Assembly: GCA_944383885.1 (NCBI GenBank)
Contig: CALWRF010000040.1
Coordinates: forward strand, 1 to 64,000
Reading direction: 5' to 3'
DNA: 64,000 nt
Source: an uncultured Clostridia bacterium
Lineage (GTDB): Bacteria; Bacillota; Clostridia; Lachnospirales; Anaerotignaceae
The position numbers were made by a program, and so were the translations under genes. Positions 1-64,000 of the stretch are shown piece by piece. The notes beneath the pieces were generated by a model. That model was not told the DNA's origin. It worked only from the letters and a program-made list of their open reading frames with translations, and did not search any database. Numbering within the stretch: the first letter of the stretch is position 1; each line of letters starts with the position of its first letter.

Positions 1-2509
1 TTCTGCCGCCGTAGAGCTGTGTAATAAGTTTAAGATATGGTGTTTCACCACAGCCAGCACAAGCGCCTGAGAACTCAAGGTATGGTTTAAGGAACTGGCT
101 GCCCTTAACTGTTGCTTTCTGTTTGTCGTCAATTTCTTTATCTTTTACGTTATTTATTGTATAATCCCATTCAGCTACCATCTTTTCTTTCATTGGAGCG
201 AAAGCTTTAAGTGTAAGAGCCTTTGTAGGACATGTCTTTACACAAACGCCACAGCCTGTGCAGTCCATACCTGAAATTGAAAGATGATATTTATATTCTT
301 TTAACTCAGCCGGAACTTTAACATCAAGCATTGCGTAGCCTTCTGGAGCTTTTGCAGCTTCTTCAGCGTTAAGAAGTGTAGGACGGATTACAGCATGTGA
401 ACAAACGATTGAACATCTGTTGCACTGAACGCATTTTGTAGAATCCCATTCCGGAACGTCAATAGCGATGCCGCGTTTTTCCCACTTAGTAAAGCCAGGC
501 TCCCAGCTGCCGTCCTCATGGTCGTTAAATGCTGAAACAGGGAGGTCGTTTCCTTCCTGACGACCCATTTTAAAGAGAACGTCTTTGAAGAATTTAGGAA
601 CAGCAGGGTCGTCAGCAACAGGCTCGTCTACAGCGTTAGCCCATTCAGCAGGAACAGGGATTTCTTTAATCATTGTTATGCCTTTGTCAATAGCTGCGCA
701 GTTCATATCAACAATATCCTGACCCTTAGCGCCATAAGTCTTGTTAACCTGCTCTTTAAGGTATTTAACAGCGTCATCAACAGGTATAATCTTTGAAATA
801 GCAAAGAATGCAGCCTGCATTATCATATTGATACGTCCGCCAAGACCGATTTCCTTAGCGATATCAACAGCATCAAGTGTATAGAATTTAGCTTTCTTCT
901 GAGCAATCTTTCTCTTAAGTGAAGCTGGAAGTTCTTTTTCAAGCTCTTCCGGTGTCCAGATTGTGTTAAGAAGGAAGCTACCGCCTTCTTTAAGGTCGCC
1001 GATAAGGTCATACTTATCAACATAAGCCTGGTTATGACAAGCTATAAAGTTAGCTGCCTTAATCTGGTAAGAACCCTCGATTTTCTTAGGACCAAAACGA
1101 AGGTGGGAAATTGTAACACCGCCTGATTTCTTTGAGTCGTAAGCGAAATAAGCCTGAGCGTTGTAATCAGTATGGTCACCGATAATCTTAACAGCCTGTT
1201 TGTTAGCGCCTACAGTACCGTCGGAGCCAAGACCCCAGAACTTACATGAGAAGTTGCCTTCCGGTGTTGAGTCAAACGGCTCTGCAAAGTCAGGAAGTGA
1301 AAGATTTGTAACGTCGTCAACGATAGAAACTGTAAAGCCGTTCTTTGGCTCTGCCTGCCAAAGGTTCTGGTATACAGCCATAACGTCCATAGGTGTAAAG
1401 TCTTTAGAACCAAGACCGTAACGTCCGCCAACAATAAGAGGTTTTCTGTCGCTGTCAGCAAATACGTTCTTAACATCAAGGTAAAGCGGCTCGCCAAGTG
1501 AACCAGGCTCTTTTGTTCTGTCAAGAACGGCAATTCTCTTAGCTGATACAGGAACAGCCTCAAGGAGTGCGTCAGCTACAAACGGTCTGTAAAGATGAAC
1601 TTCAACAAGACCAAGTTTTTTGCCTCTTGCGTTCCAGTACTCAATTGTTTCTCTAATAACACCGCATGATGAACCCATGGAGATAATTACATCTTCAGCC
1701 TGCGGGTCGCCATAGTAGTTGAAAAGTTTATAGTCTGTTCCGGCAATTTCGTTAATCTTGTCCATATATTCCTGAACAATACCCGGAACTGCTGTATAGA
1801 ATTTGTTGACAGACTCTCTTGCCTGGAAGAATACGTCTGGGTTTTCAGCTGAACCTCTGCTCTTTGGATGGTCTGGGTTAAGCGCATTGTCCCTGAAAGC
1901 TTTTAAAGCATCCCAGTCAACAAGTTCTTTAAGGTCATCATAATCAATAAGCTCTATTTTCTGATATTCATGGCTTGTCCTGAAACCATCGAAGAAATGA
2001 AGTACAGGTATTCTGCTCTTAATAGCTGAAAGATGAGCTATACATCCCATGTGGAATGCCTGCTGAACAGAACTTCCTGCAAGGAGTGTAAAACCTGTGT
2101 TACGGCATGTCATAACGTCCTGGTGGTCGCCGAAAATTGAAAGCGCGTTAGAAGCAAGCGCTCTGGCGCTTACATGGAATACGCCTGGAAGAAGCTCTCC
2201 GGCAATTTTATACATGTTAGGAAGCATAAGCATAAGTCCCTGGCTTGCTGTGTATGTTGAAGCAAGACCGCCGCCCTGAAGTACGCCGTGAACAGCGCCT
2301 GCTGCGCCGCCTTCATGCTGCATTTCTCTAACTTCTACAGTCTGTCCGAAAATGTTCTTTTTGCCATTAGCGCTCCACTCGTCAACCATTTCTGCCATAA
2401 CGGATGAAGGAGTGATAGGATAAATTGTAGCTACCTCAGTAAAAGCGTATGATGCATATGCAGCAGCTGTATTACCGTCCATGGTAGCTTTCTTTAATGG
2501 TCTTTTCAT
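1..2509 (-). CDS. nifJ: pyruvate:ferredoxin (flavodoxin) oxidoreductase, copy 1, 5' part
   Basis: Oxidises pyruvate with CoA to acetyl-CoA and CO2, passing electrons to ferredoxin or flavodoxin; a central enzyme of anaerobic fermentation in the cytoplasm. Read leftward from ATG at 2509 (product begins MKRPLKKATMDGN), about 836 of the family's roughly 1170 residues are in the window; the C-terminal thiamine-diphosphate end lies beyond base 1. Visible parts in order: N-terminal domain with YPITPSS, the central domains, two ferredoxin-type 4Fe-4S clusters (CVQCNRCSIVC and CTGCGVCVKTC) and the start of the last domain with GACAGCGETPY. A GGGGG-rich stretch just upstream acts as ribosome site. A second copy, also leftward, enters at the other end of the window. 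Identity is secure. Confidence 0.97.
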   Translation of the reverse strand, partial: MKRPLKKATMDGNTAAAYASYAFTEVATIYPITPSSVMAEMVDEWSANGKKNIFGQTVEVREMQHEGGAAGAVHGVLQGGGLASTYTASQGLMLMLPNMYKIAGELLPGVFHVSARALASNALSIFGDHQDVMTCRNTGFTLLAGSSVQQAFHMGCIAHLSAIKSRIPVLHFFDGFRTSHEYQKIELIDYDDLKELVDWDALKAFRDNALNPDHPKSRGSAENPDVFFQARESVNKFYTAVPGIVQEYMDKINEIAGTDYKLFNYYGDPQAEDVIISMGSSCGVIRETIEYWNARGKKLGLVEVHLYRPFVADALLEAVPVSAKRIAVLDRTKEPGSLGEPLYLDVKNVFADSDRKPLIVGGRYGLGSKDFTPMDVMAVYQNLWQAEPKNGFTVSIVDDVTNLSLPDFAEPFDSTPEGNFSCKFWGLGSDGTVGANKQAVKIIGDHTDYNAQAYFAYDSKKSGGVTISHLRFGPKKIEGSYQIKAANFIACHNQAYVDKYDLIGDLKEGGSFLLNTIWTPEELEKELPASLKRKIAQKKAKFYTLDAVDIAKEIGLGGRINMIMQAAFFAISKIIPVDDAVKYLKEQVNKTYGAKGQDIVDMNCAAIDKGITMIKEIPVPAEWANAVDEPVADDPAVPKFFKDVLFKMGRQEGNDLPVSAFNDHEDGSWEPGFTKWEKRGIAIDVPEWDSTKCVQCNRCSIVCSHAVIRPTLLNAEEAAKAPEGYAMLDVKVPAELKEYKYHLSISGMDCTGCGVCVKTCPTKALTLKAFAPMKEKMVAEWDYTINNVKDKEIDDKQKATVKGSQFLKPYLEFSGACAGCGETPYLKLITQLYGGR

Positions 2510-2955
2510 TGTGTTCCCCCCTGTTAAAATTTAGGTTATTACTTTTTTATGAGCTTACATCTTTAAACCGGCAAATTCAAAATACAACTTGTCCGCCGGA
2601 TAAGAGATTGCATAGCTTAGTAGCAATACACTTTATTTATTGTAACATAATCATTTCATAAACTCAACATAGTATAGAGTATTTCGTTAATTTAACAACA
2701 ATAATTTTGCCTTACATTAACATACGGCACAAAAAATATACAATTTTTTTATCCAAAGTTAATTTTTAGAGTTAAAAAAACAAAATACACTGCCGTAAAA
2801 TCAACATGCACAATAAAAAACACAAATTTATTGTAATATTACACAATCCATAGCTGCAATAGACTTATCAATTATTACTTTATCATAACACAACTATCGT
2901 TTTTATTGTGTAAAGCAATATATAATATAGCTTTTAAATAAGACAAATGTTGAAT
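2510..2955. other. AT-rich intergenic region between nifJ and the MoxR operon
   Basis: No coding frame or RNA gene is recognised in these 446 bases. It must hold the leftward nifJ promoter and the 3' end of the moxR operon. A short GTTAA/TTAAC palindrome near 2690 and several ATTGTG words recall Rex-type redox operators, but none fits the 18-base Rex consensus, so no operator is called. Confidence 0.5.
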
Positions 2956-4497
2956 TTACTGCTGCATTGAATTAAGCATGTCACCTATTTCATCTATGTC
3001 ATTAAGTATGTTTTTCTGTCTCTGTTTATAAAGAAGCTCTTTGTTGTACTGGTAGAATTTAACACATCCGTTTTCATCTATAAACTTTATGCTGTAATAT
3101 CCTGAGTTAAGCTCTGTTACAAATATAATCATCTCTTGGCTTGGACCAAAAACATGCTCCATAAACTCAAAGGCATTATCAAGATACTCTGATGTTTTGT
3201 CCATAACAGCCTGCCTTTTTTCAACTTCCGCAGCAAAAAGCTCTTTTATAAACTCAAAACCTTCCCCGCAGGAGCTTATTCCTTTTTTAACAATCTCAAA
3301 AACAAACTCGTCGAGCTTGTCGCATACATCTAACTGCAATTTTTCATCGCTCTTTTTAATAAGCGAATTTTTCTTCATTTTAGAAATATTAGAACGCTTT
3401 ATTTCAACAGCCGGCTTTATAATATCCTCCGGGCGCTTGTCTTTTGCATACTGGCTTAAAAGCTGATTTTTAAGCTCTTTAAGCTCCTGCTGAAGAGATG
3501 TAACAAATTCGTCCGCTCTGTCTGCTTTTTTAAAATAATCATTAAGGCTTGAAAGTATAAGATTTACAACGCTTACCCTCTCGTCAAAGGCAGCAAAGCG
3601 CAGCCTGTCAACATAAGCGTTCCTTATGCCGCCTTCCAATATTTCCTGTATTGAATAGTCCTTTTTGTATTTTTTATAAAGCTCTAAATATGAGGAAAAA
3701 TCACGGGCAGTCTTTTTGTTTTGTATATACTGGTAAACAACATCAAAATCAACAGTTTTCCCAAGGCTTTCATAAACATACATTATGTTTGAAAGGTCCT
3801 CCCAGCCTCTTGCTGTTGCAAAAATTTTTCCTTCGGCTGTGTTTCTTACACAGTAGAAGTTTTCCTTTTTAATATCAAGATAGGATATAATGGCGTCGTG
3901 GATATTGTTTTTAACAGCGTAATCCTTCCAAATGCCGTAATCTTCCTCAACCTCTATTTTTTTAACCCTGTCAAGGGTTACAATGTCAAATTCCCTTACG
4001 GATTTGTTGTATTCCGGCGGATTGCCTGCGGCAGCTATTATCCATCCGTCAGGCACTTTATGGCTTCCGAATGTTTTGTACTGCAAAAACTGCAGCATGG
4101 CAGGGGCAAGCGTTTCAGAAGCGCAGTTTATTTCGTCTATAAACAATATGCCTTCCATTAGTCCTGTTTCCTCTATCTGTTTGTAAACAGAAGCTATAAT
4201 CTCACTCATTGTATATTCTGTAACAGAATATTTTATGCCGCCGAATTCCTTTTCCTCAATATACGGCAGACCAATAGCGCTCTGCCTTGTATGGTGAGTT
4301 ATGGTATATGCCACAAGACCTATTTTGCATTCCTGCGCTATCTGGCGCATAATGGCTGTTTTGCCTATACCCGGCGGTCCTATTAATAAAATTGGTCTTT
4401 GGCTTTCAACAGGTATAACATAGTCGCCGTACTCATCTTTAACAAGATACGCTTCTATGGAGTCCTTAATTTCATCTTTTGCCTTTTTTATATTCAA
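2956..4497 (-). CDS. MoxR-family AAA+ ATPase
   Basis: Cytoplasmic AAA+ ATPase of the MoxR class, thought to act as a chaperone-like remodeller with a von Willebrand factor A (VWA) partner. In the 513 residues the Walker A GPPGIGKT is at 40-47, Walker B ILFIDE at 117-122 and sensor-1 AAGNP at about 156-160. The last 200 residues are an unrecognised, helical, charged extension with no close family name. The gene follows the VWA gene with a single base between them, so the two are translated together; the LRR gene is first in the operon. The substrate cannot be told from sequence. Family call strong, process unknown. Confidence 0.88.
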   Translation of the reverse strand: MNIKKAKDEIKDSIEAYLVKDEYGDYVIPVESQRPILLIGPPGIGKTAIMRQIAQECKIGLVAYTITHHTRQSAIGLPYIEEKEFGGIKYSVTEYTMSEIIASVYKQIEETGLMEGILFIDEINCASETLAPAMLQFLQYKTFGSHKVPDGWIIAAAGNPPEYNKSVREFDIVTLDRVKKIEVEEDYGIWKDYAVKNNIHDAIISYLDIKKENFYCVRNTAEGKIFATARGWEDLSNIMYVYESLGKTVDFDVVYQYIQNKKTARDFSSYLELYKKYKKDYSIQEILEGGIRNAYVDRLRFAAFDERVSVVNLILSSLNDYFKKADRADEFVTSLQQELKELKNQLLSQYAKDKRPEDIIKPAVEIKRSNISKMKKNSLIKKSDEKLQLDVCDKLDEFVFEIVKKGISSCGEGFEFIKELFAAEVEKRQAVMDKTSEYLDNAFEFMEHVFGPSQEMIIFVTELNSGYYSIKFIDENGCVKFYQYNKELLYKQRQKNILNDIDEIGDMLNSMQQ

Positions 4498-4498
4498 T

Positions 4499-5959
4499 TT
4501 ATATTCCTCCGTTTTTTAAAAGTTCCTCTTGCTCAACTATTATCTCCGCTGCCCACGGCGGTACGCCTGAATCATCGTAGCTTTCACTCAAAAATACAAA
4601 AGCCGTTTCATAAGGCGGCATTTTTTCAGGGTAAGTTCCAAATCCGTCTGTAAAATATATCATTCCCTTCAAATTTTCCGCCTTGCCTTCTTCTATAAGA
4701 TTATTTAAGTACTCAAAAGCCGGTCTGAAATCAGTTCCGCCAAATCCCCGGACCTCAAAAGATTTTACATATTTTTCAAAATCCTCGCGGCATGTAATAA
4801 CAATATCCGACTGTACTTTGCTGTCGCACTGAATTATGTGCATATTTATTTTTCTAAAAAAGCTCTCGTTATCCCGCAGAACAGAATATGTTTCATTTAA
4901 AAAGCCTTTTATAAGCTCTCCTGAGCATGACGCCGATGTATCCAGCACAATGGCAAACTCGTCTATTTTTTTATCGTCTTTGTACTCCAAAGGCTCTATA
5001 AGAGGCATGTTGTTATACACCTTTAAGCCGTAAGTGTAATAAATATAATCAAAACTGTCCAAATCCAGTTTCATTACTTCTTTCCGTGTGAAGAATTTAC
5101 GCAGAAAATCCCTGTAATTATATCTTTCACGGTTTTCTATTTTAATATATTTTAAAAGCTCCCCGGCTTCTTCGGCTTTCTGGCGTGAAAAAGTGTCCAT
5201 ATCCGTCTGGGTTTTGGAGCTTATATCTTTCCATTTGTCGTCAAAATCCTTTTTGTTAGGTGTGCCCTTGTTTTTGTTTTCTCTGCCTTTTTTGCCGGAA
5301 TCTCCCGGATTTATATGCCCGTTTGAATCATCGTCCTCACCATCGCTGTCATTGTTATTCCGGCTGTTTTCATCTTGTGAATTATCCGGCATCTGAAGCA
5401 CCTGCTCTGTATTGTCGTATACAGTCCAAAATTCATGGTCGTCCACAAAAAACTCCGACGCTATATTTTTAAGCTCATCATCATTAAGACTCATGCTTTC
5501 AAGCAGCCTGTATACAGCCTGAGCTGAAACAGTTTTTATATTTTCATCAACAAGCGAGTAAATGCGCCTTTTTTCAGCTGTCATATCCCGGCGTATGCCG
5601 CTGTATTTAAGCGAATCAATAAGATGTTCAGCGGCTATGTCGCAGGCAATATCCCAAATTTCCTTTACCCTGCCCTCACGGGATGACGGGTGGCGGAACA
5701 TACAGTGGAATATCATGTGCAGATACGCCCTGTTTACCCATTTCATATCTGTACGGTATTTTTCAATAAGAAACATAGGCGAATAGTAAATATAATACCC
5801 GTCTGTGCCTATTCCCCCTGTTTTGTCGCTTGGAGCGTACCTGAAACCGCCGAAAGCCATTGCCAGAAAACGCATATACATATAAAGCTCGCTTCTTGAT
5901 GTTTCAAGTATATCCCTGCCTACGCACTCAAGTTTTTTTATTATCTCGTACTGTCCCAT
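4499..5959 (-). CDS. VWA-like / DUF2201-type putative metallopeptidase
   Basis: A 486-residue partner of the MoxR ATPase. The N-terminal domain resembles the DUF2201 putative metallopeptidase domain: HMIFH at 81-85 gives an HxxxH zinc-type pair, with H90 and acidic residues (D103, D107) following. A low-complexity acidic, Asn/Ser/Gly-rich linker lies around 195-240. The C-terminal VWA-like domain carries a MIDAS-type DTSAS motif, a GGTDF motif and FTDG. No signal peptide or membrane segment is seen, so it is cytoplasmic. VWA plus MoxR pairs are known as chaperone or metal-insertion machines (for example RavA-ViaA, NorQ-NorD); the present target is unknown. Confidence 0.85.
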   Translation of the reverse strand: MGQYEIIKKLECVGRDILETSRSELYMYMRFLAMAFGGFRYAPSDKTGGIGTDGYYIYYSPMFLIEKYRTDMKWVNRAYLHMIFHCMFRHPSSREGRVKEIWDIACDIAAEHLIDSLKYSGIRRDMTAEKRRIYSLVDENIKTVSAQAVYRLLESMSLNDDELKNIASEFFVDDHEFWTVYDNTEQVLQMPDNSQDENSRNNNDSDGEDDDSNGHINPGDSGKKGRENKNKGTPNKKDFDDKWKDISSKTQTDMDTFSRQKAEEAGELLKYIKIENRERYNYRDFLRKFFTRKEVMKLDLDSFDYIYYTYGLKVYNNMPLIEPLEYKDDKKIDEFAIVLDTSASCSGELIKGFLNETYSVLRDNESFFRKINMHIIQCDSKVQSDIVITCREDFEKYVKSFEVRGFGGTDFRPAFEYLNNLIEEGKAENLKGMIYFTDGFGTYPEKMPPYETAFVFLSESYDDSGVPPWAAEIIVEQEELLKNGGI

Positions 5960-5979
5960 TTAAGTTTGACCTTTCAGTT

Positions 5980-6921
5980 TTATAAATCAAAAGTTTTCTT
6001 TTTTACTCCAAATTTTCTCATTTTAATATCCATTAATTTTGCTGTAAAATCCGCCCTGCCGTTTTTAACAGATTCGTCAATGGCGTATTTTATATTATCT
6101 GAATTTAATATATCAAGAATTTCCATTTTTTCAAGAAAATCTATATTACCGCTTTGAGAAATTACATCTATTGTTTCCGCAATATTTGCCGATAAATAGC
6201 TTATATATTCTCCTTTTGCCTCTTCTGTCAGCCCATAAGGCTTTTCAAGTCTGTTTACAGCTATTAAGCACAGAGTTTGCGGAAATTCCTCAGAGGCGGC
6301 ATATTTAAAGGCTGCATCATATACCGCATAATTAATCCTGTTTTTGTCTATCGCCTTTCTATACATCACTCCGGCGCCGTGGGTTACAGTTACAAATGTT
6401 TTGGAATAGCATTTATCTATATATTCATATCCATAGCTCGGGAAAATAAGGCTGCAATTATTTTTTTCTATATTAATTACTATTTCTCCGCTCAGTTCAC
6501 TTAAAAATCCTGAAACAGAAGATGAAATTTTGTCGTCGTTAATAGTAATTTCTTTTAAGCTGTCGCAGTTTTTGGCAAAACCATCGCCTATATACTCTAT
6601 TTTCGACGGTATCCTTATTTTTTCAAGAGCGCGGCAGTTATAAAATAAATGCGCTCCGGCAAAGTTAAGGCTGTCGGAAAAAACCGCCTCTTTTAAAGCA
6701 CGGCACTCGCAGAAAGCGTAACTGCCTGCATAAACGATACTTTTTGGAAAAATTACTTCTTTAATTTCACCATGGTTCCTGAAAGCTTCATCGCCTATGC
6801 GCGTAACTGGAATGCCTTCTATACTTTCAGGCATAACAACAAAGCTTTCAGAGCCTGTATATTTTTCAATAACAGCACTTTTATTATCGGCTGAATATTC
6901 AAAATTGCCAAATGCACTCAT
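5980..6921 (-). CDS. leucine-rich repeat (BspA/LRR_5-type) protein
   Basis: A 313-residue protein with several BspA-type leucine-rich repeats in the first 150 residues (for example IPVTRIGDEAF, IVYAGSYAFCECRALKEAVF, IPSKIEYIGDGF) and a helical C-terminal half of unknown fold. It has no signal peptide, unlike surface BspA proteins, so it probably works inside the cell. It is first in an operon with the VWA and MoxR genes, 20 bases upstream of the VWA start. LRRs usually bind proteins, so an adaptor or target-recognition role for the ATPase pair is a reasonable inference only. Confidence 0.8.
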   Translation of the reverse strand: MSAFGNFEYSADNKSAVIEKYTGSESFVVMPESIEGIPVTRIGDEAFRNHGEIKEVIFPKSIVYAGSYAFCECRALKEAVFSDSLNFAGAHLFYNCRALEKIRIPSKIEYIGDGFAKNCDSLKEITINDDKISSSVSGFLSELSGEIVINIEKNNCSLIFPSYGYEYIDKCYSKTFVTVTHGAGVMYRKAIDKNRINYAVYDAAFKYAASEEFPQTLCLIAVNRLEKPYGLTEEAKGEYISYLSANIAETIDVISQSGNIDFLEKMEILDILNSDNIKYAIDESVKNGRADFTAKLMDIKMRKFGVKKKTFDL

Positions 6922-7017
6922 TAAAATCCTCCGAAATTAATATTTATATACACATTTTAAAAGTCATCTGATATAATAACTAAAACTGTTTTTACTAAAT
7001 ACAAAAGGAGCTTTAAA

Positions 7018-7827
7018 ATGGAAAAACAATTTAAAGGCGCCGTATTTTTTGACTATGACGGAACGCTTACAGATAAAGACGCCGGGCTTTTCCTTCCATC
7101 ACATAAAACCGTAGAGGCAATTAACCGCCTGCGAAAAAACGGCTATGCCGCGTGCCTTGCAACAGGCAGAAGCCTTAAATATGTACCAAAATTCGACATT
7201 GATTTTGATGTTATAATTACTGCAAACGGCGGCTGCACAGTATATCAAAACAAAGTTGTTGGCGAAAAGCCTTTTTCACCTGAAACTATTAAATCCCTTA
7301 CGGATTATTTTACAGAAAAAAACATGATATTTGTACTTGAAAATTATGCAAAATGTTATGTAAATTTGCCTGACGACACATTATTCAACAAAATGATATC
7401 AATGTTTAATGTCAAGCCAGCCGTTTTTACGCCTTTAGAGCAGTACAAAAACGAAAATATCCACAAAATACTGCTTATATACAGAAATGCCGGTGATTTA
7501 ATACCGTTAAAAAACAATTTTTCTTCCATTGCCGATATTACTGTGCCAAATGATGGAATTACATCCTGCGACATTAACCCAAAAGGCGTATCAAAAGCTA
7601 ACGGCGTAGAAGATGTGTGCCGGTATTTTAATATTGATGTTAAAAACACCTATGCCTTTGGCGACGGTGAAAACGACAGAACAATGCTTCAAAGCGTCGG
7701 CTTTGGCATCGCCATGAAAAAACATCATCCAAGCCTTGATGGCGTATGCAGCATGGTTACAGGTGAAGCGTCCCAAAACGGCATATATTACGCCCTTATT
7801 AGATTAGGGCTTATTGATGATTTCTGA
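7018..7827 (+). CDS. HAD-superfamily Cof-type phosphatase
   Basis: A 269-residue haloacid-dehalogenase-type hydrolase of the Cof/YidA group, probably dephosphorylating sugar phosphates or similar small molecules in the cytoplasm. Motif I FDYDGTLTD is at about 11-19, motif II is in CLATGRS, the Lys motif is in PKGVSKANG, and motif IV is GDGENDRTM. Start is ATG 7018 behind AAAGGAG. It stands alone, divergent from the LRR operon. Substrate not predictable. Confidence 0.9.
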   Translation: MEKQFKGAVFFDYDGTLTDKDAGLFLPSHKTVEAINRLRKNGYAACLATGRSLKYVPKFDIDFDVIITANGGCTVYQNKVVGEKPFSPETIKSLTDYFTEKNMIFVLENYAKCYVNLPDDTLFNKMISMFNVKPAVFTPLEQYKNENIHKILLIYRNAGDLIPLKNNFSSIADITVPNDGITSCDINPKGVSKANGVEDVCRYFNIDVKNTYAFGDGENDRTMLQSVGFGIAMKKHHPSLDGVCSMVTGEASQNGIYYALIRLGLIDDF

Positions 7828-7925
7828 TTATTAGAAATAATACCACAGTATTATAGTTAATTCCACATTTTTATTACTCTTTAATTATTTTAAATAGTAG
7901 AAAAATTACTCAAAGGAGGATAATT

Positions 7926-8906
7926 ATGACAAATAAAAATACATCTTTAAAAGAAATATACTTAGCCGGAGGCTGCTTCTGGGGCGTCGAGCGTTTTATG
8001 AAAAATGTATACTCTGTTGTTTCAACACAGTGCGGATACGCCAATGGAAATACAGAAAATCCTACTTATGAACAGGTATGCTATTTTGGCACAAATCATG
8101 CCGAAACAGTAAAAGTTGTTTACGACACAGAAAAAGCCGATTTAAGGTTTATACTTAAAATGTACTTTTCTATAATAGATCCCACACTTGTTGACCAGCA
8201 GGGACCGGATATAGGTCCGCAGTACAGAACCGGCATATATTATACCGACCCTTCCGACGAGGAGGTTATAAGAAAGTGCCTTGCCGAGCTTAAAAAAGAC
8301 TATCCTCACGACTTAATTGTTGTTGAATGCCTTCCTCTTAGCAACTTTTACCCTGCCGAGGAGTATCACCAGGATTATTTAGATAAAAACCCGGGCGGAT
8401 ACTGCCATATCCCATGGGGAGATATTAAAAAGGCTTTCCACACATATCCTGTGCTTGACTTTACAATGTACCTTGAAAGACCTGACGATGAAAAAATAAA
8501 AAACACCCTCTCGCCTCTTTCATACGAAGTAACGCAGAACGCCGCAACAGAGCCTCCTTTTAATAATAAATACAATAACTTTTTTGAAGACGGCATATAT
8601 GTTGATATTATTACCGGCGAACCGCTTTTTTCATCAAAAGACAAATTTGCCTGCTCCTGCGGCTGGCCGAGCTTTTACAAGCCTATAGACAGAAGATGCC
8701 TTATATATAAAGAAGATACTTCTTTGGGCATGGTGCGCACAGAAGTTTTGTGCCGTTCTTCAAAAGCCCATTTGGGTCATGTTTTTAATGACATAAACGA
8801 AAACGGCTATACAGAAAGATACTGCATCAATTCAGCGGCTATACAGTTTATACCTTTAGATAAACTCAGGAAAAAAGGCTACAATGAATTAACTTCATTA
8901 TTTTAA
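7926..8906 (+). CDS. msrAB: bifunctional methionine sulfoxide reductase MsrA-MsrB
   Basis: Repairs both epimers of methionine sulfoxide in proteins. The 326-residue fusion has MsrA first, with the catalytic GGCFWG at about 15-20 and a Cys in GGYCHIPW as likely resolving residue, then MsrB with CGWPSF, HLGHVF and the catalytic RYCINS near the C-terminus. The second zinc-type CxxC of E. coli MsrB is absent (CRSSK), as in the zinc-free forms common in fusions. Start ATG 7926 behind AAAGGAGG. No signal peptide, so it is cytoplasmic. Single-gene unit. Confidence 0.95.
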   Translation: MTNKNTSLKEIYLAGGCFWGVERFMKNVYSVVSTQCGYANGNTENPTYEQVCYFGTNHAETVKVVYDTEKADLRFILKMYFSIIDPTLVDQQGPDIGPQYRTGIYYTDPSDEEVIRKCLAELKKDYPHDLIVVECLPLSNFYPAEEYHQDYLDKNPGGYCHIPWGDIKKAFHTYPVLDFTMYLERPDDEKIKNTLSPLSYEVTQNAATEPPFNNKYNNFFEDGIYVDIITGEPLFSSKDKFACSCGWPSFYKPIDRRCLIYKEDTSLGMVRTEVLCRSSKAHLGHVFNDINENGYTERYCINSAAIQFIPLDKLRKKGYNELTSLF

Positions 8907-9036
8907 AGCCTAATTATAGTATTAAATTTAATGCTAAAATAAATAATGTGCATTTTTAAGTTTAAAATAAGCACGCTGAATTCACTAAAATGCAATATAA
9001 AAACTCTATTCTTACTACAGTTTTTTGTTCAAAAAA

Positions 9037-9067
9037 ACGCTTAGTTTTTCTACGAAAAACATTTGTC
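9037..9067 (+). repeat. upstream imperfect repeat, copy 1
   Basis: The 14-base word ACGCTTAGTTTTTC (9037-9050) is followed by a related stretch ending in TTTGTC. The same arrangement recurs at 9142-9172, 105 bases downstream, just before the aminotransferase gene. The 344-base gap 8907-9250 holds nothing else recognised. Confidence 0.7.
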
Positions 9068-9135
9068 TTTTTGTAGGAAATTCATAAAAATATACTTTTT
9101 TAAAAAGAGGTCTTTTTTTCGTTAAATTGTTATGC

Positions 9136-9141
9136 TATAAT
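9136..9141 (+). promoter_or_regulatory. probable -10 box of the aminotransferase promoter
   Basis: A perfect TATAAT lies 110 bases before the start codon. The -35 side is only a T-rich stretch, so the promoter is weak or activator-dependent. Confidence 0.45.
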
Positions 9142-9172
9142 ACGCTTAGTTTTTCACAGAAAGATGTTTGTC
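9142..9172 (+). repeat. upstream imperfect repeat, copy 2
   Basis: Second copy of the 14-base word (9142-9155) followed by a diverged tail ending in TTTGTC. It begins one base after a TATAAT hexamer at 9136-9141, so it would fall at the start of the aminotransferase transcript. The role could be an operator or an RNA element; neither is shown. Confidence 0.65.
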
Positions 9173-9250
9173 CGCTGTATGCGGTACAAAAAGATATAAT
9201 CCGAAAATATAAAACAAAGAGATAACAAAGATAACAGGGAGGCAGACATT

Positions 9251-10444
9251 ATGAATCCAGATTATATAGCAGATAGAATAGGACGTTTGGGAACAGAATC
9301 AGCATTTGAGGTTTTAAGCAAGGCAAAAGCCCTTGAGGCACAGGGCAAAGATATTATACACCTTGAAATAGGTCAGCCGGATTTTGCTACACCTGAACAT
9401 GTGTCAAAAGTTGCCTGTGATTCAATTCGCGATGGCAAAACAGGTTATACATCTTCCCAGGGAGAGCTTTATTTAAGGGAAGCCATAGCCAAAAGGGCAC
9501 GTGAAGAAGGACATATTAATACAAATGCAGATGAAATAGTTGTAGTTCCGGGCGGAAAGCCAATTATGTTCTTTACAATGCTTGCACTTGTTAATCCTGG
9601 AGATGAGGTAATATATCCTAACCCTGGTTTCCCTATTTATGAGTCATGCATACGTTTTGCAGGCGGCGTACCGGTTCCGGTGCCTGTAATTATGGAAAAC
9701 GATTTTAAAATAGACGCTAAAGTACTTAAATCACTTATTACAGATAAAACAAAACTTGTTATTATCAACTCTCCGGGCAATCCTACAGGAGGCGTAATGG
9801 AGGAAAAAGACATAAGGGCTGTGGCTGATGTTTTAAAAGACACAAATATTTTTGTTATGAGCGATGAAATTTACAGCCGCCTTATATATAACGGAACAAA
9901 ACATTTTTCAATAGCCTCAATACCGGAAATGAAAGACCGTACAATAGTCCTCAACGGATTTTCAAAGCCTTACGCAATGACAGGCTGGAGAATAGGCTAC
10001 GGCATTATGAATAAAGACCTTGCAAGGGTAATGACACTCCTTATGGTTAACTCAAGTTCATGTGTAGCAGGCTTTACTCAGGAAGCGGCAAAAGCTGCTC
10101 TTGAGGGACCTCAGGAATGTGTAAGCGAGATGGCTGAAGCCTATAAATACAGGCTGGAATACTTTGTAAAAGAGCTTAACAAAATAGACGGCATTAAGTG
10201 CCTTATGCCAAAAGGTTCATTCTATCTTTTCCCAAGCATTAAAGGTACAGGTCTTTCTGACAAAGAATTCGCAGACAGGCTTTTAAAAGAAGCAGGCGTG
10301 GCATGCCTTGCCGGCAGCAGCTTTGGAAAATACGGCGAAGGTCATTTACGTCTTTCAGCCGCCACATCATTTGAAAACCTTCAGGAAGCAATTATAAGAA
10401 TCAGGGAATTTGTTGATAAAATTAAACTTGAAAAAACAGCTTGA
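9251..10444 (+). CDS. class I/II pyridoxal-phosphate aminotransferase (aspartate aminotransferase family)
   Basis: A 397-residue fold-type I aminotransferase, cytoplasmic, moving an amino group between an amino acid and a 2-oxo acid. Family motifs: GQPDFATP near the N-terminus, the NSPGNPTGG loop, SDEIYSRL (cofactor-contacting Asp and Tyr) and NGFSKPYAMTGWRIGY with the lysine that binds pyridoxal phosphate; an Arg in GHLRLSAA should bind the substrate carboxylate. Start ATG 9251 behind AGGGAGG. Substrate specificity (aspartate, alanine or aromatic) cannot be fixed. Confidence 0.93.
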   Translation: MNPDYIADRIGRLGTESAFEVLSKAKALEAQGKDIIHLEIGQPDFATPEHVSKVACDSIRDGKTGYTSSQGELYLREAIAKRAREEGHINTNADEIVVVPGGKPIMFFTMLALVNPGDEVIYPNPGFPIYESCIRFAGGVPVPVPVIMENDFKIDAKVLKSLITDKTKLVIINSPGNPTGGVMEEKDIRAVADVLKDTNIFVMSDEIYSRLIYNGTKHFSIASIPEMKDRTIVLNGFSKPYAMTGWRIGYGIMNKDLARVMTLLMVNSSSCVAGFTQEAAKAALEGPQECVSEMAEAYKYRLEYFVKELNKIDGIKCLMPKGSFYLFPSIKGTGLSDKEFADRLLKEAGVACLAGSSFGKYGEGHLRLSAATSFENLQEAIIRIREFVDKIKLEKTA

Positions 10445-10517
10445 AAATAACCTGATTGATAATATAAATAATAACCTAAAAACCTAAAAACTCTTCCTGC
10501 AAATCCTTTTACCTGCA

Positions 10518-10553
10518 AAAAATATCCGGTATGAATAAGCCGGATATTTTTTG
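10518..10553 (+). terminator. intrinsic terminator after the aminotransferase gene
   Basis: Stem AAATATCCGG / CCGGATATTT around a 10-base loop, followed by a T run. Confidence 0.85.
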
Positions 10554-10662
10554 TTTTATAATAAAATTATTATGTTTTACTTAACGCAATTTAATTAATG
10601 ACGAAATATAAATATAACATTTAACGGCGGTTTATAAAATTTTGCAGCGGAGGTATATCATC

Positions 10663-11376
10663 ATGCGTATTAATTCATTAGGCAGCAGCCAAATATTCAG
10701 CACATACTTTAATAATCAAAATCCGGCAAAACAGAATATGCATACTGTAAGCGCAGCTTTTCAAAACAAAGATGTACTTACAATCTCGAACAAAGGCAAA
10801 AACGAAAGCCTTATCCAGCAGCTTTTAAACCAGAAAAAGCTTATTGAGGAAAATAAAAACGCGCTATTAAAAAACGGTTTAGAAAACGGATACATAGACC
10901 AGGAAAAGCTTGATAATTTCGATGAGCAGTTAAAAGCCATTGATGAACAAATAGCAAAAGCATATTCCAATAATACTGATTATGAAACAGAGCATAAAGA
11001 CACAAATAAACATTTAACAAAAGAAGAATATAACCAGCAGAAATTAAATGATATAGTCAGTATATCCGGCAGTTTAAAAAATTCAGCAACTGCGTTGTCA
11101 GTTAAAGAAAAACTTTCAGGCGAAAAGAATATACTTAAATCCGAAATAAAATCAGATGGTGGAAACGCTTCTGAAAGCAAGTTTAAAAGAATAGCTGAAA
11201 TTGACGCAAAAACATCTGATATAATTGAGAAAGCGTCTAAGTTATTGTCTGATATAAAAAATTCAGCGTCGCAAACAGCTGAATATGTCTCTGAGCAGGA
11301 ATTGCAAAACGGAGAATACAGCAAAACTTCTGGAAAAAGCGATAATAAAACTGCTCCAGAAAACATAATTAACTAA
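10663..11376 (+). CDS. uncharacterised coiled-coil protein
   Basis: I do not recognise this gene. ATG at 10663 with GCGGAGG seven bases upstream is the likely start, giving about 237 residues beginning MRINSLGSS; a TTG further upstream is in frame but poorly placed. The protein is polar and rich in Lys, Glu, Asn and Ser, with heptad-like helices (roughly residues 45-110 and 150-220) and no signal peptide, membrane segment or Cys. The N-terminus, with a KDVLTISNKG stretch, recalls short flagellar or secretion-associated proteins of Clostridia, but no function is claimed. Monocistronic. Confidence 0.7.
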   Translation: MRINSLGSSQIFSTYFNNQNPAKQNMHTVSAAFQNKDVLTISNKGKNESLIQQLLNQKKLIEENKNALLKNGLENGYIDQEKLDNFDEQLKAIDEQIAKAYSNNTDYETEHKDTNKHLTKEEYNQQKLNDIVSISGSLKNSATALSVKEKLSGEKNILKSEIKSDGGNASESKFKRIAEIDAKTSDIIEKASKLLSDIKNSASQTAEYVSEQELQNGEYSKTSGKSDNKTAPENIIN

Positions 11377-11409
11377 TCAGCGCAGAGCAGTCAATAATTT
11401 TAAAAAAAT

Positions 11410-11431
11410 AAACAGTTTAATAAACTGTTTT
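11410..11431 (+). terminator. hairpin after the coiled-coil gene
   Basis: Stem AAACAGTTT / AAACTGTTT, followed by a short T run. It is the first of two hairpins in the gap to the convergent symporter gene. Confidence 0.6.
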
Positions 11432-11437
11432 AAGTTA

Positions 11438-11480
11438 AAAAAGCTTTAGGGCATGTTTTTTCTGTCCTAAAGCTTTTTAT
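11438..11480. terminator. bidirectional terminator between convergent genes
   Basis: Stem AAAAGCTTTAGG / CCTAAAGCTTTT with A and T tracts on both sides. It can stop the coiled-coil gene from the left and the symporter gene from the right. Confidence 0.85.
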
Positions 11481-11483
11481 TTA

Positions 11484-12767
11484 TTATTCCTTACGCCCTG
11501 CCAAAGGGTTGTTGAATACTTCTTTGTTAAATTCTTTATTCTGGTAAGCAACTATAGTTGTGCACACAGCGTCGCCGGTAATATTAACTGCTGTCCTTGT
11601 CATATCAAGTATACGGTCAATACCCATAATAAGCGCTATAGCCTCAACAGGAAGACCAACAGATGTAAATACCATTGAAAGAGTTATAAGCCCTACTCCC
11701 GGCACACCTGCTGTACCTATAGACGCCAAAGTAGCTGTTGCTATAACTGTAATATAATCGCTCATTCCAAGCTGTATTCCGTAAGCCTGGGCGGCAAACA
11801 CAACCGCTACTCCCTGCATTATAGCTGTCCCGTCCATATTAATTGTAGCGCCTAAAGGAATAGTAAAAGATGAAATCTTCCGTGATACTCCCAATTTATT
11901 ATCAAGGGTGTCAATTGAAAGCGGTATTGTGGCGTTAGATGTGGCTGTTGAGAAAGCAAAGCTCATAACAGGGAAAAACTTTTTAATAAACATAATCGGA
12001 TTAAGTCCGGTAAATACTTTTAAAAGACCTGTATAAATTACAAAGCAGTGTATAAAAAGCGCCGTTAAAACAGATATCATGTATTTTAAAAGAGGCACAA
12101 ATGCCATAAAGCCTATTCCCGCAAATGTGTTTGCAATAAGGCAGAATACACCAATAGGTGCCACATGCATAACCATGCTTGTCATTTCCATCATAATATC
12201 GTTAAACTGTCCGAAAAAGTTAGCAACGGTTTCTGTTTTGCTCCCCATTTTAGCCAGTATAATGCCTACAATAAGAGCAAATAAAATAATAGGCAGCATA
12301 TCTCCGCTTGCCAAAGCGCCAATAGGGTTTGTAGGTATAATGTTTAAAAATGTATCCGCAAGGCTTGTACTTTCTGAAATAGTAACTTCTGACACCTGAA
12401 TGCTTGATGTATCAAGCCCTATACCAGGGTCAATAATATTTCCAACAGCAAGAGCAACTGTAATGGCAACAGCCGTTGTTATAAGGTAGAAAATCAGTGT
12501 TTTAACACCTACTTTACCCAGTGTGGCAGTATCGCCCACAGCGGCGCTTCCGCATACAAGTGAGCAGAAAACAAGAGGCACAACAAGCATCTGCATAAGC
12601 CTTAAAAAGCCGTTTCCGCATACATAAAATATACCGCCTATAAGAACTGTGTCTTTAAAATATCCAGCCGGCACAAAGTAATGAAGCACAGTGCCTGTAA
12701 CAGCGCCTAAAATTAAAGAAATAAATATTTTTGTAGTAAGCCCGATTTTTTTACGCTTATTTTCCAA
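11484..12767 (-). CDS. dicarboxylate/amino acid:cation symporter (DAACS family)
   Basis: A 427-residue membrane protein of the GltP/DctA/SstT family that imports glutamate, aspartate, C4-dicarboxylates or serine with Na+ or H+. It has about eight hydrophobic segments and two re-entrant loops. Family signatures are the Ser-rich loop FSTATSNATIP and the binding motif ATINMDGTA, followed by the GTAGVPG loop. The start at 12767 overlaps the end of the upstream RmlD-like gene by 11 bases, so the two are cotranscribed. Substrate not determinable. Confidence 0.93.
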   Translation of the reverse strand: MENKRKKIGLTTKIFISLILGAVTGTVLHYFVPAGYFKDTVLIGGIFYVCGNGFLRLMQMLVVPLVFCSLVCGSAAVGDTATLGKVGVKTLIFYLITTAVAITVALAVGNIIDPGIGLDTSSIQVSEVTISESTSLADTFLNIIPTNPIGALASGDMLPIILFALIVGIILAKMGSKTETVANFFGQFNDIMMEMTSMVMHVAPIGVFCLIANTFAGIGFMAFVPLLKYMISVLTALFIHCFVIYTGLLKVFTGLNPIMFIKKFFPVMSFAFSTATSNATIPLSIDTLDNKLGVSRKISSFTIPLGATINMDGTAIMQGVAVVFAAQAYGIQLGMSDYITVIATATLASIGTAGVPGVGLITLSMVFTSVGLPVEAIALIMGIDRILDMTRTAVNITGDAVCTTIVAYQNKEFNKEVFNNPLAGRKE

Positions 12768-13629
12768 CTAAACCGCTCCTTTCAAGTATATGCCTCTCAA
12801 GGGCAGTTTCCCAGTCAGGCATATTGTAAATACCAGTCATTTCCATCATAAGATTTTCAAGGTCCGTATATCTTGGTCGCATGCTGTCTGTTTTTCCGCC
12901 ATCGGCATTGTAAAATACTGGTTTTAATATGTCTGTTTGCAGCCCGGAAAGCTCAAGTATCCTTTTGGCATAATCAAATCTGCTGCACAAGCCTGTGCAT
13001 GAAGCATGGAATACACCATATTCATCGCTTCTTATAACTTTATTTATAAATTCCGCTAAATCATATACACTTGTTGGCGAACTCATCTGATTAACAGGAG
13101 CTTCAAAAGCTTTTCCCTCTTTTGCAGCATTTACTACCTGCGATACAAAGTCGCCTTCACCGTAGCCGTAAATCCATGAGCTTCTTATTATAATGTGTTT
13201 TGGAGTCAGTTCTTTAGCAAATTCCTCTCCCGCTAATTTTGATTTGCCGTAAACAGAAACAGGCTCTGTTTTATCAAACTCATTAAGAGGGCATTTTTCA
13301 TTGCCGGCAAAAACGTCATCTGTTGAAAGCTGTACCATTGTGGCGCCTGTCTGCCTTGAAGCCGAGCTTAAGTTCCTTGCGCCAAGAGAATTAACTTTAT
13401 AAGCTTTAACCCTGTCCCTTTCACATTCTTCAATGTCGCTTATGCAGGCGCAGTTTATAATTACATCAGGTCTGTTTATTACAGCAAAACTGGTTACTTC
13501 CTCTATATTCGTAACATCCAGTTCCAAGTCGGTAGAAAAAATCTTATCATAATTGTTGCTTAAAGTTTTTTCAAGTATCCTTCCTATATTGCCTGAAGAA
13601 CCTGCTATCCAAATTTTTCTGTTTACCAT
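12757..13629 (-). CDS. RmlD-like NAD(P)-dependent sugar-nucleotide reductase
   Basis: A short-chain-dehydrogenase-like protein of the dTDP-4-dehydrorhamnose reductase family. From ATG 13629 (AAAGGAC upstream; an in-frame start 17 codons earlier has no ribosome site) it has about 290 residues: nucleotide-binding IWIAGSSGNIG at the N-terminus, STDDVFAG, and the catalytic pair YGKSK. No other rhamnose or surface-sugar gene lies nearby and it is coupled to a symporter gene, so its role here may differ from rhamnose synthesis. Confidence 0.82.
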   Translation of the reverse strand: MVNRKIWIAGSSGNIGRILEKTLSNNYDKIFSTDLELDVTNIEEVTSFAVINRPDVIINCACISDIEECERDRVKAYKVNSLGARNLSSASRQTGATMVQLSTDDVFAGNEKCPLNEFDKTEPVSVYGKSKLAGEEFAKELTPKHIIIRSSWIYGYGEGDFVSQVVNAAKEGKAFEAPVNQMSSPTSVYDLAEFINKVIRSDEYGVFHASCTGLCSRFDYAKRILELSGLQTDILKPVFYNADGGKTDSMRPRYTDLENLMMEMTGIYNMPDWETALERHILERSGLVGK

Positions 13630-13856
13630 GCTTACCGTCCTTTCCAAAGCAGTAACTTTGTTATACACCAAAAAAGACAATTCTTGTGCCGTCTATAATA
13701 ATTAAAATATTCAGGCTGGTTAAATTGTCTTTTAATTAAGTAACATCTTGTTAAAAATTAAAAATTCAGACGGGGCATATATTATCATATATTCACGTTT
13801 CTTGCAAGTTTTAAATTCTATTTTTCAATGCAAAATTAAAATTTTTATTATATTTA

Positions 13857-14537
13857 TTATTTTGTGCCGAAGACATGGTTCCCTATTGAGTATGTAATTG
13901 GTACGGTCCAAATCCAGCGGCTTGTTGCCGTAGCCGGGTTCCAGTAATACAGCGCTCCGTTTGTCGGGTCCCAGCCGTTAAGGGCATCTCTTGCCGCTGA
14001 ATAAGCAGTTTCGTTAGGCGTAAGGTTAATCTGCCCGTCGCGTACAGCGTCAAAAGCGCCTGTCTGATAAACAACCTCTGGTATTGTATTTGGGAAATTA
14101 GGATTTTTAACCCTGTTGAGTATAACAGCGCCTATAGCCACCTGACCCTCATAAGGCTCTCCGCGGCCTTCGGCATAAATTGCCCTTGATAAAACTTCCA
14201 AATCATACTGTGCATTTACTTCTTCAGAAATTCCTAAGGCGTTTAGCGTGCCCTCGCCTACAATGCCGTCTGGCGTAAGACCGTTATTCTGCTGAAAAAG
14301 CTTTACCCCTTCGTATGTCCCGTAGCCGTATATGCCGTCTACATTGCCGGAATAATACCCTAAGTCCTGTAACCTCTGCTGTATTATCTTTACGGCGTCT
14401 CCGCCTGAACCGTATTGGAATATAGCTGTCATCTGGCTTTTTTCATAAGGCGTAAAAACAAATACCAAAGACGAAAAAATAACAGCCGCCAACGACAGCA
14501 CAACATAAATCCTTGCTCTATTAATACAATTAAACAT
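13857..14537 (-). CDS. SleB-like cell-wall hydrolase with peptidoglycan-binding domain
   Basis: Probable exported cortex-lytic or cell-wall hydrolase. From ATG 14537 (GGGGTGG upstream) it has 226 residues: an N-terminal membrane/signal segment (about 9-27), a peptidoglycan-binding domain (GDAVKIIQQRLQDLGYYSG ... GIVGEGTLNAL, about 40-95) and a C-terminal hydrolase_2/SleB domain (LSRAIYAEGRGEPYEGQVA, about 115-226, with the expected catalytic Glu). It directly follows spoIIR, and germination genes lie upstream, which fits a sporulation or germination role. An upstream ATG at 14573 overlaps spoIIR and lacks a ribosome site. Confidence 0.9.
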   Translation of the reverse strand: MFNCINRARIYVVLSLAAVIFSSLVFVFTPYEKSQMTAIFQYGSGGDAVKIIQQRLQDLGYYSGNVDGIYGYGTYEGVKLFQQNNGLTPDGIVGEGTLNALGISEEVNAQYDLEVLSRAIYAEGRGEPYEGQVAIGAVILNRVKNPNFPNTIPEVVYQTGAFDAVRDGQINLTPNETAYSAARDALNGWDPTNGALYYWNPATATSRWIWTVPITYSIGNHVFGTK

Positions 14538-14559
14538 ATACGCCACCCCGAAAAGTATT

Positions 14560-15231
14560 TTAATATTCTCCATTTAGGCTTGATTCAACCTTTTTTACAG
14601 CTTCAACTGCGGCAAACTTAAAATTAATGCCATCTCTGTCCGCTATTACACTATATTCTTCATTTGTAAGAATATTCTTAAGTTCTTTTTGGGCTTCGGA
14701 ATCTGTTTCATTTTCAGCACTGTATACGCAAAGCGACGGGTACATTACGCACCACCAGTTTTTGCCTTCAGCCTCACCTATGTCAAGCCTTACAGCGTAA
14801 TACATGCCGGAAGGCAGCGTTATGCCTCCGTAACTTTTAACTGGAAAAAGTGTTTTTTCAAACCGTACATTTACCGGATAATAGCAGTTGTTTTCCAAAA
14901 GTATGCTTTCAGCTTTTTCCTTAATTTCATTTTTGCTTTCTTCAAGGGCTTTTATGCTTTCCTCACGGCTGTTGCATTTTTTCATTTTGCCACGCATAAT
15001 ATCCAGAACGCCGTCGCGCACTTTCAGCTTCATTTTCTGGTCAAAATCACTGTTGCTGTTTGCCACAATGTGGAGCCGTACTATTTTTTCCGCTATTCCG
15101 CTTTGAATATTATCAGCATAGGTTTTAAGAGATACAATTACTGTAAAGGCTAATGAAACAATTACAGCTGCTGACAATGAGATTATTAAATTTCTTTTTT
15201 CTTTTTTTAAAAACATTTTTAAATTTGCCAT
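14560..15231 (-). CDS. spoIIR: stage II sporulation protein R
   Basis: SpoIIR is the forespore-made secreted signal that makes SpoIIGA process pro-sigma-E in the mother cell. The 223-residue product from ATG 15231 (GGTGATT upstream; an in-frame ATG four codons earlier is possible) has a hydrophobic N-terminal segment (about 14-34) and the family stretches IVRLHIVANSNSDFDQ and KLKVRDGVLD, then VRFEKTLFPVKSYGG and LPSGMYYAVRLDIGEAEGKNWWCV. Length and motifs match the family. Next to the sleB-like gene. Confidence 0.94.
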   Translation of the reverse strand: MANLKMFLKKEKRNLIISLSAAVIVSLAFTVIVSLKTYADNIQSGIAEKIVRLHIVANSNSDFDQKMKLKVRDGVLDIMRGKMKKCNSREESIKALEESKNEIKEKAESILLENNCYYPVNVRFEKTLFPVKSYGGITLPSGMYYAVRLDIGEAEGKNWWCVMYPSLCVYSAENETDSEAQKELKNILTNEEYSVIADRDGINFKFAAVEAVKKVESSLNGEY

Positions 15232-15287
15232 ATTAATCACCATAAATAATATTGACAGTTAATCCAAAATGTAATCAAAAATATTAT

Positions 15288-16313
15288 TTATTTTTCAGCA
15301 ACATTAATTTCTAAATTAATAACCATATTTTTAAACATTTCTTCATTATAGAACTTATTGTAAAGGCGGTTGTCTTGTCTTTTAAGCCTTTGGGCAATGC
15401 CTAATGAGTCGCTGTTTAAATGCTGGAGTTTTTCAATTGCAGCAAGGCATTTCCCTTTTATCTGCTGGGCTAATATTTCCGATGCCCCTTCAGGATAATT
15501 AAAACCATCTAAGCGTTTTACCTTAAAGCTTATGTCATAATCGGCTTTTAAAACCCCGTCCTGCTCATAAAATTTAACACTGCTTGTATTTTTTTCTATA
15601 TTAAACGGCACTTCTTCAGAATTAATGTTTATAACCTCACTGTGTCCTTTGCCCCCGCCTAAAACATATATAAACCCCTGAATCTGGTTGTTGTCAAATA
15701 CGCCTGTTTTTATATTGTTTGAAAATATAACGCCGCCGTTTATTATTAAACTCTCATCTTCTGCATCTACCAACGGAATTACTATACCGTTTTGTGTATC
15801 AAGTTTTTTAACAGCTTCGGCAAGTGTCAGCTTTTGTGTTGAATAAAGCCTGTCTTTGTTGTTTTTGTAAAAATCCCAAATATAAAGACCATCGCCTGAA
15901 TTGCTGACAGTTGATATAATTCCAGAAGCACTGTTCTGTGCGCAAAGCACAACTGTATCCATGCTTATATCATTATTAGATGATAAATCAATGAGAATTT
16001 CATCTAAACTGCCATTTTCCGCTGCGCTGCTGCCTATAACAACAGCTTTTAAATGACCGAAATACATCTGCCTTTTGCCAGAGGATAAAACTTTATCCGT
16101 TACGGCGGCTGTAGGCGATATAACATCAGCTTTTGCAGCCGAGTACATATCTTTGCCGTCAGGCTCAATAAAGCATAATGAAATTTCATAACCGCTGTTC
16201 GCCTCAGTATCATATCCGACTGCGGAAACAAAATTCCTGCCTTCAATATCGTTTCCGCCGCAGCCGGTAACTAAAAAAGGCAGTATTAAAACAAATCCAA
16301 TTAGCCTTTTCAT
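15288..16313 (-). CDS. gerC: spore germination protein, GerC (Ger(x)C) lipoprotein
   Basis: Lipoprotein subunit of a Ger-type nutrient germinant receptor in the spore inner membrane. The 341-residue product has a lipoprotein signal with lipobox LVTGCGG and the GerAC-type layout: an N-terminal domain (NFVSAVGYD) and a C-terminal domain ending near NMVINLEINV. It overlaps gerB by four bases, giving the order gerA-gerB-gerC of classic tricistronic operons. Germinant unknown. Confidence 0.9.
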   Translation of the reverse strand: MKRLIGFVLILPFLVTGCGGNDIEGRNFVSAVGYDTEANSGYEISLCFIEPDGKDMYSAAKADVISPTAAVTDKVLSSGKRQMYFGHLKAVVIGSSAAENGSLDEILIDLSSNNDISMDTVVLCAQNSASGIISTVSNSGDGLYIWDFYKNNKDRLYSTQKLTLAEAVKKLDTQNGIVIPLVDAEDESLIINGGVIFSNNIKTGVFDNNQIQGFIYVLGGGKGHSEVININSEEVPFNIEKNTSSVKFYEQDGVLKADYDISFKVKRLDGFNYPEGASEILAQQIKGKCLAAIEKLQHLNSDSLGIAQRLKRQDNRLYNKFYNEEMFKNMVINLEINVAEK

Positions 16314-17389
16314 TTTTTCCTCCTTAAAACAGATACTACAGGAGCTAAAATCATAACACCGTACATAGCCAAATTAAAACCATATATACTGTATACCGCG
16401 TCAAAACCGCCTTTTCTTAAAGCGCACAAACAAAAAAACAACAGCGCGGCGCAGGATACCAATACAGAAAATACTCTGTTTATTCTTTTAAATATGCTCT
16501 CAAGCATAACAGAGGATATATGCACACTTAAAGATGTAAGTATAAATGATGAAAACACATAAAAACCGCTCATTAAAACCTCCTGCCTTTCAACAAGGGA
16601 GCCGGGAAATTCCGTGTAATTCATCATCTGTATAACAGGCCAGAGCTTTCTTTTAGACTCCTCAACTCCAAAACAGCTTACAGCAAGAGCCGTGCCAAAA
16701 GACAAAACAACAGTTATAATCAAGAATGCCGCAAAAACCGATAAAGCGGCATTCTTTGTATTTTCCCCTTCAGGCAGCATTATAAATACATATCCTGCAA
16801 CGCTAAGTGCAGAAAAACTCATAAAAGCGCCCTTTAAAATACCTCGCCATTCATCAGGCGTAGGCTTAAGAGTAATTAAATCCATAGACGGGGCAGAAAG
16901 CACAAATATAAACAATATAAATACCAGCATAAGCACAGCGGCTATCTCTGATATGCGGCCAACACACTCCCTGCCTCTTAAAGCAGTGTAAAAAGCCACA
17001 AAAACTATAAGTATTGCCGCAAACAGACTGCTTACACTTTTTTCCATTGTAAAATGCACCATTCTGGCAGTTGTTGACAGCTGAAAACCGCCGTATACAG
17101 ATGTATACGCAAAAACAGACGCAAGAACTATAAAACCTAAAACTTTTCCCAAACTGCTGTATGCCGCATTTTCATAACTATTATCCATTCTTTTCCCTGT
17201 AAGCCTTACAAGCACATAAAAAAGAACGGAGGCGGCAAATCCGCCTAAAAATACGCTTATATAAGCTCCGCCGCCAGCTGTTTCAATAATACCCAAAGGC
17301 GCGGATACTGCTGTGCAGCCTAAAAACGCCGCAATTATTACTGCCGCAAACTGGTTGTGCGATATTTTATTGTTGCATGAAAAATTCAT
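16310..17389 (-). CDS. gerB: spore germination permease, GerB (GerAB family)
   Basis: Integral membrane subunit of the Ger germinant receptor, from the amino acid/polyamine transporter-like fold. The 359 residues hold about ten hydrophobic segments, starting with QFAAVIIAAFLGC. In GerAB proteins this subunit binds the germinant. It overlaps both neighbours by four bases, so gerABC is translated as one coupled unit. Confidence 0.9.
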   Translation of the reverse strand: MNFSCNNKISHNQFAAVIIAAFLGCTAVSAPLGIIETAGGGAYISVFLGGFAASVLFYVLVRLTGKRMDNSYENAAYSSLGKVLGFIVLASVFAYTSVYGGFQLSTTARMVHFTMEKSVSSLFAAILIVFVAFYTALRGRECVGRISEIAAVLMLVFILFIFVLSAPSMDLITLKPTPDEWRGILKGAFMSFSALSVAGYVFIMLPEGENTKNAALSVFAAFLIITVVLSFGTALAVSCFGVEESKRKLWPVIQMMNYTEFPGSLVERQEVLMSGFYVFSSFILTSLSVHISSVMLESIFKRINRVFSVLVSCAALLFFCLCALRKGGFDAVYSIYGFNLAMYGVMILAPVVSVLRRKK

Positions 17390-18861
17390 CTGCCGCCCTC
17401 CTTGTTTTTAAAGAGCATACGTATTTTTTGACCAGCTTTGGCAAAAACCGGTCTTTTGCGCATTTTTCTCAGAGGCGCCCGTAATACGCTGTCTTTAAAA
17501 TCAGTATAGTTATTTGCGCTTCCACCGCAGAACGGGTATAAATACGGCACGCCATAGCTTTCAAGTGAAGCAAGATGGGCAAGCACAAGAAATACAGATG
17601 TGTAAAATCCGAAAAGCCCCCAAAAAGCCGACATAAAAATTATAATGTATTTAACAATGCGCAGTGCCGAAACAAACGCCGGATTAGGTACCGCAAAAGA
17701 GCATATACCAGAAAGAGCCGCTATTATAACCACAACAGGACCAACTATCCCCGCTTCTACTGCGGCTGAACCTATTACTATGCCGCCCACTATGCCGAAA
17801 GCCGAGCTTACAGGCGAAGGCAGCCTTACTCCAGCCTCTCTTAAAAGTTCAAAAGCCGTTTCCATTATAAGCACCTCAGCTATAGCCGGAAAAGGCACAT
17901 AAGCCCTGCCGGAAGCTATTTTAAGAGCCAGCGATGTAGGTATTAAATCAGGTCTGTATACAGTAAGCGCTATATAAAGCCCCGGAAGCGTTACTGATAA
18001 AACCGCGGCAAAAAATCTTAAAATACGCATAAAGCTCATTATTTCCCATCTGTCATAGTAATCCTCAGCTGATTGAAAAAATATATTCAGTGTTGAAGGC
18101 ACAAGTATAACAAAAGGGGAATTATCCACAACTACAGCCACTCTCCCCTCGTATATAGCCGAAGATGCCTTATCCGGTCTTTCTGTAAGCTGAAGCTGCG
18201 GAAAAGGCGACGAATACCGCTTTTCCATAAACTGCTCCAGATACCCGCTGTCGAGTATGCAGTCTACATCTAAAGCCTTAATTTGCCTTATGACATTTTC
18301 AACCAGTTCCTCTTTAGCTACATCTTTTAAATACATAACGGCAATGTCCGTTTTGCTGCGTCTGCCGCACTTAAAACGGCGCACTTTTAACGCCGTATCT
18401 CTTATCCTTCGTCTTATAAGCACAGTATTCATGCTTCCAAGCTCAGTAAAAGCGTCTTTAGGTCCCTGCACAACTACTTCCGTTTTAGCTTCCTGAATTC
18501 CCCTTGAAGGCCAGCCTTTAGTTGAGATAATAACAGCGCGGTTGTCATTTTCAACAATCAGGGCTGTATCGCCTAAAAGAACCGCGTCGAATATTTCCTC
18601 AAAACTCTGCACAAGCTTTGTTTCTCCAACGGCTATTAAGTTGTTCTGCATTTCAAAGGCGTCAAAATTCTTTTCCCCACGCACCATAATATTGGTAAGG
18701 ACAGCTTCCTCAATAGTTGTTCCCCTTATTATGTTGTCAGTATAAATAAGAAAGCATTTTGTGCCGTTATTTTCAAACTCCTTAAATACTATATCATCAG
18801 AGCCGTAAAGTGTGTTTTTAATATATTCCTTGTTTTTATTCAGCTCTTTATAAAGCTCCAT
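17386..18861 (-). CDS. gerA: spore germination protein GerA (GerAA family)
   Basis: The GerAA subunit of a germinant receptor, about 491 residues. The N-terminal soluble half includes TNIMVRGEKNFDAFE and VVVQGPKDAFTELGSMNTVLIRRR split over the usual positions; the C-terminal half has four to five membrane segments from about 290 on, with PFPAIAEVLIMETAFELLREAG. ATG 18861 follows GGTGAT; two more ATGs lie 2 and 4 codons upstream in frame, so the exact start is open. First gene of gerABC. The promoter, normally sigma-G-dependent, was not identified. Confidence 0.93.
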   Translation of the reverse strand: MELYKELNKNKEYIKNTLYGSDDIVFKEFENNGTKCFLIYTDNIIRGTTIEEAVLTNIMVRGEKNFDAFEMQNNLIAVGETKLVQSFEEIFDAVLLGDTALIVENDNRAVIISTKGWPSRGIQEAKTEVVVQGPKDAFTELGSMNTVLIRRRIRDTALKVRRFKCGRRSKTDIAVMYLKDVAKEELVENVIRQIKALDVDCILDSGYLEQFMEKRYSSPFPQLQLTERPDKASSAIYEGRVAVVVDNSPFVILVPSTLNIFFQSAEDYYDRWEIMSFMRILRFFAAVLSVTLPGLYIALTVYRPDLIPTSLALKIASGRAYVPFPAIAEVLIMETAFELLREAGVRLPSPVSSAFGIVGGIVIGSAAVEAGIVGPVVVIIAALSGICSFAVPNPAFVSALRIVKYIIIFMSAFWGLFGFYTSVFLVLAHLASLESYGVPYLYPFCGGSANNYTDFKDSVLRAPLRKMRKRPVFAKAGQKIRMLFKNKEGGR

Positions 18862-18920
18862 ACTCATCACCATTATTTATTATCAACAGGCAGATGAATA
18901 TTATACCTTTAAATGTAATA

Positions 18921-18955
18921 AAAAAAGACAGACGCTTTTAAAAGCATCTGCCTTT
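18921..18955 (-). terminator. terminator of the TolC-family gene
   Basis: Inverted repeat AGACAGACGCTTTT / AAAAGCATCTGCCTTT; on the minus strand the stem is followed by a T tract, as expected for transcripts coming from 18975. Confidence 0.8.
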
Positions 18956-18974
18956 GGATTTTTAAATTATTTAA

Positions 18975-20120
18975 TTATTGCTGAGAAGAACTTGATGAGC
19001 TTGAAGAGTTTGAAAGCATATACGGATGCTCAAACTGGAAAACAAGCAAATCATGGCTTGATGTATTAGAGAGGATATCGTTTTCGGCACTCTTAACAGC
19101 AAGCTCAGCCTGTTTAAGCGCAAGCTCTGTAATATTGCCAAGCTCGTAGTTAACTTTAGCTGTTTTGTATGTTGTCTGAGCGTCAGATAAAGCTGCCTCT
19201 AAAGACTCTCTGTTTGATTCAAGCTGTGTAATTGAGTTATAGCCGTTTATAATGCTTGTTCTTAAATTCTTTTGAGTATCGCCTAATTCCCTGTCAGCTG
19301 AGTTAACATTATTTTCTTTTGATAAATAACTGTAAGGCTCTGTATCATAAAGAGATATTTTTTTCTGATACTCAGCTTCTTCCAGATTAGCTTTAGCTAC
19401 CATAACGCTTGGGTCTGACTCAGTTTTAACATTGATATAACCCTCAATGCCTGTTGTCATTGTAAAAGGCGTATATTCCAAATCGTAATCAATTTCAAAC
19501 TCTGTGCCTTTAGCAAGACCAATTGAGTTTGCCAAACTTTCGTACACATTATCAATTGTAAGCTCAGCTGCTGTTACATTGCTCATCATTTTAGTTATTT
19601 CATTTTTTGCCGTTTCAAGCTCATTATCGCTTATCATGCCAAGGTTATGTTTCATAACAAGCTGCGAGTATTCCTCCTGTTTAAGCTTAAGACTCTCTTT
19701 TGTAAGCTCAAGGGCATTTTCAGAAGTAACAATTGTGTTAAAATAGTTCTTAACCATAAGCTCGGCTGTTTCTTCAAGCATCTGTTTCTGGTACCTGTAA
19801 GACTTTGTATTTGTATCTATTGTACCAATGCTGCTGAGCAGATTGCCTATGCTTGAATCTACAGTTATGTTATTGCCTACATAAGGATAGTATCCTTCAA
19901 GGCTTGTAAAAAGAGCTTCTTTATTCTTTTCCATAAGCTCAACTGCGTCATCAATTGAAGCTATTGACGTTGTGTTTTTAATGGCACGCTCAACAGCCTC
20001 GTCATAAGTAATTACAACTTTTGTTTCTTCTTTATCAGAAGAAGTGCCGGCAGCAAAAGCATTAGCTGAAAAAACCATTGTAAATGCCAAAGCTGCGGCT
20101 GTTAATTTTTTTAATTTCAT
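18975..20120 (-). CDS. TolC-family (outer-membrane-efflux-like) coiled-coil protein
   Basis: A 381-residue exported protein with a clear signal peptide ending in NAFAAG, a long region of heptad helices (about 40-350) and a poly-Ser C-terminus. Repeated helical stretches such as ITYDEAVERAIKNTTS and a later TYKTAKVNYELGNITELALKQAE match the two-fold repeat of TolC/OEP proteins. In Gram-negative bacteria TolC forms the outer-membrane duct of efflux systems; here the host appears to be a spore-forming Firmicute. It follows the copper-amine-oxidase-N-domain gene by 22 bases. Confidence 0.8.
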   Translation of the reverse strand: MKLKKLTAAALAFTMVFSANAFAAGTSSDKEETKVVITYDEAVERAIKNTTSIASIDDAVELMEKNKEALFTSLEGYYPYVGNNITVDSSIGNLLSSIGTIDTNTKSYRYQKQMLEETAELMVKNYFNTIVTSENALELTKESLKLKQEEYSQLVMKHNLGMISDNELETAKNEITKMMSNVTAAELTIDNVYESLANSIGLAKGTEFEIDYDLEYTPFTMTTGIEGYINVKTESDPSVMVAKANLEEAEYQKKISLYDTEPYSYLSKENNVNSADRELGDTQKNLRTSIINGYNSITQLESNRESLEAALSDAQTTYKTAKVNYELGNITELALKQAELAVKSAENDILSNTSSHDLLVFQFEHPYMLSNSSSSSSSSQQ

Positions 20121-20142
20121 ATTAAGCTGTCACACTCCCAAA

Positions 20143-20904
20143 TTAATCATCATCGTCTGTACCAGCATCATAAGTAAAGTGGAACTCATGAACATCTTCT
20201 TTGTTGTTTGTATTGTCCCTAATAACAAGTTCAAGGTCACAGTCAAGCTTTCCGTCTTCTGTAAGCTCAAATGTAACATAACCATCTTTGTCCTCATCCG
20301 GCTTAATATCTGCTAAATACCATGAATCATCCTGCTGGTTTGATATTTTTGTAAGAGATATATCTTTACCGTTAACAGTTAATTTAGACTTTGAAGGCTG
20401 AAGCTGGAGATTTACAGAACTGCTCTTTTCGTTTTCAACCCTTACAAGAATTCTTGTTGTGTTGTTGTACGTATTTCTTGTAACGCCGGTAACTTCTACA
20501 GTATAGTTGTCCTTGCGTGATTTTTGCGGAAGGCTGCTGTATGTATAATTTACATCCTTGCCTTCAGATGTTTCTTTGTCAACATATACCGGAACCTCTT
20601 TTATAACCTCAACTTCTTTTTCAACCACCTTTTCAGGAAGGCTGACAGAAACAGTTTTTGATACTGTATCATAAGAAGCTTCTCCGCCCAGTGATTCAGT
20701 AATAAACCTCAAAGGCACGTATGTATAACCATTGTAATTAAGTGCAGGCTGGTCTGAAGCGTTTACTTTGCTGCCGTTAATATTAAATGAAACATCATTC
20801 CATAATTTAGCCGTAACGTCGCTGTAAGCCGCCATTGCTGTAACTGTAACCATGCATAATGAACCTGCGACAAAACCCATTGCCACAGACTTAAAATTTT
20901 TCAT
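20143..20904 (-). CDS. exported protein with copper amine oxidase N-terminal (stalk) domain
   Basis: A 253-residue secreted or surface protein: signal peptide ending near AMAAYSD, then one copper_amine_oxidase-N repeat (INGSKVNASDQPALNYNG, then YVPLRFITESLGGEASYD), a Glu/Val-rich linker and a beta-rich C-terminal domain with an Asp-rich end. The domain is not an oxidase; it is a common cell-wall or polymer-associated module in Firmicutes. First gene of a two-gene unit with the TolC-family gene. Confidence 0.85.
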   Translation of the reverse strand: MKNFKSVAMGFVAGSLCMVTVTAMAAYSDVTAKLWNDVSFNINGSKVNASDQPALNYNGYTYVPLRFITESLGGEASYDTVSKTVSVSLPEKVVEKEVEVIKEVPVYVDKETSEGKDVNYTYSSLPQKSRKDNYTVEVTGVTRNTYNNTTRILVRVENEKSSSVNLQLQPSKSKLTVNGKDISLTKISNQQDDSWYLADIKPDEDKDGYVTFELTEDGKLDCDLELVIRDNTNNKEDVHEFHFTYDAGTDDDD

Positions 20905-21097
20905 TAAAATACTCCTCCATTTCTCAAATTTTATAATTAATATAATACCTTACATTGGTATTTTACAGCCTGAATGCTTAAATTACAATTACAAATTATT
21001 TACAAAAGCCCATGTTAAAAAAAAATTAACACTTTATTAATAAAGTAGTAAAGGAACAACCTTTTTTACTAATATACTATACCGGAGGTGTTAGTAT

Positions 21098-21652
21098 ATG
21101 AAAAAAACAACCAAATTTAAAAACCGTATCTTTGCTGTATCATTTTTCTGCCTTTTTGCCTTGTGCCTGCTTTCTTTTGCCCGTCCTGCGGCAGTAAGCG
21201 TTTTCAGCTCTTTTTCACAGGGCGAAAGGAAACTGCCTATTTACTGCGTAGACACGCCGGAAAAGAAAATATCCGTAAGTTTTGACGCTGCCTGGGGTGC
21301 CGATGATACAGACCAGCTTTTGCAGATACTTGCGGATAATAACGTAAAGGCAACCTTTTTTATGTGCGGTTACTGGGTTGACAAGTACCCTGAAGAAGTT
21401 AAGAAAATAGCCGAAGCCGGTCATGATTTAGGCAACCACTCAGCAACACATCCTCACATGAATTCCCTTTCAAGCGGGCAGATAAAAACAGAACTTGAAA
21501 AAACTCATCAAAAAGTCCTTGACCTAACAGGTGTAAGCATGAATCTTTTCAGACCGCCTTTTGGTGAGTATAACAATACTGTAATACAAACCGCCAACGA
21601 CTGCGACTACTACCCTATCCAGTGGGACGTTGAAGCAAATGCCACGGTATAA
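21098..21652 (+). CDS. pdaB: 5' part of an interrupted PdaB-type polysaccharide deacetylase gene
   Basis: N-terminal 178 residues of a spore-type polysaccharide deacetylase, followed in the present arrangement by six element-encoded residues (EANATV) and a stop. It has a signal or anchor segment (about 11-32), motif 1 with the catalytic-type Asp in SFDAAWGADD, the metal-binding HSATHPH and RPPFGEYN. Motifs 4 and 5 (DSLDW and LFHND) are missing here and occur in frame at 37129-37371. Joining at the GA dinucleotide (21632/37129) gives a 258-residue protein, the size of B. subtilis PdaB (about 254). Start ATG 21098 behind CGGAGG. The deacetylase should be inactive while split. Confidence 0.93.
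   Translation: MKKTTKFKNRIFAVSFFCLFALCLLSFARPAAVSVFSSFSQGERKLPIYCVDTPEKKISVSFDAAWGADDTDQLLQILADNNVKATFFMCGYWVDKYPEEVKKIAEAGHDLGNHSATHPHMNSLSSGQIKTELEKTHQKVLDLTGVSMNLFRPPFGEYNNTVIQTANDCDYYPIQWDVEANATV
21618..21649 (+). other. attL: left junction of the integrated element
   Basis: Left host arm TCCAGT (21618-21623), 8 bases, crossover GA at 21632-21633, then element arm AGCAAATGCC (21634-21643). The host arm mirrors ACTGGA at the right junction at the same distance from GA, and the element arm mirrors GGCATTTGCT there. Confidence 0.85.
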
Positions 21653-21781
21653 AACCAGTATGCTGCTTTAGTTTTATCACAAAACTATATTTTATGTCAA
21701 TATAAAATTCACTAAAAAATTACATTAAAAATATTTAATAATTTTATTGCCTTAATAAGCTTTTTAATGCATATATTTGTA

Positions 21782-21839
21782 TTGACATAGAAATAGTTTT
21801 ATAGTAAAATCAAATTTCGTAATATAGTTTTATTGTAAA
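21782..21839 (+). promoter_or_regulatory. marR promoter with two operator-like repeats
   Basis: TTGACA at 21782-21787, a 17-base spacer and TAAAAT at 21805-21810 form a near-consensus sigma-A promoter. ATAGTTTTATAGTAAA (21793-21808) lies between the boxes and recurs with one change at 21824-21839, exactly 31 bases on. The placement fits autorepression by the MarR protein. Confidence 0.75.
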
Positions 21840-21866
21840 CAGTTGTTTACGGAGATGATAAAAAAT

Positions 21867-22319
21867 ATGGAAAACTCAAACGAAAGCATACTTAAATTAA
21901 TAAACGACCTGCTTACATTCAATGTGCGCTTAGGGTGCATAATGCGCAACAATTTTAATGTAAACGGCAAAAGCCAGTTTGAAATATCTATGCGGCAGTT
22001 TCAAATACTGTTAGCCCTAAAGCTTGATAATACAGACAGCATATCGGGCTTAGAGCAGCTGTTTAATATTAGCAAAAGCAGCCTTTCACTAACTATATCT
22101 AAAATGGAAAAAGCAGGTCTTATACATAAAGAGCAGCTTCCAGATGACAAAGACCGGCGGATTGTACATTTAAAAATCACATCAAAAGGTGAAGAAATAA
22201 CAAAAAAGTTCGATGAAATAATTTGTGAATCCTTCACTGATTTTTATAAGACATTAAATGAAAAGCAGAAAGAGCATTTAAAAATCGGAGTGAATAGTTT
22301 AGTTAAAGTATTTGAATAG
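21867..22319 (+). CDS. MarR-family transcriptional regulator
   Basis: About 150 residues from ATG 21867 (GGAG 12 bases upstream; other in-frame starts are worse placed). Winged-helix MarR fold: SISGLEQLFNISKSSLSLTISKME recognition region (about residues 55-80) and the wing DDKDRRIVHLKITSKG. It lies 13 bases before an RND adaptor and pump, so it most likely represses that efflux operon and itself through the repeats at 21793 and 21824. First gene inside the left end of the element. Ligand unknown. Confidence 0.9.
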   Translation: MENSNESILKLINDLLTFNVRLGCIMRNNFNVNGKSQFEISMRQFQILLALKLDNTDSISGLEQLFNISKSSLSLTISKMEKAGLIHKEQLPDDKDRRIVHLKITSKGEEITKKFDEIICESFTDFYKTLNEKQKEHLKIGVNSLVKVFE

Positions 22320-22332
22320 GAGGATATTATAA

Positions 22333-23733
22333 ATGAAAAGAAAAATTATACCAACAGCTTTAATAGCTGCAATTGTTGCCGCAACAATGCTGACAGCATG
22401 CGGCAAAAGTGAGGATCCACAATCATCAGCTCCAGCAGAAAACACGGCAGTTACTTATGTTGAGGTGCTTAATACATCTGCCGGCTCAATAAAAAACGAG
22501 TATTTATACAGCGGCACTGTAAAACCGGTCAATGAAATTACTGTTTCAGGCACAATACAGGGAAAAGTCGCATCTGTAAATTTTGAAGTGGGAGATTATG
22601 TAAATGCCGGCGACGTGCTCTATACAATGGACACATCAGACATACTTAACTCCAAAAAAGTGGCTGAAGCGTCTTTAGCTTCTGCTGAAGCCAACATACA
22701 GTCAGCTCAGACAAGCCTTGACCTTGTAAACGGCGCAGCAATGCAAAGCCAGATAGAAAACGCAAAAAACGCCCTCAGTCAGGCTGAAATAGCTTATAAC
22801 ACAGCTAAAACAAATTATGATAACAATAAAGTTCTTTATGAAAACGGCGTTATAAGCAAAACCGATATGGATAATATTTCAGACGCGTATTCAAATGCTG
22901 AGATAGCTTATAACCAGGCTAAGGAATCCTATAATCTTACAATGCAGATGCCTGAGGAAAACCGCAGAAAAGCCGAAGACGCGCTTAATATAGCCAAAGC
23001 TTCAAGGGAAAGCGTTATAGCGCAGATTAATTCATATAACAAATCTCTTTCAGACGCAGTTGTAAAAAGCCCTATTTCAGGCTATGTAACAGCACGCAAT
23101 GTTGATGCCGGAACAGTGCTTGCTACAAACGAGCCTTTTAAAATTTCGGATACATCAAAAGTTACAATTAACGTAAGCGTTTCTGAGGATATAATTAACT
23201 CAGTAACAACAGGCGAGTCTGTTTCGGTTACAATACCTGCTGTGTCCAGTATGTCTAAGATAGGCACAATTAAAACAATAAATCCGGCTGCCAATACAGG
23301 CGGAACTTATGACATTGAAATAGAAATAGACAATACCGACGGCAAGCTTAAAAGCGGAATGTTCGGTGAGGTAAACTTTGTAAAAGACGAAAGCGATAAA
23401 ACAATTGTGCTTCCTGTAGATTCAGTAATAAACAAAGGCGGCGAAAAATACGTATTTGTATTAAAAAACAATACAGCTGTTAAAACACCTGTCCAGACAG
23501 GCATTGAAAACGGCAGTGAAATAGAAATAACAAGCGGTCTTACTGAAAATATGGACGTAGTAGTAAAAGGTCAGACATACATTGAAGACGGCGACCATAT
23601 AGAAGTAGCACCTGATACATACGATACAGAAAACAATGAAGCATTAATAAACGGCGAAGGAAACACAGCAGATACATCATCACAATCATCATCAGCCGTA
23701 TCCTCCGCTGATTCCGACACAAAGGAGGAATAA
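22333..23733 (+). CDS. RND efflux adaptor (membrane fusion protein), lipoprotein
   Basis: The 466-residue adaptor of an RND pump. It has a lipoprotein signal with lipobox LTACGKS, a biotinyl-lipoyl-like half (GKVASVNFEVGDYVNAGDVLY), a coiled-coil hairpin (about 110-240), the second lipoyl half (VKSPISGYVTARNVDAGTVL) and beta-barrel domains, then an acidic/Ser C-terminal tail. Start ATG 22333 follows AGGAGG. Three bases separate it from the pump gene. A lipid-anchored adaptor outside the membrane fits a Gram-positive RND system. Confidence 0.92.
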   Translation: MKRKIIPTALIAAIVAATMLTACGKSEDPQSSAPAENTAVTYVEVLNTSAGSIKNEYLYSGTVKPVNEITVSGTIQGKVASVNFEVGDYVNAGDVLYTMDTSDILNSKKVAEASLASAEANIQSAQTSLDLVNGAAMQSQIENAKNALSQAEIAYNTAKTNYDNNKVLYENGVISKTDMDNISDAYSNAEIAYNQAKESYNLTMQMPEENRRKAEDALNIAKASRESVIAQINSYNKSLSDAVVKSPISGYVTARNVDAGTVLATNEPFKISDTSKVTINVSVSEDIINSVTTGESVSVTIPAVSSMSKIGTIKTINPAANTGGTYDIEIEIDNTDGKLKSGMFGEVNFVKDESDKTIVLPVDSVINKGGEKYVFVLKNNTAVKTPVQTGIENGSEIEITSGLTENMDVVVKGQTYIEDGDHIEVAPDTYDTENNEALINGEGNTADTSSQSSSAVSSADSDTKEE

Positions 23734-23736
23734 TAA

Positions 23737-26700
23737 ATGCTAATTAAGACAGCTATAAAACGACCGGTAACTACCGTAATGGCAATATTAATAGTAATAC
23801 TTGCCGGCGTTATATCCCTTACAACATTAAAGCTTGACCTTATGCCTTCCATAGACATACCTATGGCAATAGTAAGCACAACTTATGTAGGCGCTGGTCC
23901 TGAAGAAATAGAAAACCTTATTACAAAGCCTATAGAAGAATCCGTAGGTACTGTAAGCAATGTAGATACCATATCTTCCACATCGTCTTCAAACTCATCA
24001 ATGGTAATGATACAGTTTGTTGACGGAACAAACATTGATACAGCAGCTTCTGACATCAGGGAGAAGATAGACCTTATAAAAGGCACCCTTCCGGAAGACG
24101 CCAGCGAGCCTATGGTTATGAAACTTGATATAAACGAAATGTCGTCAATAGTAGTAGGCGTCGGTTCCAATAAAATGGATATAGCCGACCTTACAACATT
24201 TGTAGACGACAATGTATCAAGCGATATTGAAAAAATAGACGGCGTTGCCTCAGTCAGCTTAGTCGGCGGTCTTAACGATGTTGTAAACATAACCTTAAAT
24301 ACAAGTAAAATGGACGGATACGGCATATCCTCCGCTCAGATAACAAATGCCCTTAAAGCCGAAAACATAAACCTGCCTATAGGTCAAATAACAAACGGTT
24401 CAACAAAAATAACCGCTAAAACCGTAGGCGAGTTTAAATCCCTTGACGATATAAGGAATATACTCCTTACTACAGCCGGCGGAAGCACTGTACGTTTAAG
24501 TGATGTAGCCGATGTAGAGCTTACAACAGAAGATGAAAACTCCTACGCTATAGTTAACGGAAGCAAAAGCATTATTATGGCAATAAGCAAACAGTCAGAT
24601 GCCAATATAGTTGATATTTCCGATAAAATAAATGCTGAAATAGAGCAGATACGCCAGCAGTATCCTGATTTAGACATACAAATGCTTTCAGATACTTCAG
24701 ACTATATAAGGACATCAGTAAACAACGTGCTTTCAACAGCTTTCCAGTCCGCGCTGCTTGCCGTTATAGTTCTTTTCATATTCCTCAGGAGTTTAAGCAC
24801 ATCTGCAATTATAGCCGTTTCAATACCTACATCAATAGTAGCTACATTTGCATTAATGTATGTATGCGATATGACACTTAATGTTATATCCTTAGGCGGT
24901 ATTACAATCGGTATAGGTATGCTTGTTGATAACTCTGTCGTAGTACTGGAAAACATATATAAATACCACTCAAAGGGATATCCTGCAAAAGAAGCTGCCG
25001 AAACCGGCGCTTCGGAAGTTGGTCTTGCGGTTATGGCTTCTACCCTTACAACAGTAGCCGTATTTATACCGCTTATGTTTGTTTCCGGTACAATAGGTCA
25101 GCTGTTTAAAGACCTTTCACTTACTGTATGCTTCTCATTAGGCGCATCCCTTATAGTATCGCTTACTTTTGTGCCTATGGCATGCTCAAAACTCCTTGTA
25201 CATGAGGAACACGGCAATGAAAACATGTCAAAAGGCGGTCCTATAGGCAAATTCCTTGATAAATGGGGCGCCGGGCTTGATAAAATAGATTCAACTTACA
25301 GAAAGTGCCTCCACTTTGTTTTAAGGCGCAAGAAAAGAACTCTTTTGGTAACAGTAATTATATTTATAGTATCTATAGGTCTTATACCTATAGTCGGTTT
25401 TGACCTTATGCCTACAATGGATGAAGGTTCAGCCTCCATAAGCATTGAAATGCCTTCAGGCACCGTAATAGACGAAACAACAAAAGTTGTAAACGAGGTA
25501 ATGGACCGCATAAGCGACATACCTGAAACAGAAGAGTATTATATAATGGCAGGCTCAAGCACATCTTCAATGCTCAGCGGCTCAAGCCAGACAGATACGG
25601 CTTCAATTACATTAAACTTTGTTGATATGAAAGAACGTGACCGTTCCACAGACGAAATTGTTGAAGATATAAAAGAGCGTGTTAAAACAATACCTGGAGC
25701 TGATATTACAGTATCGGCGTCAAGCAGCGCAATGGGCTCATACTCAGCTGCCAGCGATGTAGAAGTACAGATTAACGGCGATGACATAGATAATCTGCGT
25801 CAAGCTGGATACGACATAGAAAAAATACTTGAACAGCAGCCTTGGGCAAAAGATGTAGTTAACTCTTCGGAAACCAGCGTACTTGAAGCCAGTGTTGTAA
25901 TAAACAGGGAAAAAGCTTCTCAGTATGGTTTAACAACTTCAGCTATCGCAAGCACTCTTTCTACAGCTGTAAACGGAAGCACTGCAACTACTTACAAGTT
26001 AGACGGCGATGAAATAGACGTTATTATAAAAGATGACGAAGACCGTATAAGCTATCTGAATGACTTGCAGAAGGTTACTATCCAGACATCACGCGGCATA
26101 ATACCTATAACAGATGTTGTTGATATATCTACTGACGAGTCTGCAACAAGCATAACACGTATTGATAACCACAAATATCTTACAATAGGTTTAAACCTTA
26201 ACGGCATAACATCCGGCGAGGCTCAGCAGAACATAATAAGCCTTCTTAACCAGTACTCATTCCCAGACGGATGTTCTTACGAGTTTACAGGCGATATAGA
26301 AACAATGGTGGATACATTCCAGAGCCTTCTTTTAGCTCTTGTAGTAGCCCTTGCTCTGGTTTATATGATTATGGCTTCTCAGTTTGAGTCATTTATACAC
26401 CCGTTCTTAATTATGTTTGCCGTACCTCTTGCCATAACAGGCGCTATATTCGGTCTTTTTATAACAGGCAACTCTATTACATCTGTTACGTTTATGGGCT
26501 TTATAATGCTTGTCGGCATGGTTGTTAATAACGGTATCGTTCTTATTGACTATACAAACCAGCTTAGAGCTCGTGGCATGGAATGCAACGAGGCCCTTGA
26601 AGAAGCCGGCCCTAACCGTTTAAGACCTATACTTATGACAACACTTACAACAGTTATAGGTATGGTTCCTATGGCACTTGCTATAGGTGAAGGTACCGAA

Positions 26701-26880
26701 ATGCAGCGACCTATGGCTGTAGCTATTATATTTGGTCTTTCAATATCAACACTTGTAACACTTTTCTTCATACCTGTTTTATACTCAGCCGTTGAGATGT
26801 TCCGCTTAAAGAACGTATCAAAAAAGACAAAAAATAAACTCTTCGGCTCAAAGTTTAAAGACCATCAGGTAAGACAGTAA
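23737..26880 (+). CDS. RND-family multidrug efflux pump (HAE1/AcrB-like)
   Basis: A 1047-residue proton-driven exporter of the AcrB/SwrC type. It begins IKTAIKRPVTTVMAI, has about 12 membrane segments in two halves, two large extracytoplasmic porter domains, and the transmembrane-4 motif GIGMLVDNSVVVLENI whose Asp relays protons. The second-half signature FMGFIMLVGMVVNNGIVLID is present. Full length, no frameshift. It follows MarR and adaptor genes as one operon and ends at a strong terminator. Substrates might include drugs, bile acids or peptides; this is not readable. Confidence 0.95.
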   Translation: MLIKTAIKRPVTTVMAILIVILAGVISLTTLKLDLMPSIDIPMAIVSTTYVGAGPEEIENLITKPIEESVGTVSNVDTISSTSSSNSSMVMIQFVDGTNIDTAASDIREKIDLIKGTLPEDASEPMVMKLDINEMSSIVVGVGSNKMDIADLTTFVDDNVSSDIEKIDGVASVSLVGGLNDVVNITLNTSKMDGYGISSAQITNALKAENINLPIGQITNGSTKITAKTVGEFKSLDDIRNILLTTAGGSTVRLSDVADVELTTEDENSYAIVNGSKSIIMAISKQSDANIVDISDKINAEIEQIRQQYPDLDIQMLSDTSDYIRTSVNNVLSTAFQSALLAVIVLFIFLRSLSTSAIIAVSIPTSIVATFALMYVCDMTLNVISLGGITIGIGMLVDNSVVVLENIYKYHSKGYPAKEAAETGASEVGLAVMASTLTTVAVFIPLMFVSGTIGQLFKDLSLTVCFSLGASLIVSLTFVPMACSKLLVHEEHGNENMSKGGPIGKFLDKWGAGLDKIDSTYRKCLHFVLRRKKRTLLVTVIIFIVSIGLIPIVGFDLMPTMDEGSASISIEMPSGTVIDETTKVVNEVMDRISDIPETEEYYIMAGSSTSSMLSGSSQTDTASITLNFVDMKERDRSTDEIVEDIKERVKTIPGADITVSASSSAMGSYSAASDVEVQINGDDIDNLRQAGYDIEKILEQQPWAKDVVNSSETSVLEASVVINREKASQYGLTTSAIASTLSTAVNGSTATTYKLDGDEIDVIIKDDEDRISYLNDLQKVTIQTSRGIIPITDVVDISTDESATSITRIDNHKYLTIGLNLNGITSGEAQQNIISLLNQYSFPDGCSYEFTGDIETMVDTFQSLLLALVVALALVYMIMASQFESFIHPFLIMFAVPLAITGAIFGLFITGNSITSVTFMGFIMLVGMVVNNGIVLIDYTNQLRARGMECNEALEEAGPNRLRPILMTTLTTVIGMVPMALAIGEGTEMQRPMAVAIIFGLSISTLVTLFFIPVLYSAVEMFRLKNVSKKTKNKLFGSKFKDHQVRQ

Positions 26881-26891
26881 AATAAATATAC

Positions 26892-26931
26892 GGCGTTTTA
26901 TAAATCTAAAACTTATAAAACGCCTTTTTTT
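26892..26931 (+). terminator. terminator of the marR-RND operon
   Basis: Perfect 12-base stem GGCGTTTTATAA / TTATAAAACGCC with a 9-base loop and a seven-T run. Confidence 0.93.
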
Positions 26932-27007
26932 ATAAATAAATTTTATGTTAAATTTATGTTGTAATTTATGGTTTTTGCTGTATAATGAATCTGTAAATTA
27001 AATATCT

Positions 27008-27086
27008 GCGGGGGAACTTTATGTTGAGAAGGTTAAAACCTGACCCTTTGAACCTGTTGGTTAACACCAGCGTAGGGAAGCATACA
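27008..27086 (+). ncRNA. TPP (THI-box) riboswitch
   Basis: Conserved thiamine pyrophosphate aptamer core: the GGGG start, a TTGAGA loop word (CTGAGA in most), then ACCCTTTGAACCTG, and ACCAGCGTAGGGAAG at the 3' side. It lies before a terminator hairpin and the thiY-like gene, so thiamine pyrophosphate should turn the operon off by early termination. Confidence 0.95.
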
Positions 27087-27102
27087 AAATAAAAAAAATT
27101 AT

Positions 27103-27130
27103 ATCCTTCCCTTAGTGGAAGGATTTTTTT
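27103..27130 (+). terminator. expression-platform terminator of the TPP riboswitch
   Basis: ATCCTTCC / GGAAGGAT stem with a 6-base loop and a T run, 17 bases after the aptamer. Just past it, CCGCAGAT (27133-27140) can pair with ATCTGCGG (27004-27011) at the aptamer's 5' base. Confidence 0.88.
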
Positions 27131-27165
27131 GTCCGCAGATTACACAAAAAGGAGGAGATTTTCAA

Positions 27166-28278
27166 ATGAAAAAACTTATCACAATGGCACTTGCAGCAGT
27201 ATTAGCTGTAGCAAGCCTTGCCGGCTGCTCATCAGGCAGTACAACATCATCACAGGCAACTTCATCATCTTCAGGCAGCACAGAACAGAGCTCAGATACT
27301 GCATCAGGCAGTGAAACTGCTGAAAATACAGAGCTGGAAGACTTTGACTTAGTTCTTGACTGGTACCCTAATGCAGTACATGCCTTTATTTACGACGCTA
27401 TAGAAAAAGGCTATTTTGCAGAAGAAGGCCTGAATGTTAATGTACTTTTCCCTTCAAACAGCAATGATGCCATATCCCTTACAGCAGCAGGCAAAGCCGA
27501 TGCCGGTCTTTATTATCAGGACGATATAATTATGGCTATTGCCAACGAAGACGTTCCGGTTAAAATAATAGGCTCTGTAGTTCAGGAACCTCTTGACCTT
27601 ATAGCTTCTTTGGCAGATAAAAACATAACAAGACCTAAAGACCTTGAAGGCAAAACACTTGGCTACACAGGCGTGGCTTTCAGCGAAGCTGTAATTAACG
27701 CCATGATGGAAAACGACGGCTCCTCAATAGATAAAGTAAACTTAATAAACGTAGGCTTTGACCTTATGAGCGCCATGACAACTGGCAATGTAGATGCCAC
27801 ATTCGGCTGCTTTATAAATCACGAGATACCTCAGCTTGAAAAAGAAGGCTTTGACATGAGCTATTTTGTTCCTTCTGAATACGGCGTGCCGAACTATTAC
27901 TCGCTTGTTTTTGTCGCAAATAAAGACAGTGCTGAAGAAGACAACTATAAATACCAAAGATTTTTAAAAGCCTGCTCTAAAGGCTTTTATGATATGAAAA
28001 CAGACCCGGAAGGCACACTTGGCATACTTCTTTCAAACCAGAACGAGGATAACTTCCCTCTTGACCCGGATGTAGAAACACAGAGCATAAATATACTTCT
28101 GCCTATGATGGAAAAAGAGTTTTCTCCTTTCCTTGCGCAGGACCCTAACTGCTATCTTGAAAACATTAACTGGCTCTACGACAACGGACTTTTAAACGAA
28201 AAGATAGACGTATCAGAAGTTTTTATTGATTGTATAGATCAGGAATATTATTCAGTAGAAGAAGGAGAAGCTCAATGA
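27166..28278 (+). CDS. thiamine-precursor ABC transporter substrate-binding lipoprotein (ThiY-like)
   Basis: About 370 residues from ATG 27166 behind AAGGAGGAG. Lipoprotein signal with lipobox SLAGCSSGS, a Ser/Thr-rich linker, and an NMT1/THI5-like periplasmic-binding domain (LVLDWYPNAVHAFIYDAIEKG then GYFAEEGLNVNV). This family binds pyrimidine precursors of thiamine; B. subtilis ThiY binds formyl-aminopyrimidine. Control by the TPP riboswitch supports this. The permease and ATPase partners are not nearby. Four-base overlap with the M20 hydrolase gene. Confidence 0.88.
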   Translation: MKKLITMALAAVLAVASLAGCSSGSTTSSQATSSSSGSTEQSSDTASGSETAENTELEDFDLVLDWYPNAVHAFIYDAIEKGYFAEEGLNVNVLFPSNSNDAISLTAAGKADAGLYYQDDIIMAIANEDVPVKIIGSVVQEPLDLIASLADKNITRPKDLEGKTLGYTGVAFSEAVINAMMENDGSSIDKVNLINVGFDLMSAMTTGNVDATFGCFINHEIPQLEKEGFDMSYFVPSEYGVPNYYSLVFVANKDSAEEDNYKYQRFLKACSKGFYDMKTDPEGTLGILLSNQNEDNFPLDPDVETQSINILLPMMEKEFSPFLAQDPNCYLENINWLYDNGLLNEKIDVSEVFIDCIDQEYYSVEEGEAQ

Positions 28279-29450
28279 AAGATTATGAAAAAATAGTTAA
28301 AGCTGCTGCAGAAGGTGCCGAAAAATACTTTCCTTCCCAAATGGAATACTTAAAAAAATTCTCGGCTATAGACTGCGGAACAGGCAATGAAGAAGGCAAC
28401 GAAAAAGTTGTAAATTTATTAAAAGACCTGCTCGTTTCAATGGGCGCCGATGTTGAAATTCATTATGAAAAAGGTCTTGGCAGCCATATAACGGCAAAAA
28501 TAACACCACAAAACCCAAACGGTAAAATAATACTTAACGGACATTTGGATACAGTTTTCGGCGAAGGCTTTACAGCCGCTCATCCATTTCATATTGAAGG
28601 CGACTGGGCTTACGGTCTGGGTATAGCGGACTGTAAAAGCGGTGTCATGATTTCAATATTCGCCGTAAAAGCAATGCAGGACGCTGGACTTCTTCCAAAC
28701 AAGGAGATAGAATTTATATTTAACTGCGACGAGGAGATAGGCACATCTTCCGGCAGTAAATTGTACGCCAAAGAAGCTCAGAATGCAGAATATGCCTTTG
28801 TTTTTGAAGGCGCTGAAAAAGAAGACGGCAAAGACGGCTTTGTTACCGCACGCCGCGGAGTTATACTCGGCACTATGGATATTGAGGGAAAAGAAGCCCA
28901 TGCCGGCTGCGCGTATCTTGAAGGCCGCAGCGCCATACTTGAAATGGCGCATAAAATAATAGAATTTTATAATTTTAACGACTACAAAAAAGGCATTTAT
29001 TACAACGTAGCCCCTGTTTCAGGCGGAAGACCAAACGGTATTGTAGCCGGAAGCGCGCACTGCGAATTTTGCGTAGCCGGAATACCTTATAACTCAGATT
29101 TTGCCTCTGTTGAGGCAAACCTTAAATCCCTTGAAAAGAGCGTTACAGTTGAAGGCTGCAAAGTAAAAGTAAATTACCATACCCTTTTCCCTGCCATGGA
29201 GAAAGGCGAACAGAACACAAAAGCATTTAATACGCTTAAAAAGCCTGCCGAGCTTTTGGGCATGGAAATTAACGAGCTTTATGTTCCGGGAGCTACCGAC
29301 GGAGCTTATTTCAGTTCACTGGGAATACCTACTGTAGATGCCCTTTCTGCTGAGTTTAAAGACATTCATACTGTTAACGAATGTGTTAACATGCCGTCAA
29401 TTAAAAATCGCACAAAATTCTTTGCCACAGTTTTAGGCTGTCTTGAATAA
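28275..29450 (+). CDS. M20-family metallohydrolase, possible formyl-aminopyrimidine hydrolase (YlmB-like)
   Basis: A 391-residue zinc-dependent amidohydrolase of the M20 (CPG2/ArgE/YlmB) family. Start ATG 28275 overlaps the thiY stop. Metal ligands and catalytic residues appear in NGHLDTVFG (His, Asp), LGIADCKSG, and the Glu pair in NCDEEIGTSSG; a late His is in DIHTVNE. In B. subtilis, YlmB removes the formyl group from the ligand of ThiY in the salvage of degraded thiamine, and coupling with thiY under a TPP riboswitch suggests that job here. A glutamate carboxypeptidase-like peptidase is the alternative. Confidence 0.8.
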   Translation: MKDYEKIVKAAAEGAEKYFPSQMEYLKKFSAIDCGTGNEEGNEKVVNLLKDLLVSMGADVEIHYEKGLGSHITAKITPQNPNGKIILNGHLDTVFGEGFTAAHPFHIEGDWAYGLGIADCKSGVMISIFAVKAMQDAGLLPNKEIEFIFNCDEEIGTSSGSKLYAKEAQNAEYAFVFEGAEKEDGKDGFVTARRGVILGTMDIEGKEAHAGCAYLEGRSAILEMAHKIIEFYNFNDYKKGIYYNVAPVSGGRPNGIVAGSAHCEFCVAGIPYNSDFASVEANLKSLEKSVTVEGCKVKVNYHTLFPAMEKGEQNTKAFNTLKKPAELLGMEINELYVPGATDGAYFSSLGIPTVDALSAEFKDIHTVNECVNMPSIKNRTKFFATVLGCLE

Positions 29451-29464
29451 AAATATAAACCACT

Positions 29465-29503
29465 AAAAAAGCACGAAAATATTTATAATATTCGTGCTTT
29501 TTA
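29465..29503 (+). terminator. terminator after the M20 gene
   Basis: Stem AAAAAGCACGAA / TTCGTGCTTTTT around an AT-rich loop, followed by T-rich sequence. Confidence 0.88.
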
Positions 29504-29589
29504 TTTTATTTTCCGTATTTTGATTTGACAACGCTTAAACATGGCTGTAAACTAAAACCTGCTTAAAACTTTTTAAGGAGCTGATCAAA

Positions 29590-30135
29590 CTGGACTGCTT
29601 AAACCTTTTTATTATATTTGCCAAAATAGGCGCTTTCACTTTTGGCGGAGGCTACGCTATGCTGCCTCTTATACAGCACGAAGTTGTTGATAAAAACAGA
29701 TACATAACTTATGAAGAACTTGTTGATATGATTTCTCTAAGCGAAAGCACTCCCGGCTCCCTTGCTGTAAATGTAGCCACATTTGTAGGCTATAAGCAGT
29801 ACGGCTTTTTGGGCGCGGCGGCAGCTACTTTAGGTGTTGTAGTTCCGTCATTTGTTATAATAGCTGTACTCTCATTTTTTATAGAGGCATTTAAAGAAAA
29901 TAAAATAGTGTCATTTGCCTTTTACGGTATAAGGATAGGTGTTTTATCACTTATAATAAATGCCTTTATGTCTATTTACAAAAGTTTTAAAAAGACGCCC
30001 GTTAATGTATTTCTTATTGTACTTACATTTTTGTGCGTAGCTGTATTTAAAATAAACGCTATTATAATGCTTATTTTCTGTGCTGCCGCCGGCGTAATAC
30101 GAGCCTTTATTACAGGAAGGGAGAGTTTAAAATAA
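29590..30135 (+). CDS. chromate transporter (CHR family), first subunit
   Basis: A 181-residue membrane protein, half of a two-gene short-chain CHR transporter. These move chromate or related anions; the true substrate is often unknown. The frame extends upstream of the first ATG (29659) through KIGAFTFGGGYAML, which is the family's N-terminal motif, so the real start must lie before it. CTG at 29590, nine bases after AAGGAG, gives the same distance to this motif as in the paralogous next gene. Membrane segments alternate through about 175 residues. It overlaps the second subunit gene by one base. Confidence 0.87.
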   Translation: MDCLNLFIIFAKIGAFTFGGGYAMLPLIQHEVVDKNRYITYEELVDMISLSESTPGSLAVNVATFVGYKQYGFLGAAAATLGVVVPSFVIIAVLSFFIEAFKENKIVSFAFYGIRIGVLSLIINAFMSIYKSFKKTPVNVFLIVLTFLCVAVFKINAIIMLIFCAAAGVIRAFITGRESLK

Positions 30136-30704
30136 TGATATATTTAACTCTTTTTATTACTTTCTTTAAAATAGGCGCTTTTACTTTTGGCGGGGGTTAC
30201 GCTATGCTGCCCCTTATACAAAACGAGGTTTTAAACCACGGCTGGGCAACTATGGAAGAACTTGTTAACTTCCTTGCCATAAGCGAAAGCACCCCGGGAC
30301 CTTTTGCCATTAATATTTCAACATATATAGGCATGCGCTCAGCCGGTGTTTTAGGTGCCATTTGTGCCACAAGCGGTGTTGTGGCGCCGTCTTTTATAGT
30401 TATACTTATACTTGCCCGCTGTTACAAGGCTTTCAGCAGCCACTGGGCAGTAAAAGGCGCCTTGTTTGGTTTAAGACCGGCGGCTTGCGCTCTTGTTCTG
30501 TCGTCTGTTTTATCAGTTTTTATAACTGTTTTTTCGCCTTTCTGGCAGGAAAGTTTTAAAATAAGCCCTCTGTTTTTAGCGTCATTGGGCATATTTGTCC
30601 TTTCAACAGCAGGCTGTATTAAAAAAGCCAACCCTATACTTGTAATTGTGCTTTCGGCAGCAGCAGGGATAATTTTAGGTACGGCTGGTTTAATTACTAT
30701 TTAA
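30135..30704 (+). CDS. chromate transporter (CHR family), second subunit
   Basis: A 189-residue CHR-domain membrane protein, paralogous to the gene before it: both have KIGAFTFGGGYAMLPLIQ and a SESTPG motif. The start ATG overlaps the preceding TAA. Two-gene CHR pairs work as a heterodimer equal to one long-chain ChrA. It ends convergent with, and four bases over, the unknown gene to the right. Confidence 0.9.
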   Translation: MIYLTLFITFFKIGAFTFGGGYAMLPLIQNEVLNHGWATMEELVNFLAISESTPGPFAINISTYIGMRSAGVLGAICATSGVVAPSFIVILILARCYKAFSSHWAVKGALFGLRPAACALVLSSVLSVFITVFSPFWQESFKISPLFLASLGIFVLSTAGCIKKANPILVIVLSAAAGIILGTAGLITI

Positions 30705-31396
30705 AACCAGTAAAAGCATTTATAATGAGTTTCATCATTTACATAAAACAGCTGTAAAAAGTGACAGCTTGAAAGTGAGTTTTCAAAAGAAAAGTCTTTT
30801 CTGCTCTCATATATAAGCTCCATAGCGTCTTTGTCTTTGTTGCAGTAAAAAACAGTAAAAGTGCCTTTAAGCGAGCCATTTTCAATAAGTTCTTCCCTGC
30901 CGGCGCTTTTTATTGTTTTTAAACTTCTGCTGTTTGTGCCAAACTCATTGGAAAAAGCGTCTAAATCCAGATTAAAAAATCCGTTTCCTTTTATGCTGTC
31001 CATAAGCACCATTGCCATTTGGGCGCAGTCTTTAAAATTATCAAAGCACAAGACATAGCTTAAAATATATTTCTCTTTGCCACACTCTTTTCCGTCTGTT
31101 TCCCAGTCAACAGGAAAAAACGGGGACTGCGCTTCTTTGTTTTCAGCCTCAAAAACAGCCTTTTTAATGCTGTTTTCATCAGGTGAAACAACAAACAGAA
31201 ACCGGCTTTGCATAATATCGTATTCCGGGTCAAAATATCCGTCTACAGTTATAATTAAATCATCAGCAGACGGCGTACTGCCGTTAAAAAACTTAAATTC
31301 TGTTTTGTCATTTCCTCCTTCACGGCTTAAATTAAGGCTTTCAATATCAATGTAATCTTTTAAATTATCCAAGTCACCGGAAAAATAAAAATCCAT
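30701..31396 (-). CDS. uncharacterised 231-residue protein
   Basis: I do not recognise this gene. The product is soluble, acidic and rich in Phe and Asp, with no signal peptide or membrane segment, and reads like a mixed alpha/beta domain of the kind seen in unnamed Firmicutes proteins. ATG 31396 is preceded by AAGGAGGG. It is transcribed alone, between the chromate transporter and the cobalt importer. Coding is supported by the good ribosome site and its clean length. Confidence 0.7.
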   Translation of the reverse strand: MDFYFSGDLDNLKDYIDIESLNLSREGGNDKTEFKFFNGSTPSADDLIITVDGYFDPEYDIMQSRFLFVVSPDENSIKKAVFEAENKEAQSPFFPVDWETDGKECGKEKYILSYVLCFDNFKDCAQMAMVLMDSIKGNGFFNLDLDAFSNEFGTNSRSLKTIKSAGREELIENGSLKGTFTVFYCNKDKDAMELIYESRKDFSFENSLSSCHFLQLFYVNDETHYKCFYWF

Positions 31397-31454
31397 GGTA
31401 CACCCTCCTTATGTTATAAATAAAGTATACCATTACAAAGGCGTTATTAAAAGG

Positions 31455-32285
31455 TTACTTAATAAGCATTTCAAGCTCAGTTATATTTTTCGGCGCCGTG
31501 GAGTTTGCTGCTATAACGCCTTTGTTTATAAGCATTTTATATGTTTTTATTATCTGCGGCTCATATAAACCGGCAAAGTCCAAAAGCTCATTATTTAAAA
31601 ATAAATCTTCTGTTTTGCCGTTAAAAACTACTTTTCCATATTTAAGCACAATTACACTCTCTGCCCAGTTTAGTACAAAATCCATATTGTGGCTTGATAT
31701 AATAACAGTTTTGCCTTTAAGGCTTAAATCGTCTATTATTTTGTAAACAGTTTTAGTATTTACCGTATCAAGGTAAGCCCCAGGCTCATCAAGTATAATT
31801 ACTTCCGGCTCCATAACCATAACTCCGGCAAGGGAAACTCTTTTTTTCTCTCCGCCGCTTAAAGCATGAACTGGCTTGTCAAGCAGGCTTCCCAAATTTA
31901 AAAAATCCGATATTCTTTTTATTTTTTCTTCCGCCTGACTGTTTGAAAAACCCATATTTAAAAGTCCGAAAGCTATATCCTGCCTTACGCTTGAAGAAAA
32001 TATCATATCATCTGGATTTTGAAAAACTATTCCTACAAAGCGCCTTAAATTTAAAAGTCCTTTTGATGAGTAATCAATTTTTTTGTCTTTAAAAAATACA
32101 GACCCTTTTTGCGGCTTGTTTATGCCGTTTAAACACAGAAATAATGTGGATTTTCCTGAACCGTTAGAACCTATAACGGCTGTTTTTTCTCCCTGTTTTA
32201 TGCTTATATTAACATCAAAAAGAGCTGTTTGTCCGCTATGGTAGCTGTAGTTTAAGCCTTGAGTTTTAATAATATAATCCATCAA
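31455..32285 (-). CDS. cbiO: cobalt ECF transporter ATPase CbiO
   Basis: A 276-residue ABC ATPase with Walker A GSNGSGKST, signature LSGGEKKRVSLAG and Walker B VIILDEPGAYLDT. It powers the CbiMNQO cobalt importer at the cytoplasmic face of the membrane. Last of four overlapping genes in the order cbiM-cbiN-cbiQ-cbiO, all under one cobalamin riboswitch. Confidence 0.93.
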   Translation of the reverse strand: MMDYIIKTQGLNYSYHSGQTALFDVNISIKQGEKTAVIGSNGSGKSTLFLCLNGINKPQKGSVFFKDKKIDYSSKGLLNLRRFVGIVFQNPDDMIFSSSVRQDIAFGLLNMGFSNSQAEEKIKRISDFLNLGSLLDKPVHALSGGEKKRVSLAGVMVMEPEVIILDEPGAYLDTVNTKTVYKIIDDLSLKGKTVIISSHNMDFVLNWAESVIVLKYGKVVFNGKTEDLFLNNELLDFAGLYEPQIIKTYKMLINKGVIAANSTAPKNITELEMLIK

Positions 32286-33064
32286 TATACACGCTCCAAA
32301 ACACTAATTAACACAATAATAAAAACAATTAATACGGCAAATAAAACATATTTTTTGCTGCTGTCATACTTTACATTTAAAAAACTAATATCTCCGCTGT
32401 AACACCGGCTTAACATGGCGTTATATATAAAAACCGATTTATTGTACGAAAGCACAAAAACACTGGAGAGCATAAGCGCCATTGAATTAATTCGTGTTTT
32501 GAATGTTCTCTGCGCCATACGGCAGTTTTGCGCTGTAATAATGCTTTGCGCCATATTAAGCACAATAAATATAAACCTGTATATCAGTATAAAAAGCTCT
32601 GTTATTTCTTTTGGGCATTTTATAGTTTTAAGTACATACACAATATCATTTACAGGTGTTGTAAGTGATAAAAAACACATAGAACTTAATGACGCGGCAG
32701 ATGTAAAAAACAGCCTTACGGCTTTTTTAACACCCTCACTGTTTACAGTTAAAAAATAACCGTCTAATATTTTTACAGAAAATATTCCTTCACCGCAGTC
32801 AGTTATGTCAAAAGAAACCATAAAAGAGCTTAGTGCAATAAACAATATTGGAAAAAGCATAAAATGCCTTATCAAATGATTGCTTAAACCGTCGTTTTTT
32901 ACAACATTTTTTATAATAATAAGCCACATTACAAACATTGCGAAAACACAGCCTAAAGGTTCTTTAAATATCACACATGCCGTTATAACGCTTAACGCAA
33001 AACCTGCTTTTATGTTTGGATTTATACTTTTTACGCTATGCGCAGAATTTACAAAATCAATCAT
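32282..33064 (-). CDS. cbiQ: cobalt ECF transporter transmembrane protein CbiQ
   Basis: A 260-residue membrane protein with five to six hydrophobic segments and the CbiQ C-terminal coupling region (AQNCRMAQRTFKTRINSM) that contacts the ATPase. Overlaps cbiO by four bases and lies 12 bases after cbiN. Confidence 0.88.
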   Translation of the reverse strand: MIDFVNSAHSVKSINPNIKAGFALSVITACVIFKEPLGCVFAMFVMWLIIIKNVVKNDGLSNHLIRHFMLFPILFIALSSFMVSFDITDCGEGIFSVKILDGYFLTVNSEGVKKAVRLFFTSAASLSSMCFLSLTTPVNDIVYVLKTIKCPKEITELFILIYRFIFIVLNMAQSIITAQNCRMAQRTFKTRINSMALMLSSVFVLSYNKSVFIYNAMLSRCYSGDISFLNVKYDSSKKYVLFAVLIVFIIVLISVLERVY

Positions 33065-33076
33065 ATAAATATCCCT

Positions 33077-33385
33077 TTAAACAGTGTCATTATTTGATTT
33101 TTTATTCTTCTCATAAAGCACGCCCAGTCCAAAGCCAAATACTCCTGCTCCCAAAGCTGCCTGAAGACAGAAAAGAAGTGATTCCGTTTCAGAACCGGGC
33201 GGTTCAAAAACAGGCGACGCCCAAGGCTCATACTCGTAGCCTACTATTTGGGAAATTTCATCACTTGCCGCATCATCAGAGCCGCCAAAATCAGATGTGC
33301 GGTTTGTTAAAAGCGGAAAAACAGCAATAGCGGCACAAATAAATAAACAAGCAATAACTTTTTTAAATGATAAATTCATATTCAC
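33077..33385 (-). CDS. cbiN: cobalt transport protein CbiN
   Basis: A 102-residue protein with two membrane segments (about 10-27 and 73-92) and the CbiN loop VGYEYEPWASPVFEPPGSET between them. CbiN helps load Co2+ into CbiM. It overlaps cbiM by four bases. Confidence 0.93.
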   Translation of the reverse strand: MNMNLSFKKVIACLFICAAIAVFPLLTNRTSDFGGSDDAASDEISQIVGYEYEPWASPVFEPPGSETESLLFCLQAALGAGVFGFGLGVLYEKNKKSNNDTV

Positions 33386-34131
33386 GCCTCCCTGTTTAAA
33401 ATACCTTTGTTGTCAAAATCCAAATCCGAAATTTTTTCAACGGCAGATAACGCCAAAGCCGTTATTATTCCTTCAATAACCGCAAGGGGTATTTGTGTTA
33501 AGGCAAATATAGCTAAAAATTTAATCATAGACATAATAATTCCGCCATTTGGCGATGGATAAGCCACTGAAAGCTGGAAAGATGTTACACAGTATGTAAA
33601 TAAATCGCCTAAACCTGCCGCTAACGCCGCTGAAATAAATTTTCCGGCTTTTAATTTTCTGCAAATTTTATAAACCCCATAGGATACAAAAGGTCCTGCC
33701 ACAGCCATTGAAAAAGTATTGGCGCCAAGAGTTGTAATTCCGCCGTGAGCCAAAAGAAGTGCCTGAAAAACAAGCACAATGGCGCCGATAATACTCATTA
33801 CCCATGGTCCAAATATAATAGCGCCAAAGCCTACGCCTGTAGGGTGCGAACTGCTGCCTGTAACAGATGGTATTTTAAGTGAAGAAAGCACAAATGTAAA
33901 AGCTCCAGCCATAGATAATATAATAAGGGCTTTCTTATTCCGGGACGTAATTTTTTTAAGCGAAATAAATCCCATAACAATAAAAGGAATACATAATACA
34001 AACCACAAAATACAATCCTTAGGCGGTATATACCCTTCCATAATGTGCATAGCCTGTGCCTTTTGGGGAACAGCAAAAAGCAGGCATAAAACAGCTGTTA
34101 ACAAAAACACTTTCTTTTCTTTCTTTGTCAT
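33382..34131 (-). CDS. cbiM: cobalt ECF transporter substrate-specific component CbiM
   Basis: The Co2+-binding membrane component. From ATG 34131 (AGGAGG upstream) the product has 249 residues: a cleavable N-terminal signal ending QKAQA, then the mature N-terminus MHIMEGYIPP, whose His residues bind cobalt, and about six membrane segments. A longer open frame reaches 34299 but runs through the B12 riboswitch and is not the start. First gene of cbiMNQO. Confidence 0.95.
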   Translation of the reverse strand: MTKKEKKVFLLTAVLCLLFAVPQKAQAMHIMEGYIPPKDCILWFVLCIPFIVMGFISLKKITSRNKKALIILSMAGAFTFVLSSLKIPSVTGSSSHPTGVGFGAIIFGPWVMSIIGAIVLVFQALLLAHGGITTLGANTFSMAVAGPFVSYGVYKICRKLKAGKFISAALAAGLGDLFTYCVTSFQLSVAYPSPNGGIIMSMIKFLAIFALTQIPLAVIEGIITALALSAVEKISDLDFDNKGILNREA

Positions 34132-34271
34132 AAAAATCCTCCTTTTGATAAATAAAAAAGCTGCCCGTATTTGAAAGCAATAACAAATACGCACAGCAAA
34201 ATAAGGCTTTTTAAAAAAGCCAATTAAACACAAATTTGTTATACACCGCAACAAATAAGCTTCCTTATTAC

Positions 34272-34425
34272 ATGGCAGGTCTTCTGGCTTAGACATCACA
34301 ACGTATTTACGCCTTCCCGTTTAAAACAGTGACATAATTATAAATACATTCCGTCATCACAGCGGCGGGACCGCACAGGCTTATCCTGTTTCCCTATTAT
34401 CCTTCCTTAAAAAGGCACCACATAA
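34272..34425 (-). ncRNA. cobalamin riboswitch
   Basis: Read on the minus strand: GGTGCC at the 5' end, AATAGGGAAACAGG, a GCGGTCCCGCCGCTGTGATG B12-box-like region, and the 3' words GGGAAGGCG and AGCCAGAAGACCTGCC. It ends about 140 bases before cbiM and should lower cobalt import when coenzyme B12 is plentiful. Confidence 0.93.
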
Positions 34426-34510
34426 TACTAAATTTTAAAAGTACACAATTTTTGTAATTATATAACACTCATTCAGCACAGTCAATACAAATAAAATAAC
34501 CGTACTAAAT

Positions 34511-35170
34511 TTAATCTAAAACGCTTTTTAAAAAATCCATAGCACCAAAAGCATCTTCAGCTACAAACAACGCTTTTTTAAGCATATCTTTAGGCGGATA
34601 AACCATATCCGGTATACAGATAACATTTATATTCGCCCTTAAAGCAGCTGCAACACCGTTTGGCGAGTCCTCGAACACAACAGTTTTTTCAGCAGCGGCA
34701 TTTTCTTTTTTGCAGGCAGTTAAGAATATGTCCGGCTCAGGCTTTGAGCGCTCAGTTTCTTCTCCGCCTGTTATAGAATTAAAATACTGCCTTAAATTGG
34801 CAGATTTCAGATATAAATCTACATAGCGGCTTTTGGTAGAAGAGGCAACAGCACATTTTATGCCTTTTTCATAAAAGAACTCTAAAAGCTCCGGTATGCC
34901 TTTTTTAACTTCTATTTTACCGCTTTGTGATAAACAGCTTACATTCTGCCTTGCTTTTTTGCTTATCTCTTCAAAAGGATAATTTTCACCATAATTCAAA
35001 AGCATTTTTTCTTTAAGGCTTTTCCCTGTAAGACCTATTGTGCTTATATAAACTTCTTTTGTAAGATTATAGCCGTAAGAAGCCATTACTTTTTTAAGCT
35101 CTTTTGCAAAAGTCCTCTCCGAGTCAAATATAAGTCCATCCATATCGAATACGGCAAGTTCAATTTCCAT
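34511..35170 (-). CDS. HAD-IA phosphatase (beta-phosphoglucomutase-like)
   Basis: A 219-residue HAD-superfamily hydrolase with motif I FDMDGLIFDSE, motif II AVASSTKSRY, Lys region GGEETERSKPEPD and motif IV VVFEDSPNG. The ATG at 35170 with GGGGAGG upstream is preferred to a longer in-frame extension. Members act on sugar phosphates. It lies between the B12-controlled operon and the recombinase region; its link to either is unknown. Confidence 0.9.
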   Translation of the reverse strand: MEIELAVFDMDGLIFDSERTFAKELKKVMASYGYNLTKEVYISTIGLTGKSLKEKMLLNYGENYPFEEISKKARQNVSCLSQSGKIEVKKGIPELLEFFYEKGIKCAVASSTKSRYVDLYLKSANLRQYFNSITGGEETERSKPEPDIFLTACKKENAAAEKTVVFEDSPNGVAAALRANINVICIPDMVYPPKDMLKKALFVAEDAFGAMDFLKSVLD

Positions 35171-35247
35171 TTTATACCTCCCCAAAAGCCGCGCGAAATT
35201 AAAATTTACAGTCTGTAATTTATAAGCACACGGCTGTTTCAAGGTCA

Positions 35248-35640
35248 TTACTCATCAAATGAGTCCAAACAGAATTTATAAAAGTTATAATCATAGCTGT
35301 CGCTTCCAACACCTATAGTAAACAGAAGCTCGTCAACGCCTTCTTCCATAAGGAATTTATAAGCCCTGTTATATCCTTCAAGTATTGATTTACGATTTAC
35401 ATAATATGTATAAAGCCATAAAACAGTCTTTTTCTCGCCTTCGATTTCTACTTCCTTATTTGGATTTTCAATAACCAATTTTTCAGCCTCGGTAGGAGAA
35501 ATACCGGTTTTTTTCTCCATGTCGTCAACATCTTTAATCATTTTTTTGCCTTCTTTAACAAGCTTGGCGAAATCGTCATGTGTAGCTTTAAGATAGCGTA
35601 TAGTTTTTATTTTCCCATCTGGAGTAAGATTTTCAAACAT
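35248..35640 (-). CDS. uncharacterised 130-residue protein downstream of the recombinase
   Basis: Not recognised. From ATG 35640 (GGGGGTG upstream) the product begins MFENLTPDGKIK and is small, charged, helical and soluble, with an aromatic C-terminal part. It lies 70 bases after the recombinase gene on the same strand. A recombination directionality factor would fit this position, but nothing in the sequence proves it; a plain housekeeping cargo gene is equally possible. Confidence 0.65.
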   Translation of the reverse strand: MFENLTPDGKIKTIRYLKATHDDFAKLVKEGKKMIKDVDDMEKKTGISPTEAEKLVIENPNKEVEIEGEKKTVLWLYTYYVNRKSILEGYNRAYKFLMEEGVDELLFTIGVGSDSYDYNFYKFCLDSFDE

Positions 35641-35710
35641 AACAGCACCCCCTGAAAATTCTTTTATAAAATTAGGATATTTTAAAAAAAGGATTATGTC
35701 AATACACATA

Positions 35711-37060
35711 TTAAAATCTGTAAAAAATATGCGCATTCCTCCCATTTATAACTACCTTCTCAATTAAAAGGCTTAATAAAAGCTTTTTCTGACCAAAAGG
35801 CATTTCTTCAATTTTTAATTGAAACTTATTTTTACTCTCATTAGAATTATGTTTCAATTCCTCAAGTTTTTTAATCCTTTCATTTATGTATTTTACACTT
35901 GCTCCGCCTTCTTCAACAGCCTTTACAAGATTGCTTATTCTGCTTTCAATCTCGGTTTTCTCAATACTTTCACTATAAGAAGATAAATAATAATTGGCAA
36001 CGCTTTCAGAGTCTGAAGCAATTTCCTTTTCCAAATCGTATATATTAAAGCCTTTATTCACCGTACAGCCTTTGGAACAAAACATATACCTTTTTTTGCC
36101 TGAATATATAATTTTAACGCTTTTGCCGCACTTGCCGCATTTTAAAAGTCCGGACAAAACCGACTGCTTTCCGTAAGTATTTGCACACACAGCACTGTTT
36201 AAATCAAGGCGCCTGTTGCAGTTTAAAAAAATATCCGGCGGTATAACGCCTTTATGTCCGGCAATGGAAAGCTTTTTCATGCAGCCGCCCTCTTTACCCG
36301 TAAGCATAGCGGCATTAACACCGTTAAAATCCTTTTCATTATTTTCTGCCTCAACGCCTTTTTCAGCATAATACCAGTAAATATCGCTGTTGCAGGCGGC
36401 GTAAATCGGATTTCTTATTATTCTGGAAACAGCTCTGCTGTCCCAATATTTTTCCGGGCATAAAAGAGAAGCTTCCTTTGCCGTATAAGAAAGGCTTTTG
36501 CCTTTGTAATAAAGACTGAATATTAATTTTATAACGCCTATATAACTGTTTTCTTTTAAATAAGACACTTTTCTGCCATCTGAAATATATTTTATAATTT
36601 CAAAGCCCAAAGGCGCCGGTCCTCCTGTCCATACGCCTCTTTTAAACCGCGCAAAATAATTATCCCGTATTCTTTCGGCTATAGTTTCTCTCTCCAGCTG
36701 CGCAAAGCTCATTATAATATACAGCATAGCCCTGCCTATAGGCGATGATGTGTCAAATTTTTCGTTAACTGATAAAAATTCAACCCCGTATCTTTCTATC
36801 TCCTGCCAGAAAGAAGAAAAATCAGCTATTGAGCGGCTGAGCCTGTCAAGTCTGTAGACTATTATACGGTCTATATTTTTATTCCTAATTTGACTCAGCA
36901 TATTTTTAAAAGCCGGTCTGTTAAAATTTTTGCCTGAAAATCCTTTGTCAGCAAAAACTTTATATTCCCCTTTAGCCTCTAAAGCGCAAATCTCAATTTG
37001 CGCATCTATTGAAATGCTGTCTTTTTTATCCACTGACTGCCTTGCATATATCGCATCCAT
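35711..37060 (-). CDS. large serine recombinase (site-specific integrase/excisionase)
   Basis: Catalyses integration and excision by a serine-linked 2-base staggered cut. From ATG 37060 (MDAIYARQSVDKK) it has 449 residues: resolvase domain with catalytic Ser9 and the arginines in YRLDRLSRS, the Recombinase domain (about 160-260, GGPAPLGFE), a zinc ribbon (CGKCGKSVKI ... MFCSKGC) and a coiled-coil stretch near 370-410. This is the type that excises sigK skin. An in-frame ATG at 37123, inside the attachment arm, would add 21 basic residues and has AAGGGA upstream, so the start is uncertain. The gene lies just inside the right junction of the element. Confidence 0.94.
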   Translation of the reverse strand: MDAIYARQSVDKKDSISIDAQIEICALEAKGEYKVFADKGFSGKNFNRPAFKNMLSQIRNKNIDRIIVYRLDRLSRSIADFSSFWQEIERYGVEFLSVNEKFDTSSPIGRAMLYIIMSFAQLERETIAERIRDNYFARFKRGVWTGGPAPLGFEIIKYISDGRKVSYLKENSYIGVIKLIFSLYYKGKSLSYTAKEASLLCPEKYWDSRAVSRIIRNPIYAACNSDIYWYYAEKGVEAENNEKDFNGVNAAMLTGKEGGCMKKLSIAGHKGVIPPDIFLNCNRRLDLNSAVCANTYGKQSVLSGLLKCGKCGKSVKIIYSGKKRYMFCSKGCTVNKGFNIYDLEKEIASDSESVANYYLSSYSESIEKTEIESRISNLVKAVEEGGASVKYINERIKKLEELKHNSNESKNKFQLKIEEMPFGQKKLLLSLLIEKVVINGRNAHIFYRF

Positions 37061-37106
37061 ACAAAAACCGCTTTTTCTTTTTTTATATTTATATTTAAAA
37101 TATAAT

Positions 37107-37144
37107 TTTTTATTCCCCGGCATTTGCTGATTCCCTTGACTGGA
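37107..37144 (+). other. attR: right junction of the integrated element
   Basis: Element arm GGCATTTGCT (37119-37128), crossover GA at 37129-37130, 8 bases, host arm ACTGGA (37139-37144). With the left junction this makes an attP-like site with 10 perfect plus several partial outer pairs, and an attB-like site TCCAGT-8-GA-8-ACTGGA. Confidence 0.85.
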
Positions 37145-37371
37145 AAGAACAAGGACCTGAAGCCGAAATAAACCAGGTGCTTAATCATAAACACCTGTCA
37201 AACGGTTCCATTATACTTTTCCATAACGACGCCAAATATACCCCTCAGGTATTAGATACAATTTTAAAGGGTCTTAAAGAAAAAGGCTATGAAATTGTGC
37301 CTGTAAGCGAGCTTATACATAAAGATAACTATTACATGGATAATGAAGGAAGGCAGAAATTAAAATCTTAA
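37129..37371 (+). CDS. pdaB: 3' part of the interrupted PdaB-type polysaccharide deacetylase gene
   Basis: The last 80 residues of the deacetylase split at 21632, with no start signal of its own. It begins exactly at the crossover with DSLDWKEQG (motif 4) and continues to IILFHND (motif 5, metal or substrate site) and the conserved GYEIVPVSELI end. In frame with the 5' part after excision. PdaB-type enzymes act on spore cortex peptidoglycan and are needed for stable spores in B. subtilis; that role is inferred for this host from family likeness and nearby spore genes. Confidence 0.92.
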   Translation, partial: DSLDWKEQGPEAEINQVLNHKHLSNGSIILFHNDAKYTPQVLDTILKGLKEKGYEIVPVSELIHKDNYYMDNEGRQKLKS

Positions 37372-37415
37372 ATAAAATTTGCATAAAAATTTTTTAAAAA
37401 AATTTCAAAAAAGCC

Positions 37416-37444
37416 TTGTAAATTTTATGTATAGGTATTATAAT
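37416..37444 (+). promoter_or_regulatory. sigma-A-type promoter
   Basis: TTGTAA at 37416-37421, 17-base spacer, TATAAT at 37439-37444. It is 135 bases before the XRE gene and drives either that gene or a short RNA ending at 37546. Confidence 0.75.
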
Positions 37445-37450
37445 GTTTCC

Positions 37451-37546
37451 ATTAGAAAAAGAAAGTCATGGAAATTTAGGAAAGTTAGAAAATATAAATA
37501 CTGTTGATGTCAAGGTAGACAATTCGTGTGAGTTGTCTGCCTTTTT
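37451..37546 (+). ncRNA. candidate small RNA or attenuator leader
   Basis: A predicted transcript of about 95 bases from the promoter at 37416-37444 to a hairpin AGGTAGACAA / TTGTCTGCCT (37514-37542) followed by five Ts. It is purine-rich in the middle (AGGAAAG words) and has no good coding frame. It could be a free small RNA or a leader controlling the XRE gene. No known RNA family is recognised. Confidence 0.45.
37512..37546 (+). terminator. intrinsic terminator ending the short transcript
   Basis: A 10-base stem with one G-T pair and a T run; it lies only 33 bases before the XRE start codon, so full-length transcripts must read through it. Confidence 0.7.
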
Positions 37547-37578
37547 GCTTTTTACGGATTATTAAAGGAGTGATTGCA

Positions 37579-37800
37579 ATGCTTAAACTTGATGTACTAA
37601 GACTGCTTGAGGAAAACGGGAAAACAAAATACTGGCTTTATAAAAGACTTGGAATGAGCTATCAGAACTTCAATAAAATGGTAAATAACGAAACTTCTTC
37701 TATTCGTTATGAAGTTATTGAAGAGCTTTGCGGTCTTTTTAACTGTACTCCAAACAGATTATTTTACCTTGACTCCTCAGTATCGAAGCAAAGCTCCTAA
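37579..37800 (+). CDS. small XRE/Cro-type HTH regulator
   Basis: A 73-residue helix-turn-helix protein from ATG 37579 behind AAAGGAG. Core: GKTKYWLYKRLGMSYQNFNKMVN, then YEVIEELCGLFNCTPNRLF. Such single-domain regulators often autoregulate. It lies just outside the element, after the deacetylase 3' part. Targets unknown. Confidence 0.88.
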   Translation: MLKLDVLRLLEENGKTKYWLYKRLGMSYQNFNKMVNNETSSIRYEVIEELCGLFNCTPNRLFYLDSSVSKQSS

Positions 37801-37893
37801 TAAAATACTTCCTAAAAAATAATTATGCCTTTTCCTTTATTTAAACCATTTCCAAATAAATTTCCCGGTTTTTAATCGGGGAATAGCAAATTC

Positions 37894-37989
37894 AAGGTGC
37901 ATGGTCTGATAAAGCTTTTCAAAATACTTCACCCCATTCACCCAATAAAATATATAATATCATTTCATCTTTAAATCAGACCGCACCTT
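37894..37989 (+). repeat. long inverted repeat, possible structured RNA
   Basis: AAGGTGC-AT-GGTCTGAT (37894-37910) can pair with ATCAGACC-GCACCTT (37975-37989), 15 pairs with a 2-base bulge, closing a 64-base AT-rich loop. It lies in a 305-base gap (37801-38105) with no other gene. Confidence 0.6.
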
Positions 37990-38007
37990 ATAATTTATAT
38001 TCCATAA

Positions 38008-38035
38008 GAAAGAACGCGTTTAAACGCGTTCTTTC
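38008..38035. terminator. perfect palindrome, probable bidirectional terminator
   Basis: GAAAGAACGCGTTT / AAACGCGTTCTTTC, a perfect 28-base inverted repeat between convergent XRE and holA genes. Confidence 0.65.
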
Positions 38036-38116
38036 ACTTTTGAATAATCTTTTATATATTTAATTAAGTTTTTAAATCCCTAAGGCGCATATTTAATAAA
38101 TATACTGCCATGCGGT

Positions 38117-39106
38117 TTAGCCGCTGTACTTAACTATAAGCATCTCAACAGCTGTTTCATCCTGAAGCATGCCGGATTTAATTCCGTAATCCGTATTCAG
38201 GCAGTCCTTTAAAGCCGCCTTTAAAGTATCCGGCGTAAAATTCCGGCTTTGGCTTAAAGCCATTTTAACAACAAAATCCTTCTGTTCCATTAACTCGCAA
38301 ACCTCTTTTTGGCTTTTCCCAATATTAGTTAAGCCTGCCGCTTCTATCATAAGCCTGAACTGCCGCGCTACCATAGCAAGTATTCCCAGCGGCTGTTCTT
38401 TAAGGGACAGAAGATTTCTGTATATTTTAACAGCTTTGTCTGTTTCTCTTTTGCCTATAGCCTCTACTAAATCAAAAATGTGAGCTTCCATAGCTTTTAT
38501 GCATACTTTTTCTATATCGGCGTTTTCAACAACAGTGTTTTTGCCTTTATAGCTTATAAGCTTATTAAGTTCAGCGGTGGCATTTTCCATGCTGTATCCC
38601 ACAGTTTTAAAAAAGAACTGCGTCTGTGGTCTGTTCATTTTAATTTTATTTTTAGCTAACAATCTTTCAGCCCACAAATAAAGCTCGCTGCCCTGAGGCG
38701 CGGCGCATAAAGCCGCGTATCCGTATTTAACCACTGTTTTAAAAAGTTTAATTCTTTTATCCGCTTCCTCTTCTGAAAAAACAACACATGTGCTTTCCGG
38801 CAGATTTTCAATCATCTGCGCTATACGCTCGCTGTCATTTTTTCTGCCGGCTTTAAAAAGACCGCTGTCCTTAATTATTATAAGCCGCTTATCATTCATA
38901 AAAGGCATTGTTTCACTGGCGTCTATTATGCGGTTTATATCCTGAGCTCCATCAAAAATATCAATATTCATTTCGGAAAAACTTCCGCCGGCAACAGCAT
39001 TTTTAAGTCTTTTAACATATAAATCCCTTAAAAAACTTTCTCCGCCGTAAAGCAGATAACATTTTTCAAAACTCTTTTTAGCTATGTCGCTTTTAATCCT
39101 CTTCAT
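38117..39106 (-). CDS. holA: DNA polymerase III delta subunit
   Basis: Clamp-loader subunit that opens the beta clamp. About 329 residues from ATG 39106 (MKRIKSDIAKKSF); an in-frame start 14 codons earlier overlaps comEC and is less likely. Recognised by YLLYGGESFLRD near the N-terminus, a delta-type pseudo-ATPase domain (MPFMNDKRLIIIKDSG) and helical C-terminal domains (EQPLGILAMVARQFRLM). holA right after comEC is a classic Firmicute order. Essential gene. Confidence 0.92.
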   Translation of the reverse strand: MKRIKSDIAKKSFEKCYLLYGGESFLRDLYVKRLKNAVAGGSFSEMNIDIFDGAQDINRIIDASETMPFMNDKRLIIIKDSGLFKAGRKNDSERIAQMIENLPESTCVVFSEEEADKRIKLFKTVVKYGYAALCAAPQGSELYLWAERLLAKNKIKMNRPQTQFFFKTVGYSMENATAELNKLISYKGKNTVVENADIEKVCIKAMEAHIFDLVEAIGKRETDKAVKIYRNLLSLKEQPLGILAMVARQFRLMIEAAGLTNIGKSQKEVCELMEQKDFVVKMALSQSRNFTPDTLKAALKDCLNTDYGIKSGMLQDETAVEMLIVKYSG

Positions 39107-39137
39107 ACAACCATACCACCGCTTTGTAAATTTCTTT

Positions 39138-41351
39138 TTATTTGACAAATAAAAAATTATTCCCGTTTGTTTTAAATGATGCTTTCCCGTATTTTTTAGT
39201 ACAGATTACATCAGTATCCACATTTTCATCATCTTTTGCGACTATGTATTTAGCACCTGACTCAGTTATAATATCAGCTGTGTTTTCATTTTCCAAGCTG
39301 TCAATATATATCACATCAGATGAAATATCTGCGCCGGAAAATATTAAGTACCTTAACTCTGTTTCGTCAATACTGCCTAAATACAAAAATTCATAATCGC
39401 CTGCTATAAATTTAAACACGGCATTGCCGAAGTTTATTTCTTTAGATAAATTTTCATTAGGAAATAAACAGCTTATACTAAAATTATGTTCCAAATCCGC
39501 ACAGCTTGGAGCGGAAAAATACTTAACATCTGTTCCATTGTTTGATGCGGCAAAAAGCAAAATTTCTATACTTTCCTCATTTATAACCGCGCCCTCAGGT
39601 ATATAAATTACATCCGTTCCTCCGTCATTAATAAAATCAACGGCAAAATCTATATCCCTTTTGTCTGTGCAGTCAATAAAAAGCGCGTCAGCAGTTTTTC
39701 TGCCTAAAAGGTTAACATATTCCACTGCGTTTTCGGCTTCATTGCCAAAACCGCCTTTGCTGCTTTGACCAATTAAAAATACATTTCCGCTGTATGTCTT
39801 TATTACAGCGCCGCCGCCATAATCAGGCGGCATAAACTCTATTGTGTTATATTTAAAAATAAGTCTGTTTGAAACAGCACTTAAAACGCAGGCAAATGTA
39901 ATAAATACTGAAACAGCCATGCTTCTTTTGCTGTCTTTTAAAACAATAAACGAAATGATTACACAATAAAACAGCACAGAAAACACAATGCCCGGTCTTC
40001 CAGTAAAAACAACAGAAAAAGGCAGATGTGAAATAATACCGCATACAAGCTCTATAAATTTCAGCATTAAAAATACTATTCCGCCTAAGAAAGTGCCTAA
40101 AGCGGTGTTCAAAGCGCCAAACGCGGCGCTGGCAAAACCCATAGCCGTTAAAACGCCCAAAAGCGGAATAACAAAAATATTAGTAATAAAACCGTAAACA
40201 GGCACTTCGTAAAAATTATAAGCAACTACAGGCAATGTGCATACACTGACAAAAAGAGAGATATTAACCATTTCTTTAACTCGGTTTATCACATTGTATC
40301 CATTGTATTGGCATATACCATTAAATGCGAGAATTGCAGTAACTGATATAAAACTTAACTGAAATCCAACAGAAAACAGACTGTAAGGGTTAAAAGCAAT
40401 AATCGCCAAACCTGCTAACCCCATTGAATTTAAAGCATCGGCTTCACGGTATATAACTTTTGACAAAAGATAAATGTTAACCATTATCGCACTTCTTACA
40501 ATACTGGCTTTGCCTCCGGCAAAAAACGCATAAAACGATATAACAAAAACAGCTATTAAAGCTGATTTCCTGCTGTTGATATGCATTAATTTAAGCGCCC
40601 TAAGCACCATAAGCGAAATTACAGCCGTATGAAGACCTGATACCGAAAGTATATGAGCAATGCCCGCTGAAGTATACAGACTTCTTATTTCATCACTTAA
40701 ATAAGATGTATCGCCTAATATAACCGCTTTAAGCACAGAAGACTCATCTCTTGGATATATGCTGTCGAATATACTGCCTATATACTCACTTAAATCAAAA
40801 ATTTTTTGTGAAAAGCTTTCTTTATGCCCTAAAAAATAAACATTATCGGCGCTTGCGGTAAAAACAATGTTGTTTATAAAAATATACTGGTTATAATCAA
40901 AACCCGAAACATAATTTTCACCGCCGCTTTTATAATTGGAATAAGTAATGCCTATACAGTCGCCACGGTGCACAAATACACCTTCAGCAGTATAAATTAT
41001 GCCTCTGCCGCCTGCTTTTGTTTCACCGCTGCCGTTAATAAATACCATATCTTTAAGCGTAATTGTCTGCCCGCCGTTTGAATTATAAGCTGTATCATAA
41101 ACAACACCTTTTAAACTGCCGGACTTATCAAAGCTCTGCTCTTTATAAGCGCAGGAACCCATAACAATTATTCCAGCGCCAAATGCAACAGAAAGTATAA
41201 AAACACTCAGGCTTTTTATTTTAGTATACAGATAAATATTGATTATTACAGCCAAAAAGGCAAAAAGCATAAGCCCTTTGCCTTTTAAATACACCGCTGC
41301 GGCTACACCTGCCCCAAAATATATAAAAGAATAAAATGCAGGTCTTTTCAT
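39138..41351 (-). CDS. comEC: ComEC/Rec2-type DNA uptake channel protein with degenerate C-terminal domain
   Basis: A 737-residue membrane protein: N-terminal membrane segments and OB-like soluble part (DUF4131), then the Competence domain (GIAHILSVSGLHTAVISL) with many membrane segments, and a C-terminal region from about 510. In most ComEC proteins that last region is a metallo-beta-lactamase-type nuclease with THxHxDH and a GQGDA motif; here the equivalent stretch reads FMPPDYGGG and FIDCTDKRDID, without the His cluster. The channel part is intact. It overlaps the GerMN gene by four bases. Confidence 0.9.
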   Translation of the reverse strand: MKRPAFYSFIYFGAGVAAAVYLKGKGLMLFAFLAVIINIYLYTKIKSLSVFILSVAFGAGIIVMGSCAYKEQSFDKSGSLKGVVYDTAYNSNGGQTITLKDMVFINGSGETKAGGRGIIYTAEGVFVHRGDCIGITYSNYKSGGENYVSGFDYNQYIFINNIVFTASADNVYFLGHKESFSQKIFDLSEYIGSIFDSIYPRDESSVLKAVILGDTSYLSDEIRSLYTSAGIAHILSVSGLHTAVISLMVLRALKLMHINSRKSALIAVFVISFYAFFAGGKASIVRSAIMVNIYLLSKVIYREADALNSMGLAGLAIIAFNPYSLFSVGFQLSFISVTAILAFNGICQYNGYNVINRVKEMVNISLFVSVCTLPVVAYNFYEVPVYGFITNIFVIPLLGVLTAMGFASAAFGALNTALGTFLGGIVFLMLKFIELVCGIISHLPFSVVFTGRPGIVFSVLFYCVIISFIVLKDSKRSMAVSVFITFACVLSAVSNRLIFKYNTIEFMPPDYGGGAVIKTYSGNVFLIGQSSKGGFGNEAENAVEYVNLLGRKTADALFIDCTDKRDIDFAVDFINDGGTDVIYIPEGAVINEESIEILLFAASNNGTDVKYFSAPSCADLEHNFSISCLFPNENLSKEINFGNAVFKFIAGDYEFLYLGSIDETELRYLIFSGADISSDVIYIDSLENENTADIITESGAKYIVAKDDENVDTDVICTKKYGKASFKTNGNNFLFVK

Positions 41352-42292
41352 TCATCAATCACAATCTCTTTAGGCTCAAAAGGCTGGCTAAACTCCACAT
41401 TTCCCTTATACTCTTCCTGTTTTTCACCTTCTATAAGAAACTGTACTTTACTTACATCATCAAGCGCTGTAAGGGAATTAACAATTGAATATATTGTTAA
41501 CAGTTCTTTTGCCTCTCCGCCGCTGTGCCTTGATACAAACTCGTAACTTAAATCAACATAGCATATTCCGTCCTGAGTCATTATATTTCTCACTTTTGTT
41601 TCAGGCGGAACAGTAGCTAAACTTCCCTTTGCCTGCGGTCCCTTTATAAGCTCATCCATAACATATTTTTCAAGCGGCTGGTTGCGGTTTACCTCTACCC
41701 TGCGCTCTTCCTGAACTAATCCTGTGCCGTTGGAATTGGAAAAATAAAGCGTAATAAGCTTTACCGAAGTAACAGGCTCAGCCTCTATTGTACCGCTTAT
41801 AATTATGTCGTCTCCGCTAACCGGACCTATAGGCTCGCCTGATGTTGTTTTAAGAGGTTCGCCGTCAACTAAAATTTCTGTTTCGTTTATAAACGAAATA
41901 CCTGTCATTGTTTTAATAAGTGCTCCGCGGCAGAACATTTCATTATTTTTTGTCATCTGAAGGTATTCTTTCGATAAATTAAGAACTAATATGCCATTTT
42001 CGGTTTTTATGCTTAGAATATTAATATTATCAGGCACAGCGCTTACGTATTTTTCATTTTTAGGCTTAGACTTCATAGTGCTGAAAGCGCTTTGGATTAT
42101 CTCCTCCTCAGTTTTTCCCACTATATTGTATTTCTCACTTTTAAGCGTTTTGTTCTCCGCATCAAGATAATAAATATCAAGCCCCTGATTAATATTGTTT
42201 TCTGACTGGTTAATGTTTATAAATACAGTAACTACAGCTGATATAACCAAAACAGCCAAAACAGCTATTATTGCAATGCTTACTTTCTTCAC
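41348..42292 (-). CDS. GerMN-domain protein (sporulation/germination GerM-like)
   Basis: A 314-residue membrane-anchored extracytoplasmic protein: an N-terminal membrane segment (about 5-26) and two GerMN domains (about 35-150 and 170-300; VLNLSKEYLQM and CYVDLSYEFVSRHSG mark the repeat). GerM in B. subtilis helps spore engulfment and germination and binds the cell wall. It lies between a histidine kinase and comEC in a tight operon. Confidence 0.88.
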   Translation of the reverse strand: MKKVSIAIIAVLAVLVISAVVTVFININQSENNINQGLDIYYLDAENKTLKSEKYNIVGKTEEEIIQSAFSTMKSKPKNEKYVSAVPDNINILSIKTENGILVLNLSKEYLQMTKNNEMFCRGALIKTMTGISFINETEILVDGEPLKTTSGEPIGPVSGDDIIISGTIEAEPVTSVKLITLYFSNSNGTGLVQEERRVEVNRNQPLEKYVMDELIKGPQAKGSLATVPPETKVRNIMTQDGICYVDLSYEFVSRHSGGEAKELLTIYSIVNSLTALDDVSKVQFLIEGEKQEEYKGNVEFSQPFEPKEIVIDE

Positions 42293-42304
42293 TGCCGCAC
42301 CTCC

Positions 42305-43729
42305 TTACACGTTATGGATAAGAGGTATCCTAACAACAAAAGTTGTACCCTCGTTTTCACGGCTTGTAACTTTAATGCTTCCGTTATGCATTAAAACCGT
42401 GGAATGAGTTATTGAAAGACCAAGCCCGGTACCCCCTGTTTCTCTGTTTCGTGTTTTATCTATTCTGTAAAACCTCTGGAAAATTTTAGAAAGCTCTTCT
42501 TCAGCCATACCTATGCCTGTATCGGATACAGTAATAAAAGCGTTCTGATGGTCGCAGTCAAGCACAACCTTAACCTTTCCACCTTCATCTGTATACTTTA
42601 TGCCGTTTTCAACAAGGTTTGAAACGGCTAATGTTAATTTAGTCCTGTCTATTTCGGCATTTACTTCCTTAACTGCCGTATATTCAAAATCTATGTTTTT
42701 ATTATCAGCCAAAGGTCTCAGTCTTTTAACAATATCCTCTATAACCGAATTTAAACTTTCCTGTTTAAATGTAACCGGAATTTCCTTCTGGTCAAGCTTA
42801 ACAAGTGTAAGAAGGTCGTTTATAATCTCGGTCATTCTGTCTACTTCTGAATTAATGTCTTTTAAAAACTCAATGTATGTTTCCTTAGGCGCTTCGCTGT
42901 CAAGAAGTATGGACTCGCTGAGGACTTTAATAGAGCTTAAAGGCGTTTTAAGCTCATGGCTTACATTTGAAACAAAATGCTGCCGTGATGTCTCAACTTC
43001 TTCCAGTTTTTCAGCCATGTTGTTAACTGCGGCGCCGACCTGCATAATTTCATTGTCGGAATTTTCATCAACCGGCATCCTCTCGTCAAAATGCCCTTCA
43101 GAAATTTTGCGTATTACTTCCATAAGCTTGCTCAAAGGTCCTGTTATTGTATGGGAAAGCACCAGTACAAACGTAAGAACAATGCATGAAATAAGTATTG
43201 TCATTATATAAACCGGTTTTCTAATGCCCGCAATCATTGCGTTTATATCAGTCGGTTTATAAATAATAAGCACAGTGCCTGCTTTTTTACCGCTTTCATC
43301 AACTATTGATGTAACAACATAAATATCGCCGCTTTCCTGTTCACGAGCCACATCTTTTGTTTCAAGGGCTTCAACTATTTCAGGTATAATAATTGTTTTG
43401 CCGTTGTCGGTGCCGTTAGAATCCTCTATTACAACACCCATATCATCAGTAACTATTATTCTGTATCCGCCCTGCTCGCTTGTAAGCTCTATATCTCTGG
43501 AAAAAGCATTGCCCATGTCCTCGTTTTTAAGATAGCCTGAAATTGTAATATGCCCGGAGAAAATATTAGCCTGGTTTAAAAGCTCTTTCTTTTTTTCTTC
43601 TATAAAATAATTTTCCGTAGTTTTAAAAACAACAGCGGTAAAAAGGAAAAGCGGTATTAACCCGGCGCACAGATATGTTATTATCAATAAAAATTTAATT
43701 CTGTAGCTGCCGCCTTTTTTCTTAGCCAA
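42305..43729 (-). CDS. sensor histidine kinase (WalK/PhoR-like)
   Basis: Membrane histidine kinase, about 474 residues from TTG 43729 (MAKKKGGS); no ATG is available before the first membrane segment, and a TTG four codons upstream is also possible. Order: membrane segment, extracytoplasmic sensor (about 40-175), second membrane segment, HAMP, H-box FVSNVSHELKTPLSS, N-box NLVENGIKYT, G1 DTGIGM, G2 GTGLGLSI. It overlaps the response regulator gene end by 8 bases. No PAS domain, which differs from WalK of bacilli. Signal unknown. Confidence 0.92.
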   Translation of the reverse strand: MAKKKGGSYRIKFLLIITYLCAGLIPLFLFTAVVFKTTENYFIEEKKKELLNQANIFSGHITISGYLKNEDMGNAFSRDIELTSEQGGYRIIVTDDMGVVIEDSNGTDNGKTIIIPEIVEALETKDVAREQESGDIYVVTSIVDESGKKAGTVLIIYKPTDINAMIAGIRKPVYIMTILISCIVLTFVLVLSHTITGPLSKLMEVIRKISEGHFDERMPVDENSDNEIMQVGAAVNNMAEKLEEVETSRQHFVSNVSHELKTPLSSIKVLSESILLDSEAPKETYIEFLKDINSEVDRMTEIINDLLTLVKLDQKEIPVTFKQESLNSVIEDIVKRLRPLADNKNIDFEYTAVKEVNAEIDRTKLTLAVSNLVENGIKYTDEGGKVKVVLDCDHQNAFITVSDTGIGMAEEELSKIFQRFYRIDKTRNRETGGTGLGLSITHSTVLMHNGSIKVTSRENEGTTFVVRIPLIHNV

Positions 43730-44414
43730 AATAATAACCAACTCCCCATTTTGTAAATATATACTTAGGCTCGCTTGGTTTTTCCTCTATTTTTTCCCTC
43801 AGACGCCTTACATGCACATCAACAGTCCTTACATCACCAGGGTAGTCGTAGCCCCAAATAGTGTCAAGAAGTGTTTCCCTGCTATACACTTTACCCGGAT
43901 TTTCCATAAATAATACAAGCATGTCAAATTCTTTCGCTGTAAGATTGGTTTCTTTGCCGTTAATGAAAACACGTCTTGAGTCAAAATCAACTTTCAATCC
44001 GCGCACTTCAAGAACATTAGGTTTTTTAGCATCGTTAATATCCACTTTTTTAACACTGCGCCTTAGTATAGCCTTAATTCTGGCTTTAAGCTCCAGAATA
44101 TTAAACGGCTTAACTATATAATCGTCTGCCCCATACTCAAGGCCCATAATTTTATCCATGTCCTCGCCTTTAGCCGTAACCATAATAATAGGCACCTGAG
44201 AAAAGCCCCTAACCTGCTGGCATACCTCAAGACCGTTCATTTTAGGCAGCATAACATCAAGCACTACTAAATCGAATTTTCTTTCTTTTATATAATTAAG
44301 GGCTTCTTCCCCGTCATAGGCTGCCTCAACTTCCATTCCGTCCTGCTGAAGGCTGAATTTAATGCCTTTTACAATTAATTTTTCATCATCAACTACAAGT
44401 ATTTTATACGCCAT
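43722..44414 (-). CDS. OmpR/PhoB-type response regulator (WalR-like)
   Basis: About 230 residues from ATG 44414 with GGGAG upstream. Receiver domain with VVDDE acidic pair, phospho-Asp in LVVLDVMLPKMNG and Lys in IVKPF, then a winged-helix DNA-binding domain with a C-terminal DVRTVDVHVRRLREKIE. It is the partner of the downstream kinase and starts one base after comEA stops. Confidence 0.95.
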   Translation of the reverse strand: MAYKILVVDDEKLIVKGIKFSLQQDGMEVEAAYDGEEALNYIKERKFDLVVLDVMLPKMNGLEVCQQVRGFSQVPIIMVTAKGEDMDKIMGLEYGADDYIVKPFNILELKARIKAILRRSVKKVDINDAKKPNVLEVRGLKVDFDSRRVFINGKETNLTAKEFDMLVLFMENPGKVYSRETLLDTIWGYDYPGDVRTVDVHVRRLREKIEEKPSEPKYIFTKWGVGYYFG

Positions 44415-44415
44415 A

Positions 44416-44790
44416 TCAATTATCTCCCTCAACTGTAATAAAATCTTTTATATCATTAAATTTGCTCTCACCGATACCGTTTACATTCATAATTTCCTCA
44501 ATTGATTTAAAAGGTCCGTTTTCTGTCCTGTACTCAATTATATTTTCTGCCGTTTTAGCGCCAATGCCTTTTAAAGAATCAAGGCTTTCAATATCGGCTG
44601 TATTTATGTTAATTATTTTTTCTTTGTTAAGCTGTTCTAAAAATTCCGTCTGTGTTTTAACATTGTAATAATATACTGTCTTATCAGGTGCAAATACAAC
44701 TATGCTGTTTTTAGTATAATTGCTGTACCAAAGACCGCATAATATTACACATATAGACAAAACCATAAGAATTTTTCTTTCTTTTACCAA
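44416..44790 (-). CDS. comEA: ComEA-like helix-hairpin-helix protein
   Basis: A 124-residue membrane-anchored DNA-binding protein: N-terminal membrane segment (about 9-26) and two HhH motifs (NINTADIESLDSLKGIGAKTAENIIEYR and FKSIEEIMNVNGIGESKF in part). ComEA receives DNA for ComEC. The usual soluble-ligand (SLBB) domain is absent, making it shorter than B. subtilis ComEA (about 205). First gene of the comEA-RR-HK-gerM-comEC-holA unit. Confidence 0.88.
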   Translation of the reverse strand: MVKERKILMVLSICVILCGLWYSNYTKNSIVVFAPDKTVYYYNVKTQTEFLEQLNKEKIININTADIESLDSLKGIGAKTAENIIEYRTENGPFKSIEEIMNVNGIGESKFNDIKDFITVEGDN

Positions 44791-45117
44791 AATAATCCGC
44801 TTCCTGCAATTTATTCATACATTATACATAAAAATCTGTTATAATTGTATAAGCTGCGTAAATTATATAAAAACTGGTTATATTATTATATATGCCATAC
44901 ATATTTCAGCAGCCCTTTTTAATCTTGCTTAATAATTTTATTTAAAGGCTGCCAGATAATTGTATCACGAATTTAATCAAAATAGTAGAGCGTAAAAAAA
45001 TAATTTTAAAACAAAATATAATTATTGTTTATATCTTATATGCAATAAAAAACAGTATTATATAAATTCCTGAAACCGTATAATTAAATAAAAATTTAAA
45101 GGAGTTACCGCTTAATA
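44791..45117. other. AT-rich divergent intergenic region
   Basis: 327 bases between the divergent comEA and dacF-like genes. It must hold both promoters. No operator, RNA or repeat stands out; many TATAAT-like words make promoter choice ambiguous. Confidence 0.5.
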
Positions 45118-46503
45118 ATGAAAAAAACAATACGCATGGCTTTATTTATTATTATATTATCAATAACCCTTACTCCTGTTGAGTCAATGGCATTTACAGT
45201 ACCAGATGAAATAAGGCAGAAAGCAAATGAGCTTCAGCTTGACGCCGAAAGCGCCATATTAATAAATGCCGATACCGGCGATATATTATACGAAAAAAAC
45301 ATAAACCAGAAAGAATACCCAGCCAGCATTACAAAACTTATGACAATGCTGCTTGCCTTTGAAAACTGCAATATGGACGAAACAATAACTTTTTCAAGAA
45401 ACGCCGTATTTTCAATAGAGCCGGGCAGCAGCCATATAGGCATAGACCAAGGCGAAGAAATAACAGTTGACCAGGCGATGTACGCCATTATGCTCCAGTC
45501 GGCAAATGAAGTTTCAAACGGTGTTGCGGAGCATATAGACGGAAGCCTTGAGGCATTTGCCAGCCACATGACGCAAAGGGCAAAGGAGCTCGGTGCCGTT
45601 AACACCAATTTTGTAAATGCTAATGGACTTCACGATGAAAACCATTATACAACGGCTTACGATATGGCGCTTATTGCCCGTGAACTTCTTAAATATCCGC
45701 ATTTTAAAGATATTTTGTCTTGCACATATTATGAAATACCGCCTACCAATATTCAAAGTGAAACACGGTATCTTCACGGTCAGACACAGCTTATAAAAGA
45801 AGCTTCAGCTTTTTATTACCAGTACTGCGAGGGAGGCAAAACCGGATTTACTGACCAAGCCGGCAATACTCTTGTAGCCTATGCCGAAAAAGACGGCACT
45901 GAAATAATATCAGTTGTGCTTAAATCTACCGGCTATGGTGAATATACCGATACCATAAAACTTTTTGACTATGGTTTTGAAAACTTTAAAACACAGAATA
46001 TCTGCTCAGCAGGCAGTCTATGCCAAAACACAACCGCTGTTGAGGAAGGTCTTTTTAAAGATGAAACATTCAGTGTTGCCGGAAATTACGCTTCCGACAT
46101 TACTGTAACACTTCCTTTAAATTCTTCTTTAAGCGATATTAAAACAAATGTTAACATGCTTGAAAATCTATCAGTGCCTTTAAGCAGGGGAGATGTTATA
46201 GGCAGTGTTTCATTTGTTTTAAACGGTGAGGAAATAGGCAAAACAGATATTATTTCAGCAGATGATATAGGGACCCAGACTGCCCCTGTAATGGCAGGTA
46301 CGCAAAACAAAAAAGCTATAGATATTAAATTTGCCGCTTTATTGGTTCTGTTATCGGCAGCCGCGGTGTTTTTAATACGGCTTGCAGTAATAAAAATACG
46401 TTATGAGCACCGCAGAAAAAAGCGCCGCCAACGCCTTAAATATTACCGCGAAACTAATTTTCAGAATATAGAACTGTCATCAAAAAGCAGAAAATACAGG
46501 TAA
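45118..46503 (+). CDS. D-alanyl-D-alanine carboxypeptidase (DacF/PBP5 type)
   Basis: Removes the terminal D-Ala from peptidoglycan stem peptides outside the cell. The 461 residues comprise a signal peptide ending at about 25, the catalytic domain with S70-ITK73 (SxxK), an SAN motif (about 123) and KTG (GGKTGFT, about 240), a C-terminal PBP5 domain and a final membrane segment (about 402-422) with a strongly basic tail. The tail membrane helix in place of an amphipathic anchor is noteworthy. Start ATG 45118 behind AAAGGAG. Confidence 0.93.
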   Translation: MKKTIRMALFIIILSITLTPVESMAFTVPDEIRQKANELQLDAESAILINADTGDILYEKNINQKEYPASITKLMTMLLAFENCNMDETITFSRNAVFSIEPGSSHIGIDQGEEITVDQAMYAIMLQSANEVSNGVAEHIDGSLEAFASHMTQRAKELGAVNTNFVNANGLHDENHYTTAYDMALIARELLKYPHFKDILSCTYYEIPPTNIQSETRYLHGQTQLIKEASAFYYQYCEGGKTGFTDQAGNTLVAYAEKDGTEIISVVLKSTGYGEYTDTIKLFDYGFENFKTQNICSAGSLCQNTTAVEEGLFKDETFSVAGNYASDITVTLPLNSSLSDIKTNVNMLENLSVPLSRGDVIGSVSFVLNGEEIGKTDIISADDIGTQTAPVMAGTQNKKAIDIKFAALLVLLSAAAVFLIRLAVIKIRYEHRRKKRRQRLKYYRETNFQNIELSSKSRKYR

Positions 46504-46633
46504 ATTCAACTGCCAGTTTTTATATTTTTTAATTGTTTCTGTAATTCATAAAATATCTTAAAAATATAAAACAGGAAAATTTTTATTACCTATTGAAAAA
46601 TAAAATTAAAAGTAATAAAATTATAGAATAAAC

Positions 46634-46704
46634 GCGGATATAGTTCATCGGTAGAATGAGAGCTTCCCAAGCTTTAGAGACGGGTTCGACTCCCGCTATC
46701 CGCT
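46634..46704 (+). tRNA. tRNA-Gly (anticodon CCC)
   Basis: Acceptor arms GCGGATA / TATCCGC, D-arm with AGTTCATCGGTAGAAT, anticodon loop TTCCCAA (anticodon CCC), and T-arm GGGTTCGACTCCC. CCA is not encoded. 71 bases, normal for tRNA-Gly. Confidence 0.97.
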
Positions 46705-46819
46705 TTATTTTTTTGCCTGTTTTTAATAAAAACAGCCTGCCGTGCATCAAACATTTAAAGCATACCGGTATTATATACGCTATATAATGCTGCTGTTTTG
46801 TAATATAAGGAGTGAATAT

Positions 46820-47965
46820 ATGAACACATTTGAATCCGGAGTATACAGACCGCCTATGCACAGTTTCAGCCTTCTTTTAAGGGTTACGGAAAACTGCCCT
46901 TGGAATAAGTGCAATTTTTGTATGCTTTACCGCGGCTGCCAGTTTAAAACACGTCCCGTTGAAGATGTGCTGAAAGATATAGACTCAATGGCTGAAATTA
47001 AAGAGCGCATTTTGTCCCATGTCCTTCCTAACGGTGAGTTTGATACTGTTTCTTTAAACAAAGAATATTTTTCACTTAAAACAGATAAAGAACGCGAATG
47101 CTATGCCATGGTGTTCAACTGGGCTGCCAACGGAAATATGGAAGCCATATTCCTTCAAGACGGCAACACAATGGTGCTGCAAACAGAAAAACTTATTAAA
47201 ATAGTTGAGAGAATAACGCAAAAATTTCCTGAGCTTAAAATAATAGCTTCTTACGGCAGGGCAGATTCTATCTGCCGCAAGTCTGTTGAAGAGCTTAAAG
47301 AATTAAAGGACGCCGGTTTAAATATGATACATTCCGGCTTTGAAACATGCTGCGGCGAAACACTTAAAGTTATAAACAAGGGGTTTTCTGTCCAGCAGGA
47401 GCTTGAAGCCGGTTTAAAGCTTAAAGAAGCGCAGATGACAATTAATCTTTTTTATATGCCGGGAAACGGCGGTATTGATTTAAGCGATAAAAACGCATTT
47501 GAAACAGCTAAAGTCATGAAACAGATTAACCCGGAATTTATAAGAATACGCACATTTATGATGAAGGAGGGCTCCCCTCTTTACGAAATGAATAACGCAG
47601 GCACATTCAGAAATTGTACTGAAGACGGCAAGGTGCGGGAGCTTAGAAGCTTTATTGACAATTTAGAAGGCTCAACATCTTATGTAATAAGCGACCATAT
47701 TATAAATCTCCTGCCTTATGTTGAAGGATATATTGATAAAAGCCGCGAGGATATTTTAAATTATATGGACGAGTATTTTGCCCTGCCTGTATATGAGAAA
47801 AAGCGCTTTCAGCTTGCAAGGAGGCTGTATTATTTAGACTCTTGGAAAAACATTGATTACTTAACCCAGAGCCAGCTTAACAATATAGATTTTATGATTA
47901 AAAGCGTAAATAATGATTATGCATGGGAAAAGCTCATACTTTCCTATGCTTCTAAAATGATTTAA
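46820..47965 (+). CDS. radical SAM protein
   Basis: About 381 residues from ATG 46820 behind AAGGAG. It has an N-terminal radical SAM cluster motif CPWNKCNFC (C-x4-C-x2-C, seen in a subset of the superfamily), YRGC after it, and a TIM-barrel-like domain with SGFETCCGETLK. Members of this group are annotated only as radical SAM proteins; the reaction is unknown. It follows tRNA-Gly by 115 bases and ends at a strong terminator. Confidence 0.88.
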   Translation: MNTFESGVYRPPMHSFSLLLRVTENCPWNKCNFCMLYRGCQFKTRPVEDVLKDIDSMAEIKERILSHVLPNGEFDTVSLNKEYFSLKTDKERECYAMVFNWAANGNMEAIFLQDGNTMVLQTEKLIKIVERITQKFPELKIIASYGRADSICRKSVEELKELKDAGLNMIHSGFETCCGETLKVINKGFSVQQELEAGLKLKEAQMTINLFYMPGNGGIDLSDKNAFETAKVMKQINPEFIRIRTFMMKEGSPLYEMNNAGTFRNCTEDGKVRELRSFIDNLEGSTSYVISDHIINLLPYVEGYIDKSREDILNYMDEYFALPVYEKKRFQLARRLYYLDSWKNIDYLTQSQLNNIDFMIKSVNNDYAWEKLILSYASKMI

Positions 47966-47970
47966 CACCA

Positions 47971-48006
47971 AAAGCGTGATATTATTAAATTAATAATTCA
48001 CGCTTT
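47971..48006 (+). terminator. terminator after the radical SAM gene
   Basis: Stem AAAGCGTGA...TTATTA / TAATAAT...TCACGCTTT, then a T run. Confidence 0.9.
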
Positions 48007-48009
48007 TTA

Positions 48010-48036
48010 TTTTGCCTTTAATAAAGCATAAATATA
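48010..48036 (+). repeat. 27-base direct repeat, left copy
   Basis: Identical over 27 bases to 51022-51048; contains GCCTTTAATAAAGCATAAA. Both copies directly follow the T run of a terminator-like hairpin. The pair bounds the AraC-EamA-DUF2000-pseudogene block. Confidence 0.85.
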
Positions 48037-48204
48037 ATTTTTTAAATTCCAGCAGCCTGATATCTGCTATATTTTGCAGCTTAAAACTTATGCCAAACAG
48101 AAATAAACAATATACTAAACACCGCAGTTTATATTTTGAAGATATTTTACAAGCCTTCTTAAAAACCACATGATACAATTGGTGTTGGCAAGGAGGAATA
48201 GTAA

Positions 48205-49059
48205 ATGATTAAGGAAATAAAAACAGTAGTATATGATGATGTGCTGCATTTGGAAGCCTACCGCTTTGAGGGCATTATACAGCCGTTTCCAAACCACTTC
48301 CATGAATATTATGTAATAGGTTTTGTAGAAAACGGACAACGCTGCTTATCGTGCAGAAATCAAGAGTATACAATTGGAAAAGGCAATATTATTCTGTTTA
48401 ACCCATGCGATAGCCATGCCTGTGTTCAAACAGATGACTGCGCGCTGGATTATCGCGGCTTCAATATCACAAAAGAAGTTATGCTGGATTTAGCGGAAGA
48501 AATTACCGGAAAACATGAACTTCCGGGATTTTCACAAACTGTTATTTATGACGATGAAATAGCCTGTTATTTGCGCACGCTTCATGAACTTGTAATGAAT
48601 GGCTCGCTTGAATTTGGCAAAGAGGAAAATCTGCTTTTTATGATTTCATTGCTTATAAAGCGGTATTGCCAGCCTTTTGATGAATGTATAAATGAGTGCA
48701 GTAAAGAAATTGAAAAAGCCTGCGCCTTTATCGAAGAACATTTTGCCGAACGTATTTATTTAGAGCATATATGCCGTCATGCCGGGTTAAGCAAATCTGC
48801 ATTACTGCGTGCTTTTACAAGGTCAAAAGGTGTAACGCCTTATTGTTATTTAGAAAATATACGTATTGGAGCAGCAAAAAAACTGTTAGAACAAGGCATA
48901 TCTCCTGTTGAAACCGCTTTACAGACAGGTTTTTCCGACCAAAGCCACTTTACAAATTATTTTAACCGCTATATCGGCTTAGCGCCCGGCGTATACAGAG
49001 AAATATTTCTTAAAAATAACGGTTCCGGAGGTGAAAAGCATGGCAAATACCGCGGCTAA
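48205..49059 (+). CDS. AraC-family regulator with cupin sensing domain
   Basis: A 284-residue regulator: N-terminal AraC-type cupin (FPNHFHEYYVIGFVENGQR, about 30-50) and a C-terminal double HTH (LEHICRHAGLSKSALLRAF and ETALQTGFSDQSHFTNYFNRYIG split). Start ATG 48205 behind AAGGAGG. It overlaps the EamA transporter start by 20 bases, so it probably controls that exporter and DUF2000 gene. Effector unknown. Confidence 0.92.
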   Translation: MIKEIKTVVYDDVLHLEAYRFEGIIQPFPNHFHEYYVIGFVENGQRCLSCRNQEYTIGKGNIILFNPCDSHACVQTDDCALDYRGFNITKEVMLDLAEEITGKHELPGFSQTVIYDDEIACYLRTLHELVMNGSLEFGKEENLLFMISLLIKRYCQPFDECINECSKEIEKACAFIEEHFAERIYLEHICRHAGLSKSALLRAFTRSKGVTPYCYLENIRIGAAKKLLEQGISPVETALQTGFSDQSHFTNYFNRYIGLAPGVYREIFLKNNGSGGEKHGKYRG

Positions 49060-49954
49060 AGGGCATTTTGCCTCTTTTGTTACTGTTATAATTTGGGGAA
49101 CAACATTCATATCTACAAAAGTGCTGTTATCAGCTTTTCAGCCAATAGAAATATTATTTTTCAGGTTTCTGCTGGGCTTGGCAGTCTTGCTGATAGTTTA
49201 TCCTCACCGCTTAAAACTTACATCATTCAATCAGGAGATAATTTTTATATCAGCCGGTTTATGCGGTGTATGCCTGTATTATCTGCTGGAAAATATCGCT
49301 CTTAAATATACAGCAGCATCAAATGTTGGCGTAATAATTTCAGCTGCACCATTTTTTACCGCAATACTGTCTAATCTATTTTTAAAACATGATGAAAAGC
49401 TCAGCGTAAATTTTTTCATTGGATTTATTGCCGCTATGGCTGGAATTGGCATTATAAGCTTTAACGGAGCGAATTTAAAACTTAATCCTATCGGTGATTT
49501 ATTGGCGCTGCTTGCTGCCTTTTTATTTGCATGCTATTCTATTCTTACAAAAAAAATCAGCAGCTATGGGTACAATACTATTTTAACAACAAGACGTGTG
49601 TTTTTTTACGGTATTTTATTTATGGTACCATCACTTTTTATATTTGACTTTAAGCTTGGTTTATACAGATTTGTTAACCCTGTATATCTGCTTAATATTC
49701 TGTTTTTGGGGTTTGGAGCCTCTGCGCTCTGCTTTGTTACATGGAATTTTGCTGTAAAAGTATTAGGCGCAGTTAAGACAAGCATTTATATCTATCTGTC
49801 TCCTGTAATAACTGTTTCGGCTTCGGTTATTATTATTCATGAGCCTTTTACATTAATGACTGCTGCCGGGACTGTCTTAACATTATCCAGGCTGCTTATT
49901 TCCGGAATAAAGCACAAAAGAAAAGAGGTTAAAAACAATGGATTTACAGAATGA
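49040..49954 (+). CDS. EamA-family (DMT) transporter
   Basis: From ATG 49040 (GGAGGTG upstream) a 304-residue membrane protein with ten hydrophobic segments and two EamA repeats: ASFVTVIIWGTTFISTK at the start and the second repeat from about 150. Members export amino acids or metabolites. Coupled to the AraC gene before and the DUF2000 gene after. Confidence 0.92.
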   Translation: MANTAAKGHFASFVTVIIWGTTFISTKVLLSAFQPIEILFFRFLLGLAVLLIVYPHRLKLTSFNQEIIFISAGLCGVCLYYLLENIALKYTAASNVGVIISAAPFFTAILSNLFLKHDEKLSVNFFIGFIAAMAGIGIISFNGANLKLNPIGDLLALLAAFLFACYSILTKKISSYGYNTILTTRRVFFYGILFMVPSLFIFDFKLGLYRFVNPVYLLNILFLGFGASALCFVTWNFAVKVLGAVKTSIYIYLSPVITVSASVIIIHEPFTLMTAAGTVLTLSRLLISGIKHKRKEVKNNGFTE

Positions 49955-50360
49955 AAAATGCATTATGATAATTGATGAAAACCTGCCGTTAGGTATTATA
50001 GCAAATACTGCGGCAATTATGGGAATTACATTAGGTAGTAAAATACCGGAAATAGTTGGCAGAGATGTAATTGACAAAACCGGAAATACGCATTTAGGCA
50101 TAATTAAAATTCCTGTCCCTGTTTTAAAAGGCAGCACAGAAATAATAAAATCTTTACGTAAAAAACTTTACGAGCCTTATTTTTCTGATTTGACTGTAGT
50201 TGATTTTTCTATTTTGGCTCAATGCTGCAAAACATATAATGAATTTATTAATAAAATGAAAGAAACATCTGAAATTGACTTAAATTACATTGGCATTGCT
50301 CTATGCGGAGCAAAAAATAAAATAAATAAACTGACAGGCAGTATGCCGCTTCTGCGATAA
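49938..50360 (+). CDS. DUF2000-domain protein
   Basis: A 140-residue soluble protein with the DUF2000 pattern: KCIMIIDENLPLGIIANTAA at the N-terminus and LGIIKIPVPVLKGS in the middle. Function unknown; the fold is related to peptidyl-tRNA hydrolase II. It often accompanies AraC and EamA genes, as here, where it overlaps the EamA gene by 17 bases. Confidence 0.88.
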   Translation: MDLQNEKCIMIIDENLPLGIIANTAAIMGITLGSKIPEIVGRDVIDKTGNTHLGIIKIPVPVLKGSTEIIKSLRKKLYEPYFSDLTVVDFSILAQCCKTYNEFINKMKETSEIDLNYIGIALCGAKNKINKLTGSMPLLR

Positions 50361-50444
50361 TTTAAAAACAGATACAAATAATCTCATTTTGTATTTAAGC
50401 AACAGCAAGCTGCTTGTTAAATCCTTCCGCAAATAATATAATAA

Positions 50445-50870
50445 GTCATAACAAAATACTTTATTTAGATGGAAGAAAAATTGAAGCACAAGATATTATC
50501 AAGGTCTTATGTGAAAAAAATAATATTACGCATAAGCAGCTTGCTGAGCGTGTGAAAGTTACAAAGACAGGCATTTAACCGATTGGAAACAGGTGAAACA
50601 CAGCCAAATACAGATACATTGAAATTGTTATCAAAAGTTTTTGATGTGTCAATAAATACTCTTCTATGTTTTCCGCAGCAGCCGTTCTGTCAATGCTGCG
50701 CTATGCCATTAAATGAAGATGGACTTATTAGCCATAAGATAGATGGGAGTTATAACGAAGACTATTGCAAATGGTGATATTTTGCAGGTGGGTTTACTTA
50801 TCAATCAAAGAAAGATTTCCTGTATTACATGCTTAAAAATATGCCAAATCGGCATAACACAGATTAAGAA
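50445..50870 (+). pseudogene. decayed XRE regulator with putative zinc-ribbon domain
   Basis: The HTH half reads LDGRKIEAQDIIKVLCEKN then THKQLAERVKVTKT in one frame, then a one-base shift near 50570 moves to FNRLETGETQPNTDTLKLLSKVFDVS. The C-terminal half has CQCCAMPLNEDGL and EDYCKW, typical of a putative zinc-ribbon domain; there a TGA (50776-50778) replaces the expected Cys codon before YFAGGFTYQSKKDF. Two defects and no clear start indicate a dead gene. Confidence 0.75.
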
Positions 50871-51021
50871 ATCAGGCGCAGATAGTTGATTCATGTCTTT
50901 TACAATTAAAACACTGAAAATAACTTTATTTTCACATAAAAACACATTTTAGAAAAGTTCAAACAGTTTTTAATCCAGATTAAAACAGTCTTTGCAGGAA
51001 ATTTTCCACAGGGGCTGCTTT

Positions 51022-51048
51022 TTTTGCCTTTAATAAAGCATAAATATA
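51022..51048 (+). repeat. 27-base direct repeat, right copy
   Basis: Identical to 48010-48036. It follows a GCAG / CTGC hairpin with a T run (about 50994-51026). The rest of 50871-51234 is AT-rich without a gene until the MarR promoter. Confidence 0.85.
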
Positions 51049-51171
51049 TTTATGTTTATTTTGGCAAAGTATTTTATAGTCTGAAATATATATTTCCAAT
51101 AAACTCCGCCAAACATAATGCGTAAAAATCCAAAATAAATCTGTATTACTTAAAAATAGTTTAAAAGTCTA

Positions 51172-51219
51172 TTGACTTATGTACGAAATCGGATATAATA
51201 AACAATGTACTAAATCGGA
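51172..51219 (+). promoter_or_regulatory. marR promoter with two operator-like direct repeats
   Basis: TTGACT (51172-51177), 16-base spacer, TATAAT (51194-51199). ATGTACGAAATCGGA (51179-51193) fills the spacer and ATGTACTAAATCGGA (51205-51219) covers the transcript start, 26 bases apart. This suggests autorepression by the following MarR protein. Confidence 0.75.
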
Positions 51220-51234
51220 CAAGAAGGCGAATAT

Positions 51235-51666
51235 ATGCATTATTTAGAAACGGGACAATATACCTATTTAGCAGGAGAAATCAACGCCTTATATCATGAG
51301 GCGGCTGTTAAAGCTGGTATATCAGACAGTGTCCAAAATATTTTATATGTACTTTGCGAAAAAGACGGAAAATGCCTGCAAAGCGAAATAAGCAAACTTA
51401 CAGGCATAAGCCGGCAGACAATTAATTCTGCGATTCGCAAACTGGAAAAAGATGGAATTGTGTATTTACAGCAGGGAAAAGGAAGAAATACAATTCTCTG
51501 CCTTACTGAAAAGGGAAAGAAATTTTCATTGGAAAAAATAAAGCCTTTGCATGAAATAGAAAACAAAATCTGGAATGACTGGACAAAAGAGGAGCAGCAG
51601 CAATACATTGTACTTACAAAAAAATACCGCGACGGATTAAAAAAATATATGGAAGATATTTTATAA
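51235..51666 (+). CDS. MarR-family transcriptional regulator
   Basis: A 143-residue winged-helix regulator; LQSEISKLTGISRQTINSAIRKLEKDG is the DNA-binding region (about 45-71) and LQQGKGRNTILCLTEKGK the wing. ATG 51235 follows AAGAAGGCG. It precedes an MFS exporter, a GNAT and a Vat-like acetyltransferase on the same strand, so it probably governs them. Confidence 0.92.
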   Translation: MHYLETGQYTYLAGEINALYHEAAVKAGISDSVQNILYVLCEKDGKCLQSEISKLTGISRQTINSAIRKLEKDGIVYLQQGKGRNTILCLTEKGKKFSLEKIKPLHEIENKIWNDWTKEEQQQYIVLTKKYRDGLKKYMEDIL

Positions 51667-51791
51667 ATGCAAATAACAATTGCTTTTTAGGGAGGTGGCT
51701 TGATGTCGGCAGCAGCTCAATAAGGGGCTTATCACATTTGATATTGTCCCATGTTTGAAAATATAATTTGAAAATGAGAGGACAATTTAAT

Positions 51792-53015
51792 ATGGAAAAA
51801 GTACAAAAATGGAAATCGCAGTTTATTACTGTTGCATTGGGACAGGCAGTTTCAATGTTAGGAAGCCACGGTGTTCAGTTTGCTCTTATTTGGCACCTTG
51901 CCGAAAAAACATCTTCACCGTTAATGTTGGGAATATCAGGGCTTGTTGCCTATATTCCAATGACATTATTCAGCCCGCTTGCAGGAATTGCAGCTGACCG
52001 CTTTAACCGAAAATTCATATCTATTTTTTCGGATTTGGCAATGGGTACAGTTGCGCTGATTTATGCGGTACTGCTGCTCTTTTTTGACCTTCCCGTATGG
52101 ACAGTATTTGTTATTCTTTGTGTCCGTGGTATTGGAAATACATTCCAGCAGCCGGCAATACAGTCAATTATTCCACAGCTTGTGCCAAAGGACCAGCTAA
52201 TAAAAACAAATGGGTGGATGCAGCTTTTAAATTCTGGTTCATTTTTGATTGGTCCGGTAATCGGTGCGTCTTTATATGCGGTTTTTCCTATGTCAATTGT
52301 TTTAATGAGCGATGTAGCCGGGGCAATTTTAGCAAGTACTGCATTAGCAGTTGTCAAAATACCAAAACTTGAAAAAACAGAACATGAAAAACAGAATTTC
52401 ACAGCAGAAATAAAATATGGACTTCAGGTATTTAAAGAAGATAAAAAATTATTTTATATCCTAATTGCCGAGGCGCTCTGTATGTTCTTTTATGCGCCGC
52501 TATCATCATTTTATCCGCTTATGACAAGCGATTATTTTAAGTTATCGGCAATGTATGGCAGCGCTGTGGAGTTATCTTTTGCAATGGGCATGATGGTATC
52601 TTCCCTTTTGTTTTCCAGCGTTTTAAATATAAAACGAAAAATAAGAACCTCTTTTATTGGTTTGTTTTTAATGGGAGTTATATCGCTAAACTGCGGAATT
52701 ATACCGCCTACTTATGCCGGTTGGTTTTTATTTGCAGTATGCTGTATCTGTTTAGGAGCATTTGGAAATATCCATACAATTCCGCTTACAGCGTATATGC
52801 AGGAAACCATATCACATGACAAAATGGGGCGGGCATTTTCTGTCCTTACGCTAATTTCATCTGTCACAATGCCAATTGGATTGCTTTTCAGCAGTCCAAT
52901 AGCAGAAAAAGCAGGAGTCAATGTCTGGTTTTCTATTTCCGGAATTTGTATAATTATACTTACTGCCGGTGTTTCAATACGATATGCCGCAAAATACGGG
53001 AGGCGAAAAATATGA
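51792..53015 (+). CDS. MFS exporter, macrolide/tetracycline-efflux-like
   Basis: A 407-residue major facilitator from ATG 51792 (GAGAGGA upstream) with 12 membrane segments. The GIAADRFNRK loop between segments 2 and 3 and the layout ALIWHLAEKTSS ... LMLGISGLVAYIP match the Mef/Tet(V)-type drug exporters of Firmicutes. Drug export is likely but not proven. Overlaps the GNAT gene by four bases (ATGA). Confidence 0.88.
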   Translation: MEKVQKWKSQFITVALGQAVSMLGSHGVQFALIWHLAEKTSSPLMLGISGLVAYIPMTLFSPLAGIAADRFNRKFISIFSDLAMGTVALIYAVLLLFFDLPVWTVFVILCVRGIGNTFQQPAIQSIIPQLVPKDQLIKTNGWMQLLNSGSFLIGPVIGASLYAVFPMSIVLMSDVAGAILASTALAVVKIPKLEKTEHEKQNFTAEIKYGLQVFKEDKKLFYILIAEALCMFFYAPLSSFYPLMTSDYFKLSAMYGSAVELSFAMGMMVSSLLFSSVLNIKRKIRTSFIGLFLMGVISLNCGIIPPTYAGWFLFAVCCICLGAFGNIHTIPLTAYMQETISHDKMGRAFSVLTLISSVTMPIGLLFSSPIAEKAGVNVWFSISGICIIILTAGVSIRYAAKYGRRKI

Positions 53016-53434
53016 TTAGAGAATTTAAAATTTCAGATACAGAACGGGTTATGCAGTTATGGCTTTTGGGAAATGAGGACGCGCATTATTTTATACCAAA
53101 AGAATATTGGCTCTCTCATTACAGCGAAGTTCAAGAAGCATTATTGCAGGCTGAAGTTTTTGTATATGATAAAGATGGGGAAATTCTGGGATTTGCAGGT
53201 ATGATTAAAGAACATATAGCCGGAATTTTTGTTGACAAAAACTGCCGCTCCCGAAAAATAGGCAATCTGCTTTTAAATTATATAAAAGAGAGATATAACG
53301 CTATTTCACTAAATGTGTATCAGAAAAATAAACGGGCAGTTGCGTTTTATAACAAAGAAGGTTTTTCTGTATTCTCAGAATCAGTTGATGAAAATACAGG
53401 AGAAAAAGAATATACAATGTTCTGGAAAAAATAA
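53012..53434 (+). CDS. GNAT-family N-acetyltransferase
   Basis: A 140-residue GNAT enzyme (MIREFKISDTERVMQLW at the N-terminus, acetyl-CoA motif FVDKNCRSRKIGNLLLNY, then LNVYQKNKRAVAFYNKEGF). Translated together with the MFS gene. Substrate could be a drug amine, a polyamine or a protein; not resolved. Confidence 0.9.
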   Translation: MIREFKISDTERVMQLWLLGNEDAHYFIPKEYWLSHYSEVQEALLQAEVFVYDKDGEILGFAGMIKEHIAGIFVDKNCRSRKIGNLLLNYIKERYNAISLNVYQKNKRAVAFYNKEGFSVFSESVDENTGEKEYTMFWKK

Positions 53435-53473
53435 CATAGCTCGCACGCCTTTACTGTTAAGCTTTTAAACGTC

Positions 53474-53500
53474 GGCGGCAAAAAGCATTGCCGCCTTTTT
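53474..53500 (+). terminator. terminator after the GNAT gene
   Basis: GGCGGCAA / TTGCCGCC stem, 6-base loop, five-T run. Confidence 0.9.
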
Positions 53501-53527
53501 ACATAATTTCAGAAAGGAGATTTTTCT

Positions 53528-54202
53528 ATGACCAATCATCAGGAGAGCAAACAAAACAATACCAATAATATTGGACCAAATCCAAATGCTGTATATCCAA
53601 ACGAGAATATTAAAAGCGTTGTGTTTATTAAAAACGTGATTTCAAGACCTAATATTTTAGTTGGCGACTACACTTATTATGATGATATTAACGGCGCAGA
53701 AGACTTTGAAAGCCATGTAACACATCATTATGAATTTTTAGACGACAAACTGGTTATTGGAAAATTTTGCGCAATTGCAAAAGGAATTGAGTTTGTAATG
53801 AACGGCGCAAACCACAGAATGAACAGTGTAACAACATATCCGTTTAATATTATGGGACATGGCTGGGAAATGTTCACTCCAAGTATTGAGCAGCTTCCAC
53901 TTAAAGGCGACACTATAGTCGGCAACGATGTATGGATTGGACAAAATGTTACAGTAATGCCCGGCGTACATATCGGAGACGGGGCGATTATCGCTGCTAA
54001 TTCAGTTGTTGCAAAAGATATTCCGGCATACTGTATAGCCGGAGGCAATCCATGCAAAGTTATTAAAAAGCGGTTTAGCGATGAGCTAATTGAATATTTG
54101 CTGGAAATTAAATGGTGGGACTGGGAGCCGGAGAAAATTTTTTTAAACATGGATATATTATGCAGCAGTGATTTGCAAAAGATTAAATCCATCAAAAACT
54201 GA
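53528..54202 (+). CDS. Vat-family streptogramin A O-acetyltransferase-like protein
   Basis: A 224-residue left-handed beta-helix (hexapeptide) acetyltransferase of the xenobiotic group. NILVGDYTYYDD, MNGANHRM (catalytic-type His96), LPLKGDTIVGNDVWIG and AGGNPCKVIKKRFSD follow Vat proteins closely along the whole length. Vat enzymes inactivate streptogramin A with acetyl-CoA. A short Asn/Gln-rich N-terminal extension is unusual. ATG 53528 follows AGAAAGGAG. Activity on drugs is inferred. Confidence 0.9.
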   Translation: MTNHQESKQNNTNNIGPNPNAVYPNENIKSVVFIKNVISRPNILVGDYTYYDDINGAEDFESHVTHHYEFLDDKLVIGKFCAIAKGIEFVMNGANHRMNSVTTYPFNIMGHGWEMFTPSIEQLPLKGDTIVGNDVWIGQNVTVMPGVHIGDGAIIAANSVVAKDIPAYCIAGGNPCKVIKKRFSDELIEYLLEIKWWDWEPEKIFLNMDILCSSDLQKIKSIKN

Positions 54203-54296
54203 CAGTCCATATCATTAAAAGTGTATAAAATCCATAAAATATAAAAATTACGGCTTCCGAATTATATTATTAAATTATAAAAAGAGATGAAGTATA

Positions 54297-54833
54297 TTGG
54301 TTTTATTAATAGTAGATGCCCAGGAGGCGTTAATAAATGAATCTTTATATCAATGTGCCGCATTTGTGGAAAATGTCTGTAAATTAATTTACGCGGCACG
54401 GGCCTCAGACGTTGAAGTAATTTATGTTATGCACGATGACGGACCTGAAAGCGGCATGACAAAAGGAAAAACCGGTTTTAATATTTATAAAAAGTTTCTG
54501 CCTGAACAAGGCGAACAAGTTTTTATTAAATACGTTAACAGCCCTTTTAAGGAAACAGGGTTATTAAGCTACTTAAACTCAAAATGCCACAAGGACATAA
54601 TAGTTGCTGGTTTAAATACTGATAAATGCATAAATGCCACTGTAATATGCGGCTTTGAACATGGTTTTAACATTATTGTTCCCATTGAGGCAAACACAAC
54701 CGAGGACAATGCCTATATGTCAGGCAGTCAGAGCTGGCGCTACTACAACAAATTCATGTGGCCCAGACGATATGCATTATGCGTTACTGTTAATGAAGCA
54801 ATTAAAATTATTAAATATAAAAAACAACTTTAA
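54297..54833 (+). CDS. isochorismatase-family cysteine hydrolase
   Basis: A 178-residue hydrolase starting at TTG 54297 (MVLLIVDAQEAL); no ATG suits, as the family needs the LLIVDAQ strand at the very N-terminus. Catalytic triad D7, K78 (FIKYV) and C111 (NTDKCINATV) is complete. Possible substrates include nicotinamide, N-carbamoyl compounds or isochorismate. Stands alone, 94 bases after the Vat-like gene. Confidence 0.9.
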   Translation: MVLLIVDAQEALINESLYQCAAFVENVCKLIYAARASDVEVIYVMHDDGPESGMTKGKTGFNIYKKFLPEQGEQVFIKYVNSPFKETGLLSYLNSKCHKDIIVAGLNTDKCINATVICGFEHGFNIIVPIEANTTEDNAYMSGSQSWRYYNKFMWPRRYALCVTVNEAIKIIKYKKQL

Positions 54834-54873
54834 AAAAGTACCGTATTTTAAATTCAAATTCTATTTAATATAT

Positions 54874-54918
54874 AAACAGCCTTTTAATGAAAAATATCAC
54901 CAAAGGCTGTTTTTTATT
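54874..54918 (+). terminator. terminator after the isochorismatase-like gene
   Basis: AAACAGCCTTT / AAAGGCTGTTT stem with a T run; it can also serve the convergent kinase gene. Confidence 0.85.
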
Positions 54919-54978
54919 TTTGCAGAGCCAAATATGCTTAACAGCTAATCCAGTTGTTGATTTTTAAAAAAACTTATC

Positions 54979-56331
54979 TCAGTTAAATATTATTTCTATG
55001 CCTTTGCCAACCGTCATGCTTCCGCCGTGAGATAAAACAATGCGCTTTACTATAATAAGACCCATTATATGTTTTAAGGATTTTGTATTGTTATTTATAT
55101 TTTCGGCAATATCTTCAGGTATTCCCCAACCGCTGTCGCTGAATAAAACATGTGCCTTATTATTTTTTATATACCCCTTAATGTATATATCACAGCCCTT
55201 TGGATTATGCCTTATTGAATTTCCCACAATATTTTCAAACGCCCTTTGGATAAGCTGTTTATCGGCATATAAAATATATTCGTCAAATTCCGAAGATGTG
55301 TCAATATTTATATTGTATTTTTCCCCCTCTTCACCAACTGAGTTAATGCACTGGGCAGAAGCCTTGCGTATAGCAGAAGATAAACGTATATATTCTTTTC
55401 TTAAAGGCTGCATGCTGTACTCCAGTTTCGATGCAAGATTTAAGTCATCTATCAGCTTTTTAATTTTTATGCTCTGTTCTTTTATAACAGCAGCTTTTGT
55501 TATTGTATCAACATCGCCAGTGCCGTTTTTGCCCAACATTCCGGCATAACCCATAATTAAAGAAAGCGGCGTTCTTATATCGTGGGATACGGCGCTTATC
55601 CATTCTGTCCGCGCCTCATCTCTTTTTTCTATAATGCTTTTCTGCTTCCTGAGCTTTTCAGCAGTTTTATTAATGCAAAGAGCTATTTCTTTAAAATTGC
55701 CGCTTACAGGCATATCAACAGGCATGTCATTTGAAAGGTTACCTATTCCGTCGGTTATAACCTTTATTTTTTTATAATACCCGTAACCGAATATTATAAT
55801 AAGCACTGCCACAAAAACAAAAGAGCTTATAATGCCAAAAATTATAAGTTTAAACAGCAGGTGCAAGCCTTCTATATCCTGCACAATATTATATTTCCAT
55901 ATACTGTCTTTGGGATAACCCAAAACAACAAGACCCCCGTCTGTTTCCCAAACCGAAACAGGGTACCCTTTAAGATACCATTTTGAAAACGACGCCACAT
56001 CAGAAACTGTATATCTGTGGTTTAAATCATCACTTAAATTATGCTCCCAAGTTATATTTCCGTTGTCGTCAAGCATAAAAGCAAACTCACATTTTGCCTC
56101 GTCTATAATACAATCCATATACTCACTGTTTAATACATTTTTATTTTCGTCAAACTCAAACTGCCGCGATATGTTTCTTACAGAATACTTCCCGTCTAAA
56201 GGCACGCCTTCATTGTGCCACATTAAAATACCTACATAAATGTAAATACATATCTGAATTGCAATAAACGCAATAGCAATAGATACAGTTAAAATAACAT
56301 ATTTAAAATAAATTTTAATTAAGCTTTTCAT
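54979..56331 (-). CDS. sensor histidine kinase of a peptide-antibiotic response system
   Basis: A 450-residue membrane kinase: membrane segment (about 12-33), extracytoplasmic sensor (about 40-160), second segment (about 162-182), HAMP-like linker, H-box WISAVSHDIRTPLSLIMGYAG, N-box NIVGNSIRHNP and G1 DSGWGIPED. The G2 box is diverged (MGLIIVKRIV). It overlaps its regulator gene by four bases and lies divergent from a BcrA-type transporter, as in Cpr/Nis/VraS-like immunity systems. Confidence 0.9.
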   Translation of the reverse strand: MKSLIKIYFKYVILTVSIAIAFIAIQICIYIYVGILMWHNEGVPLDGKYSVRNISRQFEFDENKNVLNSEYMDCIIDEAKCEFAFMLDDNGNITWEHNLSDDLNHRYTVSDVASFSKWYLKGYPVSVWETDGGLVVLGYPKDSIWKYNIVQDIEGLHLLFKLIIFGIISSFVFVAVLIIIFGYGYYKKIKVITDGIGNLSNDMPVDMPVSGNFKEIALCINKTAEKLRKQKSIIEKRDEARTEWISAVSHDIRTPLSLIMGYAGMLGKNGTGDVDTITKAAVIKEQSIKIKKLIDDLNLASKLEYSMQPLRKEYIRLSSAIRKASAQCINSVGEEGEKYNINIDTSSEFDEYILYADKQLIQRAFENIVGNSIRHNPKGCDIYIKGYIKNNKAHVLFSDSGWGIPEDIAENINNNTKSLKHIMGLIIVKRIVLSHGGSMTVGKGIEIIFN

Positions 56332-57029
56332 CTGTTCAGCCTGTAGCCTAAGCCTTTCATAGTAATAATGTATTTTGGGTTTGACGGGTTAAGCTCTATT
56401 TTCTCTCTTAATTTTCTTATATGCACCATAAGGGTGTTTTCGTAAGCATAATAATTTTCACCCCAAACGGCTTCCGCCAGAAAATCAAATGTAAGTATCC
56501 TTCCCCTGTTTTCCAAAAAAACATTTAAAAGCTTGTATTCTTTGTTTGTAAGCGCCGTTTCATCACTTTCAGGTGTTTTTTTAACTGTTCCGGCAGACAT
56601 GTTAACACAGGCATCACCTATTTTGTATATCCTGTCGCTGTTTTTATATTCATTGTATGTTCTCTTTAAAACAGCCCTGCACCTTAACAGCAGTTCTTCA
56701 GCTAAAAACGGCTTTGTAATATAATCATCAGCCCCAAGTCCTAAGCCTTTTAACCTGTCCTCGTTTTTGTCCCTTGCAGAAAGGAATATAACAGGTATGT
56801 CAAAGCTTTGGCTCAGCCTTTTGTAAAAACTGAATCCGTCATCATAAGGAAAATTCACATCAAGTATTATTAAACTGTAGTTATTATTATTAATCAATTT
56901 TTCAGCCTCACTTAATGACAAAACAGTATCTACGTTTTTAAAGCCGTTTGTTATAAGCATTGTTTTTATCATCTGGCATAAATCCGCATTATCGTCCGCA
57001 ATAAGTATATCCGCGTTACAGTAGTTCAT
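56328..57029 (-). CDS. OmpR-family response regulator
   Basis: A 233-residue regulator: receiver with IADDN acidic pair, phospho-Asp in LIILDVNFPYDDG and Lys in ITKPF, then winged helix with LTNKEYKLLNVFLENRGR and ENTLMVHIRKLREKIE. It should activate the divergent ABC transporter genes at 57170-59570. Transcribed first, then the kinase. Confidence 0.94.
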   Translation of the reverse strand: MNYCNADILIADDNADLCQMIKTMLITNGFKNVDTVLSLSEAEKLINNNNYSLIILDVNFPYDDGFSFYKRLSQSFDIPVIFLSARDKNEDRLKGLGLGADDYITKPFLAEELLLRCRAVLKRTYNEYKNSDRIYKIGDACVNMSAGTVKKTPESDETALTNKEYKLLNVFLENRGRILTFDFLAEAVWGENYYAYENTLMVHIRKLREKIELNPSNPKYIITMKGLGYRLNR

Positions 57030-57169
57030 AAGAAGTCACCCCTGAATATATTATAATATCTTATTTTGCTTTTTTCTTTATCTGTCAAATCATTTAAACA
57101 AAATTTAAGGTTAAAGCCAAGAGCAAATAAGGCTCGTAATTTAAAATCAGTAAAAAAGGAGGGTTTAAA

Positions 57170-58087
57170 ATGGATAACCAATTAATAAAAACTCAGGAGC
57201 TTACAAAAATATATCACGGCAGAAAAGTTGTGGACAATATATCCCTTTGCGTACCGGAAGGCAAAATATACGGCTTTTTAGGTCCTAACGGCGCTGGAAA
57301 AAGTACAACAATGAAAATGCTTTTAGGTCTTATAGACCCAAGCGGAGGGAAAATATCAATATTCGGCAAAGAAATGAACCGGAAAAACCGTATTTCAATA
57401 CTTAAACAAACCGGCTCACTAATTGAGTCACCGTCTTATTACGGCAATCTTACAGGCTACGAGAATTTAAAAATAAGCTGCATACTAAAAAAACTGCCTT
57501 TTTCCGAAATAAGCCGTGTTTTATCGGTAGTAAGAATGGAAGGGAATAAAAACAAAAAAGCTTCTCAGTATTCTTTAGGCATGAAACAGCGTTTAGGCTT
57601 AGCCAACGCTCTTTTAGGCAAGCCCAGTCTTCTTTTGCTTGACGAACCGACAAACGGTCTTGACCCTGCCGGAATACACGAAATGCGTTCTTTAATACGC
57701 TCCCTGCCGGAAGAATACGGAACGACAATTATGATTTCAAGCCACCTTCTTTCTGAAATGGAGCAGGTTTCAGATTATATAGGCATTATATCTTCCGGAA
57801 AAATCATATTTCAGGACAAACTTTTAAAATTGCAGGAATTAGGAAGCGAAAGTATTATTATTAATACAGATGATAATTTAAAGGCATCATCTGTAATTAA
57901 AGAAAATATGAATATAAATCCGGAAATGTCTAATAACGGAATTATTCTGCCTTTTATGGACAACACAACTGTTTCCCAAACAGTAAAATGCCTTGTAAAC
58001 AACAATATAAATATATACCGTGTAACTGATAAAACAAAAAATCTTGAAGAAATTTATCTCTCTATGGTAAAGGAGAATGGCTTATGA
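57170..58087 (+). CDS. lantibiotic/bacitracin-immunity-type ABC transporter ATPase
   Basis: A 305-residue BcrA/NisF/CprA-type ATPase: Walker A GPNGAGKST, signature YSLGMKQRLGLA, Walker B LLLLDEPTNGLDP and the switch His in ISSHLLSEM. The C-terminal 80 residues form the domain typical of these immunity proteins. ATG 57170 follows AAAGGAGGG. Overlaps the first permease gene by four bases. Confidence 0.93.
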   Translation: MDNQLIKTQELTKIYHGRKVVDNISLCVPEGKIYGFLGPNGAGKSTTMKMLLGLIDPSGGKISIFGKEMNRKNRISILKQTGSLIESPSYYGNLTGYENLKISCILKKLPFSEISRVLSVVRMEGNKNKKASQYSLGMKQRLGLANALLGKPSLLLLDEPTNGLDPAGIHEMRSLIRSLPEEYGTTIMISSHLLSEMEQVSDYIGIISSGKIIFQDKLLKLQELGSESIIINTDDNLKASSVIKENMNINPEMSNNGIILPFMDNTTVSQTVKCLVNNNINIYRVTDKTKNLEEIYLSMVKENGL

Positions 58088-58836
58088 TAAGAATACTAAA
58101 GGCTGAAAGCCTAAAATTAAAACGCAGATATGTATATTTAATGTTTGCCATGTCTTTATTTGTAATATTTCTATGGATGTGCTACAGCCTGAGCGACTTA
58201 GACTTTAATAAATTCAGCGGAATTTTTGCATTAGCCAACACAGACCTTTTTTTAATAAACACCATAATTTCACCTGTTATAATAGCCGCTTTCGCCACAC
58301 GCCTTGCGGACATTGAGCTTATTGGGAATACTTATAAATGGCTCAGCTGTATGCAGAATACAAAGTCCATATTTAAAGGCAAAGTAGCTGTAGGCGTAAT
58401 ATGCATTTTTTTATACACGCTTTTTCAGTGCGCGTTCTATATTCTTATAGGCATTAAAATGGATTTTTATTCAGCAGAAAAATTTACAATGTTTTTTATA
58501 TCTGTTTTTGCCGTACTGCTTGCACTTTTTATGTTCCAGCTTAATTTTTCCCTTTGGTCAAAAAATCAGCTTACACCGCTTTTTATAAGCATAGGCGGAA
58601 CATTTGCCGGGCTGTTCTCGTGGTTTTTGCCGCAGTATCCTTTGCGCTTTATAATTCCGTGGGGTTACTTCTGTGTTTTATGCAACAACGGCATTAATTA
58701 CGACTCTGTAAGCAGGTATACAGAATATTACTGGACAGGCTATCCTTATTTTTGGCTTGTAGTGCTTATTGTTTATATTGTGCTGCAATATATGTATACA
58801 CGCGGAAAATTTATAACTAAAATTCAGGAAATGTAA
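58084..58836 (+). CDS. immunity-type ABC transporter permease, subunit 1
   Basis: A 250-residue membrane protein with six hydrophobic segments, starting MIRILKAESLKLKRRYVYL, the usual basic lead of NisE/MutE/CprB-type permeases. It pairs with the next permease and the ATPase to expel or detach membrane-targeting peptides. Confidence 0.88.
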   Translation: MIRILKAESLKLKRRYVYLMFAMSLFVIFLWMCYSLSDLDFNKFSGIFALANTDLFLINTIISPVIIAAFATRLADIELIGNTYKWLSCMQNTKSIFKGKVAVGVICIFLYTLFQCAFYILIGIKMDFYSAEKFTMFFISVFAVLLALFMFQLNFSLWSKNQLTPLFISIGGTFAGLFSWFLPQYPLRFIIPWGYFCVLCNNGINYDSVSRYTEYYWTGYPYFWLVVLIVYIVLQYMYTRGKFITKIQEM

Positions 58837-58847
58837 GGAGAATTCTT

Positions 58848-59570
58848 ATGCTTATTAAATCAATTTACTGCGAACGCTTAAAATGCAAAGGCACATTAAT
58901 ATGGCCCGTTTTTATTATAATACCAATAATACCCGTACTGCTTGGCTGCGGCAATTATTTAGCGAATTTAGGAATATTAAAATCCCAGTGGTATTCTTTA
59001 TGGACACAAATAACTCTTTTTTACTCTAATTTCTTCTTTGCGCCTCTTATAGGCGTATACTGCGCTTTTTTGTGGCGGTACGAAAACTTTAACAACTGCC
59101 GGCAGTATATGTATACAAGACCTTTAAAATACTCAACTGTATTTTTATCAAAATATATAATGGTATGCGCTATAACATTTATGACTCAGGTTTGGCTTTG
59201 TGTTATGTTTACGGCGGCGGGAAAAATTGTATCGCTAAAGGGTCTTCCTCCTGCTGATATATTTTTATGGATGTTAAGGGGCACATTAGGCGGCTTTGTA
59301 ACAGCTACTATACAGTTTTCAGCGGCGGCGCTTATTAAAAACTTTGCCGTACCTGTTGTAATAGGCATGCTTGGCGGAATAAGCGGCTTAATAGCAGCCA
59401 ATACATCTTTAGGAATATTTTACCCGTACTCTCTTATGCTTTTAGGCATGAACGCCAATAAATCGGAAGACATGGTGTCCAATATATTTTTATATTTTAT
59501 AGTTTCTTTATTATATATTGCCGTATTTACATTAATAGGCATTAAAATTTCAAAAATTAAAAACCACTAA
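58848..59570 (+). CDS. immunity-type ABC transporter permease, subunit 2
   Basis: A 240-residue membrane protein with six hydrophobic segments, starting MLIKSIYCERLKCKGT, related to NisG/MutG/CprC-type permeases. ATG 58848 follows AAGGAG. Third and last gene of the transporter operon. Confidence 0.88.
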   Translation: MLIKSIYCERLKCKGTLIWPVFIIIPIIPVLLGCGNYLANLGILKSQWYSLWTQITLFYSNFFFAPLIGVYCAFLWRYENFNNCRQYMYTRPLKYSTVFLSKYIMVCAITFMTQVWLCVMFTAAGKIVSLKGLPPADIFLWMLRGTLGGFVTATIQFSAAALIKNFAVPVVIGMLGGISGLIAANTSLGIFYPYSLMLLGMNANKSEDMVSNIFLYFIVSLLYIAVFTLIGIKISKIKNH

Positions 59571-59587
59571 AAGTCCGTCTGACATTT

Positions 59588-59650
59588 AAACAGCACCCAA
59601 TTTGTTATATAGTATGATTTACCAAAAACAAATCGGGCGCTGTTTATTTT
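59588..59650. terminator. bidirectional terminator between convergent operons
   Basis: AACAGC...CCAATTTGTT pairs with AACAAATCGG...GCTGTT across a short AT loop; T tracts lie on both sides. It serves the ABC transporter and the DUF4173 gene. Confidence 0.8.
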
Positions 59651-59686
59651 ATCAACAAAACTTTTTATTATTTTATAAAATCAGAT

Positions 59687-61336
59687 TTATTTTCCAAAAG
59701 CTATTTTTTGCGCGTTATACGCCTGAATATTAAATGTTTTAAAATCTCCGTTATACCATACAAAATTGCTTCCGTCTTTTTTAATTACCATTTCCAGTTC
59801 CCCTTTAAGCTGTATAAGTTCATAACTGCTTAAAGCCATAACGCCTTTATTTGTGTTTCCGCTTTCAAAGGCAGTTTTTCCAATATATTCCCCGTCAGAT
59901 GTTATATTGCTGTAAAACTCATATAAATACGGCACAGAGCCTGCCGAAAGGCTCCTGTAGTCATAAGTGCTGAATGTATCCAGTGTGCCTTTTTCAAACC
60001 TCGATATATTATATTTTGTCATATATCCGTCTATATTTGAAAAACAAAGCGCAAAAAGACCTATGCAAAATACAACAAATGCCGCTTTAGGCGCGTTAAA
60101 GTTTACAGCGCTTTTAACTATTATAATAATGAACATAATAAAGAGCATAACCATAAACCATGAGGCATAAATTCTAAGACGTGTTAAACCGTAGCAGTCA
60201 ATATACATTCCCATTTTGCTTAACGCCGTAGCTATTAAAAGCAGTGTAAAAACAGAAAGAAGCATTGTATGCGCTGTAAGGGCTTTTGGTTTTTTGCCTT
60301 CACTGTTTCTTTCTACTATAACAAATGAAAGATAAGTAATGCCAAAATTAATAAATGCAATTACGCAAAGCTCAAAGAACCCCTTTCTTGCATATTGAGA
60401 ATAGGTAAACTCCTCAGGCAGAAGTTTTGAAAAGCCTGAAAACAAATAAGCTGACTGGGATATAAAAAACAGCAAATATATTAAATTTATAATTGTTAAA
60501 ACAGTATATGCCGTTGCTTTAGGCATTTTACACATGTATTTTCTTGCTTTTCCAACACTTTCGCATGTAATGCCTTTAAAGCTCCTGTTTCTTAAATTGC
60601 CGTAAAAAAGACCAAAAAAATAACACCATACCGGAATAGCTATAAAAAGCTTAATTATGGAGCTGTATATTTTGCCAAAAAACACTTCGTATAATATTCC
60701 CATTAAATTATCAAAAGCCGTATCTGCGCTGGCAAGGAGGCTTATTACAACAAAAGCAACAGGAATGCAGATTAAAATACCTATTAAAACCTGACCTGAT
60801 ATACTGCTGTTTTTGCCCTTGCCAAATGAGCTTTTTATGCTTCCAAAAGCACATGAAAAGTTGGAAAACGGTACAATTAAAAGCTGGTTTAATATATCCC
60901 ATACAAACAAAGACGAAATATAATCTTTTCCGTTTTCTGACCCTATGCGTCTTTCAGCAAAAACGCCTGTCCAGTAAACAGCCATAATTGTTATAAACAT
61001 AAAGAGCATAACGCCCGGAAAATCATTGTCGAATACAACAAACCTTACTGCGCCCAAAAGCAGTATTATTAAGTATGGGACTGATTTTCTGCTTTGCTTA
61101 AAACCGCAGATATTTCCGTAAACAGCACCTATTATAACAAACATTACTGCAAATAAAGCCGTTGAAAGAGCCGGTCTGAATGGGTAAACCCACTGGACAT
61201 ACAAATAGCCTAATATAAAAAATATTATGGCAAATATTCCGTCTGATTTTGTAAAAGAATATGTCTTTTTCTTTTCGTCATCTGTCTGAACGCTTCCGCT
61301 CATTTTTACGTTGCTTAATGAATTTAAGTCCGTCAT
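59687..61336 (-). CDS. DUF4153/DUF4173-family membrane protein
   Basis: A 549-residue integral membrane protein with about 12 hydrophobic segments and a cytoplasmic start that is charged (TDDEKKKTYSF). The segment pattern and the C-terminal soluble part (NKGVMALSSYELIQLKGEL) fit the DUF4173 family. Function unknown. It is third in a unit behind the DUF2975 and HTH genes, 14 bases after the HTH stop. Confidence 0.82.
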   Translation of the reverse strand: MTDLNSLSNVKMSGSVQTDDEKKKTYSFTKSDGIFAIIFFILGYLYVQWVYPFRPALSTALFAVMFVIIGAVYGNICGFKQSRKSVPYLIILLLGAVRFVVFDNDFPGVMLFMFITIMAVYWTGVFAERRIGSENGKDYISSLFVWDILNQLLIVPFSNFSCAFGSIKSSFGKGKNSSISGQVLIGILICIPVAFVVISLLASADTAFDNLMGILYEVFFGKIYSSIIKLFIAIPVWCYFFGLFYGNLRNRSFKGITCESVGKARKYMCKMPKATAYTVLTIINLIYLLFFISQSAYLFSGFSKLLPEEFTYSQYARKGFFELCVIAFINFGITYLSFVIVERNSEGKKPKALTAHTMLLSVFTLLLIATALSKMGMYIDCYGLTRLRIYASWFMVMLFIMFIIIIVKSAVNFNAPKAAFVVFCIGLFALCFSNIDGYMTKYNISRFEKGTLDTFSTYDYRSLSAGSVPYLYEFYSNITSDGEYIGKTAFESGNTNKGVMALSSYELIQLKGELEMVIKKDGSNFVWYNGDFKTFNIQAYNAQKIAFGK

Positions 61337-61350
61337 AATGCCGCCTCCTT

Positions 61351-61569
61351 TTATTTCTCATTTTCATTATTTGTGTACTCCAGTATGTCCCCCGGCTGAC
61401 AGTTTAAAACACGGCATATTTCTTCCAGTGTGGAAAACCTAATGGCTTTTGCTTTATTATTTTTAAGTATAGACAGGTTTGCAGGCGTAATTCCTATAAG
61501 GGAAGCCAGCTCTCCGGAAGAAATTTTGCGTTTTGCCATAATTACATCAAGATTAACAATAATAGGCAT
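61351..61569 (-). CDS. YozG-like XRE HTH regulator
   Basis: A 72-residue Cro-type regulator (MAKRKISSGELASLIGITPANLSILKN with the N-terminal MPIIVNLDV lead typical of the YozG group, and LEEICRVLNCQPGDILEY). Such proteins nearly always pair with a DUF2975 membrane protein, present 15 bases upstream. It probably represses its own operon. Confidence 0.9.
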   Translation of the reverse strand: MPIIVNLDVIMAKRKISSGELASLIGITPANLSILKNNKAKAIRFSTLEEICRVLNCQPGDILEYTNNENEK

Positions 61570-61584
61570 ATTTAATTCCTCCCG

Positions 61585-62031
61585 TTAAATAGTAAAATCA
61601 TTTTCGGTTTTAATTATAACAGCCTGCTCTATAACATTTTTAACTACCCGCAGTATTAAACCAAAAAATCCGGCGGCAACAGCGCCAAACAAAAACAGAA
61701 TATAATAAAATCCCGAAAACAAAAGTATTACTGATACAACAAAACAGCACCATGAAATAGACCTTAAAAGCTTTACATTATCAGTAATAAAAACTGAGCC
61801 TTTTCGTATGTTTGAAAGAAGCCTGTTAAGACAAAAAAGCAACGCAAGAGAAACTATCCCTGCGGCGTAAACCGTAAAGATAAGCGGATTTTTAATATCC
61901 GCATTTTTTGATGCATAATCTACATACAGACCAACCCAGTAAGGCGCACTTATCAAAAACAAAACCGACGCTATTATAACAATTTTAGTGCATATACAAG
62001 ATAGCACAACAGACCTTTTAGCGTTCCACAT
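61585..62031 (-). CDS. DUF2975-family membrane protein
   Basis: A 148-residue protein with four membrane segments and a conserved middle RLLSNIRKGSVFITDNVKLLR. DUF2975 proteins with a YozG-type HTH form a frequent but uncharacterised pair in Firmicutes, perhaps a membrane-linked switch. First gene of the unit. Confidence 0.87.
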   Translation of the reverse strand: MWNAKRSVVLSCICTKIVIIASVLFLISAPYWVGLYVDYASKNADIKNPLIFTVYAAGIVSLALLFCLNRLLSNIRKGSVFITDNVKLLRSISWCCFVVSVILLFSGFYYILFLFGAVAAGFFGLILRVVKNVIEQAVIIKTENDFTI

Positions 62032-62217
62032 AAAACCAATCCTCCTAATTTTTCTTTAATGCCATTATATACACAATATTATTGTTTGTCAATCATTATT
62101 TATCGAAAAACAATAAATATTTATCATTTATCAGTAATCAAATAATTTATATTTTTCTAATTGCAGCTTATTGTGAGTTAAAATCAGAGTTGAAAAAATC
62201 AGGTTATTTAAAACGCA

Positions 62218-62262
62218 AAAAACAGCTTATACCGCCGCAAATAACGGTATAAGCTGTTTCAT
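62218..62262 (-). terminator. terminator of nifJ copy 2
   Basis: AAACAGCTTATACCG / CGGTATAAGCTGTTT perfect 15-base stem; on the minus strand it is followed by a T run, right after the nifJ stop. Confidence 0.9.
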
Positions 62263-62306
62263 AATTCAAACTATATCAAGCCTGCAAGCTTAAAATTAAT
62301 TACTAA

Positions 62307-64000
62307 TTACATCTCGCCTGCTGCAAGTTTTTTATATTTTTCAAGTCTTTCCTTAGCGTCAGATTCAGCCTTGGCAAAAAGTTCCTGTGCTAATTCAGGG
62401 AATGTTCTTAAAAGTGATGAATAACGAACTTCCCCTTTTATGAACTCTTGGAAATCGCCTTTTGGCTCTGGTGTAGAGTCAAGTATAAACGGATTTTTGC
62501 CCTCCGCTTTAAGAGACGGGTTAAATCTGTAGCAGTGCCAGTATCCTGCATCAACAGCCTTCTTAATTTCAAGCTGTGAGTAAGCCATTTTAATACCATG
62601 GTTGATACATGGCGCATAACCTATTATAAGTGAAGGACCCGGATAAGCTTCAGCCTCCATAAGGGCTTTAACAAGCTGTGCCTGATTAGCTCCCATTGCT
62701 ACCTGCGCTACATAAACATAGCCGTAGCTCATAGCCATCATGCCAAGGTCTTTCTTCCTTACTTTCTTACCGCTTGCGGCAAACTGAGCAACAGCGCCGG
62801 CAGGTGTAGCCTTTGATGACTGTCCGCCTGTATTAGAGTAAACTTCTGTATCAAATACAAATACGTTTACATCTTCTCCGGAAGCTAAAACGTGGTCAAG
62901 TCCGCCGTAGCCTATATCGTAAGCCCAGCCGTCGCCGCCGAATATCCACTGGCTCTTTTTAGCAAGCTGGTCTTTGTTTTTAAGGACATCGTTTATAATC
63001 TCCTGAGCCTCAGCATTTGCGCCGTTGTAGTCTTCAAGAAGCTCAATAAGCTCTGCTGTTGCTTTCTGGTTCTTCTCGCCGTCGTTCATTGTGGCAATCC
63101 ATTCGTCAACACGCTCTGCCATAACTTCACAGCCCTGAACGCTTCTGAGCTTTTCAAGCTGTGCTTTAAGCCTTTCCCTCATTTGTTTAACAGCAAGAGC
63201 CATACCAAGACCAAACTCAGCGTTATCCTCAAAAAGTGAGTTAGCCCATGCCGGACCATGACCCTTGTGGTTTGTTGTATAAGGTGTTGAAGGCGCGCTG
63301 CCGCCCCAGATTGAAGAACAGCCTGTTGCGTTTGCTATATACATTCTGTCGCCGAAAAGCTGTGTTATAAGCTTAGCGTAAGGTGTTTCGCCGCAGCCTG
63401 CGCATGCGCCGCTGAATTCAAGAAGCGGCTGAACAAACTGGCTGCCTTTAACTGAATTTTTAGCCATAACATTTTCTTTAACTGAAAGACTCATAGCGTA
63501 ATCCCAGTTAGCGGCTTCTTTCTCCTGTGTATAAGCCGGAACCATAGTAAGGGCTTTGCCAGGAGCAGGACATACACTGGCACAGCTTCCGCAGCCTAAA
63601 CAGTCAAGAGCTGAAACCTGTACTCTGAACTGGTAATTTTCAAGACCCTTGCCAATAGCTTTCTTTGTATCAAAGCCTTCAGGAGCGTTTTTAACCTCAT
63701 CTTCTGTAAGAAGGAAAGGACGAATTGCCGCATGAGGGCACACAAATGAGCACTGGTTGCACTGAACGCATTTTGTAACGTCCCACTTAGGAAGGTCTAC
63801 AGCAACGCCTCTCTTTTCGTAAGCGGCTGTGCCCTGTGGGAATGTACCGTCCTCGCGGCCTTTAAATGCGCTTACAGGAAGGCTGTCGCCTCTCTGTGCG
63901 TTAATAGGCTCAACAATGTTTTTAATAAACTCAGGAACTTCTTTCTTAGCGCCTGAATTTTCATCAACGGCGTTTTTCCAGCTTTCAGGAACTTCTACTT
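62307..64000 (-). CDS. nifJ: pyruvate:ferredoxin (flavodoxin) oxidoreductase, copy 2, 3' part
   Basis: C-terminal 564 or so residues of a second pyruvate:ferredoxin oxidoreductase; the start lies beyond base 64000. Visible are two 4Fe-4S motifs (CVQCNQCSFVC and CLGCGSCASVC), the cluster Cys in GACAGCGETPY, the thiamine-diphosphate region ANATGCSSIWGGSAPSTPY and IFGGDGWAYDIGYGGLDH, and a C-terminal stretch ending KLAAGEM. It is clearly paralogous to copy 1 but differs in many residues in the overlap, so it is not an assembly repeat. Confidence 0.97.
   Translation of the reverse strand, partial: VEVPESWKNAVDENSGAKKEVPEFIKNIVEPINAQRGDSLPVSAFKGREDGTFPQGTAAYEKRGVAVDLPKWDVTKCVQCNQCSFVCPHAAIRPFLLTEDEVKNAPEGFDTKKAIGKGLENYQFRVQVSALDCLGCGSCASVCPAPGKALTMVPAYTQEKEAANWDYAMSLSVKENVMAKNSVKGSQFVQPLLEFSGACAGCGETPYAKLITQLFGDRMYIANATGCSSIWGGSAPSTPYTTNHKGHGPAWANSLFEDNAEFGLGMALAVKQMRERLKAQLEKLRSVQGCEVMAERVDEWIATMNDGEKNQKATAELIELLEDYNGANAEAQEIINDVLKNKDQLAKKSQWIFGGDGWAYDIGYGGLDHVLASGEDVNVFVFDTEVYSNTGGQSSKATPAGAVAQFAASGKKVRKKDLGMMAMSYGYVYVAQVAMGANQAQLVKALMEAEAYPGPSLIIGYAPCINHGIKMAYSQLEIKKAVDAGYWHCYRFNPSLKAEGKNPFILDSTPEPKGDFQEFIKGEVRYSSLLRTFPELAQELFAKAESDAKERLEKYKKLAAGEM

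Follow-up and report, generated by a model that had tools for sequence, protein, structure and literature searches.

The locus described here raises the question of why a sporulation deacetylase gene should lie in two pieces, with 15,497 bp between them, and whether the pieces are ever put together again. The window, i.e., the whole stretch of 64,000 nucleotides that was analysed, comes from the genome of a likely spore-former, in which the genes for PdaA, sigma-E and sigma-K are uninterrupted.

Two parts of a pdaB-type gene and the element between them

The following features were found at the locus.

21070..21089, + strand: conserved block taatatacta and ribosome site upstream of pdaB (aligned upstream DNA)
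21098..21633, + strand: pdaB-type gene, 5′ part (codons 1-178 plus GA)
21632..21633, + strand: attL core GA
21634..37130: element of 15,497 bp between the two pdaB parts
21843..22319, + strand: MarR-type regulator (Pfam MarR_2 above gathering)
22333..23733, + strand: RND adaptor (TIGR01730, 199.6 bits, cut-off 94.9)
23737..26880, + strand: RND pump (Pfam ACR_tran, 878.7 bits)
27000..27096, + strand: TPP riboswitch (Rfam RF00059 above gathering)
27166..28278, + strand: NMT1/THI5-like substrate-binding protein, thiamine-precursor uptake predicted (Pfam NMT1, 218.7 bits)
28275..29450, + strand: M20-family peptidase (Pfam Peptidase_M20)
29659..30704, + strand: two chromate-transporter-type genes, 29659-30135 and 30135-30704 (Pfam Chromate_transp)
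30701..31396, - strand: 231-aa protein without Pfam, NCBIfam or PHROG match
31455..34134, - strand: cobalt uptake genes cbiO, cbiQ, cbiN and cbiM (Pfam CbiN, CbiQ, CbiM, ABC_tran)
34257..34437, - strand: cobalamin riboswitch (Rfam RF00174, 112 bits)
34511..35173, - strand: HAD-type phosphatase (Pfam HAD_2)
35248..35640, - strand: 130-aa protein without Pfam, NCBIfam or PHROG match
35711..37123, - strand: large serine recombinase, likely start 37060 (Pfam; phrog_95 integrase, 263 bits)
37129..37130, + strand: attR core GA
37131..37371, + strand: pdaB-type gene, 3′ part (last 80 codons)

The original prediction held that the gene is split in two and can be joined in frame through a shared GA to give 258 residues, and this was confirmed with exact borders. 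The frame of the 5′ part stays open until a TAA at 21652, and joining at the GA gives 777 nt, that is 258 codons and a stop, with a junction that reads WDV-DSLDWKE. Against the PdaB model TIGR02764 of NCBIfam, the 5′ part covers positions 1-130 of 191 (145 bits) and the 3′ part 129-191 (68 bits). We call the gene pdaB-type because the joined protein, though PdaB is its best model by 68 bits and is covered over its full length (1-191), scores 226.1 bits, 11 bits below the curated cut-off of 237.4; a naturally uninterrupted relative (P0001) likewise stays below it with 230.2 bits. A search of the genome for a separate intact PdaB, which had been named as part of a possible refutation, found none, the nearest paralogue being PdaA.

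The large serine recombinase that had been predicted inside the right junction is indeed there, at the right end of the element, with the Pfam domains Resolvase, Recombinase and Zn_ribbon_recom each above gathering, as expected of this class. Both pdaB halves lie on the + strand, and attL and attR have their common GA core in direct orientation. The element ends form attP, an inverted repeat about GA whose arms are identical at 17 of 20 positions, a value reached by none of the 15,377 other centres tested within the element. These exact att sites and the inverted-repeat attP support the earlier comparison with skin, a recombinase-bearing element in a sporulation gene. With its insertion in a sporulation coding region, halves that can be joined in frame, a serine recombinase of its own and an att core, the element belongs to the sporulation gene-intervening elements and has been retained as a metabolic island: the named cargo is metabolic, no phage structural gene is annotated in the island, and in a PHROGs scan of four window proteins the recombinase alone was matched (as integrase).

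We think it likely that this recombinase excises the island and rejoins pdaB in frame, probably in the mother cell during sporulation. Recombination of attL with attR would restore the gene in the mother cell, the forespore would keep the island, and the joined PdaB-type enzyme would act on spore peptidoglycan. The loss of the island's efflux, thiamine-precursor and cobalt uptake, and peptidase genes would then be confined to a doomed cell, and this would account for the persistence of such cargo at this place in many species. The reaction would be expected to involve a recombination directionality factor. None was identified in the element, where gaps between open reading frames are at most 375 bp and the two largest hold riboswitches, and it may be encoded by a small or overlapping reading frame. 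The 130-aa neighbour of the recombinase was considered for this role and rejected, as it is kept in a related genome (G052) that has no recombinase match.

The split in the genus

An assembly artefact can be dismissed, since the assemblies of four further genomes of the genus show the identical layout, on single contigs in three of them (G050, G051, G049) and over two contigs in the fourth (G053). The comparison with relatives that had been suggested shows an intact pdaB in G052 and a split gene in five of the six species. In these five the island cargo is collinear and the recombinase is open. The recombinase and pdaB trees are largely congruent within the genus, and the recombinase and cargo of the window follow the host tree. 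G052 has an uninterrupted pdaB and retains the 130-aa neighbour of the recombinase; it shows that the interruption can be lost.

Measured against the four species split in the same way, pN/pS is low for both halves (0.04-0.22), so that both are under strong purifying selection and conserved like an uninterrupted gene. This bears on the idea that pdaB is permanently broken and dispensable, its halves being relics. Two family genomes without a PdaB match in the family search (G001, G040) and a further genome with a split gene and a 1.5 kb insert lacking a recombinase (G228) would fit such decay; the selection on both halves, together with recombinases that are open in every split genome of the genus and retained even in small relics elsewhere, makes it very improbable for this locus. 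We give still less credit to the notion of two separately translated polypeptides that either reassemble or work independently. In its favour, the 5′ part has a start of its own behind a conserved upstream block and is closed by an early stop. On the other side, the cut falls within the conserved WDVDSLDW, the 3′ part starts right at the att site, and the aligned junctions showed no conserved start codon with a ribosome site that could serve the 3′ part.

Upstream of pdaB, the aligned DNA of all six genomes of the genus, G052 among them, contains TAATATACTA. In a promoter-class search, conserved blocks were all that emerged upstream of pdaB and of the recombinase, and the one upstream of pdaB is a possible mother-cell promoter. 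In B. subtilis, SpoIIID binds DNA upstream of ybaN (PMC517825).

Inserts in pdaB across the family and beyond

Interruption of pdaB is common in the family. It was found in 29 of the 58 genomes examined: 26 are split at the codon used in the window and seven at a second site, four of them at both, which yields three-piece genes. Of the 26 genomes split at the window's codon, 24 have a related recombinase no more than 2 kb away from a pdaB half, as against none of 27 unsplit ones (the contigs of G016 and G044 end near the gene, such that an adjoining recombinase could be out of view), and GA stands on both sides in all 22 relatives, among the 26, with both ends readable. Some counts need a word of explanation. 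The site-1 breaks of G015 and G034 were read from attR-like sequence, their first pieces not having been found, and G016, whose contig begins with adapter-like sequence and continues into uninterrupted pdaB, was taken to be contiguous over site 2. The junction alignment leaves out the unsplit minus-strand loci of G055, G041, G009, G021, G017 and G027, whose state comes from the family search; it holds no sequence for G044 (C147), and the 5′ side of G030 stops at a contig end.

The inserts range from prophages of 39-46 kb through relics of 2.5-2.8 kb, which keep the recombinase (integrase), a small reading frame and an endolysin, to the metabolic island. Prophages with head, packaging and tail genes occupy the very same codon in some relatives, and G003 and G004 share an almost identical recombinase, which cannot be said of their pdaB genes. 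The recombinase of G022 is 99% identical to one labelled Anaerotignum propionicum. Furthermore, joined proteins exist in public data for split species: that of G022 matches P0039 at 264 of 265 residues, and those of four further split species are present at 97-100%. Such sequences may come from element-free strains. One could hence imagine that the element leaves occasionally in growing cells, by phage-type induction or active lysogeny and outside any sporulation programme, with PdaB limited to empty-site cells or strains. We regard this as unlikely for the window, given an island devoid of annotated phage structural genes whose recombinase and cargo track the host; moreover, with the split kept in five of six species, spores would always have to arise from rare cells.

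Excision by the element's own recombinase, as proposed above, is favoured by the exact att anatomy, the constant GA and the adjoining recombinase, by conservation of both halves, by the genome search that found no other PdaB, with PdaA, sigma-E and sigma-K uninterrupted, by relics that keep the recombinase, by the public joined proteins and the largely congruent trees, by the uninterrupted gene of G052, which has no recombinase match, and by SpoIIID binding upstream of ybaN. Against it stand the search that identified no directionality factor, the lost interruption in G052, the score below the cut-off and three exceptions: G228, G182, where the 3′ half is oppositely oriented, and G039, whose halves are on different contigs and, assuming a single chromosome arm, no less than about 176 kb from each other. 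So does the absence of the joined protein of the window's own species from the best 120 of 6,746 matches listed, among which its half protein is likewise absent.

At the level of the order, 24 genomes were picked from at least 294 as truncated-looking, hence not as a random sample, and 11 of them are split; this count leaves out G076, which is uninterrupted over the site and cut merely by a contig end, and G101, whose contig ends at the core. We tentatively entertain the broader picture, which may well not hold in full, that pdaB is a developmental recombination hub of the order. Two unrelated serine-recombinase lineages would have repeatedly invaded two of its most conserved motifs; some inserts would now be vertically inherited metabolic islands discarded by the mother cell, some would leave three-piece genes in need of two excisions, and one lineage would use pdaB 5′ ends (the promoter with 68 codons) as mobile, recurring joints in an array of anti-phage defence cassettes.

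In viral contigs, the window's recombinase as single query gave 10 stretches that fit a pattern and no relatives, and an alignment query left 79 loci, one of which has a pdaB half within the surrounding DNA examined. The 1,056 matches in phage records all lie below 60% identity.

Relation to known elements

Elements that interrupt sporulation genes have been described for a few targets. The closest parallel is skin in sigK of B. subtilis and C. difficile, likewise a serine-recombinase element inside a mother-cell sporulation coding region with halves in frame (PMC5025042, PMC10747680); here, by contrast, the target is pdaB, sigK is uninterrupted, the cargo is metabolic and excision is predicted. 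Like the element of the window, in which no phage structural gene is annotated, gin in gerE of B. cereus ATCC10987 is an intervening element free of phage genes, but it carries three recombinases, its core is 9 bp long and a factor, GirX, has been demonstrated (PMC5595907); the window's element has a single recombinase and a core of 2 bp, and no directionality factor was identified in it. Yin in yabG, SPbeta in spsM and vfbin in spoVFB are also prophages or prophage-like elements in sporulation genes, albeit other ones (PMC10747680, PMC4191935). That pdaB had not been described as such a target, as originally suspected, agrees with our searches, which covered open-access papers and returned no such description; nor did the texts read describe a single gene hit again and again, at two sites, in many species.

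Heterocysts, too, excise DNA from a gene as a terminal cell develops, with XisF acting on the fdxN element. Among NCBIfam models the window's recombinase matches XisF best, but its 109 bits are far below the cut-off of 375, and host and gene differ; the score for CcrB (SCC Ccr) is 100 against a cut-off of 900. With one deacetylase gene as a standing target in half of the family genomes examined, several stages are visible side by side: the prophage, the relic with its recombinase and two further genes, the metabolic island, and the gene that has become whole again while cargo stays behind. The reasons for which phages choose mother-cell genes, and a possible role of selection on the host gene in keeping the excision machinery, thereby become testable. 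If excision does occur, the terminal cell would shed its vitamin-uptake and efflux genes by programme, which would amount to a soma/germline split of useful genes.

An interrupted pdaB-type gene and its att sites

The source genome (2.4 Mb, 42 contigs, completeness 100) carries the split gene on a contig of 277,573 bp (C40), of which the window is bases 1-64,000, with the following features:

21098-21633, 5' part of a pdaB-type gene
21632-21633, attL core GA
21634-37130, island of 15,497 bp
35711-37123 (-), large serine recombinase
37129-37130, attR core GA
37131-37371, 3' part of the pdaB-type gene

Against the NCBIfam PdaB model, profile matches place the frame 21098-21652 on positions 1-130 and the frame 37126-37371 on 129-191. 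Joining them in frame at the GA that both parts have in common gives 258 residues and a stop and covers the whole model, which bears out the original prediction that the two parts make one PdaB-length protein. Because this joined protein scores below the PdaB cut-off (226.1 versus 237.4 bits; an uninterrupted relative, P0001, reaches 230.2 bits), we call it pdaB-type. No separate intact PdaB was found in the source genome, where the best other match is PdaA at 315.6 bits, above its own cut-off.

The attP reconstructed from the bases before the right GA and those after the left GA, GGCATTTGCT-GA-AGCAAATGCC, forms an inverted repeat about the GA with 17 of 20 positions matching, a level reached by none of 15,377 other centres tested in the element. 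Such an arrangement is what integration of a serine-integrase attP at a core of 2 bp would be expected to leave. Of the 26 family genomes split at this codon, 22 relatives have both ends readable, and GA flanks the insert at either end in all 22. The observed level of the inverted repeat was reached by at most 5 of 2000 shuffles in 16 of these relatives and by 15 to 355 in the remaining six, G046 being the weakest.

PdaB has a role in the upkeep of the spore cortex. The window also harbors spoIIR and sleB, both above cut-off, and a GerA/B/C-type operon with scores below curated cut-offs; in the source genome, the sigma-E and sigma-K matches are both to uninterrupted genes. In B. subtilis, the mother-cell regulator SpoIIID binds DNA upstream of ybaN (pdaB), according to one study (PMC517825). 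Two further sources name sigK, spsM, spoVFB, gerE and yabG as interrupted sporulation genes (PMC10747680; PMC5595907). No description of pdaB or a deacetylase gene as the target of a prophage or intervening element was recognised among the open-access papers listed, in line with the claim that this target was undescribed. We class the island among the sporulation gene-intervening elements, as a variant that has a new target and a metabolic cargo inherited vertically. The data show the split, the att sites, the recombinase, selection on the gene halves and the recurrence of the interruption; we infer that the island would be excised, probably during sporulation and in the mother cell.

Recurrence and kinds of insert

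An intact pdaB in relatives, which the original prediction had proposed to look for, was found: among 58 family genomes, the gene is contiguous at the window's site in 30, split in 26 and without a PdaB match in two (G001, G040). The split genomes are G000 (the source genome), G002-G004, G006, G007, G012, G015, G022, G024, G026, G030, G032, G034, G038, G039, G042, G046-G051, G053, G056 and G057, with the 3' half missing from the assembly in G026 and G038 and the 5' half in G032. In 24 of these 26, all but G026 and G032, a pdaB half has a window-family recombinase within 2 kb, and none of the 27 genomes without any split seen has one within that distance of pdaB (E 1e-20). The other three contiguous genomes (G013, G028, G029) are split only at a second site, site 1, which sits in the SFDAAWG motif and is used in seven of the 58; the remaining four (G015, G030, G034, G057) are split at both sites. 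Recombinases at site 1 belong to a lineage distant from the window's family.

The window's metabolic island is the third kind of insert at this codon. Prophage-type inserts are seen in G022 (46 kb, 57 ORFs, 29 scanned against PHROGs), which matches terminase, portal, head protease, tail sheath, tape measure and baseplate families, and in G002 (39 kb, 24 of 48 ORFs scanned), with matches including terminase and portal. Relics of 2.5-2.8 kb in G046, G047 and G048 (L052, L053, L054) hold a recombinase (pN/pS 0.32-0.45), an ORF of 55-75 aa and an endolysin-type amidase. This small ORF, divergent from the recombinase, is a directionality-factor candidate by its position.

The island itself begins with a MarR regulator, an RND adaptor and pump, a TPP riboswitch, an NMT1-type binding protein and an M20 peptidase, continues with two chromate-transporter-type genes, an unknown 231-aa protein and cbiMNQO with a cobalamin riboswitch ahead, and ends with genes for a HAD phosphatase, a further unknown protein (130 aa) and the recombinase. 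Its named cargo includes no phage-structural genes, and no directionality factor was found in its 15,497 bp. At 18975-20120 (-), just outside attL, a gene encodes an outer membrane efflux protein of the TolC type (Pfam OEP). With the RND adaptor and pump on the island side, a single efflux system may extend across the att site.

Descent, selection and joined forms

The island is collinear in G050, G051 and G049, on one contig each, and in G053 across two contigs; that of G049 is without cbi genes. Recombinase and pdaB identities to the window fall in parallel.

Identity to the window's genes, and pN/pS of the pdaB halves against the window
Genome; recombinase identity; pdaB identity; pN/pS 5' half; pN/pS 3' half
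G050; 78%; 93%; 0.069; 0.039
G051; 68%; 87%; 0.135; 0.041
G049; 61%; 80%; 0.192; 0.112
G053; 53%; 74%; 0.221; 0.169

Both halves are under purifying selection. Against the uninterrupted gene of G052, they give 0.169 (5') and 0.107 (3'), and pN/pS of the recombinase is 0.23-0.44. Because several pairs have reached saturation at synonymous sites, we use only the contrast between these values.

The recombinase tree, (G039,(G053,(G049,(G051,(G000,G050))))), agrees with that of pdaB apart from how G000, G050 and G051 are ordered relative to one another. In G039, from another genus, MarR, adaptor, pump, binding-protein and peptidase genes follow the 5' half, and the contig with the 3' half carries the HAD, cbi and 231-aa genes. 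With island genes on the contigs of both halves there, the island looks older than the window's genus. Of its two parts in G039 (L275, L276), one is on contig C1 and one on C9; if these contigs share a chromosome arm, the distance is at least ~176 kb. G052 falls inside the clade (support 0.85); it has no recombinase match and its pdaB is uninterrupted. Next to that gene it retains those for the peptidase, the binding protein, the HAD phosphatase and the 130-aa protein, and the pump is elsewhere in the genome, so that it likely lost the interruption and kept the cargo. In G003 and G004, from a different genus, the recombinases are nearly identical but the pdaB genes are not, which suggests horizontal movement.

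In five species, the gene is split in the genome examined and contiguous in a database protein. Joined G022 is identical to P0039 at 264 of 265 residues; P0039 has 19 members and 4 contigs (longest 276,007), and the database also lists 204-aa proteins that consist of the 5' half alone, at 95% (P0153, P0155). The halves match contiguous proteins at 99.4 and 100% in G003 (P0033), 99.1 and 100% in G015 (P0042), 97.1 and 97.5% in G012 (P0035), and 97.3 and 98.7% in G006 (P0013). These proteins may come from excised loci or from insert-free strains; whichever their origin, the joint that was predicted does occur. The 120 matches listed include no protein of the window's own species, whether joined or half.

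Other families and unusual arrangements

In the order survey, 24 genomes were chosen because their pdaB looked truncated; they are no random sample. The parts are apart at the window's site in 11 of them, from four other families (G084, G091, G137, G171, G177, G182, G186, G190, G212, G226, G228). Of five inserts fetched whole, four contain a window-family recombinase (G084, G177, G182, G190) and that of G228 does not. In a viral contig from IMG/VR (L169, 11,050 bp), a pdaB 3' half (58% identity) stands directly after a related recombinase.

The G228 insert (L251; single contig of 2,035,557 bp) measures 1.5 kb and encodes a 319-aa secreted-type protein. In G182 (L255, L256; single contig of 5,626,074 bp), pdaB is in three pieces, with the 3' half in opposite orientation and both recombinase lineages present. 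In Bacterium 1xD8-48 (L155, 10001-12805), a site-1-type recombinase separates the two pieces, of which the 5' one is inverted and comes behind the 3' one, an arrangement suggestive of an invertible state. In Lachnospiraceae-type genomes, further interruption sites are possible where the pdaB match ends at residue 155 (L151, L152) or 94 (L156, L157); recombinase-like ORFs are near L151 and L157.

Finally, G176 has eleven open pdaB 5'-end copies (L242-L248; contigs C38, C47, C64, C134, C6), each of ~68 codons and ending at the site-1 core, and a 3' piece on C95. The sequence CATAATATA stands upstream of 8 of the 11, and anti-phage genes alternate with the copies. PADLOC matches were obtained for nine of ten proteins scanned (GajA, GajB, type I-C Cas1, Cas7, Cas8, AbiEii, PDC-M12A/B, PDC-S49), and the locus resembles an array of defence cassettes in which pdaB 5' ends form the joints. 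More than one 5' copy is also present in G166 and G234 of the same genus (9 genomes).
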